Source: Agelas oroides (taxonomy: Eukaryota; Porifera; Demospongiae; Agelasida; Agelasidae). Taken from it: DNA of 64,000 nucleotides. This document shows, one piece after another, positions 1 through 64,000 of this stretch; position 1 is the stretch's first letter, and each line of letters opens with the position of its first letter. The stretch is from positions 7,231,085 through 7,295,084 of the forward strand of contig OX422192.1 of assembly GCA_949130485.1 (NCBI GenBank). Reading direction: 5' to 3'. Under the pieces are notes generated by a model, which had not been told where the DNA came from, made no database searches, and worked only from the letters and a program-made list of their open reading frames with translations. The position numbers and the translations under genes were made by a program.

Positions 1-99
1 TTCCGGCGGAGGGATTGTTGGGAATTTGCGAGAATTTCCATTGCCGGCATTGTACGACGATGGTGGTGGCAGACCAATTTGCAAGCTCCTACCGCTTTG

Positions 100-3000
100 T
101 GCGTTGATTGCACAAACGGAGTGTTTGCGTTTTTGGCCTCCTCATTCCCATAGCTTGCTGCTCATATGTAGTTTGCATTAGGGCAACTATTGTTCCGCTG
201 TAGGATTTGCAGCGAATTTGCGCGAATTTCCATTGCCGGCATTGTACGGCGATGGTGGTGGCAGACCAATTTGCAAGCTCCTACCGCTTTGTGCGTTGAT
301 TGCACAAACGGAGGGGTTGCGTTTTTGGCCTCCTCATTCCTTCAGCTTCCTGCTCATATGTAGTTTGCATTAGTGGAACGATTGTTCCTGTGGAGGGATT
401 GCTGGGAATTTGCGCGAATTTCCATTGCCGGCATTGTACGACGATTGTGGTGGCGGATCAATTTGCAAAATCCTACCGCTTTGTGCGTTGATTGCACAAA
501 CTGATGGTTTGCGTTTTTGGCATCCTCATTCCCTCAGCTTCCTGTTCATATGTAGTTTGCATTAGTGCAACTATTGTTCCGGGGAGGGTTTACTGGGAAT
601 TTGCGCGAATTTCCATTGGCGGAATTGTACGGCGATGGTGGTGGCGGACCAATTAGCGAGCACCTACCGCTTTGTGCGTTGGCTGCGCAAACGGAGGGTT
701 TGCGTTTTTGGCCTCCTCATTCCCTCAGCTTCCTGTTCATATGTAGTTTGTATTAGTGCAACGATTGTTCCGTGGGAGGTATAGCTGGGAATTTGCGAGA
801 ATTTCCATTGCCGGTATTGTACGACGACGATGGTGGCGGATCAATTTGCAAGCTCCTACCGCTTTGTGCGTAGATTGTACAAACGGAGGGTTAGCGTTTT
901 TGGCCTCCTCATACCCTCAGCTTCCTGTTCATATGTAGTTTGCATTTGTGCAACGATTGTTCCGGCGGAGGGATTGCTGGGAATTTGCGAGAATTTCCAT
1001 TGCCGGCATTGTACGACGATGGTGGTGGCAGACCAATTTGCAAGCTCCTACCTCTTTGTACGTTGATTGCACAAACGGAGGGTTTGCGTTTATGGCCTCC
1101 TCATTCCCTCAGCTTCCTGTTCATATGTATTTGCATTAGTGCAACTGTTGTTCCGGGGAGGGTTTACTGGGAATTTGCGCGAATTTCCATTGGCGGCATT
1201 GTACGGCGATGGTGGTGGCGGACCAATTAGCGAGCACCTACCGCTTTGTGCGTTGATTGCACAAACGGAGGGTTTGCGTTTTTGGCCTCCGCATTCCCTC
1301 AGCTTCCTGTTCATATGTAGTTTGCATTAGTGCAACGATTGTTCTGGGGGAGGGATTGCTGGGAATTTGCGACAATTTTCATTGCCGGCATTGTACGACG
1401 ATGATGGTGACGGACCAATTTGCAAGCTCCTACCCTTTGTGCGTTGATTGCACAAACGGAGTGTTTGCGTTTTTGGCCTCCTCATTCCCATAGCTTGCTG
1501 CTCATATGTAGTTTGCATTAGTGCAACTATTGTTCCGCTGTAGGATTTGCAGCGAATTTGCGCGAACTTCCATTGCCGGCATTGTACGGCGATGGTGGTG
1601 GCAGACCAATTTGCAAGCTCCTACCGCTTTGTGCGTTGATTGCACAAACGGAGGGGTTGCGTTTTTGGCCTCCTCATTCCTTCAGCTTCCTGCTCATATG
1701 TAGTTTGCATTAGTGGAACGATTGTTCCGGGGGAGGGATTGCTGGGAATTTGCGCGAATTTCCATTGCCGGCATTGTACGACGATTGTGGTGGCGGATCA
1801 ATTTGCAAAATCCTACCGCTTTGTGCGTTGATTGCACAAACTGATGGTTTCCGTTTTTGGCATCCTCATTCCCTCAGCTTCCTGTTCATATGTAGTTTGC
1901 ATTAGTGCAACTATTGTTCCGGGGAGGGTTTACTGGGAATTTGCGCGAATTTCCATTGGCGGAATTGTACGGCGATGGTGGTGACGGACCAATTAGCGAG
2001 CACCTACCGCTTTGTGCGTTGATTGCACAAACGGAGGGTTTGCGTTTTTGGCCTCCGCATTCCCTCAGCTTCCTGTTCATATGTAGTTTGTATTAGTGCA
2101 ACGATTGTTCCGTGGGAGGTATAGCTGGGAATTTGCGAGAATTTCCATTGCCGGTATTGTACGACGACGATGGTGGCGGACCAATTTGCAAGCTCCTACC
2201 GCTTTGTGCGTTGATTGCACAAACGGAGGGTTAGCGTTTTTGGCCTCCTCATACCCTCAGCTTCCTGTTCATATGTAGTTTGTATTAGTGCAACGATTGT
2301 TCCGTGGGAGGTATAGCTGGGAATTTGCGAGAATTTCCATTGCCGGTATTGTACGACGACGATGGTGGCGGATCAATTTGCAAGCTCCTACCGCTTTGTG
2401 CGTAGATTGTACAAACGGAGGGTTAGAGTTTTTGGCCTCCTCATACCCTCAGCTTCCTGTTCATATGTAGTTTGCATTTGTGCAACGATTGTTCCGGCGG
2501 AGGGATTGCTGGGAATTTGCGAGAATTTCCATTGCCGGCATTGTACGACGATGGTGGTGGCAGACCAATTTGCAAGCTCCTACCTCTTTGTACGTTGATT
2601 GCACAAACGGAGGGTTTGCGTTTATGGCCTCCTCATTCCCTCAGCTTCCTGTTCATATGTATTTGTATTAGTGCAACTGTTGTTCCGGGGAGGGTTTACT
2701 GGGAATTTGCGCGAATTTCCATTGGCGGCATTGTACGGCGATGGTGGTGGCGGACCAATTAGCGAGCACCTACCGCTTTGTGCGTTGATTGCACAAACGG
2801 AGGGTTTGCGTTTTTGGCCTCCGCATTCCCTCAGCTTCCTGTGCATATGTAGTTTGCATTAGTGCAACGATTGTTCTGGGGGAGGGATTGCTGGGAATTT
2901 GCGACAATTTTCATTGCCGGCATTGTACGACGATGATGGTGGCGGACCAATTTGCAAGCTCCTACCGCTTTGTGCGTTGATTGCACAAACGGAGGGTTAG

Positions 3001-4400
3001 CGTTTTTGGCCTCCTCATACCCTCAGCTTCCTGTTCATATGTAGTTTGCATTAGTGCAACGATTGTTCCGGCGGAGGGATTGCTGGGAATTTGCGAGAAT
3101 TTCCATTGCCGGCATTGTACGACGATGGTGGTGGCGGACCAATTTGCAAGCTCCTACCGCTTTGTGCGTTGATTGCACAAACGGAGGGTTTGCGTTTTTG
3201 GCCTCTTCATTCCCTCAGCTTCCTGTTCATATGTAGTTTGCATTAGTGCAACGATTGTTCTGGGGGAGGGATTGCTGGGAATTTGCGACAATTTTCATTG
3301 CCGGCATTGTACGACGATGATGGTGACGGACCAATTTGCAAGCTCCTACCGCTTTGTGCGTTGATTGCACAAACGGAGAGTTAGCGTTTTTGGCCTCCTC
3401 ATACCCTCAGCTTCCTGTTCATATGTAGTTTGCATTAGTGCAACGATTGTTCCGGCGGAGGGATTGCTGGGAATTTGCGAGAATTTCCATTGCCGGCATT
3501 GTACGACGTTGGTGGTGGCAGACCAATTTGCAAGCTCCTACCTCTTTGTGCGTTGATTGCACAAGCGGAGGGTTTGCGTTTTTGGCCTCCTCATTCCCTC
3601 AGCTTCCTGTTCATATGTAGTTTGCATTAGTGCAACGATTGTTCTGGGGGAGGGATTGCTGGGAATTTGCGACAATTTTCATTGCCGGCATTGTACGACG
3701 ATGATGGTGACGGACCAATTTGCAAGCTCCTACCGCTTTGTGCGTTGATTGCACAAACGGAGTGTTTGCGTTTTTGGCCTCCTCATTTCCATAGCTTGCT
3801 GCTCATATGTAGTTTGCATTAGTGCAACTATTGTTCCGCTGTAGGATTTGCAGCGAATTTGCGCGAATTTCCATTGCCGGCATTGTACGGCGATGGTGGT
3901 AGCGGACCAATTAGCGAGCACCTACCGCTTTGTGCGTTGATTGCACAAACGGAGGGTTTGCGTTTTTGGCCTCCTCATTCCCTCAGCTTCCTGTTCATAT
4001 GTAGTTTGTATTAGTGCAACGATTGTTCCGTGGGAGGTATAGCTGGGAATTTGCGAGAATTTCCATTGCCGGTATTGTACGACGACGATGGTGGCGGACC
4101 AATTTGCAAGCTCCTACCGCTTTGTGCGTTGATTGCACAAACGGAGGGTTAGCGTTTTTGGCCTCCTCATACCCTCAGCTTCCTGTTCATATGTAGTTTG
4201 CATTTGTGCAACGATTGTTCCGGCGGAGGGATTGCTGGGAATTTGCGAGAATTTCCATTGCCGGCATTGTACGACGATGGTGGTGGCAGACCAATTTGCA
4301 AGCTCCTACCGCTTTGTACGTTGATTGCACATACGGAGGGTTTGCGTTTATGGCCTCCTCATTCCCTCAGCTTCCTGTTCATATGTATTTGCATTAGTGC
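100..4400. repeat. Higher-order 7- to 9-monomer units in satellite
   Basis: Distinctive variant monomers recur as ordered blocks. The variant with CCCATAGCTTGCTGCTC at about 140 returns at about 1,480 (offset 1,340 bp, seven monomers). The block at 830-1,320 returns at 2,362-2,850 (offset 1,532 bp, eight monomers, because the second copy has one monomer doubled). A further partial copy begins near 3,760, and the 2,472 variant returns at 4,198 (offset 1,726 bp, nine monomers). This is the pattern expected from unequal exchange acting on multi-monomer units. Confidence 0.8.
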
Positions 4401-7400
4401 AACTATTGTTCCGGGGAGGGTTTACTGGGAATTTGCGCGAATTTCCATTGGCGGCATTGTACGGCGATGGTGGTGGCGGACCAATTAGCGAGCACCTACC
4501 GCTTTGTGCGTTGATTGCACAAACTGAGGGTTTGCGTTTTTGGCCTCCTCATTCCCTCTGCTTCCGTTCATATGTAGTTTGCATTAGTGCAACTATGGTT
4601 CCGGCGAGGGTTTACTGGGAATTTGCGCGAATTTCCATTGGCGGCATTGTACGGCGATTGTGGAGGCGGACCAATTAGCGAGCACCTACTGCTTTGTGCG
4701 TTGATTGCACAAACGGAGGGTTAGCGTTTTTGGCCTCCTCATACCCTCAGCTTCCTGCTCATGTGCAGTTTGCATTAGTGCAACTATTGTTCCGTTGTAG
4801 GTTTTGCAGGGAATTTGCGCGAATTTCCATTACCGGTATTGTACGGCGATGGTGGTGGCGGACACATTTGCAAGCTCGTACCGCTTTGTGCGTTGATTGC
4901 AGAAGCGGAGGGTTTGCGTTTTTGGCCTCCTCATACCCTCAGCTTCCTGCTCATGTGCAGTTTGCATTAGTGCAACTATTGTTCCGTTGTAGGTTTTGCA
5001 GGGAATTTGCGCGAATTTCCATTACCGGTAATGTACGGCGATGGTGGTGGCGGACAAATTTGCAAGCTCGTACCGCTTTGTGCGTTGATTGCACAAGCCG
5101 AGGGTTTGCGTTTTTGGCCTCCTCATTCCCTCAGCTTCCTGCTCATATGTAGTTTGCATTAGTGGAACGATTGTTCCTGGGGAGGGATTGCTGGGAATTT
5201 GCGCGAATTTCCATTGCCAGCATTGTACGACGATTGTGGTGGCGGATCAATTTGCAAAATCCTACCGCTTTGTGGGTTGATTGCACAAACGGAGGGTTTG
5301 CGTTTTTAGCCTTCTCATTCCCTCAGCTTCCTGTTCATATGTAGTTTGCATTAGTGCAACTATTGTTCCGCTGTAGGATTAGCAGGGAATTTTCGCGAAT
5401 TTCCATTGCCGGCATTGTACGGCGATGGTGGTGGCGGACCAATGTGCGAGCTCCTACCGCTTTGTGCGTTGATTGCACAAACGGAGGGTTAGCGTTTTTG
5501 GCCTCTTCATACCCTCAGCTTCCTGCTCATGTGTAGTTTCTTTTAGTGCCAGTATTGTTCCGTTGTAGGTTTTGCAGTTAATTTGCGCGAATTTCCATTA
5601 CCGGCATTGTACGGCGATGGTGGTGGCGGACCAATTTGCAAGCTCGTACCGCTTTGGGCGTTGATTGCACAAATGGAAGGTTTGCGTTTTTGGCCTCCTC
5701 ATTCCCTCAGCTTCCTGTTCATATGTAGTTTGCATTAGTGCAACGATTGTTCCGTGGGAGGGTTTACTGGGAATTTGCACTAATTTCCATTGCCAGAATT
5801 ATACGGCGATGGTGGTGGCGGACCAATTTGCGAGCTCCTACCGCTTTGTGCGCTGATTGCACAAACGGAGGGTTTCCGTGTTTGGCCTCCTCATTCCGTC
5901 AGCTTCCTGTTCATATGTAGTTTGCATTAGTGCAACGATTGTTCCGGGGGAGGGTTTGCTGGGAATATGCGAGAGTTTCTATTGCCGTCAATGTACGACG
6001 ATGGTGGTGGCGGACCAATTTGCAAGCTCCTACCGCTTTGTGCGTGGATTGCACAAACTGAGGGTTTGCGTTTTTGGCCTCCTCATTCCCTCAGCTTCAT
6101 GCTCATATGTAGTTTGCATTAGTGCAACTATTGTTCCGCTGTAGGATTAGCAGGGAATTTGCGCGAATTTCCATTGCCGGCATTGTACGGCGATGTTGGT
6201 GGCAGACCAATTTGCAAGTTCCTACCGCTTTGTGCGCTGATTGCACAAACGGAGGGTTTGCGTTTTTGGTCTCCTCATTCCCTCAGCTTCCTGCTCATAT
6301 GTAGTTTACATTAGTGCAACTATTGTTCCGTTGTAGGGTTTGCAGGGAATTTACGCGAATTTCCATTTCGGGCATTATTTGGCGATGGTGGTGGCGGATC
6401 AATGTGCGAGCTCCTACCGCTTTGTGCGTTGATTGCACAAATGGAGGGTTAGCGTTTTTGGCCTCTTCATACCCTCAGCTTCCTGCTCATGTGTAGTTTC
6501 TTTTAGTGCAAGTATTGTTCCGTTGTAGGTTTTGCAGGAAATTTGCGCGAATTTCCATTACCGGCATTGTACGGCGATGGCGGTGGCGGACCAATTTGCA
6601 AGCTCGTAACGCTTTGTGCGTTGATTGCACAAGCGGAGGGTTTGCGTTTTTGGCCTCCTCATTCCCTCAGCTTCCTGTTCATATGTAGTTTGCATTTGTA
6701 CAACGATTGTTCTGGGGGAGGGATTGCTGGGAATTTGCGACAATTTTCATTGCCGGCATTGTACGACGATGATGGTGGCGGACCAATTTGCAAGCACCTA
6801 CCGCTTTGTGCGTTGATTGCACAAACGGAGGGTTTGCGTTTTTGGTCTCCTCATTCCCTCAGCTTCCTGCTCATATGTAGTTTACATTAGTGCAACTATT
6901 GTTCCGTTGTAGGGTTTGCAGGGAATTTGCGCGAATTTCCATTTCGGGCATTATTCGGCGATGGTGGTGGCGGATCAATGTGCGAGCTCCTACCGCTTTG
7001 TGCGTTGATTGCACAAACGGAGGGTTAGCGTTTTTGGCCTCTTCATACCCTCAGCTTCCTGCTCATGTGTAGTTTCTTTTAGTGCAAGTATTGTTCCGTT
7101 GTAGGTTTTGCAGGAAATTTGCGCGAATTTCCATTAACGGCATTGTACGGCGATGGTGGTGGCGGACCAATTTGCAAGCTCGTAACGCTTTGTGCGTTGA
7201 TTGCACAAGCGGAGGGTTTGCGTTTTTGGCCTCCTCATTCCCTCAGCTTCCTGTTCATATGTAGTTTGCATTAGTGCAACGATTGTTCTGGGGGAGTGAT
7301 TGCTGGGAATTTGCGACAATTTTCATTGCCGGCATTGTACTACGATGATGGTGGCGGACCAATTTGCAAGCTCCTACCGCTTTGTGCGTTGATTGCACAA

Positions 7401-10400
7401 ACGGAGGGTTTGCGTTTTTGGCCTCCTCATTCCCATAGCTTGCTGCTCATATGTAGTTTGCATTAGTGCAACTATTGTTCCGCTGTAGGATTTGCAGCGA
7501 ATTTGCACGAATTTCCATTGCCGACATTGTACGGCGATGGTGGTGGCAGACCAATTTGCAAGCTCCTACCGCTTTGTGCGTTGATTGCACAAACGGAGGG
7601 GTTGCGTTTTTGGCCTCCTCATTCCTTCAGCTTCCTGCTCATATGTAGTTTGCATTAGTGGAAAGATTGTTCCTGGGGAGGGATTGCTGGGAATTTGCGC
7701 GAATTTCCATTGCCAGCATTGTACGGCGATGGTGGTGGCGGACCAATTAGCGAGCACCTACCGCTTTGTGCGTTGATTGCACAAACGGAGGGTTTGCGTT
7801 TTTGGCCTCCTCATTCCCTCAGCTTCCTGTTCATATGTAGTTTGCATTAGTGCAACTATTGTTCCGGGGAGGGTTTACTGGGAATTTGCGCGAATTTCCA
7901 TTGTCGGCATTGTACGTCGATGGTGGTGGAGGACAATTAGCGAGCACCTACCACTTTTTGCGTTGATTGCACAAACGGAGGGTTAGCGTTTTTGGCCTCC
8001 TCATTCCCTCAGCTTCCTGTTCATATGTAGTTTGCATTAGTGCAACGATTGTTCCGATGGAGGGATTGCTGGGAATTTGCGACAATTTGCATTGCCGGCA
8101 TTGTACTTCGGTGATGGTTGTGGACCAATTTGCAAGCTCCTACCGCTTTGTGCGTTGATTGCACAAACGGAGGGTTTCCGTTTTTGGCCTCCTCATTCCC
8201 ATAGCTTGCTGCTCATATGTAGTAGTAACTATTGTTCCGCTGTAGGATTAGCAGGGAATTTGCGCGAATTTCCATTGCCGGCATTGTACGGCGATGGTGG
8301 TGGCGGACCAATGTGCGAGCTCCTACCGCTTTGTGCGTTGATTGCACAAACGGAGGGTTAGCGTTTTTGGCCTCTTCATACCCTCAGCTTCCTGTTCATA
8401 TGTAGTTTGCATTAGTGGAACGATTGTTCCGGGAGAGGAATTGCTGGTAATTTGCGAGAATTTCCATTGGCGGCATTGTACGACGATGGTGGTGGCGGAT
8501 CAATTTGCGAACTCCTACCGCTTTGTGTGTTGATTGCACAAACGGGGGGTTTGCGTTTTGGCCTCCTCATTCTTTCAGCTTCCTGCTCATATGTAGTTTG
8601 CATTAGTGCAACAATTGTTCCGTTGTAGGGTTTGCAGGGAATTTTAGCGAATTTCTATTTCTGGCATTATACTGCGATGGTGGTAGCGGACCAATTCGCG
8701 AGGTTCTACCGCTTTGATCGTTGATTACACAAACGGAGGGATTGCTTATTTGGCCTCCTCATTCCCTCAGCTTCCTGTTCATATGTAGTTTGCGTTAGTG
8801 CAACGATTGTTCTGGGGGAAGGATTGCTGGGAATTTGCGAGAATTTCCATTACCGGCAATGTACGGCGACGGTGGTGGCGGACCAATTTGCGAGTTCCTA
8901 CCGCTTTGTGCGTTGATTGCTCAAACTGAGGGTTTGCATTTTTGGTCTCTTCATTCCCTCAGCTTCCTGCTCATATGTAGTTTGCATTAGTGCAACTATT
9001 GTTCCGCTGTAGGGTTTGCAGGGAATTTGCGCGAATTTCCATTGCCGGTATTTTACTGCGATGGTGGTGTCGGACCAATTTTCGAGCTCCTACCGCTTTG
9101 TGCGCAGTTTGTATAAACGGAGAGGTTTCGTTTTTGGCCTCATCAGTCCCTCAGCTTCCTGTTCATATTTAGTTTGCATTAGTGCAACTATTGTTCTGGG
9201 GGAGGGTTTACTGGGAATTTGCGCGAATTTCCATTGCCGGAATTGTACGGCGATGGTGGTGGCGGACCAATTTGCAGAGCTTCTGCCGCTTTGTACGCTG
9301 ATTGCACAAACGGAGGGTGTGCGTTTTTGGCCTCCTCATTCCCTCAGCTTCCTGTTCATATGTAGTTTGCATTAGTGAAACTATTGTTCCGGGGGAGGGT
9401 TTACTGGAAATTTGCGCGAATTTCCATTGCCGGCATTGTACGGCGATGGTCGTGGCAGACCAATTTGCAAGCTTATAGCGCTTTGTGCGTTGATTGCAGA
9501 AACGGAGGGTTTGCGTTTTTGGCCTCCTCATTCCTTCAGCTTCCTGCTCATATGTAGTTTGCATTAGTGCAACCATTGTTCCGCTGTAGGGTTTGCAGGG
9601 AATTTGCGCGAATTTCCATTGCCGGTATTATACGGCGATGGAGGTGGCGGATCAATTTGCAAGTTTCTACCGCTTTGTGCGTTGATTGCACAAACGGAGG
9701 GTTTGCGTTTTTGCCCTCCTCATTCCTTCAGCTTCCTGCTCATATGTAGTTTGCATTAGTGCAATCATTGTTCCGCTGTAGGGTTTGCAGGGAATTTGCG
9801 CGAATTGCCATTGACTGCATTGTACGACGATGATGGTGGCGGATCAATTTGCAAAATCCTACCGCTTTGTGCGTTGATTGCACAAACGGAGGGTTTGCGT
9901 TTTTGGCCTCCTCATTCCCTCAGCTTATTGTTCATATGTAGTTTGCATTAGTGCAACTATTGTCCCGGGGGAGGATTTACTGGGAATCTGCGCGAATTTC
10001 CATTGCCGGCATTGTATGGCGATGGTGGTGGCGGACCAATTTGCGAGTTCCTACCGCTTTGTGCGTTGATTGCACAAACGGAGGGTTTGCGTTTTTGGTC
10101 TCCTCATTCCCTCAGCTTCCTGCTCATATGTAGTTTGCATTAGTGCAACTATTGTTCCGTTGTAGGTTTTGCAGGAATTTGTGCGAATTTCCATTGCCTG
10201 TATTGTACGGCGATGGTGGTGGCAGTCCAATTTGCAAGCGCCTACCGCTTTATACGTTGATTGCACAAACGGAGGGTTTGCGTTTTTGGTCTCCTCAATC
10301 CCATAGTTTCCTGCTCATATGTAGTTTGCATTAGTGCAACTACTGTTCCACTGTAGGATTTGCAGGGAATTTGCGCGAATTTCCATTGCCGATATTGTAC

Positions 10401-13129
10401 GATGGTGGTGGTGGCGGAACAATTTGCAAGCTCCTACCGCTTTGTGCGTTGATTGCACAAACGGAGGGTTTGCGTTTTTGGCCTCCTTTCGTCAGCTTCC
10501 TGCTCATATGTAGTTTGCATTAGTGCAACTATTGTTCCGTTGTAGGTTTTGCAGGGAATTTGCGCGAATTTCTATTGCCGGAATTGTACGGCCATGGTGG
10601 TGGCAGACCAATTTGCAAGCTCCTACCGCTTTGTGTGTTGATTGCACGAACGGAGGGTTTGCGTTTTTGGCCTCCTCATTCCCTCAGATTCCTGCTCATA
10701 TGTAGTTTGCTTTAGTGCAACTGTTGTTCCGTTGTAGGGTTTGCAAGGAATTTTAGCGAATTTCCATTTCCGGCATTATACTGCGATGGTGGTGGCGGAC
10801 CAATTCGCGAGCTCCTACCGCTTTGAGCGTTGATTGCACAAACGGAGGGTTTGCGTTTTTGGCCTCCTCATTCCCTCAGCTTCCTGTCCATATGCAGTTT
10901 GCATTAGTGCAACGATTGATCTGGGGGAAGGATTGCAGGGAATTTGCGAGAATTGCCATTACCGGCATTGTACTGCGATGGTGGTGGCGGACCAATTTGC
11001 GAGCTCCTACCGCTTTGTGCGTTGATTGCACAAACGGAGGGTTTGCGTTTTTGGTCTCCTCATTCCTTCAGCTTCATTCTCATATGTAGTTTGCATTAGT
11101 GCAACTATTGTTCCGGGGGAGGTTTTGCTAGGAATTTGCACGAAATTACATTGCCAGCATTGTACTGCGATGGTGGTGGTGGACCAATTTGCAAGCTTCT
11201 ACCGCTTTGTACGTTGATTGCATAAACGGAGGGTTTGCGTTTTTAGCCTCCTCAATCCCATAGTTTCCTGCTAATACGTAGTTTGCATTAGTGCAACTAT
11301 TGTTCCGCTGTAGGATTTGCAAGGAATTTGAGCGAATTTCCATTGCCGGCATTGTACGGCGATGGTGGTTGCGGACCAATTTGCAAGCTCCTACAGCTTT
11401 GTACGTTGATTGCACAAACGGAGTGTTTGCGTTTTTGGCCTCCTCAATCCCATAGTTTCCTGCTCATATGTAGTTTGCATTAGTGCAACTATTGTTCCGG
11501 TGTAGGATTTGCATGGAATTTGCGCGAATTTCCATTGCCGACATTGTACGTGGATGGTGGTGGCGGACCAATTTGCAAGCTCCTACCGCTTTGTGCGTTG
11601 ATTGCACAAACGGAGGGTTTGCGTTTTTGGCCTCCTCATTCCCTCAGATTCCTGTTCATATGTAGTTTGCATTAGTGCAACTATTGTTCCGTTGTAGGTT
11701 TTGTAGGGAATTTGCGCGAATTTCCATTGCCGGAATTGTACGGCGATGGTGGTTGCGGACCAATTTGCAAGCTCCTACCGCTTTGTACGTTGATTGCACA
11801 AACGGAGTATTTGCGTTTTTGGCCTCCTCAGTCCCATAGTTTCCTGCTCATATGTAGTTTGCATTAGTGCAACTATTGTTCCGCGGTAGGATTTGCATGG
11901 AATTTGCGCGAAATTCCATTGCCGACATTGTACGGCGATGGTGGTGGCGGACCAATTTGCAAGCTCCTACCGCTTTGTGCGTTGATTGCACAAACGGAGG
12001 GTTTGCGTTTTTGGCCTCCTCATTCCCTCAGATTCCTGTTCATATGTAGTTTGCATTAGTGCAACTATTGTTCCGTTGTAGCTTTTGCAGGGAATTTGCA
12101 CGAATTTCCATTGCCCGAATTGTCCGGCGATCGTGGTGGCGGACCAATTTGCAAGCTCCTACCGCTTTGTGTGTTGATTGCACAAACGGAGGGTTTGCGT
12201 TTTTGGCCTCCTCATTCCCTCAGATTCCTGCTCATATGTAGTTTGCTTTTTTTGTTCGTTGTAGGGTTTGCAAGGAATTTTAGCGAATTTCCATTTCCGT
12301 CATTATACTGCGATGATGGTGGCGGACCAATTCGCTAGCTCCTACCGCTTTGAGCGTTGATTGCACAAACGGAGGGTTGGCGTTTTTGGCCTCCTCATTC
12401 CCTCAGCTTCCTGTCCATATGCAGTTTGGATTAGTGCAACGATTGTACTGGGGGAATGATTGCTGGGAATTTGCGAGAATTCCCATTACCGGCATTGTAC
12501 TGCGATGGTGTTGGCGGACCAATTTGCGAGCTCCTACCGCTTTGTGCGTTGATTGCACAAACGGAGGGTTTGCGTTTTTGGCCTTCTCATTCCTTCAGCT
12601 TCCTGCTCATATGTAGTTTGCATTAGTGCAACTATTGTTCCGGGAGAGGTTTTGCTAGGAATTTGCGCGAATTTATATTGCCAGCATTGTACGGCGATGG
12701 TGGTGTCGGACCAATTTGCAAGCTCCTACCGCTTTCTACGTTGATTGCATAAACGGAGGGTTTGCGTTTTTGGTCTCCTCATTCCCTCAGCTTCCTGCTC
12801 ATATGTAGTTTGCATTAGTGCAACTATTGTTCCGCTGTAGGATTTGCAGGGAATTTGCGCGAATTTCCATTGCCGACATTGTACGATGATGGTGGTGGCG
12901 GACCAATTTGCAAGCTCCTACCGCTTTGTGCGTTGATTGCACAAACGGAGGGTTTGCGTTTTTGGCCTCCTCATTCCCTCAGATTCCTGTTCATATATAG
13001 TTTGCATTAGTGCAACGATTGTTCTGGGGGAAGGATTGCTGGGAATTTGCGTGAATTTCCATTGCCGGCATTGTACGACGATGGTGGTGGCAGACCAATT
13101 TGCAAGCTCCTACCGCTTTGTGTGTTGAT

Positions 13130-16100
13130 TGCACAAACGGAAGGTTTGCGTTTTTGGCCTCCTCATTCCCTCAGATTCCTGCTCATATGTAGTTTGCTTT
13201 AGTACAACTATTGTTCCGCTGTAGGGTTTGCAAGAAATTTTAGCGAATTTCCATTTCCGGCATTATACAGCGATGGTGGTGGCGGACCAATTCGCGAGCT
13301 CCTACCGCTTTGAGCGTTGATTGCACAAACGGAGGGCTTGCGTTTTTGGCCTCCTCATTCCCTCAGCTTCCTGTCCATATGCAGTTTGCATTAGTGCAAC
13401 GATTGTTCTGGGGGAAGGATTGCTGGGAATTTGCGAGAATTTCCATTACCGGCATTGTACTGCGATGGTGTTGGCGGACCAATTTGCGAGCTCTTACCGC
13501 TTTGTGCGTTGATTGCACAAACGGAGGGTTTGCGTTTTTGGTCTCCTCATTCCTTCAGCTTCCTGCTCATATGTAGTTTGCATTAGTGCAACTATTGTTC
13601 CGGGGGAGGTTTTGCTAGGGATTTGCGTGAAATTACATTGCCGGCATTGTACGGCGATGGTGGTGGTTGACCAATTTACAAGCTCCTACCGCTCTGTACG
13701 TTGATTGCATAAACGGAGGGTTTGCGTTTTTGGCCTCCTCAATCCCATAGTTTCCTGCTCATATGTAGTTTGCATTAGTGCAACTATTGTTCCGCTGTAG
13801 GATTTGCATGGAATTTGCGCGATTTTCCATTGCCGACATTGTACGATGATGGTGGTGGCGGACCAATTTGCAAGCTCCTACCGCTTTGTGCGTTGATTGC
13901 ACAAACGGAGGGTTTGCGTTTTTGGCCTCCTCATTCCCTCAGATTCCTGTTCATATGTAGTATGCATTAGTGCAACTATTGTTCCGTTGTAGGTTTTGCA
14001 GGGAATTTGCGCGAATTTCCATTGCCGAAATTGTACGGCGATCGTGGTGGCAGACCAATTTGCAAGCTCCTACCGCTTTGTGTGTTGATTGCACAAACGG
14101 AGGGTTTGCGTTTTTGGCCTCCTCATTCCCTCAGATTCCTGCACATATGTAGTTTGCTTTAGTGCAACTGTTGTTCCGTTGTAGGGTTTAAAAGGAATTT
14201 TAGCGAATTTCCATTTCCGTCATTATACTGCGATGGTGGTGGCGGACCAATTCGCTAGCTCCTACCGCTTTGAACGTTGATTGCACAAACGGAGGGTTTG
14301 CGTTTTTGGCCTCCTCATTCCCTCAGCTTCCTGTCCATATGCAGTTTCCATTAGTGCAACGATTGTACTGGGGGAAGGATTGCTGGTAATTTGCGAGAAT
14401 TTCCATTCCCGGCATTGTACTGCGATGGTGTTGGCGGACCAATTTGCGAGCTCCTACCGCTTTGTGCGTTGATTGCACAAACGGAGGGTTTGCGTTTTTG
14501 GTCTCCTCATTCCTTCAGCTTCCTGCTCATATGTAGTTTGCATTAGTGCAACTATCGTTCCTGGGGAGGGTTTACTGGGAATTTGCGTGAATTTCCATTG
14601 CCGGCATTGTACGGCGATGGTGGTGGCGGACCAATTTGCGAGCTCCTACCCGCTTTGTGCGTTGATTGCACAAACGGAGGGTTTGCGTTTTTGGTCTCCT
14701 CATTCCCTCAGCTTCCTGCTCATATGTAGTTTGCATTAGTGCAACTATTGTTCCGTTGAAGGTTTTGCAGGGAATTTGCGCGAATTTCCATTGCTGGTAT
14801 TATACTGCGATGGTGGTTGCGGACCAATTTGCGAGCTACTACCGCTTTGTGCGTTGTTTGCACAAACGGAGGGGTTGCGTTTTTGGCCTCCTCATTCCCT
14901 CAGATTCCTGCTCATATGTAGTTTGCTTTAGTGCAACTGTTGTTCCGTTGTAGGGTTTGCAAGGAATTTTAGCGAATTTCCATTTCCGTCATTATACTGC
15001 GATGGTGGTGGCGGACCAATTCGCTAGCTCCTACCGCTTTGAACGTTGATTGCACAAACGGAGGGTTTGCGTTTTTGGCCTCCTCATTCCCTCAGCTTCC
15101 TGTCCATATGCAGTTTGCATTAGTGCAACGATTGTACTGGGGAAAGGATTGCTGGTAATTTGCGAGAATTTCCATTCCCGGCATTGCACTGCGATGGTGT
15201 TGGCGGACCAATTTGCGAGCTCCTACCGCTTTGTGCGTTGATTGCACAAACGGAGGGTTTGCGTTTTTGGTCTCCTCATTCCCTCAGCTACCTGTTCATA
15301 TGTAGTTTACATTAGTGCAACTATTGTTCCTGGGGAGGGTTTACTGGGAATTTGCGTGAATTTCCATTGCCGGCATTGTACGACGATGGTGGTGGCGGAC
15401 CAATTTGCGAGCTCCTACCCGCTTTGTGCGTTGATTGCACAAACGGAGGGTTTGCGTTTTTGGTCTCCTCATTCCCTCAGCTTCCTGCTCATATGTAGTT
15501 TGCATTAGTGCAACTATTGTTCCGTTGAAGGTTTTGCAGGGAATTTGCGCGAATTTCCATTGCTGGTATTATACTGCGATGGTGGTTGCGGACCAATTTG
15601 CGAGCTACTACCGCTTTGTGCGTTGATTGCACAAACGGAGGGGTTGCGTTTTTGGCCTCCTCATTCCCTCACCTTCCTGTTCATATGTAGTTTGCATTAG
15701 TGCAACTATTGTTCCGTGGGAGGGATTACTGGGAATTTGTGCGAATTTCAATTGCCGTCATTGTACTGCGATGGTGGTGGCGGACCAATTTGCAAGCTCC
15801 TACCTCTTTGTACGTTGATTGCACAAACGGAGGTTTTGCGTTTTTGGCCTCCTCAATCCCATAGTTTCCTGCTCATATGTAGTTTGCATTAGTGCAACTA
15901 TTGTTCCGCTGCAGGATTTGCAGGGAATTTGCGCGAATTTCATATGCCGGCATTATACCGCGATGGAGGTGGCGGATCAATTTGCAAATTTCTACCGCTT
16001 TGTGCGTTGATTGCACAAACGGTGGGTTTGCGTTTTTGGCCTCATCATTCCCTCAGCTTCCTGTTCATATGTAGTTTGCATTAGTGCAACGATTGTTCCG

Positions 16101-19100
16101 GGGGAGGGATTGCTGGGAATTTGCGAGAATTTCCATTGCCGGCATTGTACGACGATGGTGGTGGCGGACCAATTTGCAAGCTCCTACCGCTTTGTGCGTT
16201 GATTGCACAAACGGAGGGTTACCGTTTTTGGCCTCCTCATTCCCTCATCTTCCTGTTCATATGTAGTTTGCATTAGTGCAACTATTGTTCCGGGGAGGGT
16301 TTACTGGGAATTTGCGTGAATTTCTATTGCCGGCATTGAACGGCGATGGTGGTGGCGGATCAATTTGCGAGCTCCTACCGCTTTGTGCGTTGATTGCACA
16401 AACGGAGGGTTTGCGTTTTTGGCCTCCTCATTCCCTCAGCTTCCTGCTCATATGTAGTTTGCATTAGTACAGCTATTGTTCCGTTGTAGGTTTTGGAGGG
16501 AATTTGCGCGAATTTCCATTGCCGGAATTGTACGGCGATTGTGGTGGCAGACAAATTTGCAAGCTCCTACCGCTTTGTGTGTTGATTGCACAAACGGAAG
16601 GTTTGCGTTTTTGGCCTCCTCATTCCCTCAGATTCCTGCTCATATGTAGTTTTCTTTAGTGCAACTATTGTTCCGTTGTAGGGTTTGCAAGGAATTTTAG
16701 CGAATTTCCATTTCCGGCATTATACAGCGATGGTGGTGGCGGACCAATTCGCGAGCTCCTACCGCTTTGAGCGTTGATTGCACAAACGAAGGGCTTGCGT
16801 TTTTGGCCTCCTCATTCCCTCAGCTTCCTGTCCATATGCAGTTTGCATTAGTGCAACGATTGTTCTGGGGGAAGGATTGCTGGGAATTTGCGAGAATTTC
16901 CATTACCGGCATTGTACTGCGATGGTGTTGGCGGACCAATTTGCGAGCTCTTACCGCTTTGTGCGTTGATTGCACAAACGGAGGGTTTGCGTTTTTGGTC
17001 TCCTCATTCCTTCAGCTTCCTGCTCATATGTAGTTTGCATTAGTGCAACTATTGTTCCGGGGGAGGTTTTGCTAGGGATTTGCGTGAAATTACATTGCCG
17101 GCATTGTACGGCGATGGTGGTGGTTGACCAATTTACAAGCTCCTACCGCTCTGTACGTTGATTGCATAAACGGAGGGTTTGCGTTTTTGGCCTCCTCAAT
17201 CCCATAGTTTCCTGTTCATATGTAGTTTGCATTAGTGCAACTATTGTTCCGCTGTAGGATTTGCATGGAATTTGCGCGATTTTCCATTGCCGACATTGTA
17301 CGATGATGGTGGTGGCGGACCAATTTGCAAGCTCCTACCGCTTTGTGCGTTGATTGCACAAACGGAGGGTTTGCGTTTTTGGCCTCCTCATTCCCTCAGA
17401 TTCCTGTTCATATGTAGTATGCATTAGTGCAACTATTGTTCCGTTGTAGGTTTTGCAGGGAATTTGCGCGAATTTCCATTGCCGAAATTGTACGGCGATC
17501 GTGGTGGCAGACCAATTTGCAAGCTCCTACCGCTTTGTGTGTTGATTGCACAAACGGAGGGTTTGCGATTTTGGCCTCCTCATTCCCTCAGATTCCTGCT
17601 CATATGTAGTTTGCTTTAGTGCAACTGTTGTTCCGTTGTAGGGTTTGCAAGGAATTTTAGCGAATTTCCATTTCAGTCATTATACTGCTATGGTGGTGGC
17701 GGACCAATTCGCTAGCTCCTACCGCTTTGAACGTTGATTGCACAAACGGAGAGTTTGCGTTTTTGGCCTCCTCATTCCCTCAGCTTCCTGTCCATATGCA
17801 GTTTGCATTAGTGCAACGATTGTACTGGGGGAAGGATTGCTGGTAATTTGCGAGAATTTCCATTACCGGCATTGTACTGCGATGGTGTTGGCGGACCAAT
17901 TTGCGAGCTCCTACCGCTTTGTGCGTTGATTGCACAAACGGAGGGTTTGCGTTTTTGGTCTCCTCATTCCTTCAGCTTCCTGCTCATATGTAGTTTGCAT
18001 TAGTGCAACTATTGTTCCTGGGGAGGGTTTACTGGGAATTTGCGTGAATTTCCATTGCCGGCATTGTACGGCGATGGTGGTGGCGGACCAATTTGCGAGC
18101 TCCTACCCGCTTTGTGCGTTGATTGCACAAACGGAGGGTTTGCGTGTTTGGTCTCCTCATTCCCTCAGCTTCCTGCTCGTATGTAGTTTGCATTAGTGCA
18201 ACTATTGTTCCGTTGAAGGTTTTGCAGGGAATTTGCGCGATTTTCCATTGCTGGTATTATACTGCGATGGTGGTTGCGGACCAATTTGCGAGCTACTACC
18301 GCTTTGTGCGTTGTTTGCACAAACGGAGGGGTTGCGTTTTTGGCCTCCTCATTCCCTCAGATTCCTGCTCATATGTAGTTTGCTTTAGTGCAACTGTTGT
18401 TCCGTTGTAGGGTTTGCAAGGAATTTTAGCGAATTTCCATTTCCGTCATTATACTGCGATGGTGGTGGCGGACCAATTCGCTAGCTCCTACCGCTTTGAA
18501 CGTTGATTGCACAAACGGAGGGTTTGCGTTTTTGGCCTCCTCATTCCCTCAGCTTCCTGTCCATATGCAGTTTGCATTAGTGCAACGATTGTACTGGGGG
18601 AAGGATTGCTGGTAATTTGCGAGAATTCCATTATCGGCATTGTACTGCGATGGTGTTGGCGGACCAATTTGCGAGCTCCTACCGCTTTGTGCGTTGATTG
18701 CACAAACAGAGGGTTTGCGTTTTCGGTCTCCTCATTCCTTCAGCTTCCTGCTCATATGTAGTTTGCATTAGTGCAATTACTGTTCCGTTGTAGGGTTTGC
18801 AGGGAATTTGCGCGAATTTCCATTGCTGGTATTATAATGCGATACGTGGTTGCGGACCAATTTGCGAGCTACTACCGCTTTGTGCGTTGTTTGCACAAAC
18901 GGAAGGTTTGCGTTTTTGGCCTGCTCATTCCCTCAGCTACCTGTTCATATGTAGTTTACATTAGTGCAACTATTGTTCCTGGGGAGGGTTTACTGGGAAT
19001 TTGCGTGAATTTCCATTGCCGGCATTGTACGACGATGGTGGTGGCGGACCAATTTGCGAGCTCCTACCCGCTTTGTGCGTTGATTGCACAAACGGAGGGT

Positions 19101-19949
19101 TTGCGTTTTTGGTCTCCTCATTCCCTCAGCTTCCTGCTCATATGTAGTTTGCATTAGTGCAACTATTGTTCCGTTGAAGGTTTTGCAGGGAATTTGCGCG
19201 AATTTCCATTGCTGGTATTATACTGCGATGGTGGTTGCGGACCAATTTGCGAGCTACTACCGCTTTGTGCGTTGATTGCACAAACGGAGGGTTTGCGTTT
19301 TTGGCCTCCTCATTCCTTCAGCTTCCTGCTCAAATGTAGTTTGCATTAGTGCAACTATTGTTCCGCTGTAGGGTTTGCAGGGAATTTGCGCGAGTTTCAT
19401 ATGCCGGCATTATACCGCGATGGAGGTGGCGGATCAATTTGCAAATTTCTACCGCTTTGTGCGTTGATTGCACAAACGGAGGGTTTGCGTTTTTGGCCTC
19501 ATCATTCCCTCAGCTTCCTGTTCATATGTAGTTTGCATTAGTGCAACGATTGTTCCGGGGGAGGGATTGCTGGGAATTTGCGAGAATTTCCATTGCCGGC
19601 ATTGTACGACGATGGTGGTGGCGGACCAATTTGCAAGCTCCTACCGCTTTGTGCGTTGATTGCACAAACGGAGGGTTACCGTTTTTGGCCTCCTCATTCC
19701 CTCATCTTCCTGTTCATATGTAGTTTGCATTAGTGCAACTATTGTTCCGGGGAGGGTTTACTGGGAATTTGCACGAATTTCCATTGGCGGCATTGTACGG
19801 CGATGGTGGTGGCGGACCAATTAGCGAGCACCTACAGCTTTGTGCGTTGATTGCACAAACGAAGGGTTTGCGTTTTTGGCCTCCTCATTCCCTCAGCTTC
19901 CTGTTCATATGTAGTTTGTATTAGTGCAACGATTGTTCCGGGGGAGGTA
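13130..19949. repeat. 3.46-kb higher-order block duplicated in tandem
   Basis: The ordered set of monomers at about 13,130-16,490 is repeated at about 16,587-19,949. Matching landmarks at 13,321/16,778, 13,513/16,970, 13,970/17,427 and 14,281/17,738 all lie 3,457 bp apart, which is 18 monomers. Within the block a local offset of 3,649 bp (19 monomers, e.g. 15,435/19,084) shows one extra monomer in the second copy before register returns (15,892/19,349). The two copies are far more alike than neighbouring monomers are, so the duplication is recent relative to the array. Confidence 0.85.
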
Positions 19950-20583
19950 TAGCCTCGTACCCAGGCCGTTAATTAGGAAAAACGGCCTGGCAACTTACCC
20001 GGGTTCAAACTGTATACGGATGTGACGTAAAAAGATTACAGCTGCACCAATACAAGCCATGAATATTGGATAATGCATGTGATATTTAATCGTAGCCACG
20101 TGACTGTTCGTAATTGTGCAAGCGCGTTGTTGTTGCCAGTAGACTCGTTACAGGCTTATATTGGATGGTTACTGTCTTACTTGTCATCTGTAGACGAACT
20201 GCTTGCAGTAGACTCGCTCTCGCTCACCGATGTCGATGTGTCCGACTGACAGTAAGTACTAAACTAGTACCTGACACTGCTACTCTCGAACTGGTCCTTT
20301 TTTATAAAGAATCCGTTTTGTCCGCAGGCACTGTAGTTGTTGCACACAAGTCAACGGAAGGAGTTCGAACAAAAGCGTCATTCCAAGCGCTAGCGGTACC
20401 ACGGGACGGGTATATTAATACTGTGATGCATTTATGACGCAATTAAAATTCTGTACAACTGTCACGTGAAGCGTTCTGAAATCTGATTGGTACTGACAAC
20501 TCCAGTGCAGCGGAAGTCAACAGTTTGAACTCGGAGAAGTTGCCAGGCCGTTTTTCCTAATTAACGGCCGGGGTACGAGGCTA
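19950..20583. mobile_element. TIR element inserted in satellite, 9-bp TSD
   Basis: A 634 bp non-satellite insert interrupts one monomer. It starts TAGCCTCGTACCC and ends with the inverse, GGGTACGAGGCTA (one mismatch follows), and the inverted similarity runs about 45 bp. The exact 9 bp sequence GGGGAGGTA lies on both sides (19,941-19,949 and 20,584-20,592), and the satellite continues in register after it. Each terminal arm also holds its own hairpin, CCAGGCCGTT-N10-AACGGCCTGG. No ATG-started ORF of note lies inside, so it is non-autonomous. The 9 bp duplication suggests the Mutator-like group, but no transposase is present to prove it. Confidence 0.9.
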
Positions 20584-20592
20584 GGGGAGGTA

Positions 20593-23500
20593 TAGCTGGG
20601 AATTTGCGAGAATTTCCATTGCCGGTATTGTACGACGATGGTGGTGGCGGACCAATTTGCAAGCTCCTACCGCTTTGTGCGTTGATTGCACAAACGGAGG
20701 GTTAGCGTTTTTGGCCTCCTCATACCCTCAGCTTCCTGTTCATATGTAGTTTTGATTAGTGCAACGATTGTTCCGGGGGAGGGATTGCTGGGAATTTGCG
20801 AGAATTTCCATTGCCGGCATTGTACGACGATGGTGGTGGCGGACCAATTAGCGAGCACCTACCGCTTTGTGCGTTGATTGCACAAACGGAGGGTTTGCGT
20901 TTTTGGCCTCCTCATTTCCTCACAGCTTCCTGTTCATATGTAGTTTGCATTAGTGCAACGATTGTTTTGCGGGAAGGATTGCTGGGAATTTGCGAGAATT
21001 TCCATTGCCGGCATTGTACGGTGATGGTGGTGGCGGACCAATTTGCGAACTCCTACCGCTTTGTGCGTTGATTGCACAAACGGAGGGTTTGCGTTTTTGG
21101 TCTCTTCATTCCCTCAGCTTCCTGCTCATATGTGGTTTACATTAGTGCAACTATTGTTCCGTTGTAGTGTTTGCAGGGAATTTGCGAGAATTTCCATTTC
21201 CGGTATTATACGGCGATGGTGGGGGCGGACCAATTTGCGAGCTCCTACCGCTTTGTGCGTTGATTGCACAAACGAAGGGTTAGCGTTTTTGGCCTCTTCA
21301 TACCCTCGGCTTCCAGCTCATGTGTAGTTTCTTTCTGTGCAACTATTGTTCCGTTGTAGGTTTTGCAGGGAATTTGCGCGAATTTCCATTACCGGCAGTG
21401 TACGACGATGGTGGTGGCGGACCAATTTGCAAGCTCGTATCGCTTTGTGCGTTGATTGCACAAACGGAGGGTTTGCGTTTTTGGCCTCCTCATTCCCTAA
21501 GCTTCCTGTTTGTATGTAGTTTGCATTAGTGCAACTATTGTTCCGGGGGAGGAATTGCTGGGAATTTGCGAGAATTTCTATTGCCGGCATTGTACGACGA
21601 TGGTGGTGGCGGACCAATTTGCAAGCTCCTACCGCTTTGTGCGTTGATTGCACAAACGGAGGGTTTGCGTTTTTGGCCTCCTCATTCCCTCATCTTCCTG
21701 TTCATATGTAGTTTGCATTAGTGCAACGATTGTTCTGGGGGAAGGATTGCTTGGAATTTGCGAGAATTTCCATTGCCGGCATTGTACGACGATGGTGGTG
21801 GCGGATCAATTTGCAAGCTCCTACCGCTTTGTTCGTTGATTGCATAAACGGAGGGTTTCCGTTTTTGGTCTCCTCATTCCCTTAGCTTTCAGCTCATATG
21901 TAGTTTACATTAGTGCAACTATTGTCCCGTTGTATGGTTTGCAGGGAATTTGCGCGAATTTCCATTGCCGGAATTGTACGACGATGGTGGGGGCGGACCA
22001 ATTTGCAAGCCCGTACCGCTTTGTGCGTTGATTGCACAAACGGAGGGTTTGCGTGTTTGGCCTCCTCATTCCTTCAGCTTCCTGCTCATATGTAGTTTGC
22101 ATTAGTGGAACCATTGTTCCGGGGGAGTGATTGCTAGGAATTTGCGAGAATTTCCATTGCCGGTATTGTACGACGATGGTGGTGGCGGATCAATTTGCAA
22201 GCTCCTACCGCTTTGTGCGTTGATTGCACAAACGGAGGGTTTCCGTTTTTGGCCTCCTCATTCCCATAGCTTGCTGCTCATATGTTGTTTGCATTAGTGC
22301 AACTATTGTTCCGCTGTAGGATTAGCAGGGAATTTGCGCAAATTTCCATTGCCGGTATTGTACGGCGATGGTTGTGGCAGACCAATTTGCAAGCTCCTTC
22401 CGCTTTGTGCGTTGATTGTACAAACGGAGGGTTTGCGTTTTTGGCCTCCTCATTCCTTCAGCTTCCTGCTCAAATGTAGTTTGCATTAGTGTTCCGCTGT
22501 AGGGTTTGCAGGGAATTTGCCCGAATTTCCATTGCCGGCATTATACGGCGATGGAGGTGGCGGATCAATTTGCGAGCTCCTACCGCTTTGTGCGTTGATT
22601 GCACAAACGGAGGGTTTTCGTTTTTGGCCTCATCATTCCCTCAGCTTCCTGTTCATATGTAGTTTGCATTAGTGGAACGATTGTTCCCGGGGAGGGATTG
22701 CTGGGAATTTGCGAGAATTTCCATTGGCGGCATTGTACGAGGATGGTGGTGGCGGATCAATTTGCGAACTCCTACCGCTTTGTGCGTTGATTGCACAAAC
22801 GGAGAGTTTGCGTTTTTGGTCTCCTCATTCCCTCAGCTTACTGCTCATATGTAGTTTACATTAGTGCAAGTATTGTTCCGTTGAAGGGTTTGCAGGGAAT
22901 TTGCGCGAATTTCGTTTTCTTGCATTATACGGCGATGGTGGTGGCGGACCAATTTGCAAGCTCGTACCGCTTTGGGCGTTGATTGCACAAACGGAGGGTT
23001 TCCGTTTTTGGCCTCCTCATTCCCTCAGCTTCCTGTTCATATGTAGTTTGCACTAGTGCAACGATTGTTCCGGGTGAGAGATTGCTGGGAATTTGCGCGA
23101 ATTTCCATTGCCGGCATTGTACGGCGATGGTGGTGGCGGACCAATTTGCGAGCTCCTACCGCTTTGTGCGTTGATTGCACAAACCGAGGGTTTGCGTTTT
23201 TGGCCTCCTCATACCCTCAGCTTCCTGCTCAAGTGCAGTTTGCATTAGTGCAACTATTGTTCCGTTGTAGGTTTTGCAGGGAATTTGCGCGAATTCCCAT
23301 TACCGGCATTGTACGGGGATGGTGGTGGCGGACCAATTTGCAAGCTCGTACCGCTTTGGGCGTTGATTGCACAAACGGAAGGTTTGCGTTTTTGGCCTCC
23401 TCATTCCCTCAGCTTCCTGTTCATATGTAGTTTGCATTAGTGCAACGATTGTTCCGTGGGAGGGTTTACTGGGAATTTACACGAATTTCCATTGCCGGTA

Positions 23501-26500
23501 TTGTACGGCGATGGTGGTGGCGGACCAATTTGCAAGCTCGTATCGCTTTGGGCGTTGATTGCACAAACGGAACGTTTGCGTTTTCTGCCTCCTCATTCCC
23601 TCAGCTTCCTGTTCACATGTAGTTTGCATTAGTGCAACTATTGTTCTGGGGGAAGGATTGCTGGGAATTTGCGAGAATTTCCATTCCCGGCATTGTACGG
23701 TGATGGTGGTGTGCGTTGATTGCACAAACGGATGGTTTGCGTTTTTGGCCTCCTCATTCCCTCAGCTTCCTGTTCACATGTAGTTTGCATTAGTGCAACT
23801 ATTGTTCTGGGGGAAGGATTGCTGGGAATTTGCGAGAATTTCCATTGCCGGCATTGTGCGGTGATGGTGGTGGCGGACCAATTTGCGAACTCCTACCGCT
23901 TTGTTCGTTGATTGCACAAACGGAGGGTTTGCGTTTATGGTCTCCTCATTCCCTCAGCTTCCTGTTTATATGTAGTTTGCATTAGTGCAACGATTGTTCC
24001 GATGGAGGGTTTACTGGGAATTTTCGCAAATTTCCATTGCCGGAATTGTACGGCGATGGTGGTGGCGGACCAATTTGCAAGCTCCTACCGCTTTGTGCCT
24101 TGATTGCACAAACGGAGGGTTTGCGTTTTTGGCCTCCTCATTCCCTCAGCTTCCTGTTCACATGCAGTTTGCATTAGTGCAACGATTGTTCTGGGGGAAG
24201 GATTGCTGGGAATTTGCGAGAATTTCCATTGCCGGCATTGTACGGTGATGGTGGTAGCGGACCAATTTGCGAACTCCTACCGCTTTGTTCGTTGATTTCA
24301 CAAACGGAGGGTTTGCGTTTTTGGCCTCCTCATTCCCTCAGCTTCCTGTTTATATGTAGTTTGCATTAGTGCAACGATTGTTCCGAGGGAGGGTTTACTG
24401 GGAATTTGCGCAAATTTCCATTGCCGGAATTGTACGGCGATGGTGGTGGCGGACCAATTTGCTAGCTCCTACCTCTTTGTGCGTTGATTGCACAAACGGA
24501 GATTTTGCGTTTTTGGCCTCCTCATTCCTTCAGCTTCCTGTTCATATGTAGTTTGCATTAGTGCAACTATTGTTTCGGGGAGGGTTTACTGGGAATTTGC
24601 GCGAATTTCCATTGCCGGCATTGTACGGCGATGGTGGTGGCGGACCAATTTGCGAGCTCCTACCGCTTTGTGCGTTGATTGCACAAACCGAGGGTTTGCG
24701 TTTTTGGCCTCCTCATACCCTCAGCTTCCTGCTCAAGTGCAGTTTGCATTAGTGCAACTATTGTTCCGCTGTAGGGTTTGCAGGGAATTTGCGCGAGTTT
24801 CATATGCCGGCATTATACCGCGATGGAGGTGGCGGATCAATTTGCAAATTTCTACCGCTTTGTGCGTTGATTGCACAAACGGAGGGTTTGCGTTTTTGGC
24901 CTCATCATTCCCTCAGCTTCCTGTTAATATGTAGTTTGCATTAGTGCAACTATTGTTCCGCTGTAGGATTAGCAGGGAATTTGCGCAAATTTCCATTGCC
25001 GGTATTGTACGGCGATGGTTGTGGCAGACCAATTTGCAAGCTCCTACCGCTTTGTGCGTTGATTGCACAAACGGAGGGTTTGCGTTTTTGGCCTCCTCAT
25101 TCCTTCAGCTTCCTGCTCAAATGTAGTTTGCATTAGTGTTCCGCTGTAGGGTTTGCAGGGAATTTGCCCGAATTTCCATTGCCGGCATTATACGGCGATG
25201 GAGGTGGCGGATCAATTTGCAAGCTCCTACCGCTTTGTGCGTTGATTGCACAAACGGAGGGTTTTCGTTTTTGGCCTCATCATTCCCTCAGCTTCCTGTT
25301 CATATGTAGTTTGCATTAGTGGAACGATTGTTCCGGGGGAGGGATTGCTGGGAATTTGCGAGAATTTCCATTGGCGGCATTGTACGAGGATGGTGGTGGC
25401 GGATCAATTTGCGAACTCCTACCGCTTTGTGCGTTGATTGCACAAACGGAGGGTTTGCGTTTTTGGTCTCCTCATTCCCTCAGCTTACTGCTCATATGTA
25501 GTTTACATTAGTGCAAGTATTGTTCCGTTGAAGGGTTTGCAGGGAATTTGCGCGAATTTCATTTTCTTGCATTATACGGCGATGGTGGTGGCGGACCAAT
25601 TTGCAAGCTCGTACCGCTTTGGGCGTTGATTGCACAAACGGAGGGTTTCCGTTTTTGGCCTCCTCATTCCCTCAGCTTCCTGTTCATATGTAGTTTGCAC
25701 TAGTGCAACGATTGTTCCGGGGGAGAGATTGCTGGGAATTTGCGCGAATTTCCATTGCCGGCATTGTACGGCGATGGTGGTGGCGGACCAATTTGCGAGC
25801 TCCTACCGCTTTGTGCGTTGATTGCACAAACCGAGGGTTTGCGTTTTTGGCCTCCTCATACCCTCAGCTTCCTGCTCAAGTGCAGTTTGCATTAGTGCAA
25901 CTATTGTTCCGTTGTAGGTTTTGCAGGGAATTTGCGCGAATTCCCATTACCGGCATTGTACGGGGATGGTGGTGGCGGACCAATTTGCAAGCTCGTACCG
26001 CTTTGGGCGTTGATTGCACAAACGGAAGGTTTGCGTTTTTGACCTCCTCATTCCCTCAGCTTCCTGTTCATATGTAGTTTGCATTAGTGCAACGATTGTT
26101 CCGTGGGAGGGTTTACTGGGAATTTACACGAATTTCCATTGCCGGTATTGTACGGCGATGGTGGTGGCGGACCAATTTGCAAGCTCGTATCGCTTTGGGC
26201 GTTGATTGCACAAACGGAACGTTTGCGTTTTCTGCCTCCTCATTCCCTCAGCTTCCTGTTCACATGTAGTTTGCATTAGTGCAACTATTGTTCTGGGGGA
26301 AGGATTGCTGGGAATTTGCGAGAATTTCCATTCCCGGCATTGTACGGTGATGGTGGTGTGCGTTGATTGCACAAACGGATGGTTTGCGTTTTTGGCCTCC
26401 TCATTCCCTCAGCTTCCTGTTCACATGTAGTTTGCATTAGTGCAACTATTGTTCTGGGGGAAGGATTGCTGGGAATTTGCGAGAATTTCCATTGCCGGCA

Positions 26501-29500
26501 TTGTGCGGTGATGGTGGTGGCGGACCAATTTGCGAACTCCTACCGCTTTGTTCGTTGATTGCACAAACGGAGGGTTTGCGTTTTTGGCCTCATCATTCCC
26601 TCAGCTTCCTGTTCATATGTAGTTTGCATTAGTGCAACGATTGTTCCGGGGGCGGTATTGCTGGGAATTTGCGAGAATTTCCATTGCCGGCATTGTACGA
26701 CGATGATGGTGGCGGACCAATTTGCAAGCTCCAACTGCTTTGTGCGTTGATTGCACAAACGGGGAGTTAGCGGTTTTGGCCTCCTCATACCCTCAGCTTC
26801 CTGCTCAAGTGCAGTTTGCATTAGTGCAACTATTGTTCCGTTGTAGGTTTTGCAGGGAATTTGCGCGAATTTCCATTGCCGAAATTGTACGACGATGATG
26901 GTGGCGGACCAATTTGCAAGCTCCTACCGCTTTGTGCGTTGATTGCACAAACGGAGGGTTAGCTTTTTTGGCCTCCTCATGCCCTCAGCTTCCTGCTCAT
27001 GTGCATTTTGCATTAGTGCAACTATTGTTCCGTTGTAGGTTTTACAGGGAATTTGCGCGAATTCCCATTACCGGGATTGTACGTCGATGATGGTGGCGGA
27101 ACAATTTGCCAGCCCCTACCGCTTTGTACGTTGATTGCACAAACGTAGGGTTTGCGTTTTGGTCTCCGCATTCCCATAGCTTCCTGCTCATATGCAGTTT
27201 GCATTAGTGCAACTATTGTTCCGTTGTAGGTTTTACGGGGAATTTGCGCGAATTTCCATTACCTGGATTGTACGGCGATGATGGTGGCGGAACAATTTGC
27301 AAGCTCCTACCGCTTTGTACGTAGATTGCACAAAAAACGTAGGGTTTGCGTTTTGGCCTCCTCATTCCCTCCGCTTCCTGTTCATATGTAGTTTGCATTA
27401 GTGCAACGATTGCTCCGTGGGAGTGTTTACTGGGAATTTGCGCGAATTTCCATTGCATGTATTATACGGCGATGGTGGCGGCGGATCAATTTGCGAGCTC
27501 CTACCGCTTTGTGCGCTGATTGCACAAACGGAGGATTTCCGTTTTTGGCCTTCTCATACCCTCAGCTTCCTCCTCATATGTAGTTTGCATTAGTGCAACG
27601 ATTGTTCCGGGGGAGGGATTGCTGAGAATTTGCGAGAATTTCCTTTGCCGGCATTGTACGACGATGGTGGTGGCGGACCAATTTGCAAGGTCCTAACGCT
27701 TTGTGCGTTGATTGCACAAACGGAGGGTTTGCATTTTCGGCCTCCTCATTCCTTCAGCTTCCTGCTCATATGCAGTTTGCATTAGTGCAACTATTGTTCT
27801 GGGGGAGGTTTTGCTGCGAATTTGCGCGAATTTCCATTGCCGTTATTGTACGACTATGGTTGTGGCGTACCAATTTGCAAGCTCCTACCGCTTTGTACTT
27901 TGATTGCACAAACGGAGGGTTTGCGTTTTTGGCCTCCACATTCCCATAGCTTCCTGCTCATATGTAGTTTGCATTAGTGCAACTATTCTTTCGGGGGAGG
28001 TTTTGCTTGGAATTTACGCGAATTTCCATTGCCGGCATTGTACGGCGATGGTGGTGGCGGACCAATTTGCAAGCTCCTACCGCTTTGTGCGTTGATTGCA
28101 TAAACGGAGGGTTTGCATTTTTGACCTCCTCATTCCCTCCGCTTCCTGTTCATATGTAGTTTGCATTAGTGCAACGATTGCTCCATGGGAGGGTTTACTG
28201 GGATTTTGAGCGAATTTCCATTGCCGGTATTATACGGCGATGGTAGCGGCGGAACAATTTGAGAGCTCCTACCGCTTTGTGCGCTGATTGCACAAACGTA
28301 GGATTTCCGTTTTTGGCCTTCTCATTCCCTCAGCTTCCTGTTCATATGTAGTTTGGATTAGTGCAACTATTGTTCCGGGGGAGGGTTTACTGGGAATTTG
28401 TGCGAATTTCAATTCCCGGCATTGTACGTCAATGGTGTTGTCGGACCAATTTGCGAGCTCCTACCGCTTTGTGCGTTGATTGCACAAATGGAGGGTTAGC
28501 GTTTTTGGATTCATCATTCCCTCAGCTTCCTGTTCGTATGTAGTTTGCATTAGTGCAACGATTGTTCTGGGGGAGAGATTGCTGGGAATTTGCGAGAATT
28601 TCAATTCCCGGCATTGTACGGCGATGGTGGTGGCGGACCAATTTGCGAGCTCCTACCGCTTTGTGCGTTGATTGCACAAACGGAGGGTTAGCGTTTTTGG
28701 CCTCTTCATACCCTCAGCTTCCTGCTCATGTGTATTTTGCATTAGTGCAACTATTGTTCCGTTGTATGTTTTGCAGGGAGTTTGCACGAATTTCCAATAC
28801 AGGCATTATATGGCGATGGTGGTGGTGGACTAATTTGCGAGCTCCTACCGCTTTGTGCGTTGATTGCACAAACGGAGGGTTAGCGTTTTTGGTCTCCTCA
28901 TACCCTCAGCTTCCTCCTCATATGTAGTTTGTATTAGTGCTACGATTGTTCCGGGGGAGGGATTGCTGAGAATTTGCGAGAATTTCCTTTGCCGGCATTG
29001 TACGACGATGGTGGTGGCGGACCAATTTGCAAGCTCCTAACGCTTTGTAAGTTGATTGCACAAACGGAGGGTTTGCGTTTTTGGCCTCCTCATTCGCTCA
29101 GCTTCCTGTTCATATGTAGTTTGCATTAGTGCAACGATTTTTCCGGGGGAGGGATTGCTGAGAATTTGCGAGAATTTCCTTTGCCGGCATTGTACGACGA
29201 TGGTGGTGGCGAACCAATTTGCAAGCTCCTAACGCTTTGTAAGTTGATTGCACAAACGGAGGGTTTGCGTTTTCGGCCTCCTCATCCCTTCAGCTTCCTG
29301 CTCATATGTAGTTTTCGTTAGTGCAACTATTGTTCTGGGGGAGGTTTTGCTGGGAATTTGCGAGAATTTCCATTGCCGTCATTGTACGGCGATGGTGGTG
29401 GCGGACCAATTTGCGACCTCCTACAGCTTTGTGCGCTGATTGCACAAACGGAGGCTTTCCGTTTTTGGCCTCCTCATTCCCTCAGCTTCCTGTTCATATG

Positions 29501-32500
29501 TAGTTTGCATTAGTGCAACGATTGTTCCGGGGGGGATTGCTGAGAATTTGCGAGATTTTCCATTGCCGGCATTGTACGACGATGGTGGTGGCGGACCAAT
29601 TTGCAAGCTCCTACCGCTTTATGCGTTAATTGCACAAACGGAGGGTTAGCGTTTTTGGCCTCCTCATACCCTCAGCTTCCTGCTCATGTGAAGTTTGCAT
29701 TAGTGCAACTATTGTTCCGTTGTAGGTTTTACAGGGAATTTGCGCGAATTTCCATTACCGGCATTGTACGGCGATGGTGGTGGCGGACCAATTTGCAAGC
29801 TCCTACCGCCTTGTGCGTTGATTGCACAAACGGAGGGTTAGCGTTTTTGGCCTCCTCAATCCCTCAGCTACCTGTTGATATGTAGTTTGCATTAGTGCAA
29901 CTATTGTTCCGGGGGAGGGATTACTGGGAATTTGTGCGAATTACCAATGCCGGCATTGTACGGCGATGGTGGAGGCGGACCAATTTGCAAGCTCCTACCG
30001 CTTTGTGCGTTGATTGTACAAACGGAGGGTTTGCGTTTTTGGCCTGCTCATTCCCTCAGCTTCCTGTTCACATGTAGTTTGCATTAGTGCAACTATTGTT
30101 CCGGGGGAGGGTTTACTGGGAATTTGCGCTAATTTCCATTACCGGCATTGTACGGCGAGGGTGGTGGCGGACCAATTTGCGAGCTCCTACCGCTTTGTGC
30201 GTTGATTGCACAAACGGTGGGTTTGCATTTTTGGCCTCCCCATTCCTTCAGCTTCCTGCTCATATGTAGTTTGCATTAGTGCAACTATTGTTCCGGGGGA
30301 GGTTATGCTGGGAATTTGCGCGAATTTCCATTGCCGGCATTGTATGGCGATGGTGGTGGCGAACCAATTTGCAAGCTCCTACCGCTTTGTACGTTCATTG
30401 CACAATCGGAGGGTTAGCGTTTTTGGCCTCCTCATTCCTTCAGCTTCCAGTTCATATGTAGTTTGCATTAGTGCAACGATTGTTCCGGGGGAGGGATTGC
30501 TGAGAATTTGCGAGAAATTCCATTGCCGGCATTATATGGCCATGATGGTGGCGGACTAATTTACGAGCTCCTACCGCTTTGTGCGTTGATTGCACAAACG
30601 GAGGGTTAGCGTTTTTGGCCTCCTCATACCCTCAGCTTCCTCCTCATATGTAGTTTGCATTAGTGCAACGATTGTTCCGGGAAAGGTTTTACTGGGATTT
30701 TGCGCGAATTTCCATTGCCGGTATTATACGGCGATGGTGGTGGCGGACTAATTTGCGAGCTCCTACCGCTTTGTGCGTTGATTGCACAAACGGAGGGTTA
30801 GCGTTTTTGGCCTCCTCATACCCTCAGCTTCCTCCTCATATGTAGTTTGCATTAGTGCAGCGATTGTTCCGGGAAAGGTTTTACTGGGATTTTGCGCGAA
30901 TTTCAATTGCCGGTATTATACGGCGATGATGGTGGCGGACCAATTTGCGAGCTCCTACCGCTTTGCGCGTTGATTGCACAAACGGAAGGTTTGCGTTTTT
31001 GGCCTCCTCATTCCCTCAGCTTCCTGCTCATATGTAGTTTGCATTGGTGCAACTATTGTTCCGTTGTAGGTTTTGCAAGGAATTTGTGCGAATTTCCATT
31101 ACAGGCATTGTACGGCGATGGTGGTGGCGGACCAATTTGCGAACTCCTACCGCTTTGTGCGTTTATTGCACAATCGGAGGGTTAGCGTTTTTGGCCTCCT
31201 CATTCCCTCAGCTTCCTGTGCATATGTAGTTTGCATTAGTGCAACGATTGCTTTCGGGGAGGGATTGCTGAGAATTTGCGAGAAATTCCAATGCCGGCAT
31301 TGTACGACGATGGTGGTGGCGGACCAATTTGCAAGCTCCTACCGCTTTGTGCGTTGATTGCACAAGTGGAGGGTTTGCGTTTTTGGCCTCCTCATTCCCT
31401 CAGCTTCCTGTTCATATGTAGTTTGCATTGGTGCAACGATTGTTCCGGGGGAGGGATTGCTGAGAATTTGCGAGAATTTCGATTCCCGGCATTGTACGGC
31501 GATGGTGGTGGCGGACCAATTTCCGAGCTCCTACCGCTTTGTGCGTTGATTGCACAAACGGAGGGTTAGCGTTTTTGGCCTCCTCATACCCTCAGCTTCC
31601 TGATCATGTGTATTTTGCATTAGTGCAACTATTGTTCCGTTGTAGGTTTTGCAGGGAATTTGCGCGAATTTCCATTTCCGGCATTATATGGCGATGATGG
31701 TGGCGGACTAATTTGCGAGCTCCTACCGCTTTGTGCGTTGATTGCACAAACGGAGAGTTAGCGTTTTTGGCCTCCTCATACCCTCAGCTTCCTCCTCATA
31801 TGTAGTTTGCATTACTGCAACTATTGTTCCGGGGGAGGTATTGCTGGGAATTTGCGCGAATTTCCATTGCCGGCATTGTATGGCGATGGTGGTGGCGGAC
31901 CAATTTGCAAGCTCCTACTGCTTTGTGCGTTGATTGCACAAACGGAAGGTTTGCGTTTTTGGCCTCCTCATTCTCTCAGCTTCCTGCTTATACGTAGTTT
32001 GCATTAGTGCAACTATTGTTCCGTTGTAGGTTTTGCAAGGAATTTGCGTGAATTTCCATTACAGGCATTGTACGGCGATGATGGTGGCAGACCAATTTGC
32101 GAGCTCCTACCGCTTTGTGCGTTGATTGCACAAACGGAGTGTTTGCGTTTTTGGCCTCCTCATTCCCTCAGCTTCCTGCTCATATGTAGTTCGCATTAGT
32201 GCAACGATAGTTCCGTTGTAGGTTTTGCAGGGAATTTGCGCGAATTTCAATTGCCGGCATTGTATGGCGATGGTGGTAGCGGACCAATTTGCAAGCTCCT
32301 ACCGCTTTGTGCGTTCATTGCACAATCGGAGGGTTAGCGTTTTTGGCCTCCTCATACCCTCAGCTTCCTTCTCATGTGCAGTTTGTATTAGTGCAACTAT
32401 TGTTCCTTTGTAGGTTTTACAGGGAATTTGCGCGAATTTCCAATACCGGCGTTGTACGGCGATGGTGGTGGCGGACCAATTTGCAAGCTCGTACCGCCTT

Positions 32501-35500
32501 GTGCGTTGATTGCACAAACGGAGGGTTAGCGTTTTTGGCCTCCTCAATTCCTCAGTTACCTGTTCATATGTAGTTTGCATTAGCGCAACGATTGCTCCGT
32601 GGGTTTTTTTTTGGGAATTTGCGCGAATTTCCATTGCCGTTATTGTACGGCGATGGTGGTGGCGGACCAATTTGCAACCTCCTACAGCTTTGTGCGCTGA
32701 TTGCACAAACGGAGGGTTTCCGTTTTTGGCCTCCTCATTCCCTCAGCTTCCTGTTCATATGTAGTTTGCATTAGTGCAACTATTGTTCAGAGGGAGGGTT
32801 TACAGGGAATTTGCGCGAATTTCAATTGCAGGCATTGTACGGCGATGGTGGTGGCGGACCAATTTGCGAGCTCCTACCGCTTTGTGCGTTGGTTGCACAA
32901 ACGGAGGGTTAGCTTTTTTGGATTCCTCATTCCCTCAGCTTCCTGTTCATATGTAGTTTGCATTAGTGCAACGATTGTTCTGCGGGAGAGATTGCTGGGA
33001 ATTTGCGCGAATTTCCATTGCCGGCATTGTACGGCGATGGTGGTGGCGGACCAATTTGCAAGCTCCTACCGCCTTGTGCGTTGATTGCACAAACGGAGGG
33101 TTAGCGTTTTTGGCCTCCTCAATCCCTCAGCTACCTGTTGATATGTAGTTTGCATTAGTGCAACTATTGTTCCGGGGGAGGGATTACTGGGGATTTGTGC
33201 GAATTTCCATTGTCGGCATTGTACGGCGATGGTGGTGGCGGAACAATTTCCAAGCTCCTACCGCTTTGTACGTTGATTGCACAAACGGAGGGTTTGGGTT
33301 TTTGGCCTCCACATTCCCATAGCTTCCTGCTCATATGCAGTTTGCATTAGTGCAACTATTGCTACGCTGTAGGATTTGCGGGGAATTTGCGCGAATTTCC
33401 ATTGCCGGCATTGTACGACGATGGTGGTGGCGTACCAATTTGTAAGCTCCTACCGCTTTGTGCGTTGATTGCACAAACGGAGGGTTTGCGTTTTTGGCCT
33501 CCTCATTCCCTCAGCTTCCTGTTCATATGTAGTTTGCATTAGTGGAACGATTGTTCCGGGGGAGGGATTGCTGGGAATTTGCGAGAATTTCCATTGCCGG
33601 AATTGTACGACGATGGTGGTGGCGGATCAATTTGCAAGCTCCTACCGCTTTGTGCGTTGATTGCACAAACGGAGGGTTTGCGTTTTTGGCCTCCTCATAC
33701 CCTCAGCTTCCTGCTCATATGTAGTTTGCATTAGTGCAACTATTGTTCCGGGAGAGGGTTTACTGGGAATTTGCGCGAATTTCCATTGCCGGCATTGCAC
33801 GGCGATGGTGGTGGCGGACCAATTTGCAAGCTCCTACTGCTTTGTGTGTTGATTGCACAGACGGAGGGTTTGCGTTTTTGGCCTCCTCATTCCCTCAGTT
33901 TCCTGCTCATATGTATTTTGCATTAGTGCAACTATTGTTCCGTTGTAGGGTTTGCAGATAATTTGCGCGAATTTCCATTGACGGTATTATGCTGCGATGG
34001 TGGTGGCGGAACAATTTGCGAGCACCTACCGCTTTGTGCGTTGATTGCAGAAAGGGAGGGTTTGCGTTTTTGGCCTCCTCATACCCTCAGGTTTCTGTTC
34101 GTATGTAGTTTGCATTAGTACAACGATTGTTCCGGGGGAGAGATTGCTGGGAATTTGCGAGAATTTCCATTGCCGGCATTGTACGACGATGGATCAATTT
34201 GCAAGCTCCTACCGCTTTGTGCGTTGATTGCATAAACGGAGGGTTTGCGTTTTTGGCCTCCTCATACCCTCAGGTTTCTGTTCATATGTAGTTTGCATTA
34301 GTACAACGATTGTTCCGGGGGAGGGATTGCTCGGAATTTGCGAGAATTTCCATTGCCGACATTGTACGACGATGATGGTGGCGGACCAATTTGCAAGCTC
34401 CTACCGCTTTGTGCGTTGATTGCACAAACGGAGGGTTAGCGTTTTTGGCCTCCTCATTCCCTGAGCTTCCTGTTCATATGCAGTTTGCATTAGTTCAACT
34501 ATTGTTCCGTTGCAGGGTTTGCAGGGAATTTGCGCGAATTTCCTTTGCTGGTTCTATACGGCGATGGTGGTTGCGGACCAATATGCGAGCTCCTACCGAT
34601 TTGTGCGTTGATTGCACAAACGGAGGGTAAACGTTTTTTGCCTCCTCACTCCCTCAGCTTCCTGTTCATATGTAGTTTGCATTAGTGCAACTATTGTTCC
34701 GTTGAAGGATTTGCAGGGAATTTGCGCGAATTTCCATTGCTGGTACCATACTGCGATTGTGGTTGCGGACCAATTTGCGAGATCGTACCGCTTTGTGCGT
34801 TGATTGCACAAGCGGAGGGTTTGCGTTTTTGGCCTCCTCATACCGTCAGGTTTCTGTTCTTATGTAGTTTGCATTAGTGCAACGATTGTTCTGGGGGAGG
34901 GATTGCTGGGAATTTGCGCGAATTTCCATTGCCGTCATTGTACGGCGATGGAGATGGCGGACCAATTTGCAAGCTCCTACCACTTTGTGCGTTGATTGCA
35001 CAAACGGAGGATTTGCGTTTTTGGCCTCCTCATTCCCATAGTTTCCTGCTCATATGTAGTTTGCATTAGTGCAACTATTGTTCCGTTGTAGGTTTTGCAG
35101 GGAATTTGCGCGAATTTCCATTGCCGGCACTGTACGGCGATGGTGGTGGCAGACCAATTTGCAAGCTCCTACCGCTTTGTGCGTTGATTGCACAAACGGA
35201 GGGTTAGCGTTTTTGGCCTCCTCATTCCTTCAGCTTCCTGTTCATATGTAGTTTGCATGAGTACAACTATTGTTCCGTTGTAGGGTTTGCAGGGAATTTG
35301 CGCGAATTTCCATTGTTGGTATTATACGGCGATGGTGGTTTCGGACCAATTTCCTAGCTCCTACCGCTTTGTGCGTTGATTGCACAAACGGAGGTTAGCG
35401 TTTTTGGCCTCAAGATTCCCTCAGCTTCCTTCTCATATGTATTTTGCATTAGTGCAACTATTGTTCCGGGGGAGGTTTTGCTGGGAATTTGCGCGAATTT

Positions 35501-37744
35501 CCGTTGCCGGCATTGAACGGCGATGGTGGTGGCGGACCAATTTGCAAGCTCCTGCCGTTTTATACGTTGATTGCACAAGCGGAGTGTTAGCGTTTTTGGC
35601 CTCCTCATTCCCTCAGCTTCCTTTTCATATGTAGTTTGCATTAGTGCAACTATTGTTCCGGTGTAGGGTTTGCAGGGAATTTGCGCGAATTTCCATTGCC
35701 TCTATTATACGGCGATGGTGGTGGCGGATCAATTTGCGAGCTCCTATCGCTTTGTGCGTTGATTGCACAAACGGAGGGTTAGCGTTTTTGGCCTCCTCAT
35801 TCCCTCAGCTTCCTGCTCATATGTAGTTTGCATTAGTGCAACTATTGTTCCGTGGGAGGTTTTGCTGGGAATTTGCGCGAATTTCCGTTGCCGACATTGT
35901 ACGGCGATGGTGGTGGCGGACCAATTTGCATGCTCCTACTGCTTTATGCGTTGATTGCACAAGCGGAGGGTTAGCGTTTTTGGCCTCCACATTCCCTCAG
36001 CTTCCTGCTCATATGTAGTTTGCATTGGTGCAACTATTGTTCCGGTGTAGGGTTTGCAGGGAATTTGCGCGAATTTCCATTGCCTGTATTATACGGCGAT
36101 GGTGGTGGCGGATCAATTTGCGAGCTCCTACCGCTTTGTGCGTTGATTGCACAAACGGAGGGTTAGCGTTTTTGGCCTCCTCATTCCCTCAGCTTCCTGT
36201 TCATATGTAGTTTGCATTAGTGCAACTATCGTTCCGTTGTAGGGTTTGCAGGGAATTTGTGCGAATTTCCATTGCCGGTATTATACGGTGTTGGAGGTGG
36301 CGGACCAATTTGCAAGCTCGTACCGCTTTCTGCGTTTATTGCACAAACGAAGGGTTTGCGTTTTTGGCCTCCTCATTCCCTCAGCTTCCTGCTCATATGT
36401 AGTTTGCATTAGTGCAACGATTGTTCTGGGGGAGGGATTGCTGGGAATTTGCGAGAATTTCCATTGCCGGTATTGAAGGACGATGGTGGCGGTGGATCGA
36501 TTTGCAAGCTCCTACCGCTTTGTGCGTTGATTGCACAAACGGAGGGTTTGCGTTTTTGGCCTCCTCATTCCCTCAGCTTCCTGTTCATGTGTAGTTTGTA
36601 TTAGTGCAACTGTTGTTCCGGGGGAGGGATTGCTGGGAATTTGCGAGAATTTCCATTGCCGGAATTGTACGGCGATGGTGGTGGCGGACCAATTTGCGAG
36701 CTCCTACCGCTTTGTGCGTTGATTGCACAAACGGAGGGTTTGCGTTTTTTTTGTCTCCTCATTCCCTCAGCTTCCTGCTGATATGCAGTTTGCATTAGTG
36801 CAACTATTGTCCCGGTGTAGGGTTTGCAGGGAATTTGCGCGAATTTCCATTGCCGGCATTGTACGGCGATGGTGGTGGCGGACCAATTTGCAAGCTCCCA
36901 CCGCTTTGTGCGTTGATTGCACAAACGGTTGGTTTGCGTTTTTGGCCTCCTCATTCCCTCAGCGTCTTGCTCATATGTCGTTTACTTTAGTGCAAGTATT
37001 GTTCCGGGGTAATGTTTGCCGGGAAATTGAGCGAATTTCCATTGCCGGCATTATACGGCGATGGTGGTGGCGGACCAATTTGCAAGCTCGTACCGCTTTG
37101 TGCGTTGATTGCACAAACGGAGGGTTTGCGTTTTTGGCTTCCTCATTCCCTGAGCTTCCTGCTCATATGTAGCTTGCATTGGTTCAACTATTGTTCTGGG
37201 GTAGGGTTTGCCGGGAATTTGCGCGAATTTCCATTGCCGGCATTATATACCGCGATGGTGGTGGCGGACTAATTTGCAAGCTCCTACCGCTTTGTGCGTT
37301 GATTGCACAAACGGAAGGTTTGCGTTTTTGGCCTCCTCATTCCCTCAGCTTCCTGCTCATATGTACTTTGCATTAGTGGAACTATTGTTCCGGGGTAGAG
37401 TTTGCTCGGAAATTGCGCGAATTTCCATTGCCGGCATTATACGGCGATGGTGGTGGCGGAACAATTTACAAGCTCGTACCGCTTTGTGCGTTGATTGCAC
37501 AAACGGAGGGTTTGCGTTTTTGGCCTCCTCATTCCCTCAGCTTCCTGCTCATATGTAGTTTGCATTAGTGCAACTATTGTTCCGGTGTAGAGTTTGCTGG
37601 GAAGTTGCGCGAATTTCCATTGCCGTGGTGGTGGCGCTTTGTGCGTTTATTGCACAAACGGAGGGTTTGCGTTTTTGGCCTCCTCATTCCCTCAGCTTCC
37701 TGCTCATATGTAGTTTGTATTAGCGCAACTATTGTTCCGAGGTA
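20593..37744. repeat. 192-bp satellite array, right part
   Basis: The same satellite resumes in register directly after the inserted element and its 9 bp target duplication, with about 89 further copies. A few monomers are internally shortened: one near 22.49 kb, one near 23.71 kb (repeated at 26.36 kb), one near 34.19 kb, and the second-last copy near 37.63 kb. The array ends inside a monomer at about 37,744, where non-satellite sequence with a reverse transcriptase reading frame starts at once. Divergence between monomers looks somewhat higher toward the right edge, as often seen at array margins, but I have not measured this. Confidence 0.96.
22290..26577. repeat. 1.64-kb satellite block repeated 2,647 bp apart
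   Basis: Monomers at about 22,290-23,930 reappear at about 24,937-26,577 with a constant offset of 2,647 bp (22,599/25,246; 22,791/25,438; 23,367/26,014; 23,720/26,367). Both copies share the same two shortened monomers, including one that lacks roughly 31 bp before GTGCGTTGATTGCAC. Shared deletions make one block the direct copy of the other. About 1 kb of other monomers separates the two. Confidence 0.85.
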
Positions 37745-39404
37745 ATACAACTAACAACTATTCCTCCTATAACCGATACTGACTACCACCTTTTCATGGC
37801 TGACCCTTCATCACCACATCCTGAGGAGATCTTCTGCACTGACGAAGATGTATTTAATCTCCTGCTTGCTTTGGATACCAGTAAAGCCTCAGGATCAGAT
37901 GGGATATCTGGAAGGATGCTCAAAGGTACTTCACACTGTTCTATTGAAACTGTTCAACCTGTCAATTAAAACTGGGAAAATACCACAAAAATGGAAAATT
38001 TCCTCCGTTGTTCCAATTCCTAAGTCTCAAACTAATACTGATGATCCTTGCAACTACAGACCCATCTCTCTTCTCCCCGTTGTCAGTAAGCTACTTGAGA
38101 GACATATGTATAGCCTTGTGTTTGCGCACTTGGCTGATAGAGACTTGATCTCTGGTGCGCAGTGGGGATTTACCCCTGGAAAGTCAACCATTAGCTACAT
38201 CACTTTTGTCAACCTTCCATGACATCCTTCAGCTCTTGGAGCATGGCGCTGATGTTGCTCTCACATTTTTTGACCTGAGGAAGGCTTTTGACAGTGTGCC
38301 TCACCTTCCTCTTTTGCAAAAATTAAAAGATATCGGTCTGGAGCAGCATGTCCTTCAGTGGTTGACATCATATCTGAGTGATAGACAGCAGCGCGTTGTT
38401 GTAGATGGTGCAACCTCTAATGTCAGTCCAGTATGGGGAAATAATTTTGCACAAAGTAACCGGTGGGAAAATATAAAGTGCCGTTAATGATATTGCACAT
38501 TGTAGTTAGTGTTAAAAACTTGCGATGTTGTGATAAAGAAGTGAGTTCCAACTGTTGCAACATACTTTCATAGTCCATATCCGATTGTTTTAAACAAACT
38601 TTACAGGCAAATTTTTGTACTGATTCTAGTGCTTGAGTGCCTTTGTCTGTATAAGGGTCCCATAACTGACACGCATATTCTAGGTGTGGACGTATACAAG
38701 TAAGGTAGATGCAAAGCAATGTGCTTGTATCAGCCCAGGTGTAAAACTGCCTGTATAACATTCCAACAAGTTTCCTAGCTTTGCTGCATATGTGATTGAT
38801 ATGGTCTGCCCAGGATAACTTTGATGTCACTAGAACACCCAGGTAACGGTAGCTGTCAACCTGTTCCAGAACATCCCTGCCAATGAATAATCTAGTAGGT
38901 GGTAGATGAGGTTGCCTCCTTCTAGATGCAATTAGGTATTTGCATCTTTAGGGATTAAGTGTCAAATGACAATTGCTAATGCATTCCTGGATTGCATCTA
39001 TATCTCTGTGCAGATCATCATAGTTGTCAGGATGGTTGATCGGCTTGCTAAGAAGAATGTCGTCTGCATACATTGATATCCTTGATCCCTCAGATAGTGG
39101 CACCAAGGACACACAGTTAATGTACACAAGGAATAACAACAGACCTAAAACCGATTCTTGTGGTACACCGGACATATTCCAGTAGTCATGGCATTCTTAA
39201 TTATATTAGACCATTTGCTTGTACTAATTATTTGTATTCATCATTTGTCCCATCTGTTATCTCTTTGTGGAATAACTTACCAGACAGCGTTAAAACTTCT
39301 ATCTCTGCCTCACATACCACATAAGCAAGTACTGCTATTTATGTAGCCATTGTCCTTTTTTTTTGGGACATAAATTTCATTATAGTAAAAAAAATAAAAA
39401 AATA
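37745..39404 (+). mobile_element. Non-LTR retrotransposon (LINE) fragment, inverted inside
   Basis: The left part on the plus strand translates to the front of a LINE reverse transcriptase: SKASGSDGIS, NYRPISLLPVVSKLLER, GFTPGKSTI, FFDLRKAFDSVPH and WLTSYLSDRQQRVVVDG, with frame changes near 37,930 and 38,220. At about 38,433 plus-strand coding stops. The next RT blocks (SGVPQESVLG, MYADDILL, then SKLSWADHINHICSKARKL and RPHLEYACQLWDP) lie on the minus strand from about 39,172 back to 38,434. Plus-strand tail sequence (SFVPSVISLWNNLPD in one frame) resumes at about 39,180 and ends near 39,346, followed by a T-run and an A-rich stretch to 39,404. The element is therefore 5'-truncated at the satellite border and carries an internal inversion of about 740 bp. 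Motifs suit a Jockey/CR1-type clade; clade choice is tentative. Confidence 0.88.
38434..39172 (-). mobile_element. Inverted 3' half of the LINE reverse transcriptase
   Basis: This segment encodes, on the minus strand, the RT palm and thumb portion that should directly follow the plus-strand portion ending at 38,433: SGVPQESVLG, then YADD with DILL, then YRYLGVLVTSKLSWADHI and the thumb region with RPHLEYACQLWDP, finishing NIINGTLYFPTG near the low-coordinate end. The plus-strand part stops after DGATSNVSPV, just where SGVPQ is expected. The split is therefore collinear once the segment is flipped, which argues for a simple inversion of one copy rather than two unrelated insertions. Confidence 0.8.
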
Positions 39405-40394
39405 AAAATTACTACTACATGTGTCTGATCTCGACGTTTGGTGACAATATAGTTGCTAAAGTCTAAGTTAATCAGTAGATCCTCTTGCCATGGCTGAACT
39501 TGCTGTAAATAAAGTTTTGCAACCACCAGCCTAATAGATCCACTGTGGTTTGCCACACAAACATACACTACTAGTCCTGCATGCATGCAAAAAATCCTTG
39601 ACCCCCCCACAGGTTATGAAGTAATAATTTATCAATCATGTCATCCTGCATTTTACAACGTCCATCATCCAGGTCATTGCATTCCAGTGTGGGGACTGGC
39701 CCATATAACTAACATAATCATGTTAAAAGTTTGAAACAGGTGTTATAAAAATAAGATGATTAGCTAATACAACAACAAATGCTTGATCACTCTCATTGCA
39801 GTCCACCTCTGTATTTCTCAGGTATGTATTCCAGCAGTCCTGAAGAAAGTAAGACACATCACACACAATATTGTGTGCATCAGTGTTGTTTTAGTTATAT
39901 ATACTACGAGCAAAGTAACCGCACCCCAAGATGCTAAATGCTTACAAGAGGTAATGTTTGCTGGTAGGCCACTGCTACTTAGCTATAAGACCTGAAGTAG
40001 GTTTTAGAGATCAGGATTTTGTGCTGCAAATTTTCCTGAAGTGGAAAGCCTTAGAGTTCAGAGTTTTGTGGTTTCTTAAAAAAGCTTTACCCTCAAGGGA
40101 GGAGCCAGACATCAGTTTATTACGCGCGCGTAATATAAGCCCGAAGCGCGGTAGCGCGCTCAATACATGCAATGATTTTATACGTAGTATATTGAACGTG
40201 TGACGTCACGTAAGCGGAAAAATCGCTTCGGGAGTCACTGTGAGGGGTGACAGTGGTGTAGCTGGTGAAGGGAGAGTTGTTGGTGTACCAAAGTTTCATT
40301 CATGGGGTAAGTGCACCATGCCATTAACGAATATCAACTCAGATTGGATGTTCAACGCTTCCTCCGGCCTGTGTATTATATTGGGTTATATTAT
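39405..40394. other. Intergenic stretch, no gene seen
   Basis: Between the LINE tail and the last exon of the synthase gene I see no convincing exon. The stretch holds a CG-rich island near 40,119-40,230 with the perfect 16 bp palindrome ATTACGCGCGCGTAAT at 40,119-40,134 and a looser inverted pair (CCGAAGCG near 40,141; CGCTTCGG near 40,224). These may be the remains of another small element, but I find no clear target duplication. Confidence 0.5.
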
Positions 40395-43300
40395 TTACGC
40401 GGGTCCTTTAAGTTGCATCTTGGGGTGTAATAAAGCTTCCCCTCTTCCACTTCCATGTAAGAAAACTAGAGTATATAGTTGTTACTTACCCTTAGCTTTC
40501 ATCCAGTCTTTGTTGAACAGTCTAGCATAGTACCGCTGAATAAAACAAAGAGTTGTCATGCATGCTAAAATACCAAGTTATTCAACTTGCACAACATGAC
40601 CATGTAGAAAGCAAAGAAATCTCTGCCGTCGTCTGTGTTTTGCAAGAAGCCTGGCTTGTCTATGCAAATGCTGGCCCTCATATAGTAGGTGCTCACACTA
40701 CGGCTCCCCACCTCCCTCCTCCAATGTCTGTTATAACCATTTTCATTTATACTGAAACACTCAATCACTGGCACTGGCTGCATTGACAGTAACAAAGTCA
40801 ATATCTTACTTATTGTCCATACACATTCTGTGCATGCTGTCCTATTGATATAATGTTACCACAACTGTCCTATTGATATAATGTTACCACAAACCTAGCT
40901 ACTTGTGTACATCAAGTCAATTAATTGTTTCAAGTTTAATTGTTTTCCTGTTTCAATGAGTAATGCCTATGCATGACAAGCCAGGCTGTGTGTTTACAGG
41001 GGTCAGCAGAAGGCTAGCCTATGTGCACAACTGTAGGCCAAAGTAGCTGCCAAGGTGGGATGAGTGGTTCCACCATGTGGTATTTCTTCATGGCAAGCAT
41101 TGATGACAATTTCTTTAATTAAGCTATCTCATACAAGGGGTTATGTGTGGGTTACTCACAGATAGTAGAAAGTGACAAACCCTTCTAGTAACATGTATGC
41201 TCTGTGATAGTCACACAGTGCTGCTCTGCATTGCTTGCTCAGTTTCACCCCATATTAACATATCTCATGAACACATATGGTAACCATGGTAATATTTTCA
41301 TATACGTACCTGTCCACTGTCACACAGGCAGGTCACTACAGTATGGCCTGGTCCCAACTCCTTGGCCACCTGTGAACGCCACACAATATCCATCATAAAT
41401 CACTGACTGCTAATAGTGAGCAGGAACAGGAAGGGCTTTTGTTTTAACAAAACTTGTTAGCTGTGGTAACAGACTTGTTTTGTTGAGACTCATGGAGGGT
41501 CTAGAAGCTCATTACAGTGGAACCTCTCTATAACGGACACCATTGGGAGCCAACATTTTGTCCCTTATAGCAGGGTGTCCTTAACTCAGGGGCTGTTGAA
41601 CACAACGTGGCTACATTTTCAGAGCCTTCCTTTGCTGTACGCTGGCAGGGAAGGCTAAGCAGTGGCTATTACTATGAGTAACAGCACTAATCTAATATCA
41701 AGCTGTTAACTCCAGCAGCGATGGTGGGCAATCTTGCTGAAAAGGTCGACGGGTGTCTGCTAAATCGGGGTCGCTGTGTATTGTTTGCATACAATTGGGA
41801 CCGCGAAAACTGTCCGTTATATGGAGTAGCGGGATGTCCGCTATTCAGGAGTTGCTTAAGGTGGCGGGATACTGTTCTGTGCGTACGGCGCGCGCGTAGC
41901 AATAAATTAAGATACCGTAATTCCTAATTGAACGTATATATGCGCATGTGCTATTCACTTTGAACTTTGAACTCAGCCGTTACGGTGCTAGTTATCGAAC
42001 TTTTTTGTAACCAAAAATAAAGTCGGTGAGACTGATTTACAACTAGCGAAGACATTGAAACTACGCAAAAATACAGTGCAAAGGGCGACTCGAAGCAGTT
42101 TTTGTGATATCGCCTTCCGTTGTAACGTTACGTCCCGTTGTTTCAAGGAAATTTGGTAAGACAGTGAAATTTCGAGTACCATTTACCGTAGCGGCAAAAA
42201 CATTTCGAGCCGCCCTAGAGATTATTAATGCGCATCTCCAACAGCGAGATCAAGTCGCTAGCGTACTTCGTACTGTAGATTTTTGGTGAATAGTTGGTGG
42301 GGACACTCGTGTACTTACTGTGGCTACAATGTGAGCTACTTCAACAATTTTTCCTGTACACATTCACTACCCTCCCTACTTCATATTCAGTAGGTTTTGT
42401 AGTGCTGGGATGAATTCTGTACGGGATATTTTGTGTTGATATATTTCATAAACCACGCCCACCGGGACTATCCCGCCACCTTAAGTATTGAAGTGAATGA
42501 AAGGACAGTCAGGACTTTCAGAATTATCCGTTATGTTGTGGGTGTCCACTGTTGAGAAGAGTGCGTTCAGCGGGGTTCCACTGTAGTCAGTTACCAAAGA
42601 CAGAGATGATGCTTATGTTAGATTCTTTTCACATATACATGTACATACAAGTATAGCATTACTGCACAATTTCACCAGCTTTATTTTTGCCACTGTCTTG
42701 CCACACACACCCACATCCACCAAATTATGGTGTTTAGCACTATTGTATGCTGAAAAGGATTTAGCGGATATGTTTTAATGAGAGACCTTCACTAAATGCT
42801 GGTGTTCATCTTGTGTGTAGAGCCTAACCAGAGATAAATTTTAGCTTGTTATGCTCAGAAGACAATAGATGGATGTAAACAAATGATTTTTCATTGCTTA
42901 CATTTCCAATTGAAATGACTGGTAAAAATGGTGAAAACTTCTCCCTGGCAAAATTTCCTACTAGTCAATAATTATGGTATGTACTCATGTTTTGACCCTG
43001 TTACATGCAGCACAAAAGCAGGATAAGGTGCGGTAAAAGTTGTCGTGTGCAATGCTGTACCTGGAGGTTTGGACATAACACTGGTAGCTGAATGTCAAGA
43101 AGCTACATACCTTCACAGCTGCAGCCACATTCAGTCCTGATGATGCTCCCACAAAGAACCCTTCCTCATGAAGTAGGTAGTACGTCTGTTAGAAGAATAC
43201 AGCATGACAGTGTGACATTATTGGTCTGAGGATTCTACTTCTACAATAGGGCTGCACAAGGATATTACATATGTTTGGGGAATTATATTGTATCTTTCTA

Positions 43301-46300
43301 TGCTCTTAAATATGTCGAGTATACAGTAGGAAGTCACTTATCCAACCTTCAGTTATCTGAATCTTGACTTATTCAAAATTGCTGTGCATTAACCCTTTAA
43401 CTACCAATGATGACTACAGTAATCATTGAAATTCGGTCACATGTTATCAGTTGGCGCAATCTGTTTTGAAGATAGGTTCTGCGCTAGCAGAAAGGGTGGG
43501 ACAGGAGGTGGGTGGGTGCACCGCTCTGGCTGACAGTGCATGGTGGCTGTTGCAGCTGGCTATAGAAAAGACCTGGTCAGCGCTGGATGGCCCGTTCTTC
43601 TGCTTTCTTGTGCACCACTCTGGCTGACAGTGCATGGCAGCTGTTGCAGCTGGCTATAGAATAGGCCTGGTCAGTGCTGGATGGCCCGTTCTTCTGCTTT
43701 CTTGTACAAACAAGCATAGAAAACGGTCCTTTCACCTTGTAGGGACTCCATTTCTGGCTTTTTAGGCAGCTTTTAGTCTGGAGGAGCATTCTCTGGTCGG
43801 AGGGCCCTGATGGGTGTGGTCAGGGTCATGAACCTGCAAAGAACTTCTGAAGGAAGCTGTGGATCAAGTTTCTCGGGCCAACTCCCGGCAGAAGTGGAAA
43901 TACAGGTGAAAGAAGGTGGGACTAGTCTCCACAAGACCTTTAGGGAAATTAATTTAGTATTATTTCACTTATCAGAACATCTCAGTGAACCAAACACCCC
44001 TAGATCCCAGCGTGTTTGGATAAGTGACTTCCTACCATATTTCTTTTTGTTTTCAATTATTGTTATGCTCCCATAAACTACCAAGTATGATATTTATATA
44101 AAGACAACCGACCATGAGATGCACAACACAACAAACAAACCCTGAGAATAACAACTTGAGTATGACATTCAAATATACTATAAAAACCAAGTGTTACATC
44201 AGTTTTTTTAACTGTACCAGTACAACTTACAAGTGAGTATGACATTGATCAGTTTTTTTAGTACAGTACTCATTTCCTTCAAGCAGCAGACACATTTCAG
44301 TGTGTAGTTGCATGTACATAAACCATACTGGGGGGGGGGGGTTAACATCAAGGAAAGAACTAAGGCCTAGTGTGCATGCTGCACAGCGTAGCTCACACTG
44401 AAGAATATGAAAGAGTGATAGCCAACTGTAGTATCTGTGGTCACATGCAGTGATAGATACACTTTAGCACCAGCGTACAGCTCACATGAAGTTACGCAAG
44501 TGCACTGGCCAATACCAAAGATAATAGAGTAGAACTATCTATGCCAACACCAGGCATGTAGCTGATTTAGGATGAAAACATACCAATAGAGTTTCAGATA
44601 TGAGGAGTAGATGATTCCTCTTCAACTGTCAGACCCTATCATTCGCCCAAGGCAATTTGACCATAGTTCCAGAGTTCTCTTTACTAAGTACCAGAGCTTA
44701 TATAAACACATGCCAAGCCAGCAGAGGACGTTGACACTCCGCTTTGCACTCCAGCGAAAAAGATTATCCGGCCAAGCTTGGAACAGTCTTCTAAGTACGG
44801 CCTCTACCGACACGGTTACATCCTCGGATGAACCTTGGGAAGTGGTTCTTATGCAAAAGTGAAATCTGCTCGTTCCCTGAAGATCAACATCAGCATCATC
44901 AGCAAAAAGTCCGCCCCGAAGGACTTTCCCAACAAATTTCTCCCGTGGGAAATCGAAGCGCTGAGGAAGGTGGAGCACAAGAACTGTGTAAACCTGCACG
45001 ACGTGATCCATACGGATGACTATGTCTTCATGTTGGCCAAGGGCGGTGACCTCCTGGATTTAATAAACTTGAGGAAATACCTTTCTAAGAAGACAGCGCG
45101 AGCCCTCTTCATCGACCTTGTGAGTGGGATCTCAAAGTGCCACTCGATGAAGATCGTACACCGTGACCTCAAGTGCGAGAATCTCCTCCTGGACTCCCAA
45201 CAGAGGCTGAAAATCTCAGACTTCGGATTCGCCAGACCACAAGAGGGTTAGAAATAGGAGACATATTGTGGCTCAAGAGCCTATGCTCCTCCCGAGATCA
45301 TTATGGGTGAACCCTACCATGGAGAGATGGCTGACATCTGGAGTATGGGTGTGATTCTGTATGCAATGGTGGCTGGCCGACTGCCCTTCAAGGATTCTGA
45401 TGCAACGCCACTACTCTCTGAAATCAGCAGACGCATCCACTTCCCAAGCAGAGTGTCTGATGAGTGCAACGATCTTATCCAAGCGATGCTTACTTTCAAT
45501 TCAAAGGAACGTCTAACTCTGACTGAAAACAAGAGCCATCCATGGATGACAATTCTGTGCAAATTTCATACTGCAAATATCTCTGGGAACAAGTTTAAGT
45601 TGTACCAGCTAGCCATCTGATGAAGGCTCTCAAGCAGAAACATTCTGTTCAAAGTCTATACGCTATGTCTATCATGCTCCATTAAAACTTCTTCCCTGAA
45701 ATGTAGAAATGGGCCTATATGACAAGACACAAATGCATGTATCATCTGTGCACTACATAGTTTACTGAAGGACATGCAAATTAGAGAATGCGCTCAGCAC
45801 AAATTGGATGTTATCAAGAGTGCATAAGAACGGGCAACTTGTGTGTATACCACAGCATGATTTCTTTACCCTAAGCTCCTGCCTACCATTTCCACAGCCT
45901 CACTGTCTTTGATGAGTAGGGCATAGTCCACTGGTGCCCCTTGCAGATTCTGTGTCACCCGGCCCTGGCCAATACCTGCAGACATTAAGAATTCTGGTGT
46001 CCAATGGTCGTTGCGGTACTGGCACTTTTTGGGTTGTTTTAGACAGGCTGTTACGTTATCCAACTAGCTTTCTTTGCACTTTTTACACTTGTATTTGTTC
46101 CCAAGATATGCGAAACACAGCCCTGTATGATTGTTTTCAAGATTTACTATCACACCATTTGGGTTAGGGTACATGTTAGCAGTAAACTATTCTTACTACA
46201 GCTTGTTAGCATGCAGCTATAGCTAGCTACCAACCATGTTCCATCTTATGTTAGCTGTAAACCGTTTTTACAAGGGAGTGTTACGTAGTCATAATTAGTG

Positions 46301-49300
46301 CAAGCACATGGAGGATGGTTTCAGCATGGAGGAAGGAAGTGACACCTGGAGTGTTCAAAGTTGGTCAAAAGGTAGGGAAAAGCCCATACTGACCTATGAT
46401 GTAATCACCTGGCTTTATAAATGTACAACCTGCAAGACTATTTCAGCTGATATTGACAAATATTATGGGACAGTCCCAGATAGAGGTCAAATAGTATTCT
46501 ATTGCGTGCATCACAGCATTGTATTGCTGAACCTCCATTACAGACAGGGCTCATACGTGCTACAAAGATGTACCATATATTCATGCATCTACAATGGGAT
46601 GTATTTCAATCCAATACTGCGCTTGAAACACATGACAGAATAATATTCACTTTCTATCTGGGACTGGATCACAGCTGACCTTCTGTGATGGAAGACCCTT
46701 CACTTCTTTCTAACTTGCCATGACTGAAATAGTTGAAGAGTACACTGCCCTGAGGGAATGCACACATTATCACAATTGAGACACCAGCATCAGCAGATCA
46801 TCTCAAAGAGTTGGTCAAATGATTGTAAAAAAAAAAAGAACCCAGACTGGATAAGAAACAGTAGCCGTAAAGTCTAGTTCCCAGAACACTTAGTCAAACT
46901 TTGTTCTCAGGCCCACATCCAGCTTACTGTCCCTTACAGCATGCTTCTTCACATGTATACCACACCCATGCATTGTTACTAGTAAGTGCATTTCACTTAT
47001 AAGCACATATCACTTTATATTGAGTGTTGGTTTATGTGCTGTGTAACTCCAAATAAAGCACACTGAACGCTGTTAGGCACATTCGCCTGTTAGGCATTCA
47101 CTTACTTCCTGTGGAAATGTAAGTGTATGCGCTTCACCATAAACAGTAGAGTAGTAGCAATGCGTGAGTATGGTATACGTTAAACTAAGTGACAAAAATC
47201 TGAACTTCTGTTGGCCCCCGGCAATGAGGCTATGAATACCCAGCAGATTATTATGGTAGCTCTCGTAAGAATGGTACAATCTACCTGCGGGTCAGCCAGG
47301 ACCACTTTGATCTGTGGGTTTTTGCTTTTCAAAAACATTCCAACACCTATGTAAAGGAGTAAAGCAAGACAGTTAAAAATTAGGACAAGATCCCCAACAC
47401 ATGTTACGATAACAACAGACCAGTCTAATGACTACAGAAAAACTGGTGATATGAAAGTCTGGAGATGAGGTTAAGACCAGCCCAAGTTCTAGCCTAGAAT
47501 GTGATTGGTGAGCCACTTGACCATCATGTTACACAGACAAGCCACTGGTACAAACATGCATAAAGCAACATGTGCAGTGTATACTGAGCTTTCCCGCCTC
47601 TCCAGTTTTGATTACTCGCAGTACATATGCCAACACAGAGTGTGCAATGTGTGTGTGACATCAGTAGACACATGGGGGGCAGTGTCTGACCATAATAGTT
47701 TACAGTTGTGTCAATTCTCTGTTTCTGGCTTCCTGAATGTTGAGTAGTATTGATGCTGCCTTTGAAACGCTCCATGCAGGCAGCCCTTGGGGTACCCCAC
47801 AAGGGATCTCTCAATCCACATGTGACCAGACCTCCCAGGCCTCCGTATTTGCATAATGCAAGCAAACAACCTCCATATTCGCATACTGCAAGCAATCAGC
47901 CTCCATATTCGCATACTGCAAGCAATCAGCCTCCATATTCGCATACTGCAAGCAATCAGCCTCCATATTTGCATTCTGCAAGCAATCAGCCTCCATCTTT
48001 GCATACTGCAAGCAATCAACCTCCATATTTGCATAATGCAAGCAATCAAAGACTAAAAGCCAGGGAACAATGCTAACACACCATTCACTCTCTAGTCTTC
48101 ACTTTATACGGTTACACTGTGCGCTAACCTGCCAATGTTCCTCCTGTGCCAGTTCCAAATGTCACTGCATCCACCTTACCATCTGAGGAAGAAGATGTCA
48201 TGTCATACACACAAGGTGTTAAGATGAAGCTGTTTGTTCAAGGCTACACAAACAAGATCAGCTTTGCACCTAGTCTCAAATCCAGACACAGCTATGGATT
48301 TGGCCCTAAGAATGAGGCTAGGTTATGAAGTAGACTTGTGGTGCTCAGACCCTAGATATCAGTGTTAAACACCCAGAAATGTAGCTAAACTTGGCCAAGC
48401 TGGTATCCACAGCAGTGTTCATAGCAATGGCAGTGATCGCAGAAGTTTGATAAGTAGCAAATTTTAGCACACATTGACATACACATGAACAGCGGTGGAC
48501 TAAAATTGTTTCCAGCAAAACAAACTAGCTATATATTGTTTTGCTTTAAACTCTTATTCTCGGACAGCAGGCAGTGCCCTCACAAGTTGTCCCTTTCAAG
48601 CCAACCTTCTGGCTCTACTGTGTCAGACAGATGGGCCTAGACGCTCCTTCAGTAGGTTAACCTGAGAGACACAGGACAGCTAGGCAGCACTAACCTGTCT
48701 GCCTCCATATCTCGGGGCCAGTAGTCTCAATGTGGGCCTTCCTGTTGGCTGTGTTGTCAAACTGGTTAGTCCACACGGCATTGTCCAGGGACTCTGCGTA
48801 CCGCTTTGCCTGCGGGGTGGAGAGAGATGCAGGTACTAATATATGACTATAGGGATGGTTTAATCACCTAGTGGAGTCTTCCCATTTCCTCTCCCTCCTT
48901 AGTCTTGTGCCCAGACTACTTTTTCACATGCAGAGGGTAAAAATAGTCTGGGAATGAAACTACCCCCTCCCTTACGTGCCTGGTGGTTGTAATTGTCCGG
49001 GTTGTCAAATGGCACAGCTGGTACTGGCCTTACATCAGCACCAAGCACCCTCAATGCATCCACCTTTTCCTGGAGGAAGATATGTATCGTTGTGGTAGTA
49101 TGTATACATATATAGCCTTGTTTGCAGCCTCAATTTATTGACATTCGCATACATGTTCATAGCACAGGTGGTTGAGAATTTATGATTTAGTAAAATAATC
49201 TTTTCCTCAACCTTGAACTCAATTATCAGTGTGCCCTTGGCTATACAGTGAAACATTCTCTATAGTGGACACCTCGGAGAAAAATCTTTTCCACAAAATG

Positions 49301-51579
49301 CACACACTTCGATATTCCCTACAACAGACACCAAAAGCTGTCCCAATTGTATGACAACAGTACTTAACGAACGTAAAGTATTACACCACTCAATGGAGAT
49401 TCAATCCGTCTGGATTGAATCTCCATTGAGTGTAGTACTTTACAGTTCCACAAAATGCACACACCTCAATATTCCCTACAACAGACACCAAAAGCTGTCC
49501 CAATTGTATGACAACAGTACTTAACGACCCCTGTCTGGCAAGACACTTATCTGCAAAATTTTTCTTCACTGCTGCTAGATATAATGAGTGGGCTGCATTT
49601 TAGCAATAACTTATCTTATCCTAGATTCCTAGAAAGGGTCTCTCATCCTCCCTCACCAGCGTACAGCAAGAGATAGATCTGCCTCATTTCCCTGAATACG
49701 CATTACCATGCCTACCAGAAATACACCGGAAGACCCTAAAATATGGATACCATCCTATAGCCAACATGCAGCGGAGATCCCTATGGTCCATGTATCCCCC
49801 GTCCCCCCTATGCCACTGGGGTGAGGAAAATGAAGCTATCTCGAATCGGTTTTCTGTTCTGGAGTTTGTCTTGCAGCATTTGAGGACTCCAAAGCTGTCT
49901 CTCCTGATGGAGCCATGCTTCACTTCAATTACCTGCATGTTCTGGCTCACCTGTGACTGTGTGTTGGGCATGAAGATGACACACTTGTACCCGAGAGAGT
50001 TGCAGAGGTGTGCCAGACCAATACCAGTGTTGCCAGCTGTACCCTCCACTATTGTACCCCCCGGCCTCACCAAACCTGCACAATCAAATGGATGTGTACA
50101 TATTCGGCACATACATGGTGTTTAAGTCTATCTTATGCCCCATTTTTATGGTCATACAACCCAATGACATACATAAGGCCAGCCACCTGACTGCAGAAGA
50201 TGGTGGTCCTTCTGGTCACCCTAGTGTAGCTGATGAAACCTGAACATGTCCAAGCTGTGCAGGGAGTAAATATCTAGGCCTGCTCTTTGATGGGGAGATG
50301 TGGTTCGTTGATTGTTCATGCCCCTGCTTGCAGAGGTCAAAACCTGCTCTTTGATGGGGAGGTGTGGTTCGTTGATTGTTCATGCTCCTGCTTGCAGAGG
50401 TCAAAACCTGCTCTTTGATGGGGAGGTGTGGTTCGCTGATTGTTCATGCTCCTGCTTGCAGAGGTCAAAACCTGCTCTTTGATGGGGAGGTGTGGTTCGT
50501 TGATTGTTCATGCTCCTGCTTGCAGAGGTCAAACCTTCTAAAACCTCCTGTAAGGTTCTTGTACCAGCATGGAGTGGCCACAAAGCTCCCTCCCATATTG
50601 TAAGTCACTGCATAGGACGTACTCTGCTCAACAACAGTTATAACAGGTCTCAATAGGCGTGGTATGTATATACAACAAGTCTCATGGAAATCTGTATCAG
50701 TGTGGCCTCATTCCCAGGTTCTCGTGCACATGAGAGCCTGGGAATGACACCAGTATCAGTACTGCATGTCACACATGTTACAAGTAAACGTTATTGTGCA
50801 ATGTGTATACACATGATCTTACCACAGTACAAAGCTATAGTTGAAAACATTACGAGTTTGGCATCTATACTCAAGCTATGTACTGGAAAAATCAACAAAG
50901 TCATGATACTTCCTTGACTGCCGAGTGCCTTAGGGTGAGGCTACTAATCTTGCAGTGTCTATCCCCAGTTGGTGCGATGTGGTTTACATTCTCAATATAG
51001 CTTTGTGATAAATCATGTGACAGTGTGTGTGTGCATTGGCTCCACCCACCCTTCTCCTCAGCCTCCTTGATCAAATAGAGGGCTGCTCGGTCCTTGACCG
51101 ACCCTCCTGGGTTGAGGTTCTCTGCCTTCACCGCAATTGTGCACCCTGTTGCCTCACTCAACTTGCTCAACTTTATCAGAGGAGTGCTTTGTTTTAGGGG
51201 GTATTGAGGGGAGAGGAAGGAGGAAGATGGGAGAAGGGATGAGGGATGGAAGGAGGAAAGGGGAATGTGAGAAAGATGTGGATGGGAAAAGATCAAGAAA
51301 GAGGAGACAGGATAGGAGGAGATAATTATGGAGATGAAGGAGGAAAATGGTAAGAGATTAGGAAAAGAAAGGAGGAAGGGAGGAGGGAAGTGGAAGGTGA
51401 GAAGGATAGAGAGGAAATGGGAGAAGAGATACGAAAGAAGAAGGGTAGGAAAGAGGAAGAGGGAAGCAAATACACTGAACAATGATATGATAATCATGAG
51501 TTACTCACTTCCCGACTGCACTTCTGAAGTCTTGCACAAAAGTCTGTGAGGGAGTGAATAGCACAAAAATCCCAAACAT
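40395..51579 (-). CDS. Cysteine synthase-like PLP enzyme, 13 exons
   Basis: Exons, minus strand: 51509-51579, 51050-51186, 49951-50075, 48980-49069, 48695-48809, 48129-48182, 47285-47346, 46680-46749, 45887-45975, 43111-43185, 41310-41369, 40490-40535, 40395-40441. They total 1,041 bp and keep one frame (346 residues), ATG at 51,577-51,579, TAA at 40,395. The product is a fold-type II PLP enzyme of the cysteine synthase/CBS-like family: Schiff-base lysine in NPGGSVKDR (K55), substrate loop TAGNTG (82-87), phosphate loop GTGTGGT (189-195), [14 protein letters not shown] (236-249), GASSGLN (284-290) and CDSGQ near the end. It should make cysteine or a related thiol product from an activated serine and a sulfur donor, PLP-bound; cytosolic versus mitochondrial site is unclear. 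Length suits a CysK-type protein without regulatory CBS domains. All introns look GT-AG except intron 4, which needs a GC donor. The first and last short exons are the least certain; exon 1 fits in frame (SAVGN joining TPLIKL). Confidence 0.93.
41515..42583. mobile_element. Pogo/Tigger-like non-autonomous element in intron 10
   Basis: The element begins CAGTGGAACCTCTCTATAA and ends GGGGTTCCACTG, an inverted pair of the kind carried by pogo/Tigger-type Tc1-mariner elements. Both ends are flanked by TA (41,513-41,514 and 42,584-42,585), the usual target duplication for that group. Subterminal GGACACC/GGTGTCC is also inverted. No transposase can be read. A second element (41,860-42,480) sits inside it, so without the insert this copy would be about 445 bp. 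It lies in intron 10 of the synthase gene. Confidence 0.82.
41860..42480. mobile_element. Nested TTAA-flanked element
   Basis: This 621 bp insert starts GGTGGCGGGATA and ends TATCCCGCCACC, with TTAA directly on each side (41,856-41,859 and 42,481-42,484). TTAA duplication is the hallmark of piggyBac-type transposition. The ends are not a textbook piggyBac terminus, so the family is inferred from target site alone. The interior has no recognisable transposase; a 61-codon open frame at 42,104-42,289 matches nothing I know. The nesting dates it as younger than the pogo-like host element. Confidence 0.8.
43324..44037. mobile_element. Second pogo-like element, in intron 9
   Basis: The left end reads CAGTAGGAAGTCACTTATCC and the right end is its inverse apart from two bases at the tip. 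TA flanks both sides (43,322-43,323; 44,038-44,039). The 714 bp body includes an imperfect tandem pair of a 94 bp unit (43,519-43,706). The ends differ from the 41.5 kb element, so it belongs to another pogo/Tigger-like subfamily. No transposase is readable. Confidence 0.75.
43519..43706. repeat. 94-bp tandem duplication
   Basis: Two adjacent copies of a 94 bp unit starting CACC[GA]CTCTGGCTGACAG and ending CTGCTTTCTTGT, differing at about six positions. It lies inside the pogo-like element of intron 9. Confidence 0.85.
44328..44342. repeat. Poly-G run
   Basis: An uninterrupted run of about a dozen G residues in intron 9 of the synthase gene, between the pogo-like element and the kinase pseudogene. 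The exact length is the kind of feature that varies between assemblies. Confidence 0.8.
44793..45620 (+). pseudogene. TSSK-like serine/threonine kinase, broken copy
   Basis: One intron-free plus-strand frame gives most of a kinase domain of the testis-specific-kinase type: glycine loop [26 protein letters not shown], catalytic loop [51 protein letters not shown] and a closing HPWM. It is not functional. A TGA interrupts the front (GYILG-stop-TLGSG, near 44,829), and two TAG stops lie after ARPQEG (near 45,249 and 45,255). The usual VAVK lysine region reads INISI, so the ATP-anchoring lysine is missing, and a few residues before GGDLLD are lost. The lack of introns suits either an old retrocopy or decay of a naturally intronless gene; I see no poly-A tail. 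It sits antisense in intron 9 of the synthase gene. Confidence 0.88.
47850..48055. repeat. 30-bp minisatellite, about 7 copies
   Basis: A 30 bp unit of the form GCATACTGCAAGCAATCAGC followed by CTCCATATTC is repeated about seven times in intron 6 of the synthase gene; three central copies are identical and the outer ones diverge. As 30 is divisible by 3, several frames stay open on both strands (e.g. repeated [10 protein letters not shown]), but this is a by-product of the repeat and not a gene. Confidence 0.93.
48900..48962. mobile_element. Small foldback element beside a splice donor
   Basis: Left end TAGTCTTGTGCCCAGACTAC and right end, inverted, TAGTTTCATTCCCAGACTAT form a 63 bp foldback related to the TAGCCTCG-type family. 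Flanks CTCCCTCCT (48,891-48,899) and CCCCCTCCC (48,963-48,971) agree at 7 of 9 positions, fitting a decayed 9 bp target duplication. The right flank lies about 8 bp from the 5' splice site of intron 4 of the synthase gene. Confidence 0.65.
49246..49560. mobile_element. Pogo-like left end, fragment
   Basis: After a TA, the sequence CAGTGAAACATTCTCTATAG followed by TGGACACC resembles the left end of the 41.5 kb pogo-like element. No matching right end is visible within the next few hundred bases, so only a fragment remains; its right limit is approximate. It contains the duplicated block and hairpin described separately. Confidence 0.5.
49289..49527. repeat. 82-bp direct repeats flanking a hairpin
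   Basis: Two nearly identical 82 bp copies (49,289-49,370 and 49,446-49,527; period 157 bp) enclose a 75 bp palindrome whose arms contain ACTCAATGGAGATTCAATCC and its inverse around a 4-base loop. Either a foldback element inserted with an unusually long target duplication, or a 157 bp unit was duplicated and lost its second hairpin. It lies in intron 3 of the synthase gene. Confidence 0.85.
50279..50534. repeat. 64-bp tandem array, four copies
   Basis: Four head-to-tail copies of a 64 bp unit (landmark CCTGCTCTTTGATGGGGAG, at 50,279, 50,343, 50,407 and 50,471), nearly identical, in intron 2 of the synthase gene. No coding role is apparent. Confidence 0.95.
50703..50752. mobile_element. 50-bp foldback element, near-9-bp TSD
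   Basis: Ends TGGCCTCATTCCCAGG and, inverted, TGGTGTCATTCCCAGG. Flanking GTATCAGTG (50,694-50,702) and GTATCAGTA (50,753-50,761) match at 8 of 9 positions. It is a shortened relative of the TAGCCTCG-type foldback family, in intron 2 of the synthase gene. Confidence 0.75.
51190..51475. repeat. Purine-rich (GGA/GAAA) low-complexity tract
   Basis: About 285 bp of almost uninterrupted purines on the plus strand (pyrimidines on the gene strand), filling most of intron 1 of the synthase gene. Read from the gene strand it resembles an oversized polypyrimidine tract ahead of the exon 2 acceptor. Long open frames here are compositional artefacts. Confidence 0.9.
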
Positions 51580-52116
51580 ACCATAGCTCCACACAACTGA
51601 TCATTAGAGCCACAGTTACACCGTGCAGTGAAGGGTTTTGAGTCTAGATGTTCGATTGTACATGAGTTTATAGCAGCACAAAGTAGTGATATCGTGCCCA
51701 AAATATTACACGATGTACATAAATCCTCAGATAAACCGAGGATTTACGTACGTCACATAATGAAGCCTGAAAAATATGACAGGCTCACAAGACAATAAAC
51801 TAGGCTTACGACACCTCATAGACACAGTTGATTAGGAATTCATACCTTAACACCCCAGGATTTAATAACTTACCCTGGAACACTAGTTAGCATAATTTCA
51901 TTGAGGGTATATGCCACTTGCATTCTTAATAACTTACACTCAGAGCGCTGCATAGCGTAGTTTCTCCTGTTACCCTCCTCGCAGATGCAGCACAACAACC
52001 AAATCTTCTTACAGGTGCTTGCAACATAGTATTGTCAGTGCATGCAGTGCTGAGCTGTAGAATGATTAATTTTCTAAAAAAACGAAGCTATCTCTGAAAA
52101 TTAAAAAAAAAGTACA
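51580..52116. promoter_or_regulatory. Likely bidirectional promoter region
   Basis: The 537 bp between the start of the minus-strand synthase gene and the plus-strand C8orf33-like gene is the only space available for both proximal promoters. I see no strong TATA box. Short inverted ATAAATCCTCAG-N6-GAGGATTTACGTA-like sequence near 51,719-51,750 could be a regulatory dyad. The arrangement is the evidence; the exact transcription starts are unknown. Confidence 0.4.
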
Positions 52117-52953
52117 ATGGCTTCATCTTGCGGTAGTGGTGCCTCCAAGAGAAAAAGGAAAAGAGACAAGAAAAAGAAAGCGGCCAACAGCCAGGACGGC
52201 TCCCTGATAGCAGATGTTTCTTTGAGAGTAAAATGTGGCCATGATAGGTTGGAAGAGCAGAGTGGAGCTGGGAATGAAAGGGAGAACCATGAAACTGTTT
52301 CCTCTCTGCTGCAGGATAGCGTTGCCGCTTCAGAGAATGGGAATGCACAAACTGAGCCCCGATCCAGAACCACAGAGGAACCTCTAGATCAGTATTCCAA
52401 GTCATCATCACCTTGTCGTTCTTCCTCCATTTTGAATACCAAGCCCGCTGTGTCATGTGTACCAAACTCAAAGGGAGATGCAAAGGAAGTGTCTGCACAA
52501 ATGTATAATACAAGTGCAGAACACCAGAATTCTGCAGTTACTGATCACTCAACCTTTGAGCAGGAACTTAACTGGTGTATAGGACAACTTGAGCTTGGAC
52601 TTGTGAGACCAAATGCTACAAAACGCCAAAAGGAAGACAATGAACGACACATCAAGATCTTGAGCTCTTCAAAAACCCATCTGCCAAGGAAGAGGCAGAT
52701 CATGAAAAACTTGTTTGGAGACTATCGAACAAAGATGAAGACTCAACCCCTTCCGGACAGATTTCAAAGCATGAAGAAACCTGAGATTAGCTCAGTTGAG
52801 AAGGAAACAATGGAGACAACAGGAGTATTCTACAAGCTTTCGACAGCTCACAAGTCCCCAAGATCTGAACTCACAAGTGCAAATCCCAAAAGCTTAAGAA
52901 CTACAACTGGATTTGGAAATGAATTTCGGTTTAATTTTCAGATCAATTCCTAG
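52117..52953 (+). CDS. UPF0488 / C8orf33-like protein
   Basis: An intact intronless frame of 278 codons from ATG to TAG. A lysine/arginine run at residues 11-21 (KRKRKRDKKKK) looks like a nuclear or nucleolar signal. After a low-complexity, serine-rich stretch comes the family core: FEQELNWCIGQLELGL (147-162), PRKRQIMKNLFGDYRTKM (about 190-207) and a closing EFRFNF (269-274). These three blocks match what I recall of the vertebrate UPF0488 protein C8orf33, in the same order and with the same C-terminal signature. The molecular role of the family is not firmly known, so I assign none. It is divergent from the cysteine synthase-like gene with 537 bp between starts. The upstream ACAATGG suits initiation. 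Absence of introns contrasts with the neighbour and could mean an ancient retrocopy or intron loss. Confidence 0.9.
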   Translation: MASSCGSGASKRKRKRDKKKKAANSQDGSLIADVSLRVKCGHDRLEEQSGAGNERENHETVSSLLQDSVAASENGNAQTEPRSRTTEEPLDQYSKSSSPCRSSSILNTKPAVSCVPNSKGDAKEVSAQMYNTSAEHQNSAVTDHSTFEQELNWCIGQLELGLVRPNATKRQKEDNERHIKILSSSKTHLPRKRQIMKNLFGDYRTKMKTQPLPDRFQSMKKPEISSVEKETMETTGVFYKLSTAHKSPRSELTSANPKSLRTTTGFGNEFRFNFQINS

Positions 52954-53220
52954 CAATCCTAGATAATGTGTCATTTTTATTGACATGCAAGTTGTCTCAT
53001 TTAATCTCCCTAGCTCACTCTTCCTTACTTTCTCTCTCTCTCCCTACCTCTCTCCCTCCGCCCGCCCGTCCATCCATCCACCCACCCACCCATCCACCCT
53101 TCCTTCTTTTCTTCCTTCCTTCCCTCCTCTTAGCTAACCACTGAACACCTAGTGACTTGTGCAGTTAAAAGCATGAAATGCACATCGTCAGTTAAGTGCT
53201 GCAAACAATGACTGGTTAAA
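52954..53220. repeat. Pyrimidine-rich simple repeats after C8orf33-like gene
   Basis: From about 53,005 to 53,135 the sequence is CT-rich with short runs of CTCTCT, CCGCCCGCCC, CATC, CCAC and TTCC. It is low-complexity DNA, possibly partly in the 3' UTR of the gene upstream. Confidence 0.8.
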
Positions 53221-53815
53221 ACTAGGAGTACGCATGCGTATGATGCCTCGCGCCGCTCCAAGCGCCATGCGCGGATGGGGCGCGCGGCGCAGGTGTCAGG
53301 GGTTGCTCGTTTAGTATAGCAATAAGATAGTGGGAGCCCAAAGAATAGTACAAAACAACGGTAACGTGAAGAGTGAGCCTAAATACCTGGCTTGTGAAGA
53401 ATCTCCAGTACGTGCTTTCTACTGTTAAACTTTCTCTTGTTTTGTTTTATTTCTTTGTCAGAGTCGCTAGCCGTCGGCTGCGTTCAGTACTCGCTTCTGC
53501 ACTTGACTCAGCCAAATACGTACGTTGCGAAGGCCCAGCCGCGCTGTCCTCCCGTCCTCTGTCGCCAAAAACGTCGTCCCGACGTCGTCGTGTAATGCAC
53601 GTGGTATCTGATATCGTGCCTGGGCGTGACCTCAAATTGACATTCCTAAGCGTGACCGACACGTACGTACGTACGTACGTACGCACGTACGCACGTACAT
53701 TGCGAGAATAGATCCCTCATTCAGAGCCTCGCGCTAATGCGCTCGGCAACTAGTCATTGTTCACAGTCCTTTTACACTCAGTTTTGATCAGCAACACAAA
53801 ATGGAGGGAGAAACC
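53221..53815. other. CpG-rich stretch with (ACGT)n, no gene seen
   Basis: A CpG-dense segment (about 53,225-53,640, including GCGCGGCGC runs) is followed by an ACGT microsatellite at 53,661-53,698. A CpG island with an unrecognised first exon is possible: a pyrimidine stretch ending TGTCAG near 53,460 could be an acceptor. Open frames here (up to 112 codons) match no family I know. Confidence 0.5.
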
Positions 53816-53923
53816 TAGCCTCAAACCCAAGCTTTCCGTTCCAGATTTTGTCTCGCAGCTTTGGAGATTTTTCTCCAAAGCTGTGAGACAAAATCCGGAA
53901 CGGAAAGCCTGGGTTCGAGGCTA
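53816..53923. mobile_element. 108-bp foldback element, exact 9-bp TSD
   Basis: The element opens TAGCCTCAAACCCAAGCTTT and closes with the near-perfect inverse ending GGGTTCGAGGCTA; the arms are about 50 bp with a very short loop (GATTTTTC region). GGAGAAACC is present on both sides (53,807-53,815 and 53,924-53,932), an exact 9 bp duplication. Ends and duplication length match the elements at 19,950 and 59,508. Confidence 0.92.
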
Positions 53924-53932
53924 GGAGAAACC

Positions 53933-54459
53933 AAACAAGATCTGTGGTTAGCTGTTGTAAAATATTATAAAGAGCAGCTGATGCAATTGCTTCCAGTTCT
54001 TGTGGGTGAAATGAGAGATGAAAGTGCATGTGCGTAGAGCGAATTTCTTTGACTAGGTTGCAATAGCAATGTGGTTAGAGGAATAATTAAGACATATAAT
54101 AGTGCCATACAAACAAATAAAGTTTGATGTAAACCTAAAAGCAAGATACAAAATGCATGAATGCACGTGAATACAAAATTAACACACTAAGCAATAATGA
54201 GCCCTTCTTTTCTTGATGGATGCACGTGCTTGTTAGCTACAGCTTCCATATTCTTCAGCAGGCCGAGGATCATGTCCAGTCAAAGCGCAATTTATAGCTG
54301 TAACGTATATAGCGCAACTACTAGATCATTTATAGCAGCATTGGCCGAGATGGAAGTATAACCACTAGAACTATCATCACTCACATCAGCTTTGGGTGTA
54401 AAGTAAGCGTGACTGTGATCAATCATGGCATGCGAGGTAGGTTGATTGTCCCTGAATTT
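53933..54459. other. Intergenic stretch, no gene seen
   Basis: No exon, RNA gene or clear repeat is recognisable between the foldback element and the receptor pseudogene. Base composition is AT-rich and unremarkable. Confidence 0.5.
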
Positions 54460-54740
54460 CTTGCAACAAAAAGCAAATAGCTGTTTTCATTTTTCAACTG
54501 CTTTTTTCACTTTCTGTTGTTGGAATCTGTTCAGGGAATGGAGCTGGAAGAAGAAGCCTATAGGTATTAGGAGTTTGTACACCGAAGTGACTATATTAAT
54601 CCTGTGGTTTGTTGATGAAACCAAAATATAGATTTGACAATGCCTCAATGACTGTATATAAAAGTTCCGAAAAGCAGTACAAAGGGCAGGAAATAACAGT
54701 CTCAGCAGCTTTGATCCCATGCCTTCTCCGCAAAGGGAGA
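54460..54740 (-). pseudogene. Fragment of 7TM receptor related to the 57-kb gene
   Basis: The minus strand encodes, in two frames, a stretch that parallels the receptor at 56,942-58,072 around transmembrane segments 6 and 7. It has RRRHGIKAAETVI against RRQINLRAAETVI, then LSNLYFGFINKPQ against SSLYFGFTKKPQ, then YKLLIPIGFFFQLHSLNRF against YKLLIPVGFVFQLHSLKKF, and VKKAVEK against VKEAVRK. A frame change between the LYFGF and YKLLIP blocks and the lack of the first five transmembrane segments show it is dead. It is a duplicate in the same orientation as the intact gene, about 2.2 kb away. Confidence 0.85.
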
Positions 54741-54903
54741 TCAATTCGTGCCAGGCAGGAACCTTTAATTATTTCTAAAACAACCAATCTTTCTTTTGCA
54801 GTGATAGCTTTAGACAACTGGCATGTGTTGACAGTCAGCCTGGCATATCATTCATTGGCCAAATAACATGCATGTAAGAGGCCAGGGAGGGGGGGCAGAG
54901 AAC

Positions 54904-56682
54904 CACTGAGTGGTTACCCTGGTTGCAGACATGCCGAGGAGACAGTGGTTTATTTTATTAGAGGCTAATTACATAAGCAACCAAAACCTTACAACAGAAA
55001 ACCCTCAGAACATCTGTGAGGAAGTCACTATTTACAACTACACTTCAAACGTAGGATGCTGTTATTGCATGCTTTTTGATGCAAGCAGGTATATGATCCC
55101 TTCACAGATGTTCAGGTTATTAGCTAGCTGCAAGATCCTGGTTGTAAGATGGTCCTGGAAGCTTCTTCTCTGGCTGTCTTATGTAATCATATGACTATAT
55201 CACAGTCCATAGTTAAGCTCCATTAACAACAGTGCAATCAATGCCAAATAGTGTTGCAACATGTTTTCTTGTACATGTAAACAGTGCAAAAAAGCGTAAT
55301 AGCGCCTAGCTCTCTGATTGGCTGAAAAACAGACTGTCAACAGTGCAAAAGTGTAACAGCTCACTGAACAAGTGTGCAAAGGTGTAATAGCTCACTGGTT
55401 GGTCAGTGATTTGTAAGTATCAACAATTTCAATTTGCTGTACACTATACAGTGCACTGTAAACTTGTATACCATAACTAGCCTATCTCACGCATGCTCAT
55501 ACGTATTGTAGTGTACTGTCAACTTGGCAAAGTTTATGATAAGCAATTAATAGCGTGTTTTCTCGTACAGTTGGGGATTAATAGAATTCGTGGTTGCACT
55601 TGAAACCATGCTATAAATTATACATACAGTCCAAACAACTGTTTCTTCAGCTTGTTCACCACAAGGGCAACCACCCTGTGGTTAAAACAACCAATTTCTT
55701 ATTGCATTGATGGCCTACATGGTTACTGCAAGTCATAACTATGTATAGTGTATGTCAGAAAACATTAATTTTAGCCACAGAGTACCGGTATAGTTATGGC
55801 TTTGGTTGTAGAAAACATGCAGTGGTTGAAAAGTTTGTTTTGTTATGTAGTATATAGTAGTCAGACACTAATTGCATAAAACAACCAGCTGGCCCAGATC
55901 AACTTACAACCATAATTGCAGACTACTGAACACTTGTTACCTGCTGTATGTTAAAAGCCAATGGTATGAAATATTTGTCATACTTGATGGCAACTTTGAA
56001 ATGCAGTTGTAACATGTACTTTGTTAGTGTTTGTAATGACATGCCTCCAAATTCTATTATCAATCTCTGGTATCAAAATGAACTTCAGGAATTAAAGAGT
56101 CAATTTCTGTTTTGGATTCTTGAGCGATAAGTTAGTCTATATTACCTCTGTACAGAAAGGGTGTTGTGATTAGCTACCCATCTTGTTAGTTAAACTTTGC
56201 AAGTCAGGTGGAGGTGTAATTGTCTTGTAACTCATCAACTTGTCTGTGTGGTTATCATAATGGCAACACACGCATGTCTGACAGGTGCTCTGCACATTCA
56301 GTTTCTATTTGCTAACACATTCCAGATTGGGGGTTGTAATTGGAACAAAAGAGACAAAATTGATTGGTGGTTGTTACCATGGTTGCTGAAAAACTGGTGG
56401 TGAGGCTAGCCCACCAGGCCCAGATCACCTGTAACCACTGTGGGAATCTGTGAAAGTGAAAGTTTGTGAAAGTTTTGTGAAAGTTTTGTGAAAGTTTTGT
56501 GAAAGTTTTGTGTAATCTGTGAACGTTTTCATCATTGATCCTTTTGAGTGTATAGTTGTAGTGACTTCACACATGGGGGTTGTCAGTGTTAGATAATTTT
56601 CACAGCTTTCTAGGCCGATTTGCAGTCAAGATCAACTTTGCAACTCTTGTTACTTGTCTGCAACCAGGGTAACCACTCCGTG
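54904..56682. mobile_element. 1.78-kb element with 28-bp inverted ends
   Basis: The left end CACTGAGTGGTTACCCTGGT continues TGCAGACA, and the inverse of this (one mismatch) closes the element at 56,682. No target duplication is evident. The interior has no recognisable transposase but repeats motifs like GGTTGTTACC and CAACCA, and holds a GTGAAAGTTTT minisatellite (56,449-56,516). Near 55,275-55,400 two imperfect copies of a GTGCAAA...GTGTAA(C/T)AGCTCACTG unit occur. Family unknown; it lies between the receptor gene and its dead relative. Confidence 0.7.
56449..56516. repeat. GTGAAAGTTTT short tandem repeat
   Basis: Five or so copies of an 11-13 bp unit (GTGAAAGTTTT with a short variable tail) inside the 1.78 kb TIR element. 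Confidence 0.85.
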
Positions 56683-56941
56683 ATTAACACGACCACTCTG
56701 CTTTTGCTAAAGACTAGATTGTCGGCTTCAATCACTTACATTTTTTCTTGTATGTATACACTACATCAATTATTGTTCATAATGTAAACAAAGTGGCCTA
56801 TGCATGCACGTACAAAGACAGAACTACTTACAGATGACGTAATGAAGGCAGGGAAAGTACAAAATGAATGCGATGTTTAGTTATACACAATCAATCCTCA
56901 TGCAGACTTTCAACCTATTTTCTTAAACATTTGTATAATAA

Positions 56942-58072
56942 TTATGCCGTTTGGGTACAACTTCCATAATTATTAATGGAAGGATTATCCCCATCAGTAA
57001 ATTTGGAAATACTATCAGGATGTGAAGGTTGAAAGGTAGTAACACTGGGTTGAATGATAGCAAATGAGCTTCTGATAGTTGCCTGCTGTGAAAGCGTACC
57101 TTCAATTCCTGGGCCAGGACCAATTTGCAGTTTGCAACAGCAACTACACAGCCTTTTCCATTTTCTGACTGCTTCCTTCACTTCCTCTCGTTTGAATTTC
57201 TTCAGGGAATGGAGCTGGAACACGAATCCCACAGGTATTAGGAGTTTGTACACTGGAGTGATTATGGCATGTATCATTAACAGGGTATAACCCTGTGGTT
57301 TCTTGGTGAAACCAAAGTATAGACTTGAGGATGCCTCAATGCCTGCAAACGTTCCAAAGAGCAGTAAAAAGACCAGGAGAATAACAGTCTCAGCAGCTCT
57401 CAAGTTGATTTGACGCCTTTTCTGCTCGTAGGTGAAGGCTCGTTTACAGAAAACCCCAATTGTTAACAAAGCAAAGAGCACAATGAGAAGGCCAAGCACA
57501 CCAAATGGAGCGTAAAATAGGCTAATTTGCTCCCAGAATCCTGCATCATTTTCAGAACAGTCCATATTGTGTGTTTTGATCCAGCACCAAGGCTCAACAT
57601 CACTCGAATAGTTTCCATCGAGGAATGGAATCCAGATGAATGGCAATGGAAGGACAATCAGAATGACAACAAAACCAGCTTCAAGTAGCTTCTTGGTCCT
57701 GCCAGTTAGAGTAGGTGGGCACTTGCAAGAGCATACTGAACATAAAATGACAAAAGTGACTGCAAATGTGAAAATGAGCACGGAGATTGCAGCCCACTGA
57801 TCAAAAAATCCCATGGCAGCACAAAACTGACTCAATCCATCGTATGGCCTGATGTGCATGATCTCCATAGACAAGGCCCAAACTGTGATTGCGGTGATAT
57901 ACACGAGCAAACGCTCTAGAAATATCTCAAATGCTCGCACAAATACAACAGCCAACAGAATTAGTGCAGTCACTGATAGGCATGCAGCTGCGGTGATGCT
58001 TCTGGCTGCGGCTGCCCTCAGAATTTCGTCTCTGCTAATATTGGTGCAGTTCATCAAAGAATTGCCGTCCAT
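56942..58072 (-). CDS. Seven-transmembrane receptor, cAMP-receptor/GPR157-like
   Basis: An intact single-exon frame of 376 codons (ATG at 58,070-58,072). The N-terminus is short with two N-glycosylation sequons (N8-C-T, N11-I-S). Seven hydrophobic spans fall at about residues 24-47, 52-70, 82-112, 130-150, 183-208, 226-250 and 266-288. A cysteine at the start of TM3 and the PWCWI segment before TM5, with a nearby cysteine, suit the conserved extracellular disulfide. TM7 runs into YKLLIPVGFVFQLHSLKKF and a basic, cysteine-rich tail (CSCCCK, candidate palmitoylation) with serine/threonine sites beyond. WCWI and the short N-terminus point to the cAMP-receptor-like/GPR157 type rather than the rhodopsin class; no DRY or NPxxY is visible. 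It should act at the plasma membrane through G proteins; ligand unknown. A dead relative lies downstream at 54.5 kb. Confidence 0.85.
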   Translation of the reverse strand: MDGNSLMNCTNISRDEILRAAAARSITAAACLSVTALILLAVVFVRAFEIFLERLLVYITAITVWALSMEIMHIRPYDGLSQFCAAMGFFDQWAAISVLIFTFAVTFVILCSVCSCKCPPTLTGRTKKLLEAGFVVILIVLPLPFIWIPFLDGNYSSDVEPWCWIKTHNMDCSENDAGFWEQISLFYAPFGVLGLLIVLFALLTIGVFCKRAFTYEQKRRQINLRAAETVILLVFLLLFGTFAGIEASSSLYFGFTKKPQGYTLLMIHAIITPVYKLLIPVGFVFQLHSLKKFKREEVKEAVRKWKRLCSCCCKLQIGPGPGIEGTLSQQATIRSSFAIIQPSVTTFQPSHPDSISKFTDGDNPSINNYGSCTQTA

Positions 58073-58350
58073 TCTCGTTTGTCTGGTGTCAGCTTTTGTT
58101 CCAACTCAGGAGTCAGGACACGTACGTGTAAGATTCCTGTTGCATTTATGGATGTAGGCGGAGTCCAAGTTTTAAGTCTTCACGCTAGAATTCTGTGACT
58201 TGGAATCGCGGTCTGCGAGCACCGTCCTGCGCAACGATGATTCGTGGACGAAATGTGGACAAGCAGAATTTGCGCCCCAAAAGCCGACTTATCACCCCTA
58301 ATACATTTTTTTGGCACAGCACCATTTCAGGGTGAAGTCCAATTGTTTAA
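58073..58350. other. Upstream region of receptor gene
   Basis: Contains the 5' flank of the minus-strand receptor gene. No TATA box or other certain motif is seen; the promoter should lie here by position only. Confidence 0.4.
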
Positions 58351-58434
58351 AATGTGGCTTGGTGTTGAAGCCAAGTGCATGGCCATGCACTTGGCTTCAA
58401 GGCCATGCACTTGGCTTCAACACCAAGCCACATT
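58351..58434. mobile_element. 84-bp TTAA-flanked foldback
   Basis: Arms AATGTGGCTTGGTGTTGAAG and onward, with the exact inverse on the right, flanked on both sides by TTAA (58,347-58,350 and 58,435-58,438). The inner 20 bp of the right arm (ATGCACTTGGCTTCAAGGCC) is present twice. The TTAA flanks hint at piggyBac-type mobilisation, but chance is possible with such AT-rich arms. Confidence 0.6.
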
Positions 58435-58659
58435 TTAACCAAACAGTGAAGGACCTCCAAATTAGGCCACGCAAGGTTATTTTCCTGTTCAGTCTGGTGT
58501 ACAAGCGGCAACATGCATCATGGACAGGGTGAGGTCCAGGCACAATGACAACAAAATGCAGACACTTGTGCATCTAAACAGCCAAAATATAGAAGTTTGG
58601 ATGGTAAAGCCGGTCACGGGGTAAAAGACGTAGGCTTAATTTAATCCATGTGTCACTGA

Positions 58660-59300
58660 ATTACGTTACCATTCCCATGAGTCACTCAAGCATGATTAAA
58701 AGAAGAAAGACGGAAGATAAGGGAGCAAAAGAAGAACACCAGAAAAAACGGGCTGCTAAATGTTCTACCCCCAAGTACGTATGCACCACGTAAGTGGAAC
58801 TTATGTCAGAAGGGTGCAATCTCATTTCAGGGATTGGACATGAGAGTCGGGTTTTGACATGAGACTGGTCTTACCGTCCTCCGAGTCTTTTTCGTCTCCT
58901 TCTGCAATCGTACTTGCTCGATAGGCAACAGAGATTTACCTTTGAGGCAAAGGATGTAATTCTTTCCCTATATAACTGTATCATGCCTTTTTATATATAT
59001 GGGGAAGTTTTACGTTAGATGTGAAGTAATAACAGGGTACCCCTCTGGTGACTCACGAGAGAATGTAAATGAGATTCATAGCCAATCATTTGATAATTTA
59101 CAGGAATATCCTTTTGAGGCTTAAGACGTAATTCTTTCCCTATATAAGACCACATGTGCATACTTTTGGGCATTTTACGTACAATGAAAGCACGTAATTC
59201 TATCCCATGAGTAACCCAAGGTGCAAATGACGTAATTCTTTCCCATGAGTGACTCATGGGAATGGTAACATAATTCTTTCCCATGAGTGACACATGGGAT
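58660..59300. repeat. Cluster of TCCCATGAGTNAC and ACGTAATTCTTTCCC motifs
   Basis: TCCCATGAGT followed by [CGA]A/AC occurs at about 58,673, 59,203, 59,241 and 59,279. The 59,242-59,260 copy is a 19 bp near-palindrome around TGAGT-G-ACTCA. ACGTAATTC or a close form recurs with them (59,130, 59,192, 59,230, 59,269) and as ATGTAATTCTTTCCCTATAT at 58,954, hinting at degenerate repeats of 40 and about 175 bp. TGAGTCA-type cores resemble AP-1/bZIP sites, but a decayed tandem repeat explains the cluster equally well. Confidence 0.55.
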
Positions 59301-59507
59301 TTTTCCTCAAATTCAGTACGTCTTTTTCTAAGTGACCGGTAAAGCCACTGAGGCAGGACTTCAGTGCAGGATGTGTGGTTGCAGGCTGAATACTGTAGCC
59401 GTTGTTTCAGAACGGACCAGAACGGACCGGAACGGAACAGTTCCATCACATTAGCTATTTCATGCAATGTACTGTATGACTGCCCATGAGCCAAAGTGGG
59501 TCTGGCA

Positions 59508-59614
59508 TAGCCTCGTTCCCAGGCCTTCCCCGGCTCCAGTTTTTGATCGCTTGCAGTATGCAAAACTGCAAGCGATCAAAAACTGGAGCCGGGGAAGGCC
59601 TGGGAACGAGGCTA
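59508..59614. mobile_element. 107-bp foldback element, exact 9-bp TSD
   Basis: A nearly perfect palindrome: TAGCCTCGTTCCCAGGCCTT at the left, its inverse ending GGGAACGAGGCTA at the right, with arms of about 50 bp around a short GTATG-type centre. GGTCTGGCA lies on both sides (59,499-59,507 and 59,615-59,623), an exact 9 bp duplication. The lack of arm divergence suggests a young insertion or a strongly constrained hairpin. Confidence 0.95.
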
Positions 59615-59623
59615 GGTCTGGCA

Positions 59624-60265
59624 CGTGTCCGCCGCAGTGGGTCTGGCACGTGAGACTACGACTGGACTAGCTAGCAGCTAGCACGTTGACACTTGTACAA
59701 AACTTGCAGTCGTGATACTTGTTGTTGATGGTATGTAGGGTTTATATATACTTGTTGAAGTGTACATGTAACGGTAGGTGTTTACAAGATGGTTGAATAT
59801 GAATTCTAATTAAAGCCCACATAGTTCACAGTTGGGTGAGTTGGCTCGGGGAGCCATGCCTCATCTGTTGTCTTTATTTCCATGATACCAGTGGTTGCAG
59901 TAGCTGCACTGGATCATTGGTAGCTCCTTGATTGGTGGTATTCAACAAATGCAGTAGAATGAAGAGAATGTTATCTGGTACCAACTAGCAAGTTAGTTTC
60001 TACTTCTGTTTCCATTTCATAGCCACTTACCTCATCACTATACTTGTGTTCATTATGGCTACTAAGAAGGGGGGAAGATGAGCTAGCTGACTTTTCCTTC
60101 TCCTTTCTCTCTTCTTGCCTCTTTCTCCTCCTCTCAGGACAACAGCAGTCCAGGTGAATCATTGAGCTCGGAAAATAACTTGCCGACGTTTCAACTGAAT
60201 GCTCCAGTCGTCATCAGGGTGAAAGTGAAGAGGTGTGAACAAATGTTGCTATTTATAGCCATGCA
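59624..60265. other. No clear gene; low-complexity frame and possible dispersed repeat
   Basis: On the minus strand a 63-codon frame (59,971-60,162) encodes a charged run ERRRKRQEERKEKEKS and an acidic tail, with no family I know. Just above it, about 60,160-60,260, the minus strand carries CCCTGATGACGACTGGAGCA followed by TTCAGTTGAAACG, a phrase I associate with dispersed retroelement-type repeats of invertebrates. This is memory-based and unproven here. Confidence 0.35.
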
Positions 60266-62127
60266 CTACTGAGGATACACATCATTGGAGGTCAAAGGTT
60301 GGTGAGGATTGCTCCTCCCTCCCTGCCTCCTCATCACAGCGGTCCAGCAACCTGGGACTTCCAGTCCTTCACCTCGGTTGAAGCGCTCCTCTGAGGGTGT
60401 CATCTGGATGTGAAAAAAATGCAGTAGAGTGGAATAGTCTCTGACCGTAGTAATCTTTCTAGGTTGATGTTCTTTTTTGATTAGAAACATTGTGAACTCC
60501 TGCTTCTCCAGGCAGTTGATCAGGTGATTTTTCATGCATTGTTGATCATCAAGCCGGAACTTGCCTGGTGCATGTTCAAAGCAGATAGCAGTGGCAAATG
60601 CCAGTGCGAAAATAGTCATTTCGTCCTGCCTGCATTTGAACATCCGAAAAGTTCAGGGTCAACGTCAGCTCAGTAACTCTCATCATGCATGCTACTTGTC
60701 TTTTTTTTTTGTCTGTCCAGCAGATGCATACATGCTGTCATAACTATGATGGTCGATGGAGTGGCACCAACTGTGCTAACTAGGTGGCCAGTGACTTACA
60801 CCATTGTGTATAAGACTTAAATTCTTCCGTCCCCACGTTAAAGGAGAATGTTCGGCCAAGAATGACACTTTGAAAGCCAGCCTTGCCGAATCTCTTCTTG
60901 TAGCTACTGGGCAGCCAGTATTTTCTGACCAGCATCAATGATGTCGTCTGTCAACCAGTTTCCAGACGTTTTGTCTGATGTAGACGATGTGAAAATTTCG
61001 CTGTCTATCCATGTTTGCTTTGGTGGAGGATCAACTACATCGCTAGCATAGTTGACGATCTCATGTTGATCTTGTTTACTAGTCGACTGTCGCTTTCTAG
61101 CACGCTTCTCTTCTCGCTTTTTTTCTCATAGTGAAAGCATCAACTTGTAAGCAGCCTGGTTTCTTGTCACAGGATCTTGTTTGTGTTTTTGTCTCTTGAG
61201 TGGAGATGGACTATCATTTGCTTTGTTCTTGGGAGGGCTGTTTTGCTGGGGTGAACTCAGACGGATAGCTATGTGGCTGGTTAACCTGGGGAGTACAAGG
61301 TTGGTTGCTGTTGGGTGAATTCAGAGAGTTATGTGGCTGGTCCACCTTCGGAGGGGTGCATGTGTGGTCGACACAAGGTTAATTTGGAGGGCTATATGGT
61401 TGGCTACCTGGCCAGGGATATACTTGACAAGTCTCTTGAAACAGTTGTTCATGGCAGTACTGGAATTGCCGCTTGTGAATCAAGAAAGTAGCAGAGATGA
61501 CAGGCGACTCCTTGACTAGAGTGTGGCGAAGGGTGAACACTGACACAGAAATCTCCAAGCTGGAAGGTTGTGTCATAGGACATGAGCTGAGGAGGGGGAG
61601 ACTGCACGAGGGGGACCTTGTCAAATTCATTGCATTGTGTCCACATACACATAGCATATCAGGGTAGGATTCGATCTTGTGGACAAACTCTGGCATGTCA
61701 AGTGCAATCTTATGATTGTACAGAGAATCACGTAATGTAATTCTCTGCTCCCTTTGCTTCTTGTTTCGTATGTTTTCAACTTGCTGAGAGTTTCGTGTAG
61801 AACTGGTAGATGGGATGTTGGGGGTTGGTTGGTGATGTTCTTTCTATACACCTTTGCTGCAGTTGACAAAGTACACTCATTTTTGATACTCTGAAGCACT
61901 GATGGGCAGGTGTGAGTATACTGCCGGTCCAAGTGGTGTTTGCTGTTTCCATGGGTGAATCCACAAGTGGCATGCGCAGTTTCATTGCCAAGGTAGTGGA
62001 TGAGCACATAGCCGTTTGAAGGAATTGGTTTGTATGAGTGCTTTGTGAACTCACGACAAGGACCATTTGGAGTGTCTGCTACGAAATAGGTCTTCTTTAT
62101 GAATTGGTTCTCTCTAGGGTAGTTCAC
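60266..62127 (-). pseudogene. Decayed Ulp1/C48-like region, transposon-associated type
   Basis: Several minus-strand blocks resemble, in order, a large invertebrate protein family ending in a Ulp1-type cysteine protease domain. They are FVADTPNGPCREFTKHSYKP with GYVLIHYLGNETAHA (near 62.0-62.1 kb); SPVISATFLIHKRQFQYCHE (near 61.5 kb); a basic linker KKREEKRARKRQSTSKQ (near 61.1 kb); NWLTDDIIDAGQKIL (60.95 kb); GFQSVILGRTFSFNVG (60.87 kb); STVGATPSTIIVYDSMY (60.74 kb); and FALAFATAICFEHAPGKFR (60.58 kb). The order and the WLTDD/YDSMY/FALAFATA signature fit the C48 fold, where one expects W, H, D/N, Q and C catalytic positions. The segment before FALAFATA is altered and no intact frame spans the domain, so I call it broken; several interruptions exist. 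Such families often belong to DNA transposons. A CPLCH-bearing frame up to 62,662 may be an upstream exon. Confidence 0.6.
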
Positions 62128-62189
62128 CTATCTGTATTGATCACACCACCGGTCATCTTTATGTGGAGAATGTATATATGCATGTAGAC

Positions 62190-62215
62190 TATGTATGTAT
62201 GTATGTATGTATGTG
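62190..62215. repeat. (GTAT)n microsatellite
   Basis: About six copies of ATGT/GTAT, directly upstream (on the minus strand, downstream of the CPLCH frame) in non-coding sequence. Confidence 0.85.
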
Positions 62216-62662
62216 TAAGCACAACAAATTTTAATGCCATTATCATTAGTGTTCAAGATCTGATCACAACTGACACAGGTCTTTGTGCGGGTTATTGGTA
62301 GAGTATATGGTGTAACAAACCTTTGAGAACAGAGTTGTTGACAGAGCTTTAAATGTAGATCTCTTCTGCTTTCGGTTTACACGGTGGCAGAGTGGACAAC
62401 TTCTCTTCTGGGGGGTGTCGGGGCTCTGAGGATTCCAATAATCTATGAAATAGGCAGAGGAGAAGTGGAAGTTTGGAACACTTGCACAGACATCTTTCCA
62501 ACTCGAACAGCAAAGAGTGCGGTGAAGTGTCAAACTCTGACATAAGCACATACAGAGCATGTCTGTTCCGTGAAATAATGTGACGTTGAATAATGACGAC
62601 CAATACTGTCGGGTATAGCTTAGAGAAATTGACCTGCACACAGACCGGAAACTGGAAATCAA

Positions 62663-63081
62663 CTTTGTGTGGCCTTACTGGGCTTGTTGGACAAGCAGTA
62701 TGCAAAAATACCGTGGTTTGTGTATTTACCATATACATTGGAGTACTTAAAAATGGACAGGGGGAGGAGCTCTTGCACCAAACATATTAATTGCATGCCG
62801 TATTCACCCAGCCTTGGTTATAATATTAGAGCTGTTATTGGTCTGCCTGAGACAGCCAACAGAAATTACTTTAGTAACCTTTTTATATGCCATGCATACC
62901 TTATTCTAGAACAAAGCATAGTTTGGTATATTAAGTGAGTCCTCCAGTGTGAAAAAGCCATGACATGCAACTAAGTTATGTCTTCTGCTTGATTAGTGTA
63001 CATTACACCCAGTAATTTGGACGTCCTTTCCACAACAAAAAAGCAGCTCGGCCACTTTGAGCCTGGAAAATCAACTTGGCC
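62663..63081. other. Intergenic stretch, no gene seen
   Basis: No recognisable exon or repeat, except a direct repeat of (C/T)TGGCCACTTTG(A/T)G at about 63,050 and 63,077. Confidence 0.4.
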
Positions 63082-63153
63082 ACTTTGTGTTCCCAGACCC
63101 TCAGTATGGTACACACACCTATAGCTCTTGCTGAGGGTCTGGGAACGAGACTA
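63082..63153. mobile_element. Decayed foldback element of the TAGYCTCG family
   Basis: The right end, inverted, reads TAGTCTCGTTCCCAGACCCT and continues CAG; the left arm keeps TTCCCAGACCCTCAG but its outer tip is eroded. No target duplication is detectable. Similarity to the ends at 59,508 and 48,900 is the basis of the call. Confidence 0.55.
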
Positions 63154-63236
63154 GCATCAGGTTCAACACAGAGTTTTCACCAATGGAATTCATCCCAATA
63201 AACCTGAAATGGTGCTATGCAAGAAATATTTGGGGT

Positions 63237-63274
63237 AGAAAGTTGGCTTTTGGGACCCCAAAAGCCAACTTTCT
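63237..63274. repeat. Perfect 38-bp palindrome
   Basis: Two 18 bp arms, AGAAAGTTGGCTTTTGGG and its exact inverse, around a 2-base centre. It could be a tiny foldback element; flanks show no clear duplication. Confidence 0.9.
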
Positions 63275-63677
63275 GTTGGATCTCTTTGGTCCACAGATCA
63301 ATGATGCATGGTGTCTTCTTGTTTGTACATTCAGTCTATAAAAGACCCTTGGGTCTATGAGGTGGCAATGTATGCACAAGCAATAGCTGCAGTATCATAC
63401 ATAGCCAGTTGGTAGGATGGCTACCAGCCTAGCCTATATAGTCTACTTTGCTGGATGAATTGCAGCCAGGATGAATTTGTATGAATTGCATGAGCCTGCA
63501 AGGGTCATCCCTTGCAGAATGGATGTATAGAATACATAATGTGGACGTAAGAATGCTATGAAGGTCTCTGGTTGATTGTTCTTTGGTCCTTTGTGGGGTG
63601 TGGGGTTCTGGAGCTCCAGGGATTAGGAATGTAAGAGGTTCTAACCAAAGACCAGCTCTTCTCCTTTTCCACCACTT

Positions 63678-63955
63678 CATGGCTCTACTTCCCTCTAATT
63701 GACTCTACTACACTCTACCATGGCTCTACTACACTCTACCATGGCTCTACTTGACTCTACTACACTCTACCATGGCTCTACTTCACTCTAATTGACTCTA
63801 CTACACTCTACCATGGCTCTACTTGACTCTACTACACTCTACCATGGCTCTACATGACTCTACTACTATCTGTCTTGGCTCTACTACACTCTACCATGGC
63901 ACTACTTGACTCTACTACTATCTGTCTTGGCTCTACTAGACTCTACTTGACTCTC
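63678..63955. repeat. CTCTAC-based minisatellite
   Basis: Repeats built on CATGGCTCTACTTGACTCTA and CTACACTCTACCATGGCTCT with 10-bp sub-periods (variants of CTCTACTNNA) occupy the last 280 bp of the window. Two copies carry ACTATCTGTCTTGGCTCTAC instead. It may end at about 63,955, just before the window edge. Confidence 0.92.
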
Positions 63956-64000
63956 AACACCTCTCCCATCACCAGGTTGTCCACTCTTCCCATCAACACC

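Follow-up and report, generated by a model that had tools for sequence, protein, structure and literature searches.

Mutator/MULE transposons duplicate 8-11 bp of their target, mostly 9 bp; hAT and P transposons duplicate a fixed 8 bp, and Helitrons make no target duplication. The FB/NOF foldbacks of Drosophila combine 9-bp duplications with arms that are long and internally repetitive. The elements reported here, hairpins with TAGCCTC tips in the genome of the sponge Agelas oroides, are like FB/NOF in being foldbacks with 9-bp duplications, and would differ from it in the character of the arms.

Tm1 of root-knot nematodes is a Mutator/Foldback family, placed in Mutator by its authors, with target duplications of 8-10 bp, mostly 9, at 45 of 53 complete elements (PMC3169594). 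The sponge elements resemble Tm1 in their foldback ends of variable length, their non-coding MITE-like members and their 8-10 bp duplications; they differ in having one conserved tip motif, whereas in Tm1 the repeats consist for the most part of 13-15 bp units in tandem and the outer motifs are asymmetric, and in that a coding copy of Tm1 is known (PMC3169594), whereas none was found here, where members are as short as 32 bp. Tetris, a foldback of Drosophila virilis, was assigned to Mutator through duplication length and analogy, and it shares with the sponge elements the foldback form, duplications of 8-10 bp and a coding copy not found, and, listed among the likenesses, a satellite that arose from Tetris; there are three structurally complete copies of Tetris, compared with tens of thousands of tips and many interiors here (PMC4079207).

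The window, which is the whole stretch of 64,000 nucleotides that was analysed, contains the elements listed in Table 1.

Table 1. Elements of the TAGCCTC-tip family in the window and their target duplications.
Feature	Position	Strand	Remarks
634-bp foldback element	19950-20583	.	inverted arms of 64 nt with 94% complementarity; 39 further near-identical genome copies scored
Left copy of 9-bp target duplication GGGGAGGTA (634-bp element)	19941-19949	.	in 192-bp satellite
Right copy of 9-bp target duplication GGGGAGGTA (634-bp element)	20584-20592	.	
63-bp decayed hairpin member	48900-48962	.	tip variant TAGTCT...AGACTA; flanks weakly alike (7/9), C/T-rich
50-bp decayed hairpin member	50703-50752	.	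flanks GTATCAGTG / GTATCAGTA, 8/9 bases alike; arms 83% complementary
108-bp palindromic element	53816-53923	.	54-nt arms (2 flanking bases included), 93% complementary; 4-nt spacer
Left copy of 9-bp target duplication GGAGAAACC (108-bp element)	53807-53815	.	
Right copy of 9-bp target duplication GGAGAAACC (108-bp element)	53924-53932	.	
107-bp palindromic element	59508-59614	.	perfect inverted arms of 50 nt; spacer of 7 nt
Left copy of 9-bp target duplication GGTCTGGCA (107-bp element)	59499-59507	.	
Right copy of 9-bp target duplication GGTCTGGCA (107-bp element)	59615-59623	.	
Decayed hairpin, ~72 bp	63082-63153	.	good tip TAGTCTCGTTCCCAGACC at the right end only; left boundary set by eye

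As the first-pass annotation had proposed, the elements at 19950, 53816 and 59508 share TAGCCTC(G/A) tips and have exact 9-bp duplications, the coordinates and duplications being correct, and their foldback structure is borne out by inverted arms capable of pairing and by variable size. Long pairing arms and variable size are features of FB-type elements; tandem repeat units, as in FB-type arms of short tandem repeats, were found in none of the arms of these three. Two shorter relatives, both decayed, had been credited with near-perfect duplications; the flanks agree at 8/9 bases at 50703 and at only 7/9 at 48900. At 63082-63153 a target duplication was looked for and none was found. The tip at 63153 is assigned to this decayed hairpin and not to a MULE-like remnant at 61415-62163, because no left end or duplication was found that would make tip and remnant one element. 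When the flanks of the 634-bp element are joined minus one duplication, the resulting 60 bases agree at 58 with each of four other stretches of the 192-bp satellite (starts 16080, 19537, 20755 and 26628); thus the duplication and ends of this element are real and the claimed insertion into satellite is supported, by a test that concerns the window copy and uses paralogous satellite sites.

The proposal of one family united by its tips is supported. The 259-Mb genome has 35,853 matches to the strict 16-nt tip (reversed-pattern control, 0), and 347 hairpins of 32-62 bp are bounded on either side by a perfect 16-nt tip (control, 0). Element sizes range from 32 to 1,293 bp, and many unrelated interiors are capped by one and the same tip, the interior varying and shrinking until two tips meet as a 32-bp palindrome. 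In the scanned loci, the 6-nt tip word TAGYCT forms 32 pairs that are spaced by 20-2,000 bp and flanked by an exact duplication of 8-10 bp, versus 0 for 60 permuted words; 10 of the 32 are the 634-bp element (9 fetched deliberately, 1 the window copy), 5 lie in L001-L008, which are loci fetched around tip matches, and the scan was run without L009-L018 (short MULE loci, partly within L029-L048), without L019 (the window copy again) and with a low-complexity filter that removes a 34-bp element of L040 (59-92). That element has ACAAACAAC on both sides, read by eye. Recent activity, also claimed at first, is supported for the 634-bp element by 99-100% identity in 40 of 40 scored copies. Outside the window, an element at 152-670 of L008 is built of tip repeats. 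A 17-nt tip scan of viral contigs gave one contig, which has no partner tip in 125 bases inside and was taken as chance.

The TAGCCTC-tip elements are a very large family of short, foldback-MITE-like hairpin transposons in which no coding copy was found. Foldback MITEs are a known kind of element, and the TAGCCTC-tip hairpins, which may be undescribed, are of that kind; the 16-mer TAGCCTCGTTCCCAGG was not found printed in the literature searched, and no description of such a family was found among the titles and abstract openings covered.

Exact duplications of 8-10 bp flank 56 insertions (L023 2190-2632 and L047 1555-2256, pairs in which inner tips are used again, having been dropped), with lengths of 9 bp in 43, 8 bp in 11 and 10 bp in 2, so that 9 bp is the modal length, as predicted. 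These lengths are those of Mutator; 45 of the 56 differ from the 8 bp of hAT and P, and the presence of any duplication departs from Helitrons. The combination of inverted ends with a duplication of set length in many copies is that of a TIR DNA transposon or MITE. An exact duplication is present in 10 of 10 copies of the 634-bp element examined (window copy included). For the two palindrome families the figures are 17 of 20 fetched copies (107 bp) and 9 of 12 (108 bp); both samples were the top-ranking BLAST matches to the respective window copy (20 and 12 of 40 scored each) and are thus weighted towards low stem divergence. In the 107-bp family 9 of the 17 exact cases are 8 bp long, versus 2 of 39 elsewhere (Fisher p = 1.3e-4), so that several enzymes, or different cutting geometries, may be at work. 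The 'other' group among the 56 was found through its duplication and hence has no denominator.

The tip consensus common to the family is TAGYCTYGTNCC(C)AGRC. An inner inverted copy of the CCAGRC motif (GYCTGG, bases 30-72) is present at 24 of 30 ends of longer members (reversed control word, 4 of 30), in a sample of 15 elements of which two have one mismatch in the duplication; 11 of the 30 ends are without an exact stem of their own of at least 6 nt under the rule applied. In the two palindrome families the apex is far more variable than the stem: the 107-bp family has 13 distinct apices in 21 copies, and 8 among the 11 copies in which both 49-nt stems equal the consensus. Nineteen of the 21 apices are joints of the terminal repeats of a parent, a 935-bp element in L040, with 0-2 bp of overlap, and the remaining two have inserts of 2 and 6 nt. 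The variants include changes beyond A-run length, and some are common to several loci.

The best joint explanation, with a probability of about 0.72, is that these are non-autonomous foldback MITEs served in trans by a transposase, most likely of the Mutator (MULE/IS256) superfamily, with terminal repeats joined through microhomology and apices that are recut. Such a transposase would recognise little beyond the tip and, in longer members, the inverted inner CCAGRC copy, for which reason unrelated interiors could travel with the same ends. The shortest members would come about when microhomology joins the terminal repeat at one end of a longer element to that at the other, and in palindromic members the hairpin apex would be cut and then rejoined by host repair, which would make it hypervariable while the stems stay nearly identical. 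Against this explanation stand the transposase gene with these tips not found, MULE ends unlike TAGCCTCG where ends could be suggested, the Merlin transposases of the genome, the 8-bp duplications of the 107-bp family and, for the inner fold, the 11 ends lacking a stem of their own. The enzyme that moves the family is probably of Mutator type.

The genome has 119 MULE matches, of which 20 were read as ten-kb regions; neither in these regions nor in the loci fetched was a transposase gene with these tips found, and the MULE ends, where they could be suggested, differ from TAGCCTCG. With frames of the MULE regions as tblastn queries, no MULE coding sequence was found inside TAGCCTCG elements of other loci. 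Three frames in longer members (L022, 147 aa; L038, 150 aa; L040, 106 aa), picked from the open frames of 12 stretches with the longest (L041, 211 aa) left out, gave no Pfam match above the cut-off (best E 0.068). At L003, a MULE-like open frame begins about 390 bp inside a tip and has no Pfam match above the cut-off; it was rejected as a partner, as the tip, judged by eye, bounds a decayed hairpin of some 46 bp on the left, and the MULE-like gene is probably just a neighbour of this hairpin. A transposase of some other or undescribed superfamily with 8-10 bp duplications would agree with the coding partner not found and with tips unlike all MULE ends suggested in the 20 regions, but it is unlikely: the duplication profile is that reported for the Mutator-type foldbacks Tm1 and Tetris, and the reading of MULE loci covered just 20 of the 119 matches, at 10 kb each.

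Slightly less likely again is a MITE of the same kind moved by a Merlin (IS1016-type) transposase. The genome has 23 matches to Merlin domains, of which two lie in open frames (279-280 aa), and the 8- and 9-bp mixture of the 107-bp family resembles the Merlin duplications of 8 or 9 bp given in PMC8101967; however, two of the 56 duplications are of 10 bp, and the tips begin with TAG, whereas Merlin ends, by that description, have a conserved terminal 5'-GG (PMC8101967).

It is improbable, although conceivable, that a short palindrome moves in the form of one folded strand, a covalently closed hairpin with its tips side by side and its apex opened and rejoined during transposition. If so, the apex joints would look like joints made by V(D)J recombination, the terminal repeat would carry, in its inner inverted motif, a site for hairpin recognition, and unrelated sequences might be mobilised once capped with the tip. 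The two parts of the tip are linked (TAGCCT...CAGG, 26,363 by subtraction; TAGTCT...CAGA, 6,830; mixed, 1,364 and 1,296; odds ratio 102), in counts that include tandem tip arrays many times over; this linkage was not accepted as proof of a folded tip, as the same table would be expected from two old subfamilies.

Returning to the Mutator-type transposase acting in trans, one MULE deserves attention as its possible source. L047 is the sole region of the 20 with a MULE between TAGCCTCG ends plus a 9-bp duplication: its outer unit of 5,927 bp has 94-bp perfect TAGCCTCG repeats and the duplication TTGTGATGG, and the MULE inside has an open frame of 639 aa that weakly matches a SWIM finger. That this MULE serves as autonomous partner, with the 5.9-kb unit as the full-length element, is nevertheless very improbable, and was rejected when blastn against other loci showed the MULE to be nested in a TAGCCTCG element. 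The MULE (3256-8072) is an element of its own, with GCGAATTTTT ends and an exact 9-bp duplication ACGGCGCGG; the TAGCCTCG element of L028 is the same one but lacks a MULE at that site, which makes it the empty site, and L045 has a MULE 94.8% identical to it over 4.7 kb without TAGCCTCG ends. The exact 9-bp duplication made by a MULE of this same genome is an observation that supports Mutator, and an L047-type enzyme may cross-mobilise TAGCCTCG ends. The first-pass annotation had suggested that a MULE may drive the family, which fits in duplication length; the only MULE between TAGCCTCG ends in the 20 regions read, of 119 matches, is a nested insertion.

Chance palindromes or assembly artefacts are extremely improbable: perfect hairpins are hard to sequence and homopolymers such as the apex A runs may have miscalled lengths, but the permuted tip words gave no pairs, the 634-bp element has satellite empty sites, and the apex variants include some that differ in more than A-run length and some that recur at other loci.

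The family suggests a minimal eukaryotic transposon, with a 16-nt tip at each end, 32 bp in total at its smallest, and many interiors, and it would let one ask what an end needs for recognition. With very many near-identical palindromes in one genome, the joints at their apices may preserve a natural record of how eukaryotic cells mend broken hairpins, a process otherwise investigated with engineered palindromes.

The three named window elements, which carry TAGCCTC(G/A) tips, lie where the first-pass annotation had placed them, each with an exact 9-bp flanking duplication. Two shorter relatives, both decayed members, had been credited with near-perfect duplications; 8 of 9 flanking bases agree at 50,703 and 7 of 9 at 48,900. 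The 634-bp element interrupts a 192-bp satellite array; its flanks, joined after one duplication copy was taken out, match four other places in the array at 58/60 bases, so that its insertion into satellite DNA is borne out by unoccupied counterparts.

Features in the window, at loci taken from the same genome (L numbers) and in the genome assembly (G000:C1)
Location	Strand	Feature	Details
1-37,625		192-bp satellite array	copies match each other ~87-88%
19950-20583		634-bp element	exact 9-bp duplication
48,900		decayed member	7/9 flanking bases
50279-50533		64-bp tandem repeat	four copies, 97% matches
50,703		decayed member	8/9 flanking bases
53816-53923		108-bp element	exact 9-bp duplication
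58343-58442		near-perfect palindrome	45-nt arms, 10-nt spacer; TAGCCTC tip absent, no clear duplication at flanks
58658-59276		31-nt inverted repeat pair	557 nt between, GAATTACGTTACCATTCCCATGAG ends; no duplication at flanks
59508-59614		107-bp element	exact 9-bp duplication
61415-62163	-	decayed MULE-like coding sequence	aligns in two parts with an open frame of 656 aa (L048) at 37-38% identity; no Pfam match for the one part submitted
~63,082-63,153		decayed member	
L002:1354-1403		short hairpin	8-bp duplication
L008:152-670		tandem tips	
G000:C1:1042982-1043306		tandem tips	
G000:C1 ~1.25-1.44 Mb		recurring tips	spaced ~15-21 kb apart, as would be seen with tandem copies of a long segment
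G000:C1:3270065-3270611		tandem tips	
G000:C1:8808791-8808982		tandem tips	

Across 324 kb of loci (less L019), TAGYCT at both ends combined with exact 8-10 bp flanking repeats was found in 32 pairs, 20-2,000 bp apart, and 60 permuted tip words gave no pair over the identical loci; the 32 are a non-random sample, since 10 are the 634-bp element and 5 lie within loci fetched around tip matches (L001-L008). With a looser 16-nt tip, 488 pairs were obtained, many of them unrelated because any two tips facing each other up to 8 kb apart were paired; the longest flanking match was 9 in 28 pairs, 10 in 3, 8 in 2 and 4 in 1, with nothing of 4-12 in 454.

Nine bp is indeed the typical duplication, accounting for 43 of all 56 exact cases (11 are of 8 bp and 2 of 10 bp). 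In the 634-bp family nine of the 10 copies have 9 bp and one has 10 bp; the 108-bp family (12 fetched copies) has 9 bp in 9, the other three showing 1, 2 and 5 mismatches; and the remaining members, including the two short window elements, have 9 bp in 17, 8 bp in 2 and 10 bp in 1. In the 107-bp family (20 fetched copies) 8 bp is found in 9 and 9 bp in 8, and the three copies lacking an exact duplication have 1, 2 and 5 mismatches in 9. Duplications of 8 bp are thus significantly over-represented in this family (9/17 versus 2/39 elsewhere, p = 1.3e-4), and its long relative, a 935-bp element in L040, likewise has one of 8 bp. In the 9-bp target sites, read on both strands, G is preferred at the first position (48%), which by symmetry makes C the preferred final base.

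The tip reads TAGYCTYGTN followed by CCAGRC, and the interior varies between families under one tip. Among 30 ends of 15 longer members (142-1,293 bp), GYCTGG, an inverted copy of CCAGRC, begins at base 30-72 in 24 ends, directly followed by TA in 14 of these, and is present in at least one end of 14 of the 15 members; the reversed control word GGTCYG occurs in 4 of the 30. The terminal repeat is therefore able to fold on itself. Exact stems of at least 9 nt within an end were found in 9 of 30 (30%), stems of this length between ends of different subfamilies in 3.5% of 794 cross-comparisons, and no exact stem of even 6 nt in 11 of the 30. That stems extend beyond the shared motif with differing letters in several subfamilies (CCGTT/AACGG, CCTTC/GAAGG, TCTCCCC/GGGGAGA) suggests that the fold matters, in a small sample whose subfamilies are not independent draws.

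Sizes range from members of 1,293 bp (in L022) and 935 bp down to hairpins of 48-75 bp with their own duplications. Across the genome, perfect 16-nt tips cap both ends of 347 hairpins of 32-62 bp, as against none for the control, and the smallest among the 50 listed, 32 bp, is two tips back to back. A duplication was read at one of the 347 (in L002), and the tips suggest that the rest also transposed. The 75-bp hairpin in L023 comprises the first 65 bases of the outer repeat of L047 (98.5%) and the complement of the tip, and could have arisen by simple microhomology deletion via the inner GGGCCTGGG copy or by fold-back copying. The tandem tip arrays, with periods of ~33-35, 59 and 22 bp, seem to be minisatellites seeded by the hairpin family.

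The 49-nt stems of the 107-bp family differ from the consensus at 0.7% of sites, and 13 different apices were counted among 21 copies, with 8 apices among the 11 copies in which both stems equal the consensus; the 108-bp family has 8 apices among 13 copies at 2.1% stem divergence. For the 107-bp family, comparison with the 935-bp element shows the apices to be joints of its terminal repeat: one arm runs to base 55-63 and the other to 49-55, the two overlap by 0-2 bp in 19/21, and the remaining two apices carry insertions of 2 and 6 nt. Spacers are shorter than 9 nt in 15/21 and 10/13 copies of the 107-bp and 108-bp families, respectively; attack by the yeast Mre11 complex is restricted to hairpins with loops <9 nt, according to PMC8053094. 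The apex has probably been opened and end-joined again and again, with recurrent formation from longer parents and remodelling in the course of transposition as possible alternatives. Certain apices are common to several loci (one to six), so the apex is not altered at each move.

Mutator is the best guess for the enzyme source, since the duplications have a fitting length and the foldback families Tm1 (PMC3169594) and Tetris offer a parallel; Tetris was likewise assigned to Mutator by duplication length and analogy, no coding copy having been found (PMC4079207). There are 119 matches to PF10551 (MULE) in the genome, and 10-kb regions around 20 of them were read. L047, considered as an autonomous element, proved to be a nest, its MULE lying inside an outer TAGCCTCG element with ends (GCGAATTTTT) and a duplication (ACGGCGCGG) of its own; thus a MULE of this genome produces 9-bp duplications. 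At L028 the outer element is present and the MULE absent at that site, and L045 has the MULE without TAGCCTCG ends. The ends suggested for other MULE regions are also unlike TAGCCTCG, part of them being inverted repeats without a matching duplication, and in several of the 20 regions none were found. The proposal of a MULE-driven family fits in the modal length of 9 bp, but no MULE with TAGCCTCG ends of its own was found in the 20 regions. Merlin, which has 23 matches in the genome, is a weaker candidate as mover, its ends being described with terminal GG in PMC8101967. Three MULE loci (L031, L036, L040) lie between inverted arms of 15-bp tandem units (TCCCAGAATGTCTAA and similar), resembling the Tm1/FB type.

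The strict tip TAGYCTYGTNCCCAGR occurs 17,622 + 18,231 times genome-wide (reversed control, 0), equivalent to about 18,000 elements if each has two intact tips; elements that keep only one intact tip, or whose tips have diverged, may push the actual number up, and tips that sit in tandem arrays may bring it down. All 40 scored copies of the 634-bp element (the window's included) are full length at 99-100% identity; its 374 first-look candidates are not to be taken as a copy number. Forty copies each were also scored for the 107-bp and 108-bp elements (1,069 and 863 first-look candidates, respectively). The 16-mer tip occurs in none of the papers in the library searched, and the family may already be catalogued. 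In kind these elements are foldback MITEs, a variant worth describing because members can be so small, interiors differ freely beneath a shared tip, the tip motif recurs inside the terminal repeat and the apex varies.
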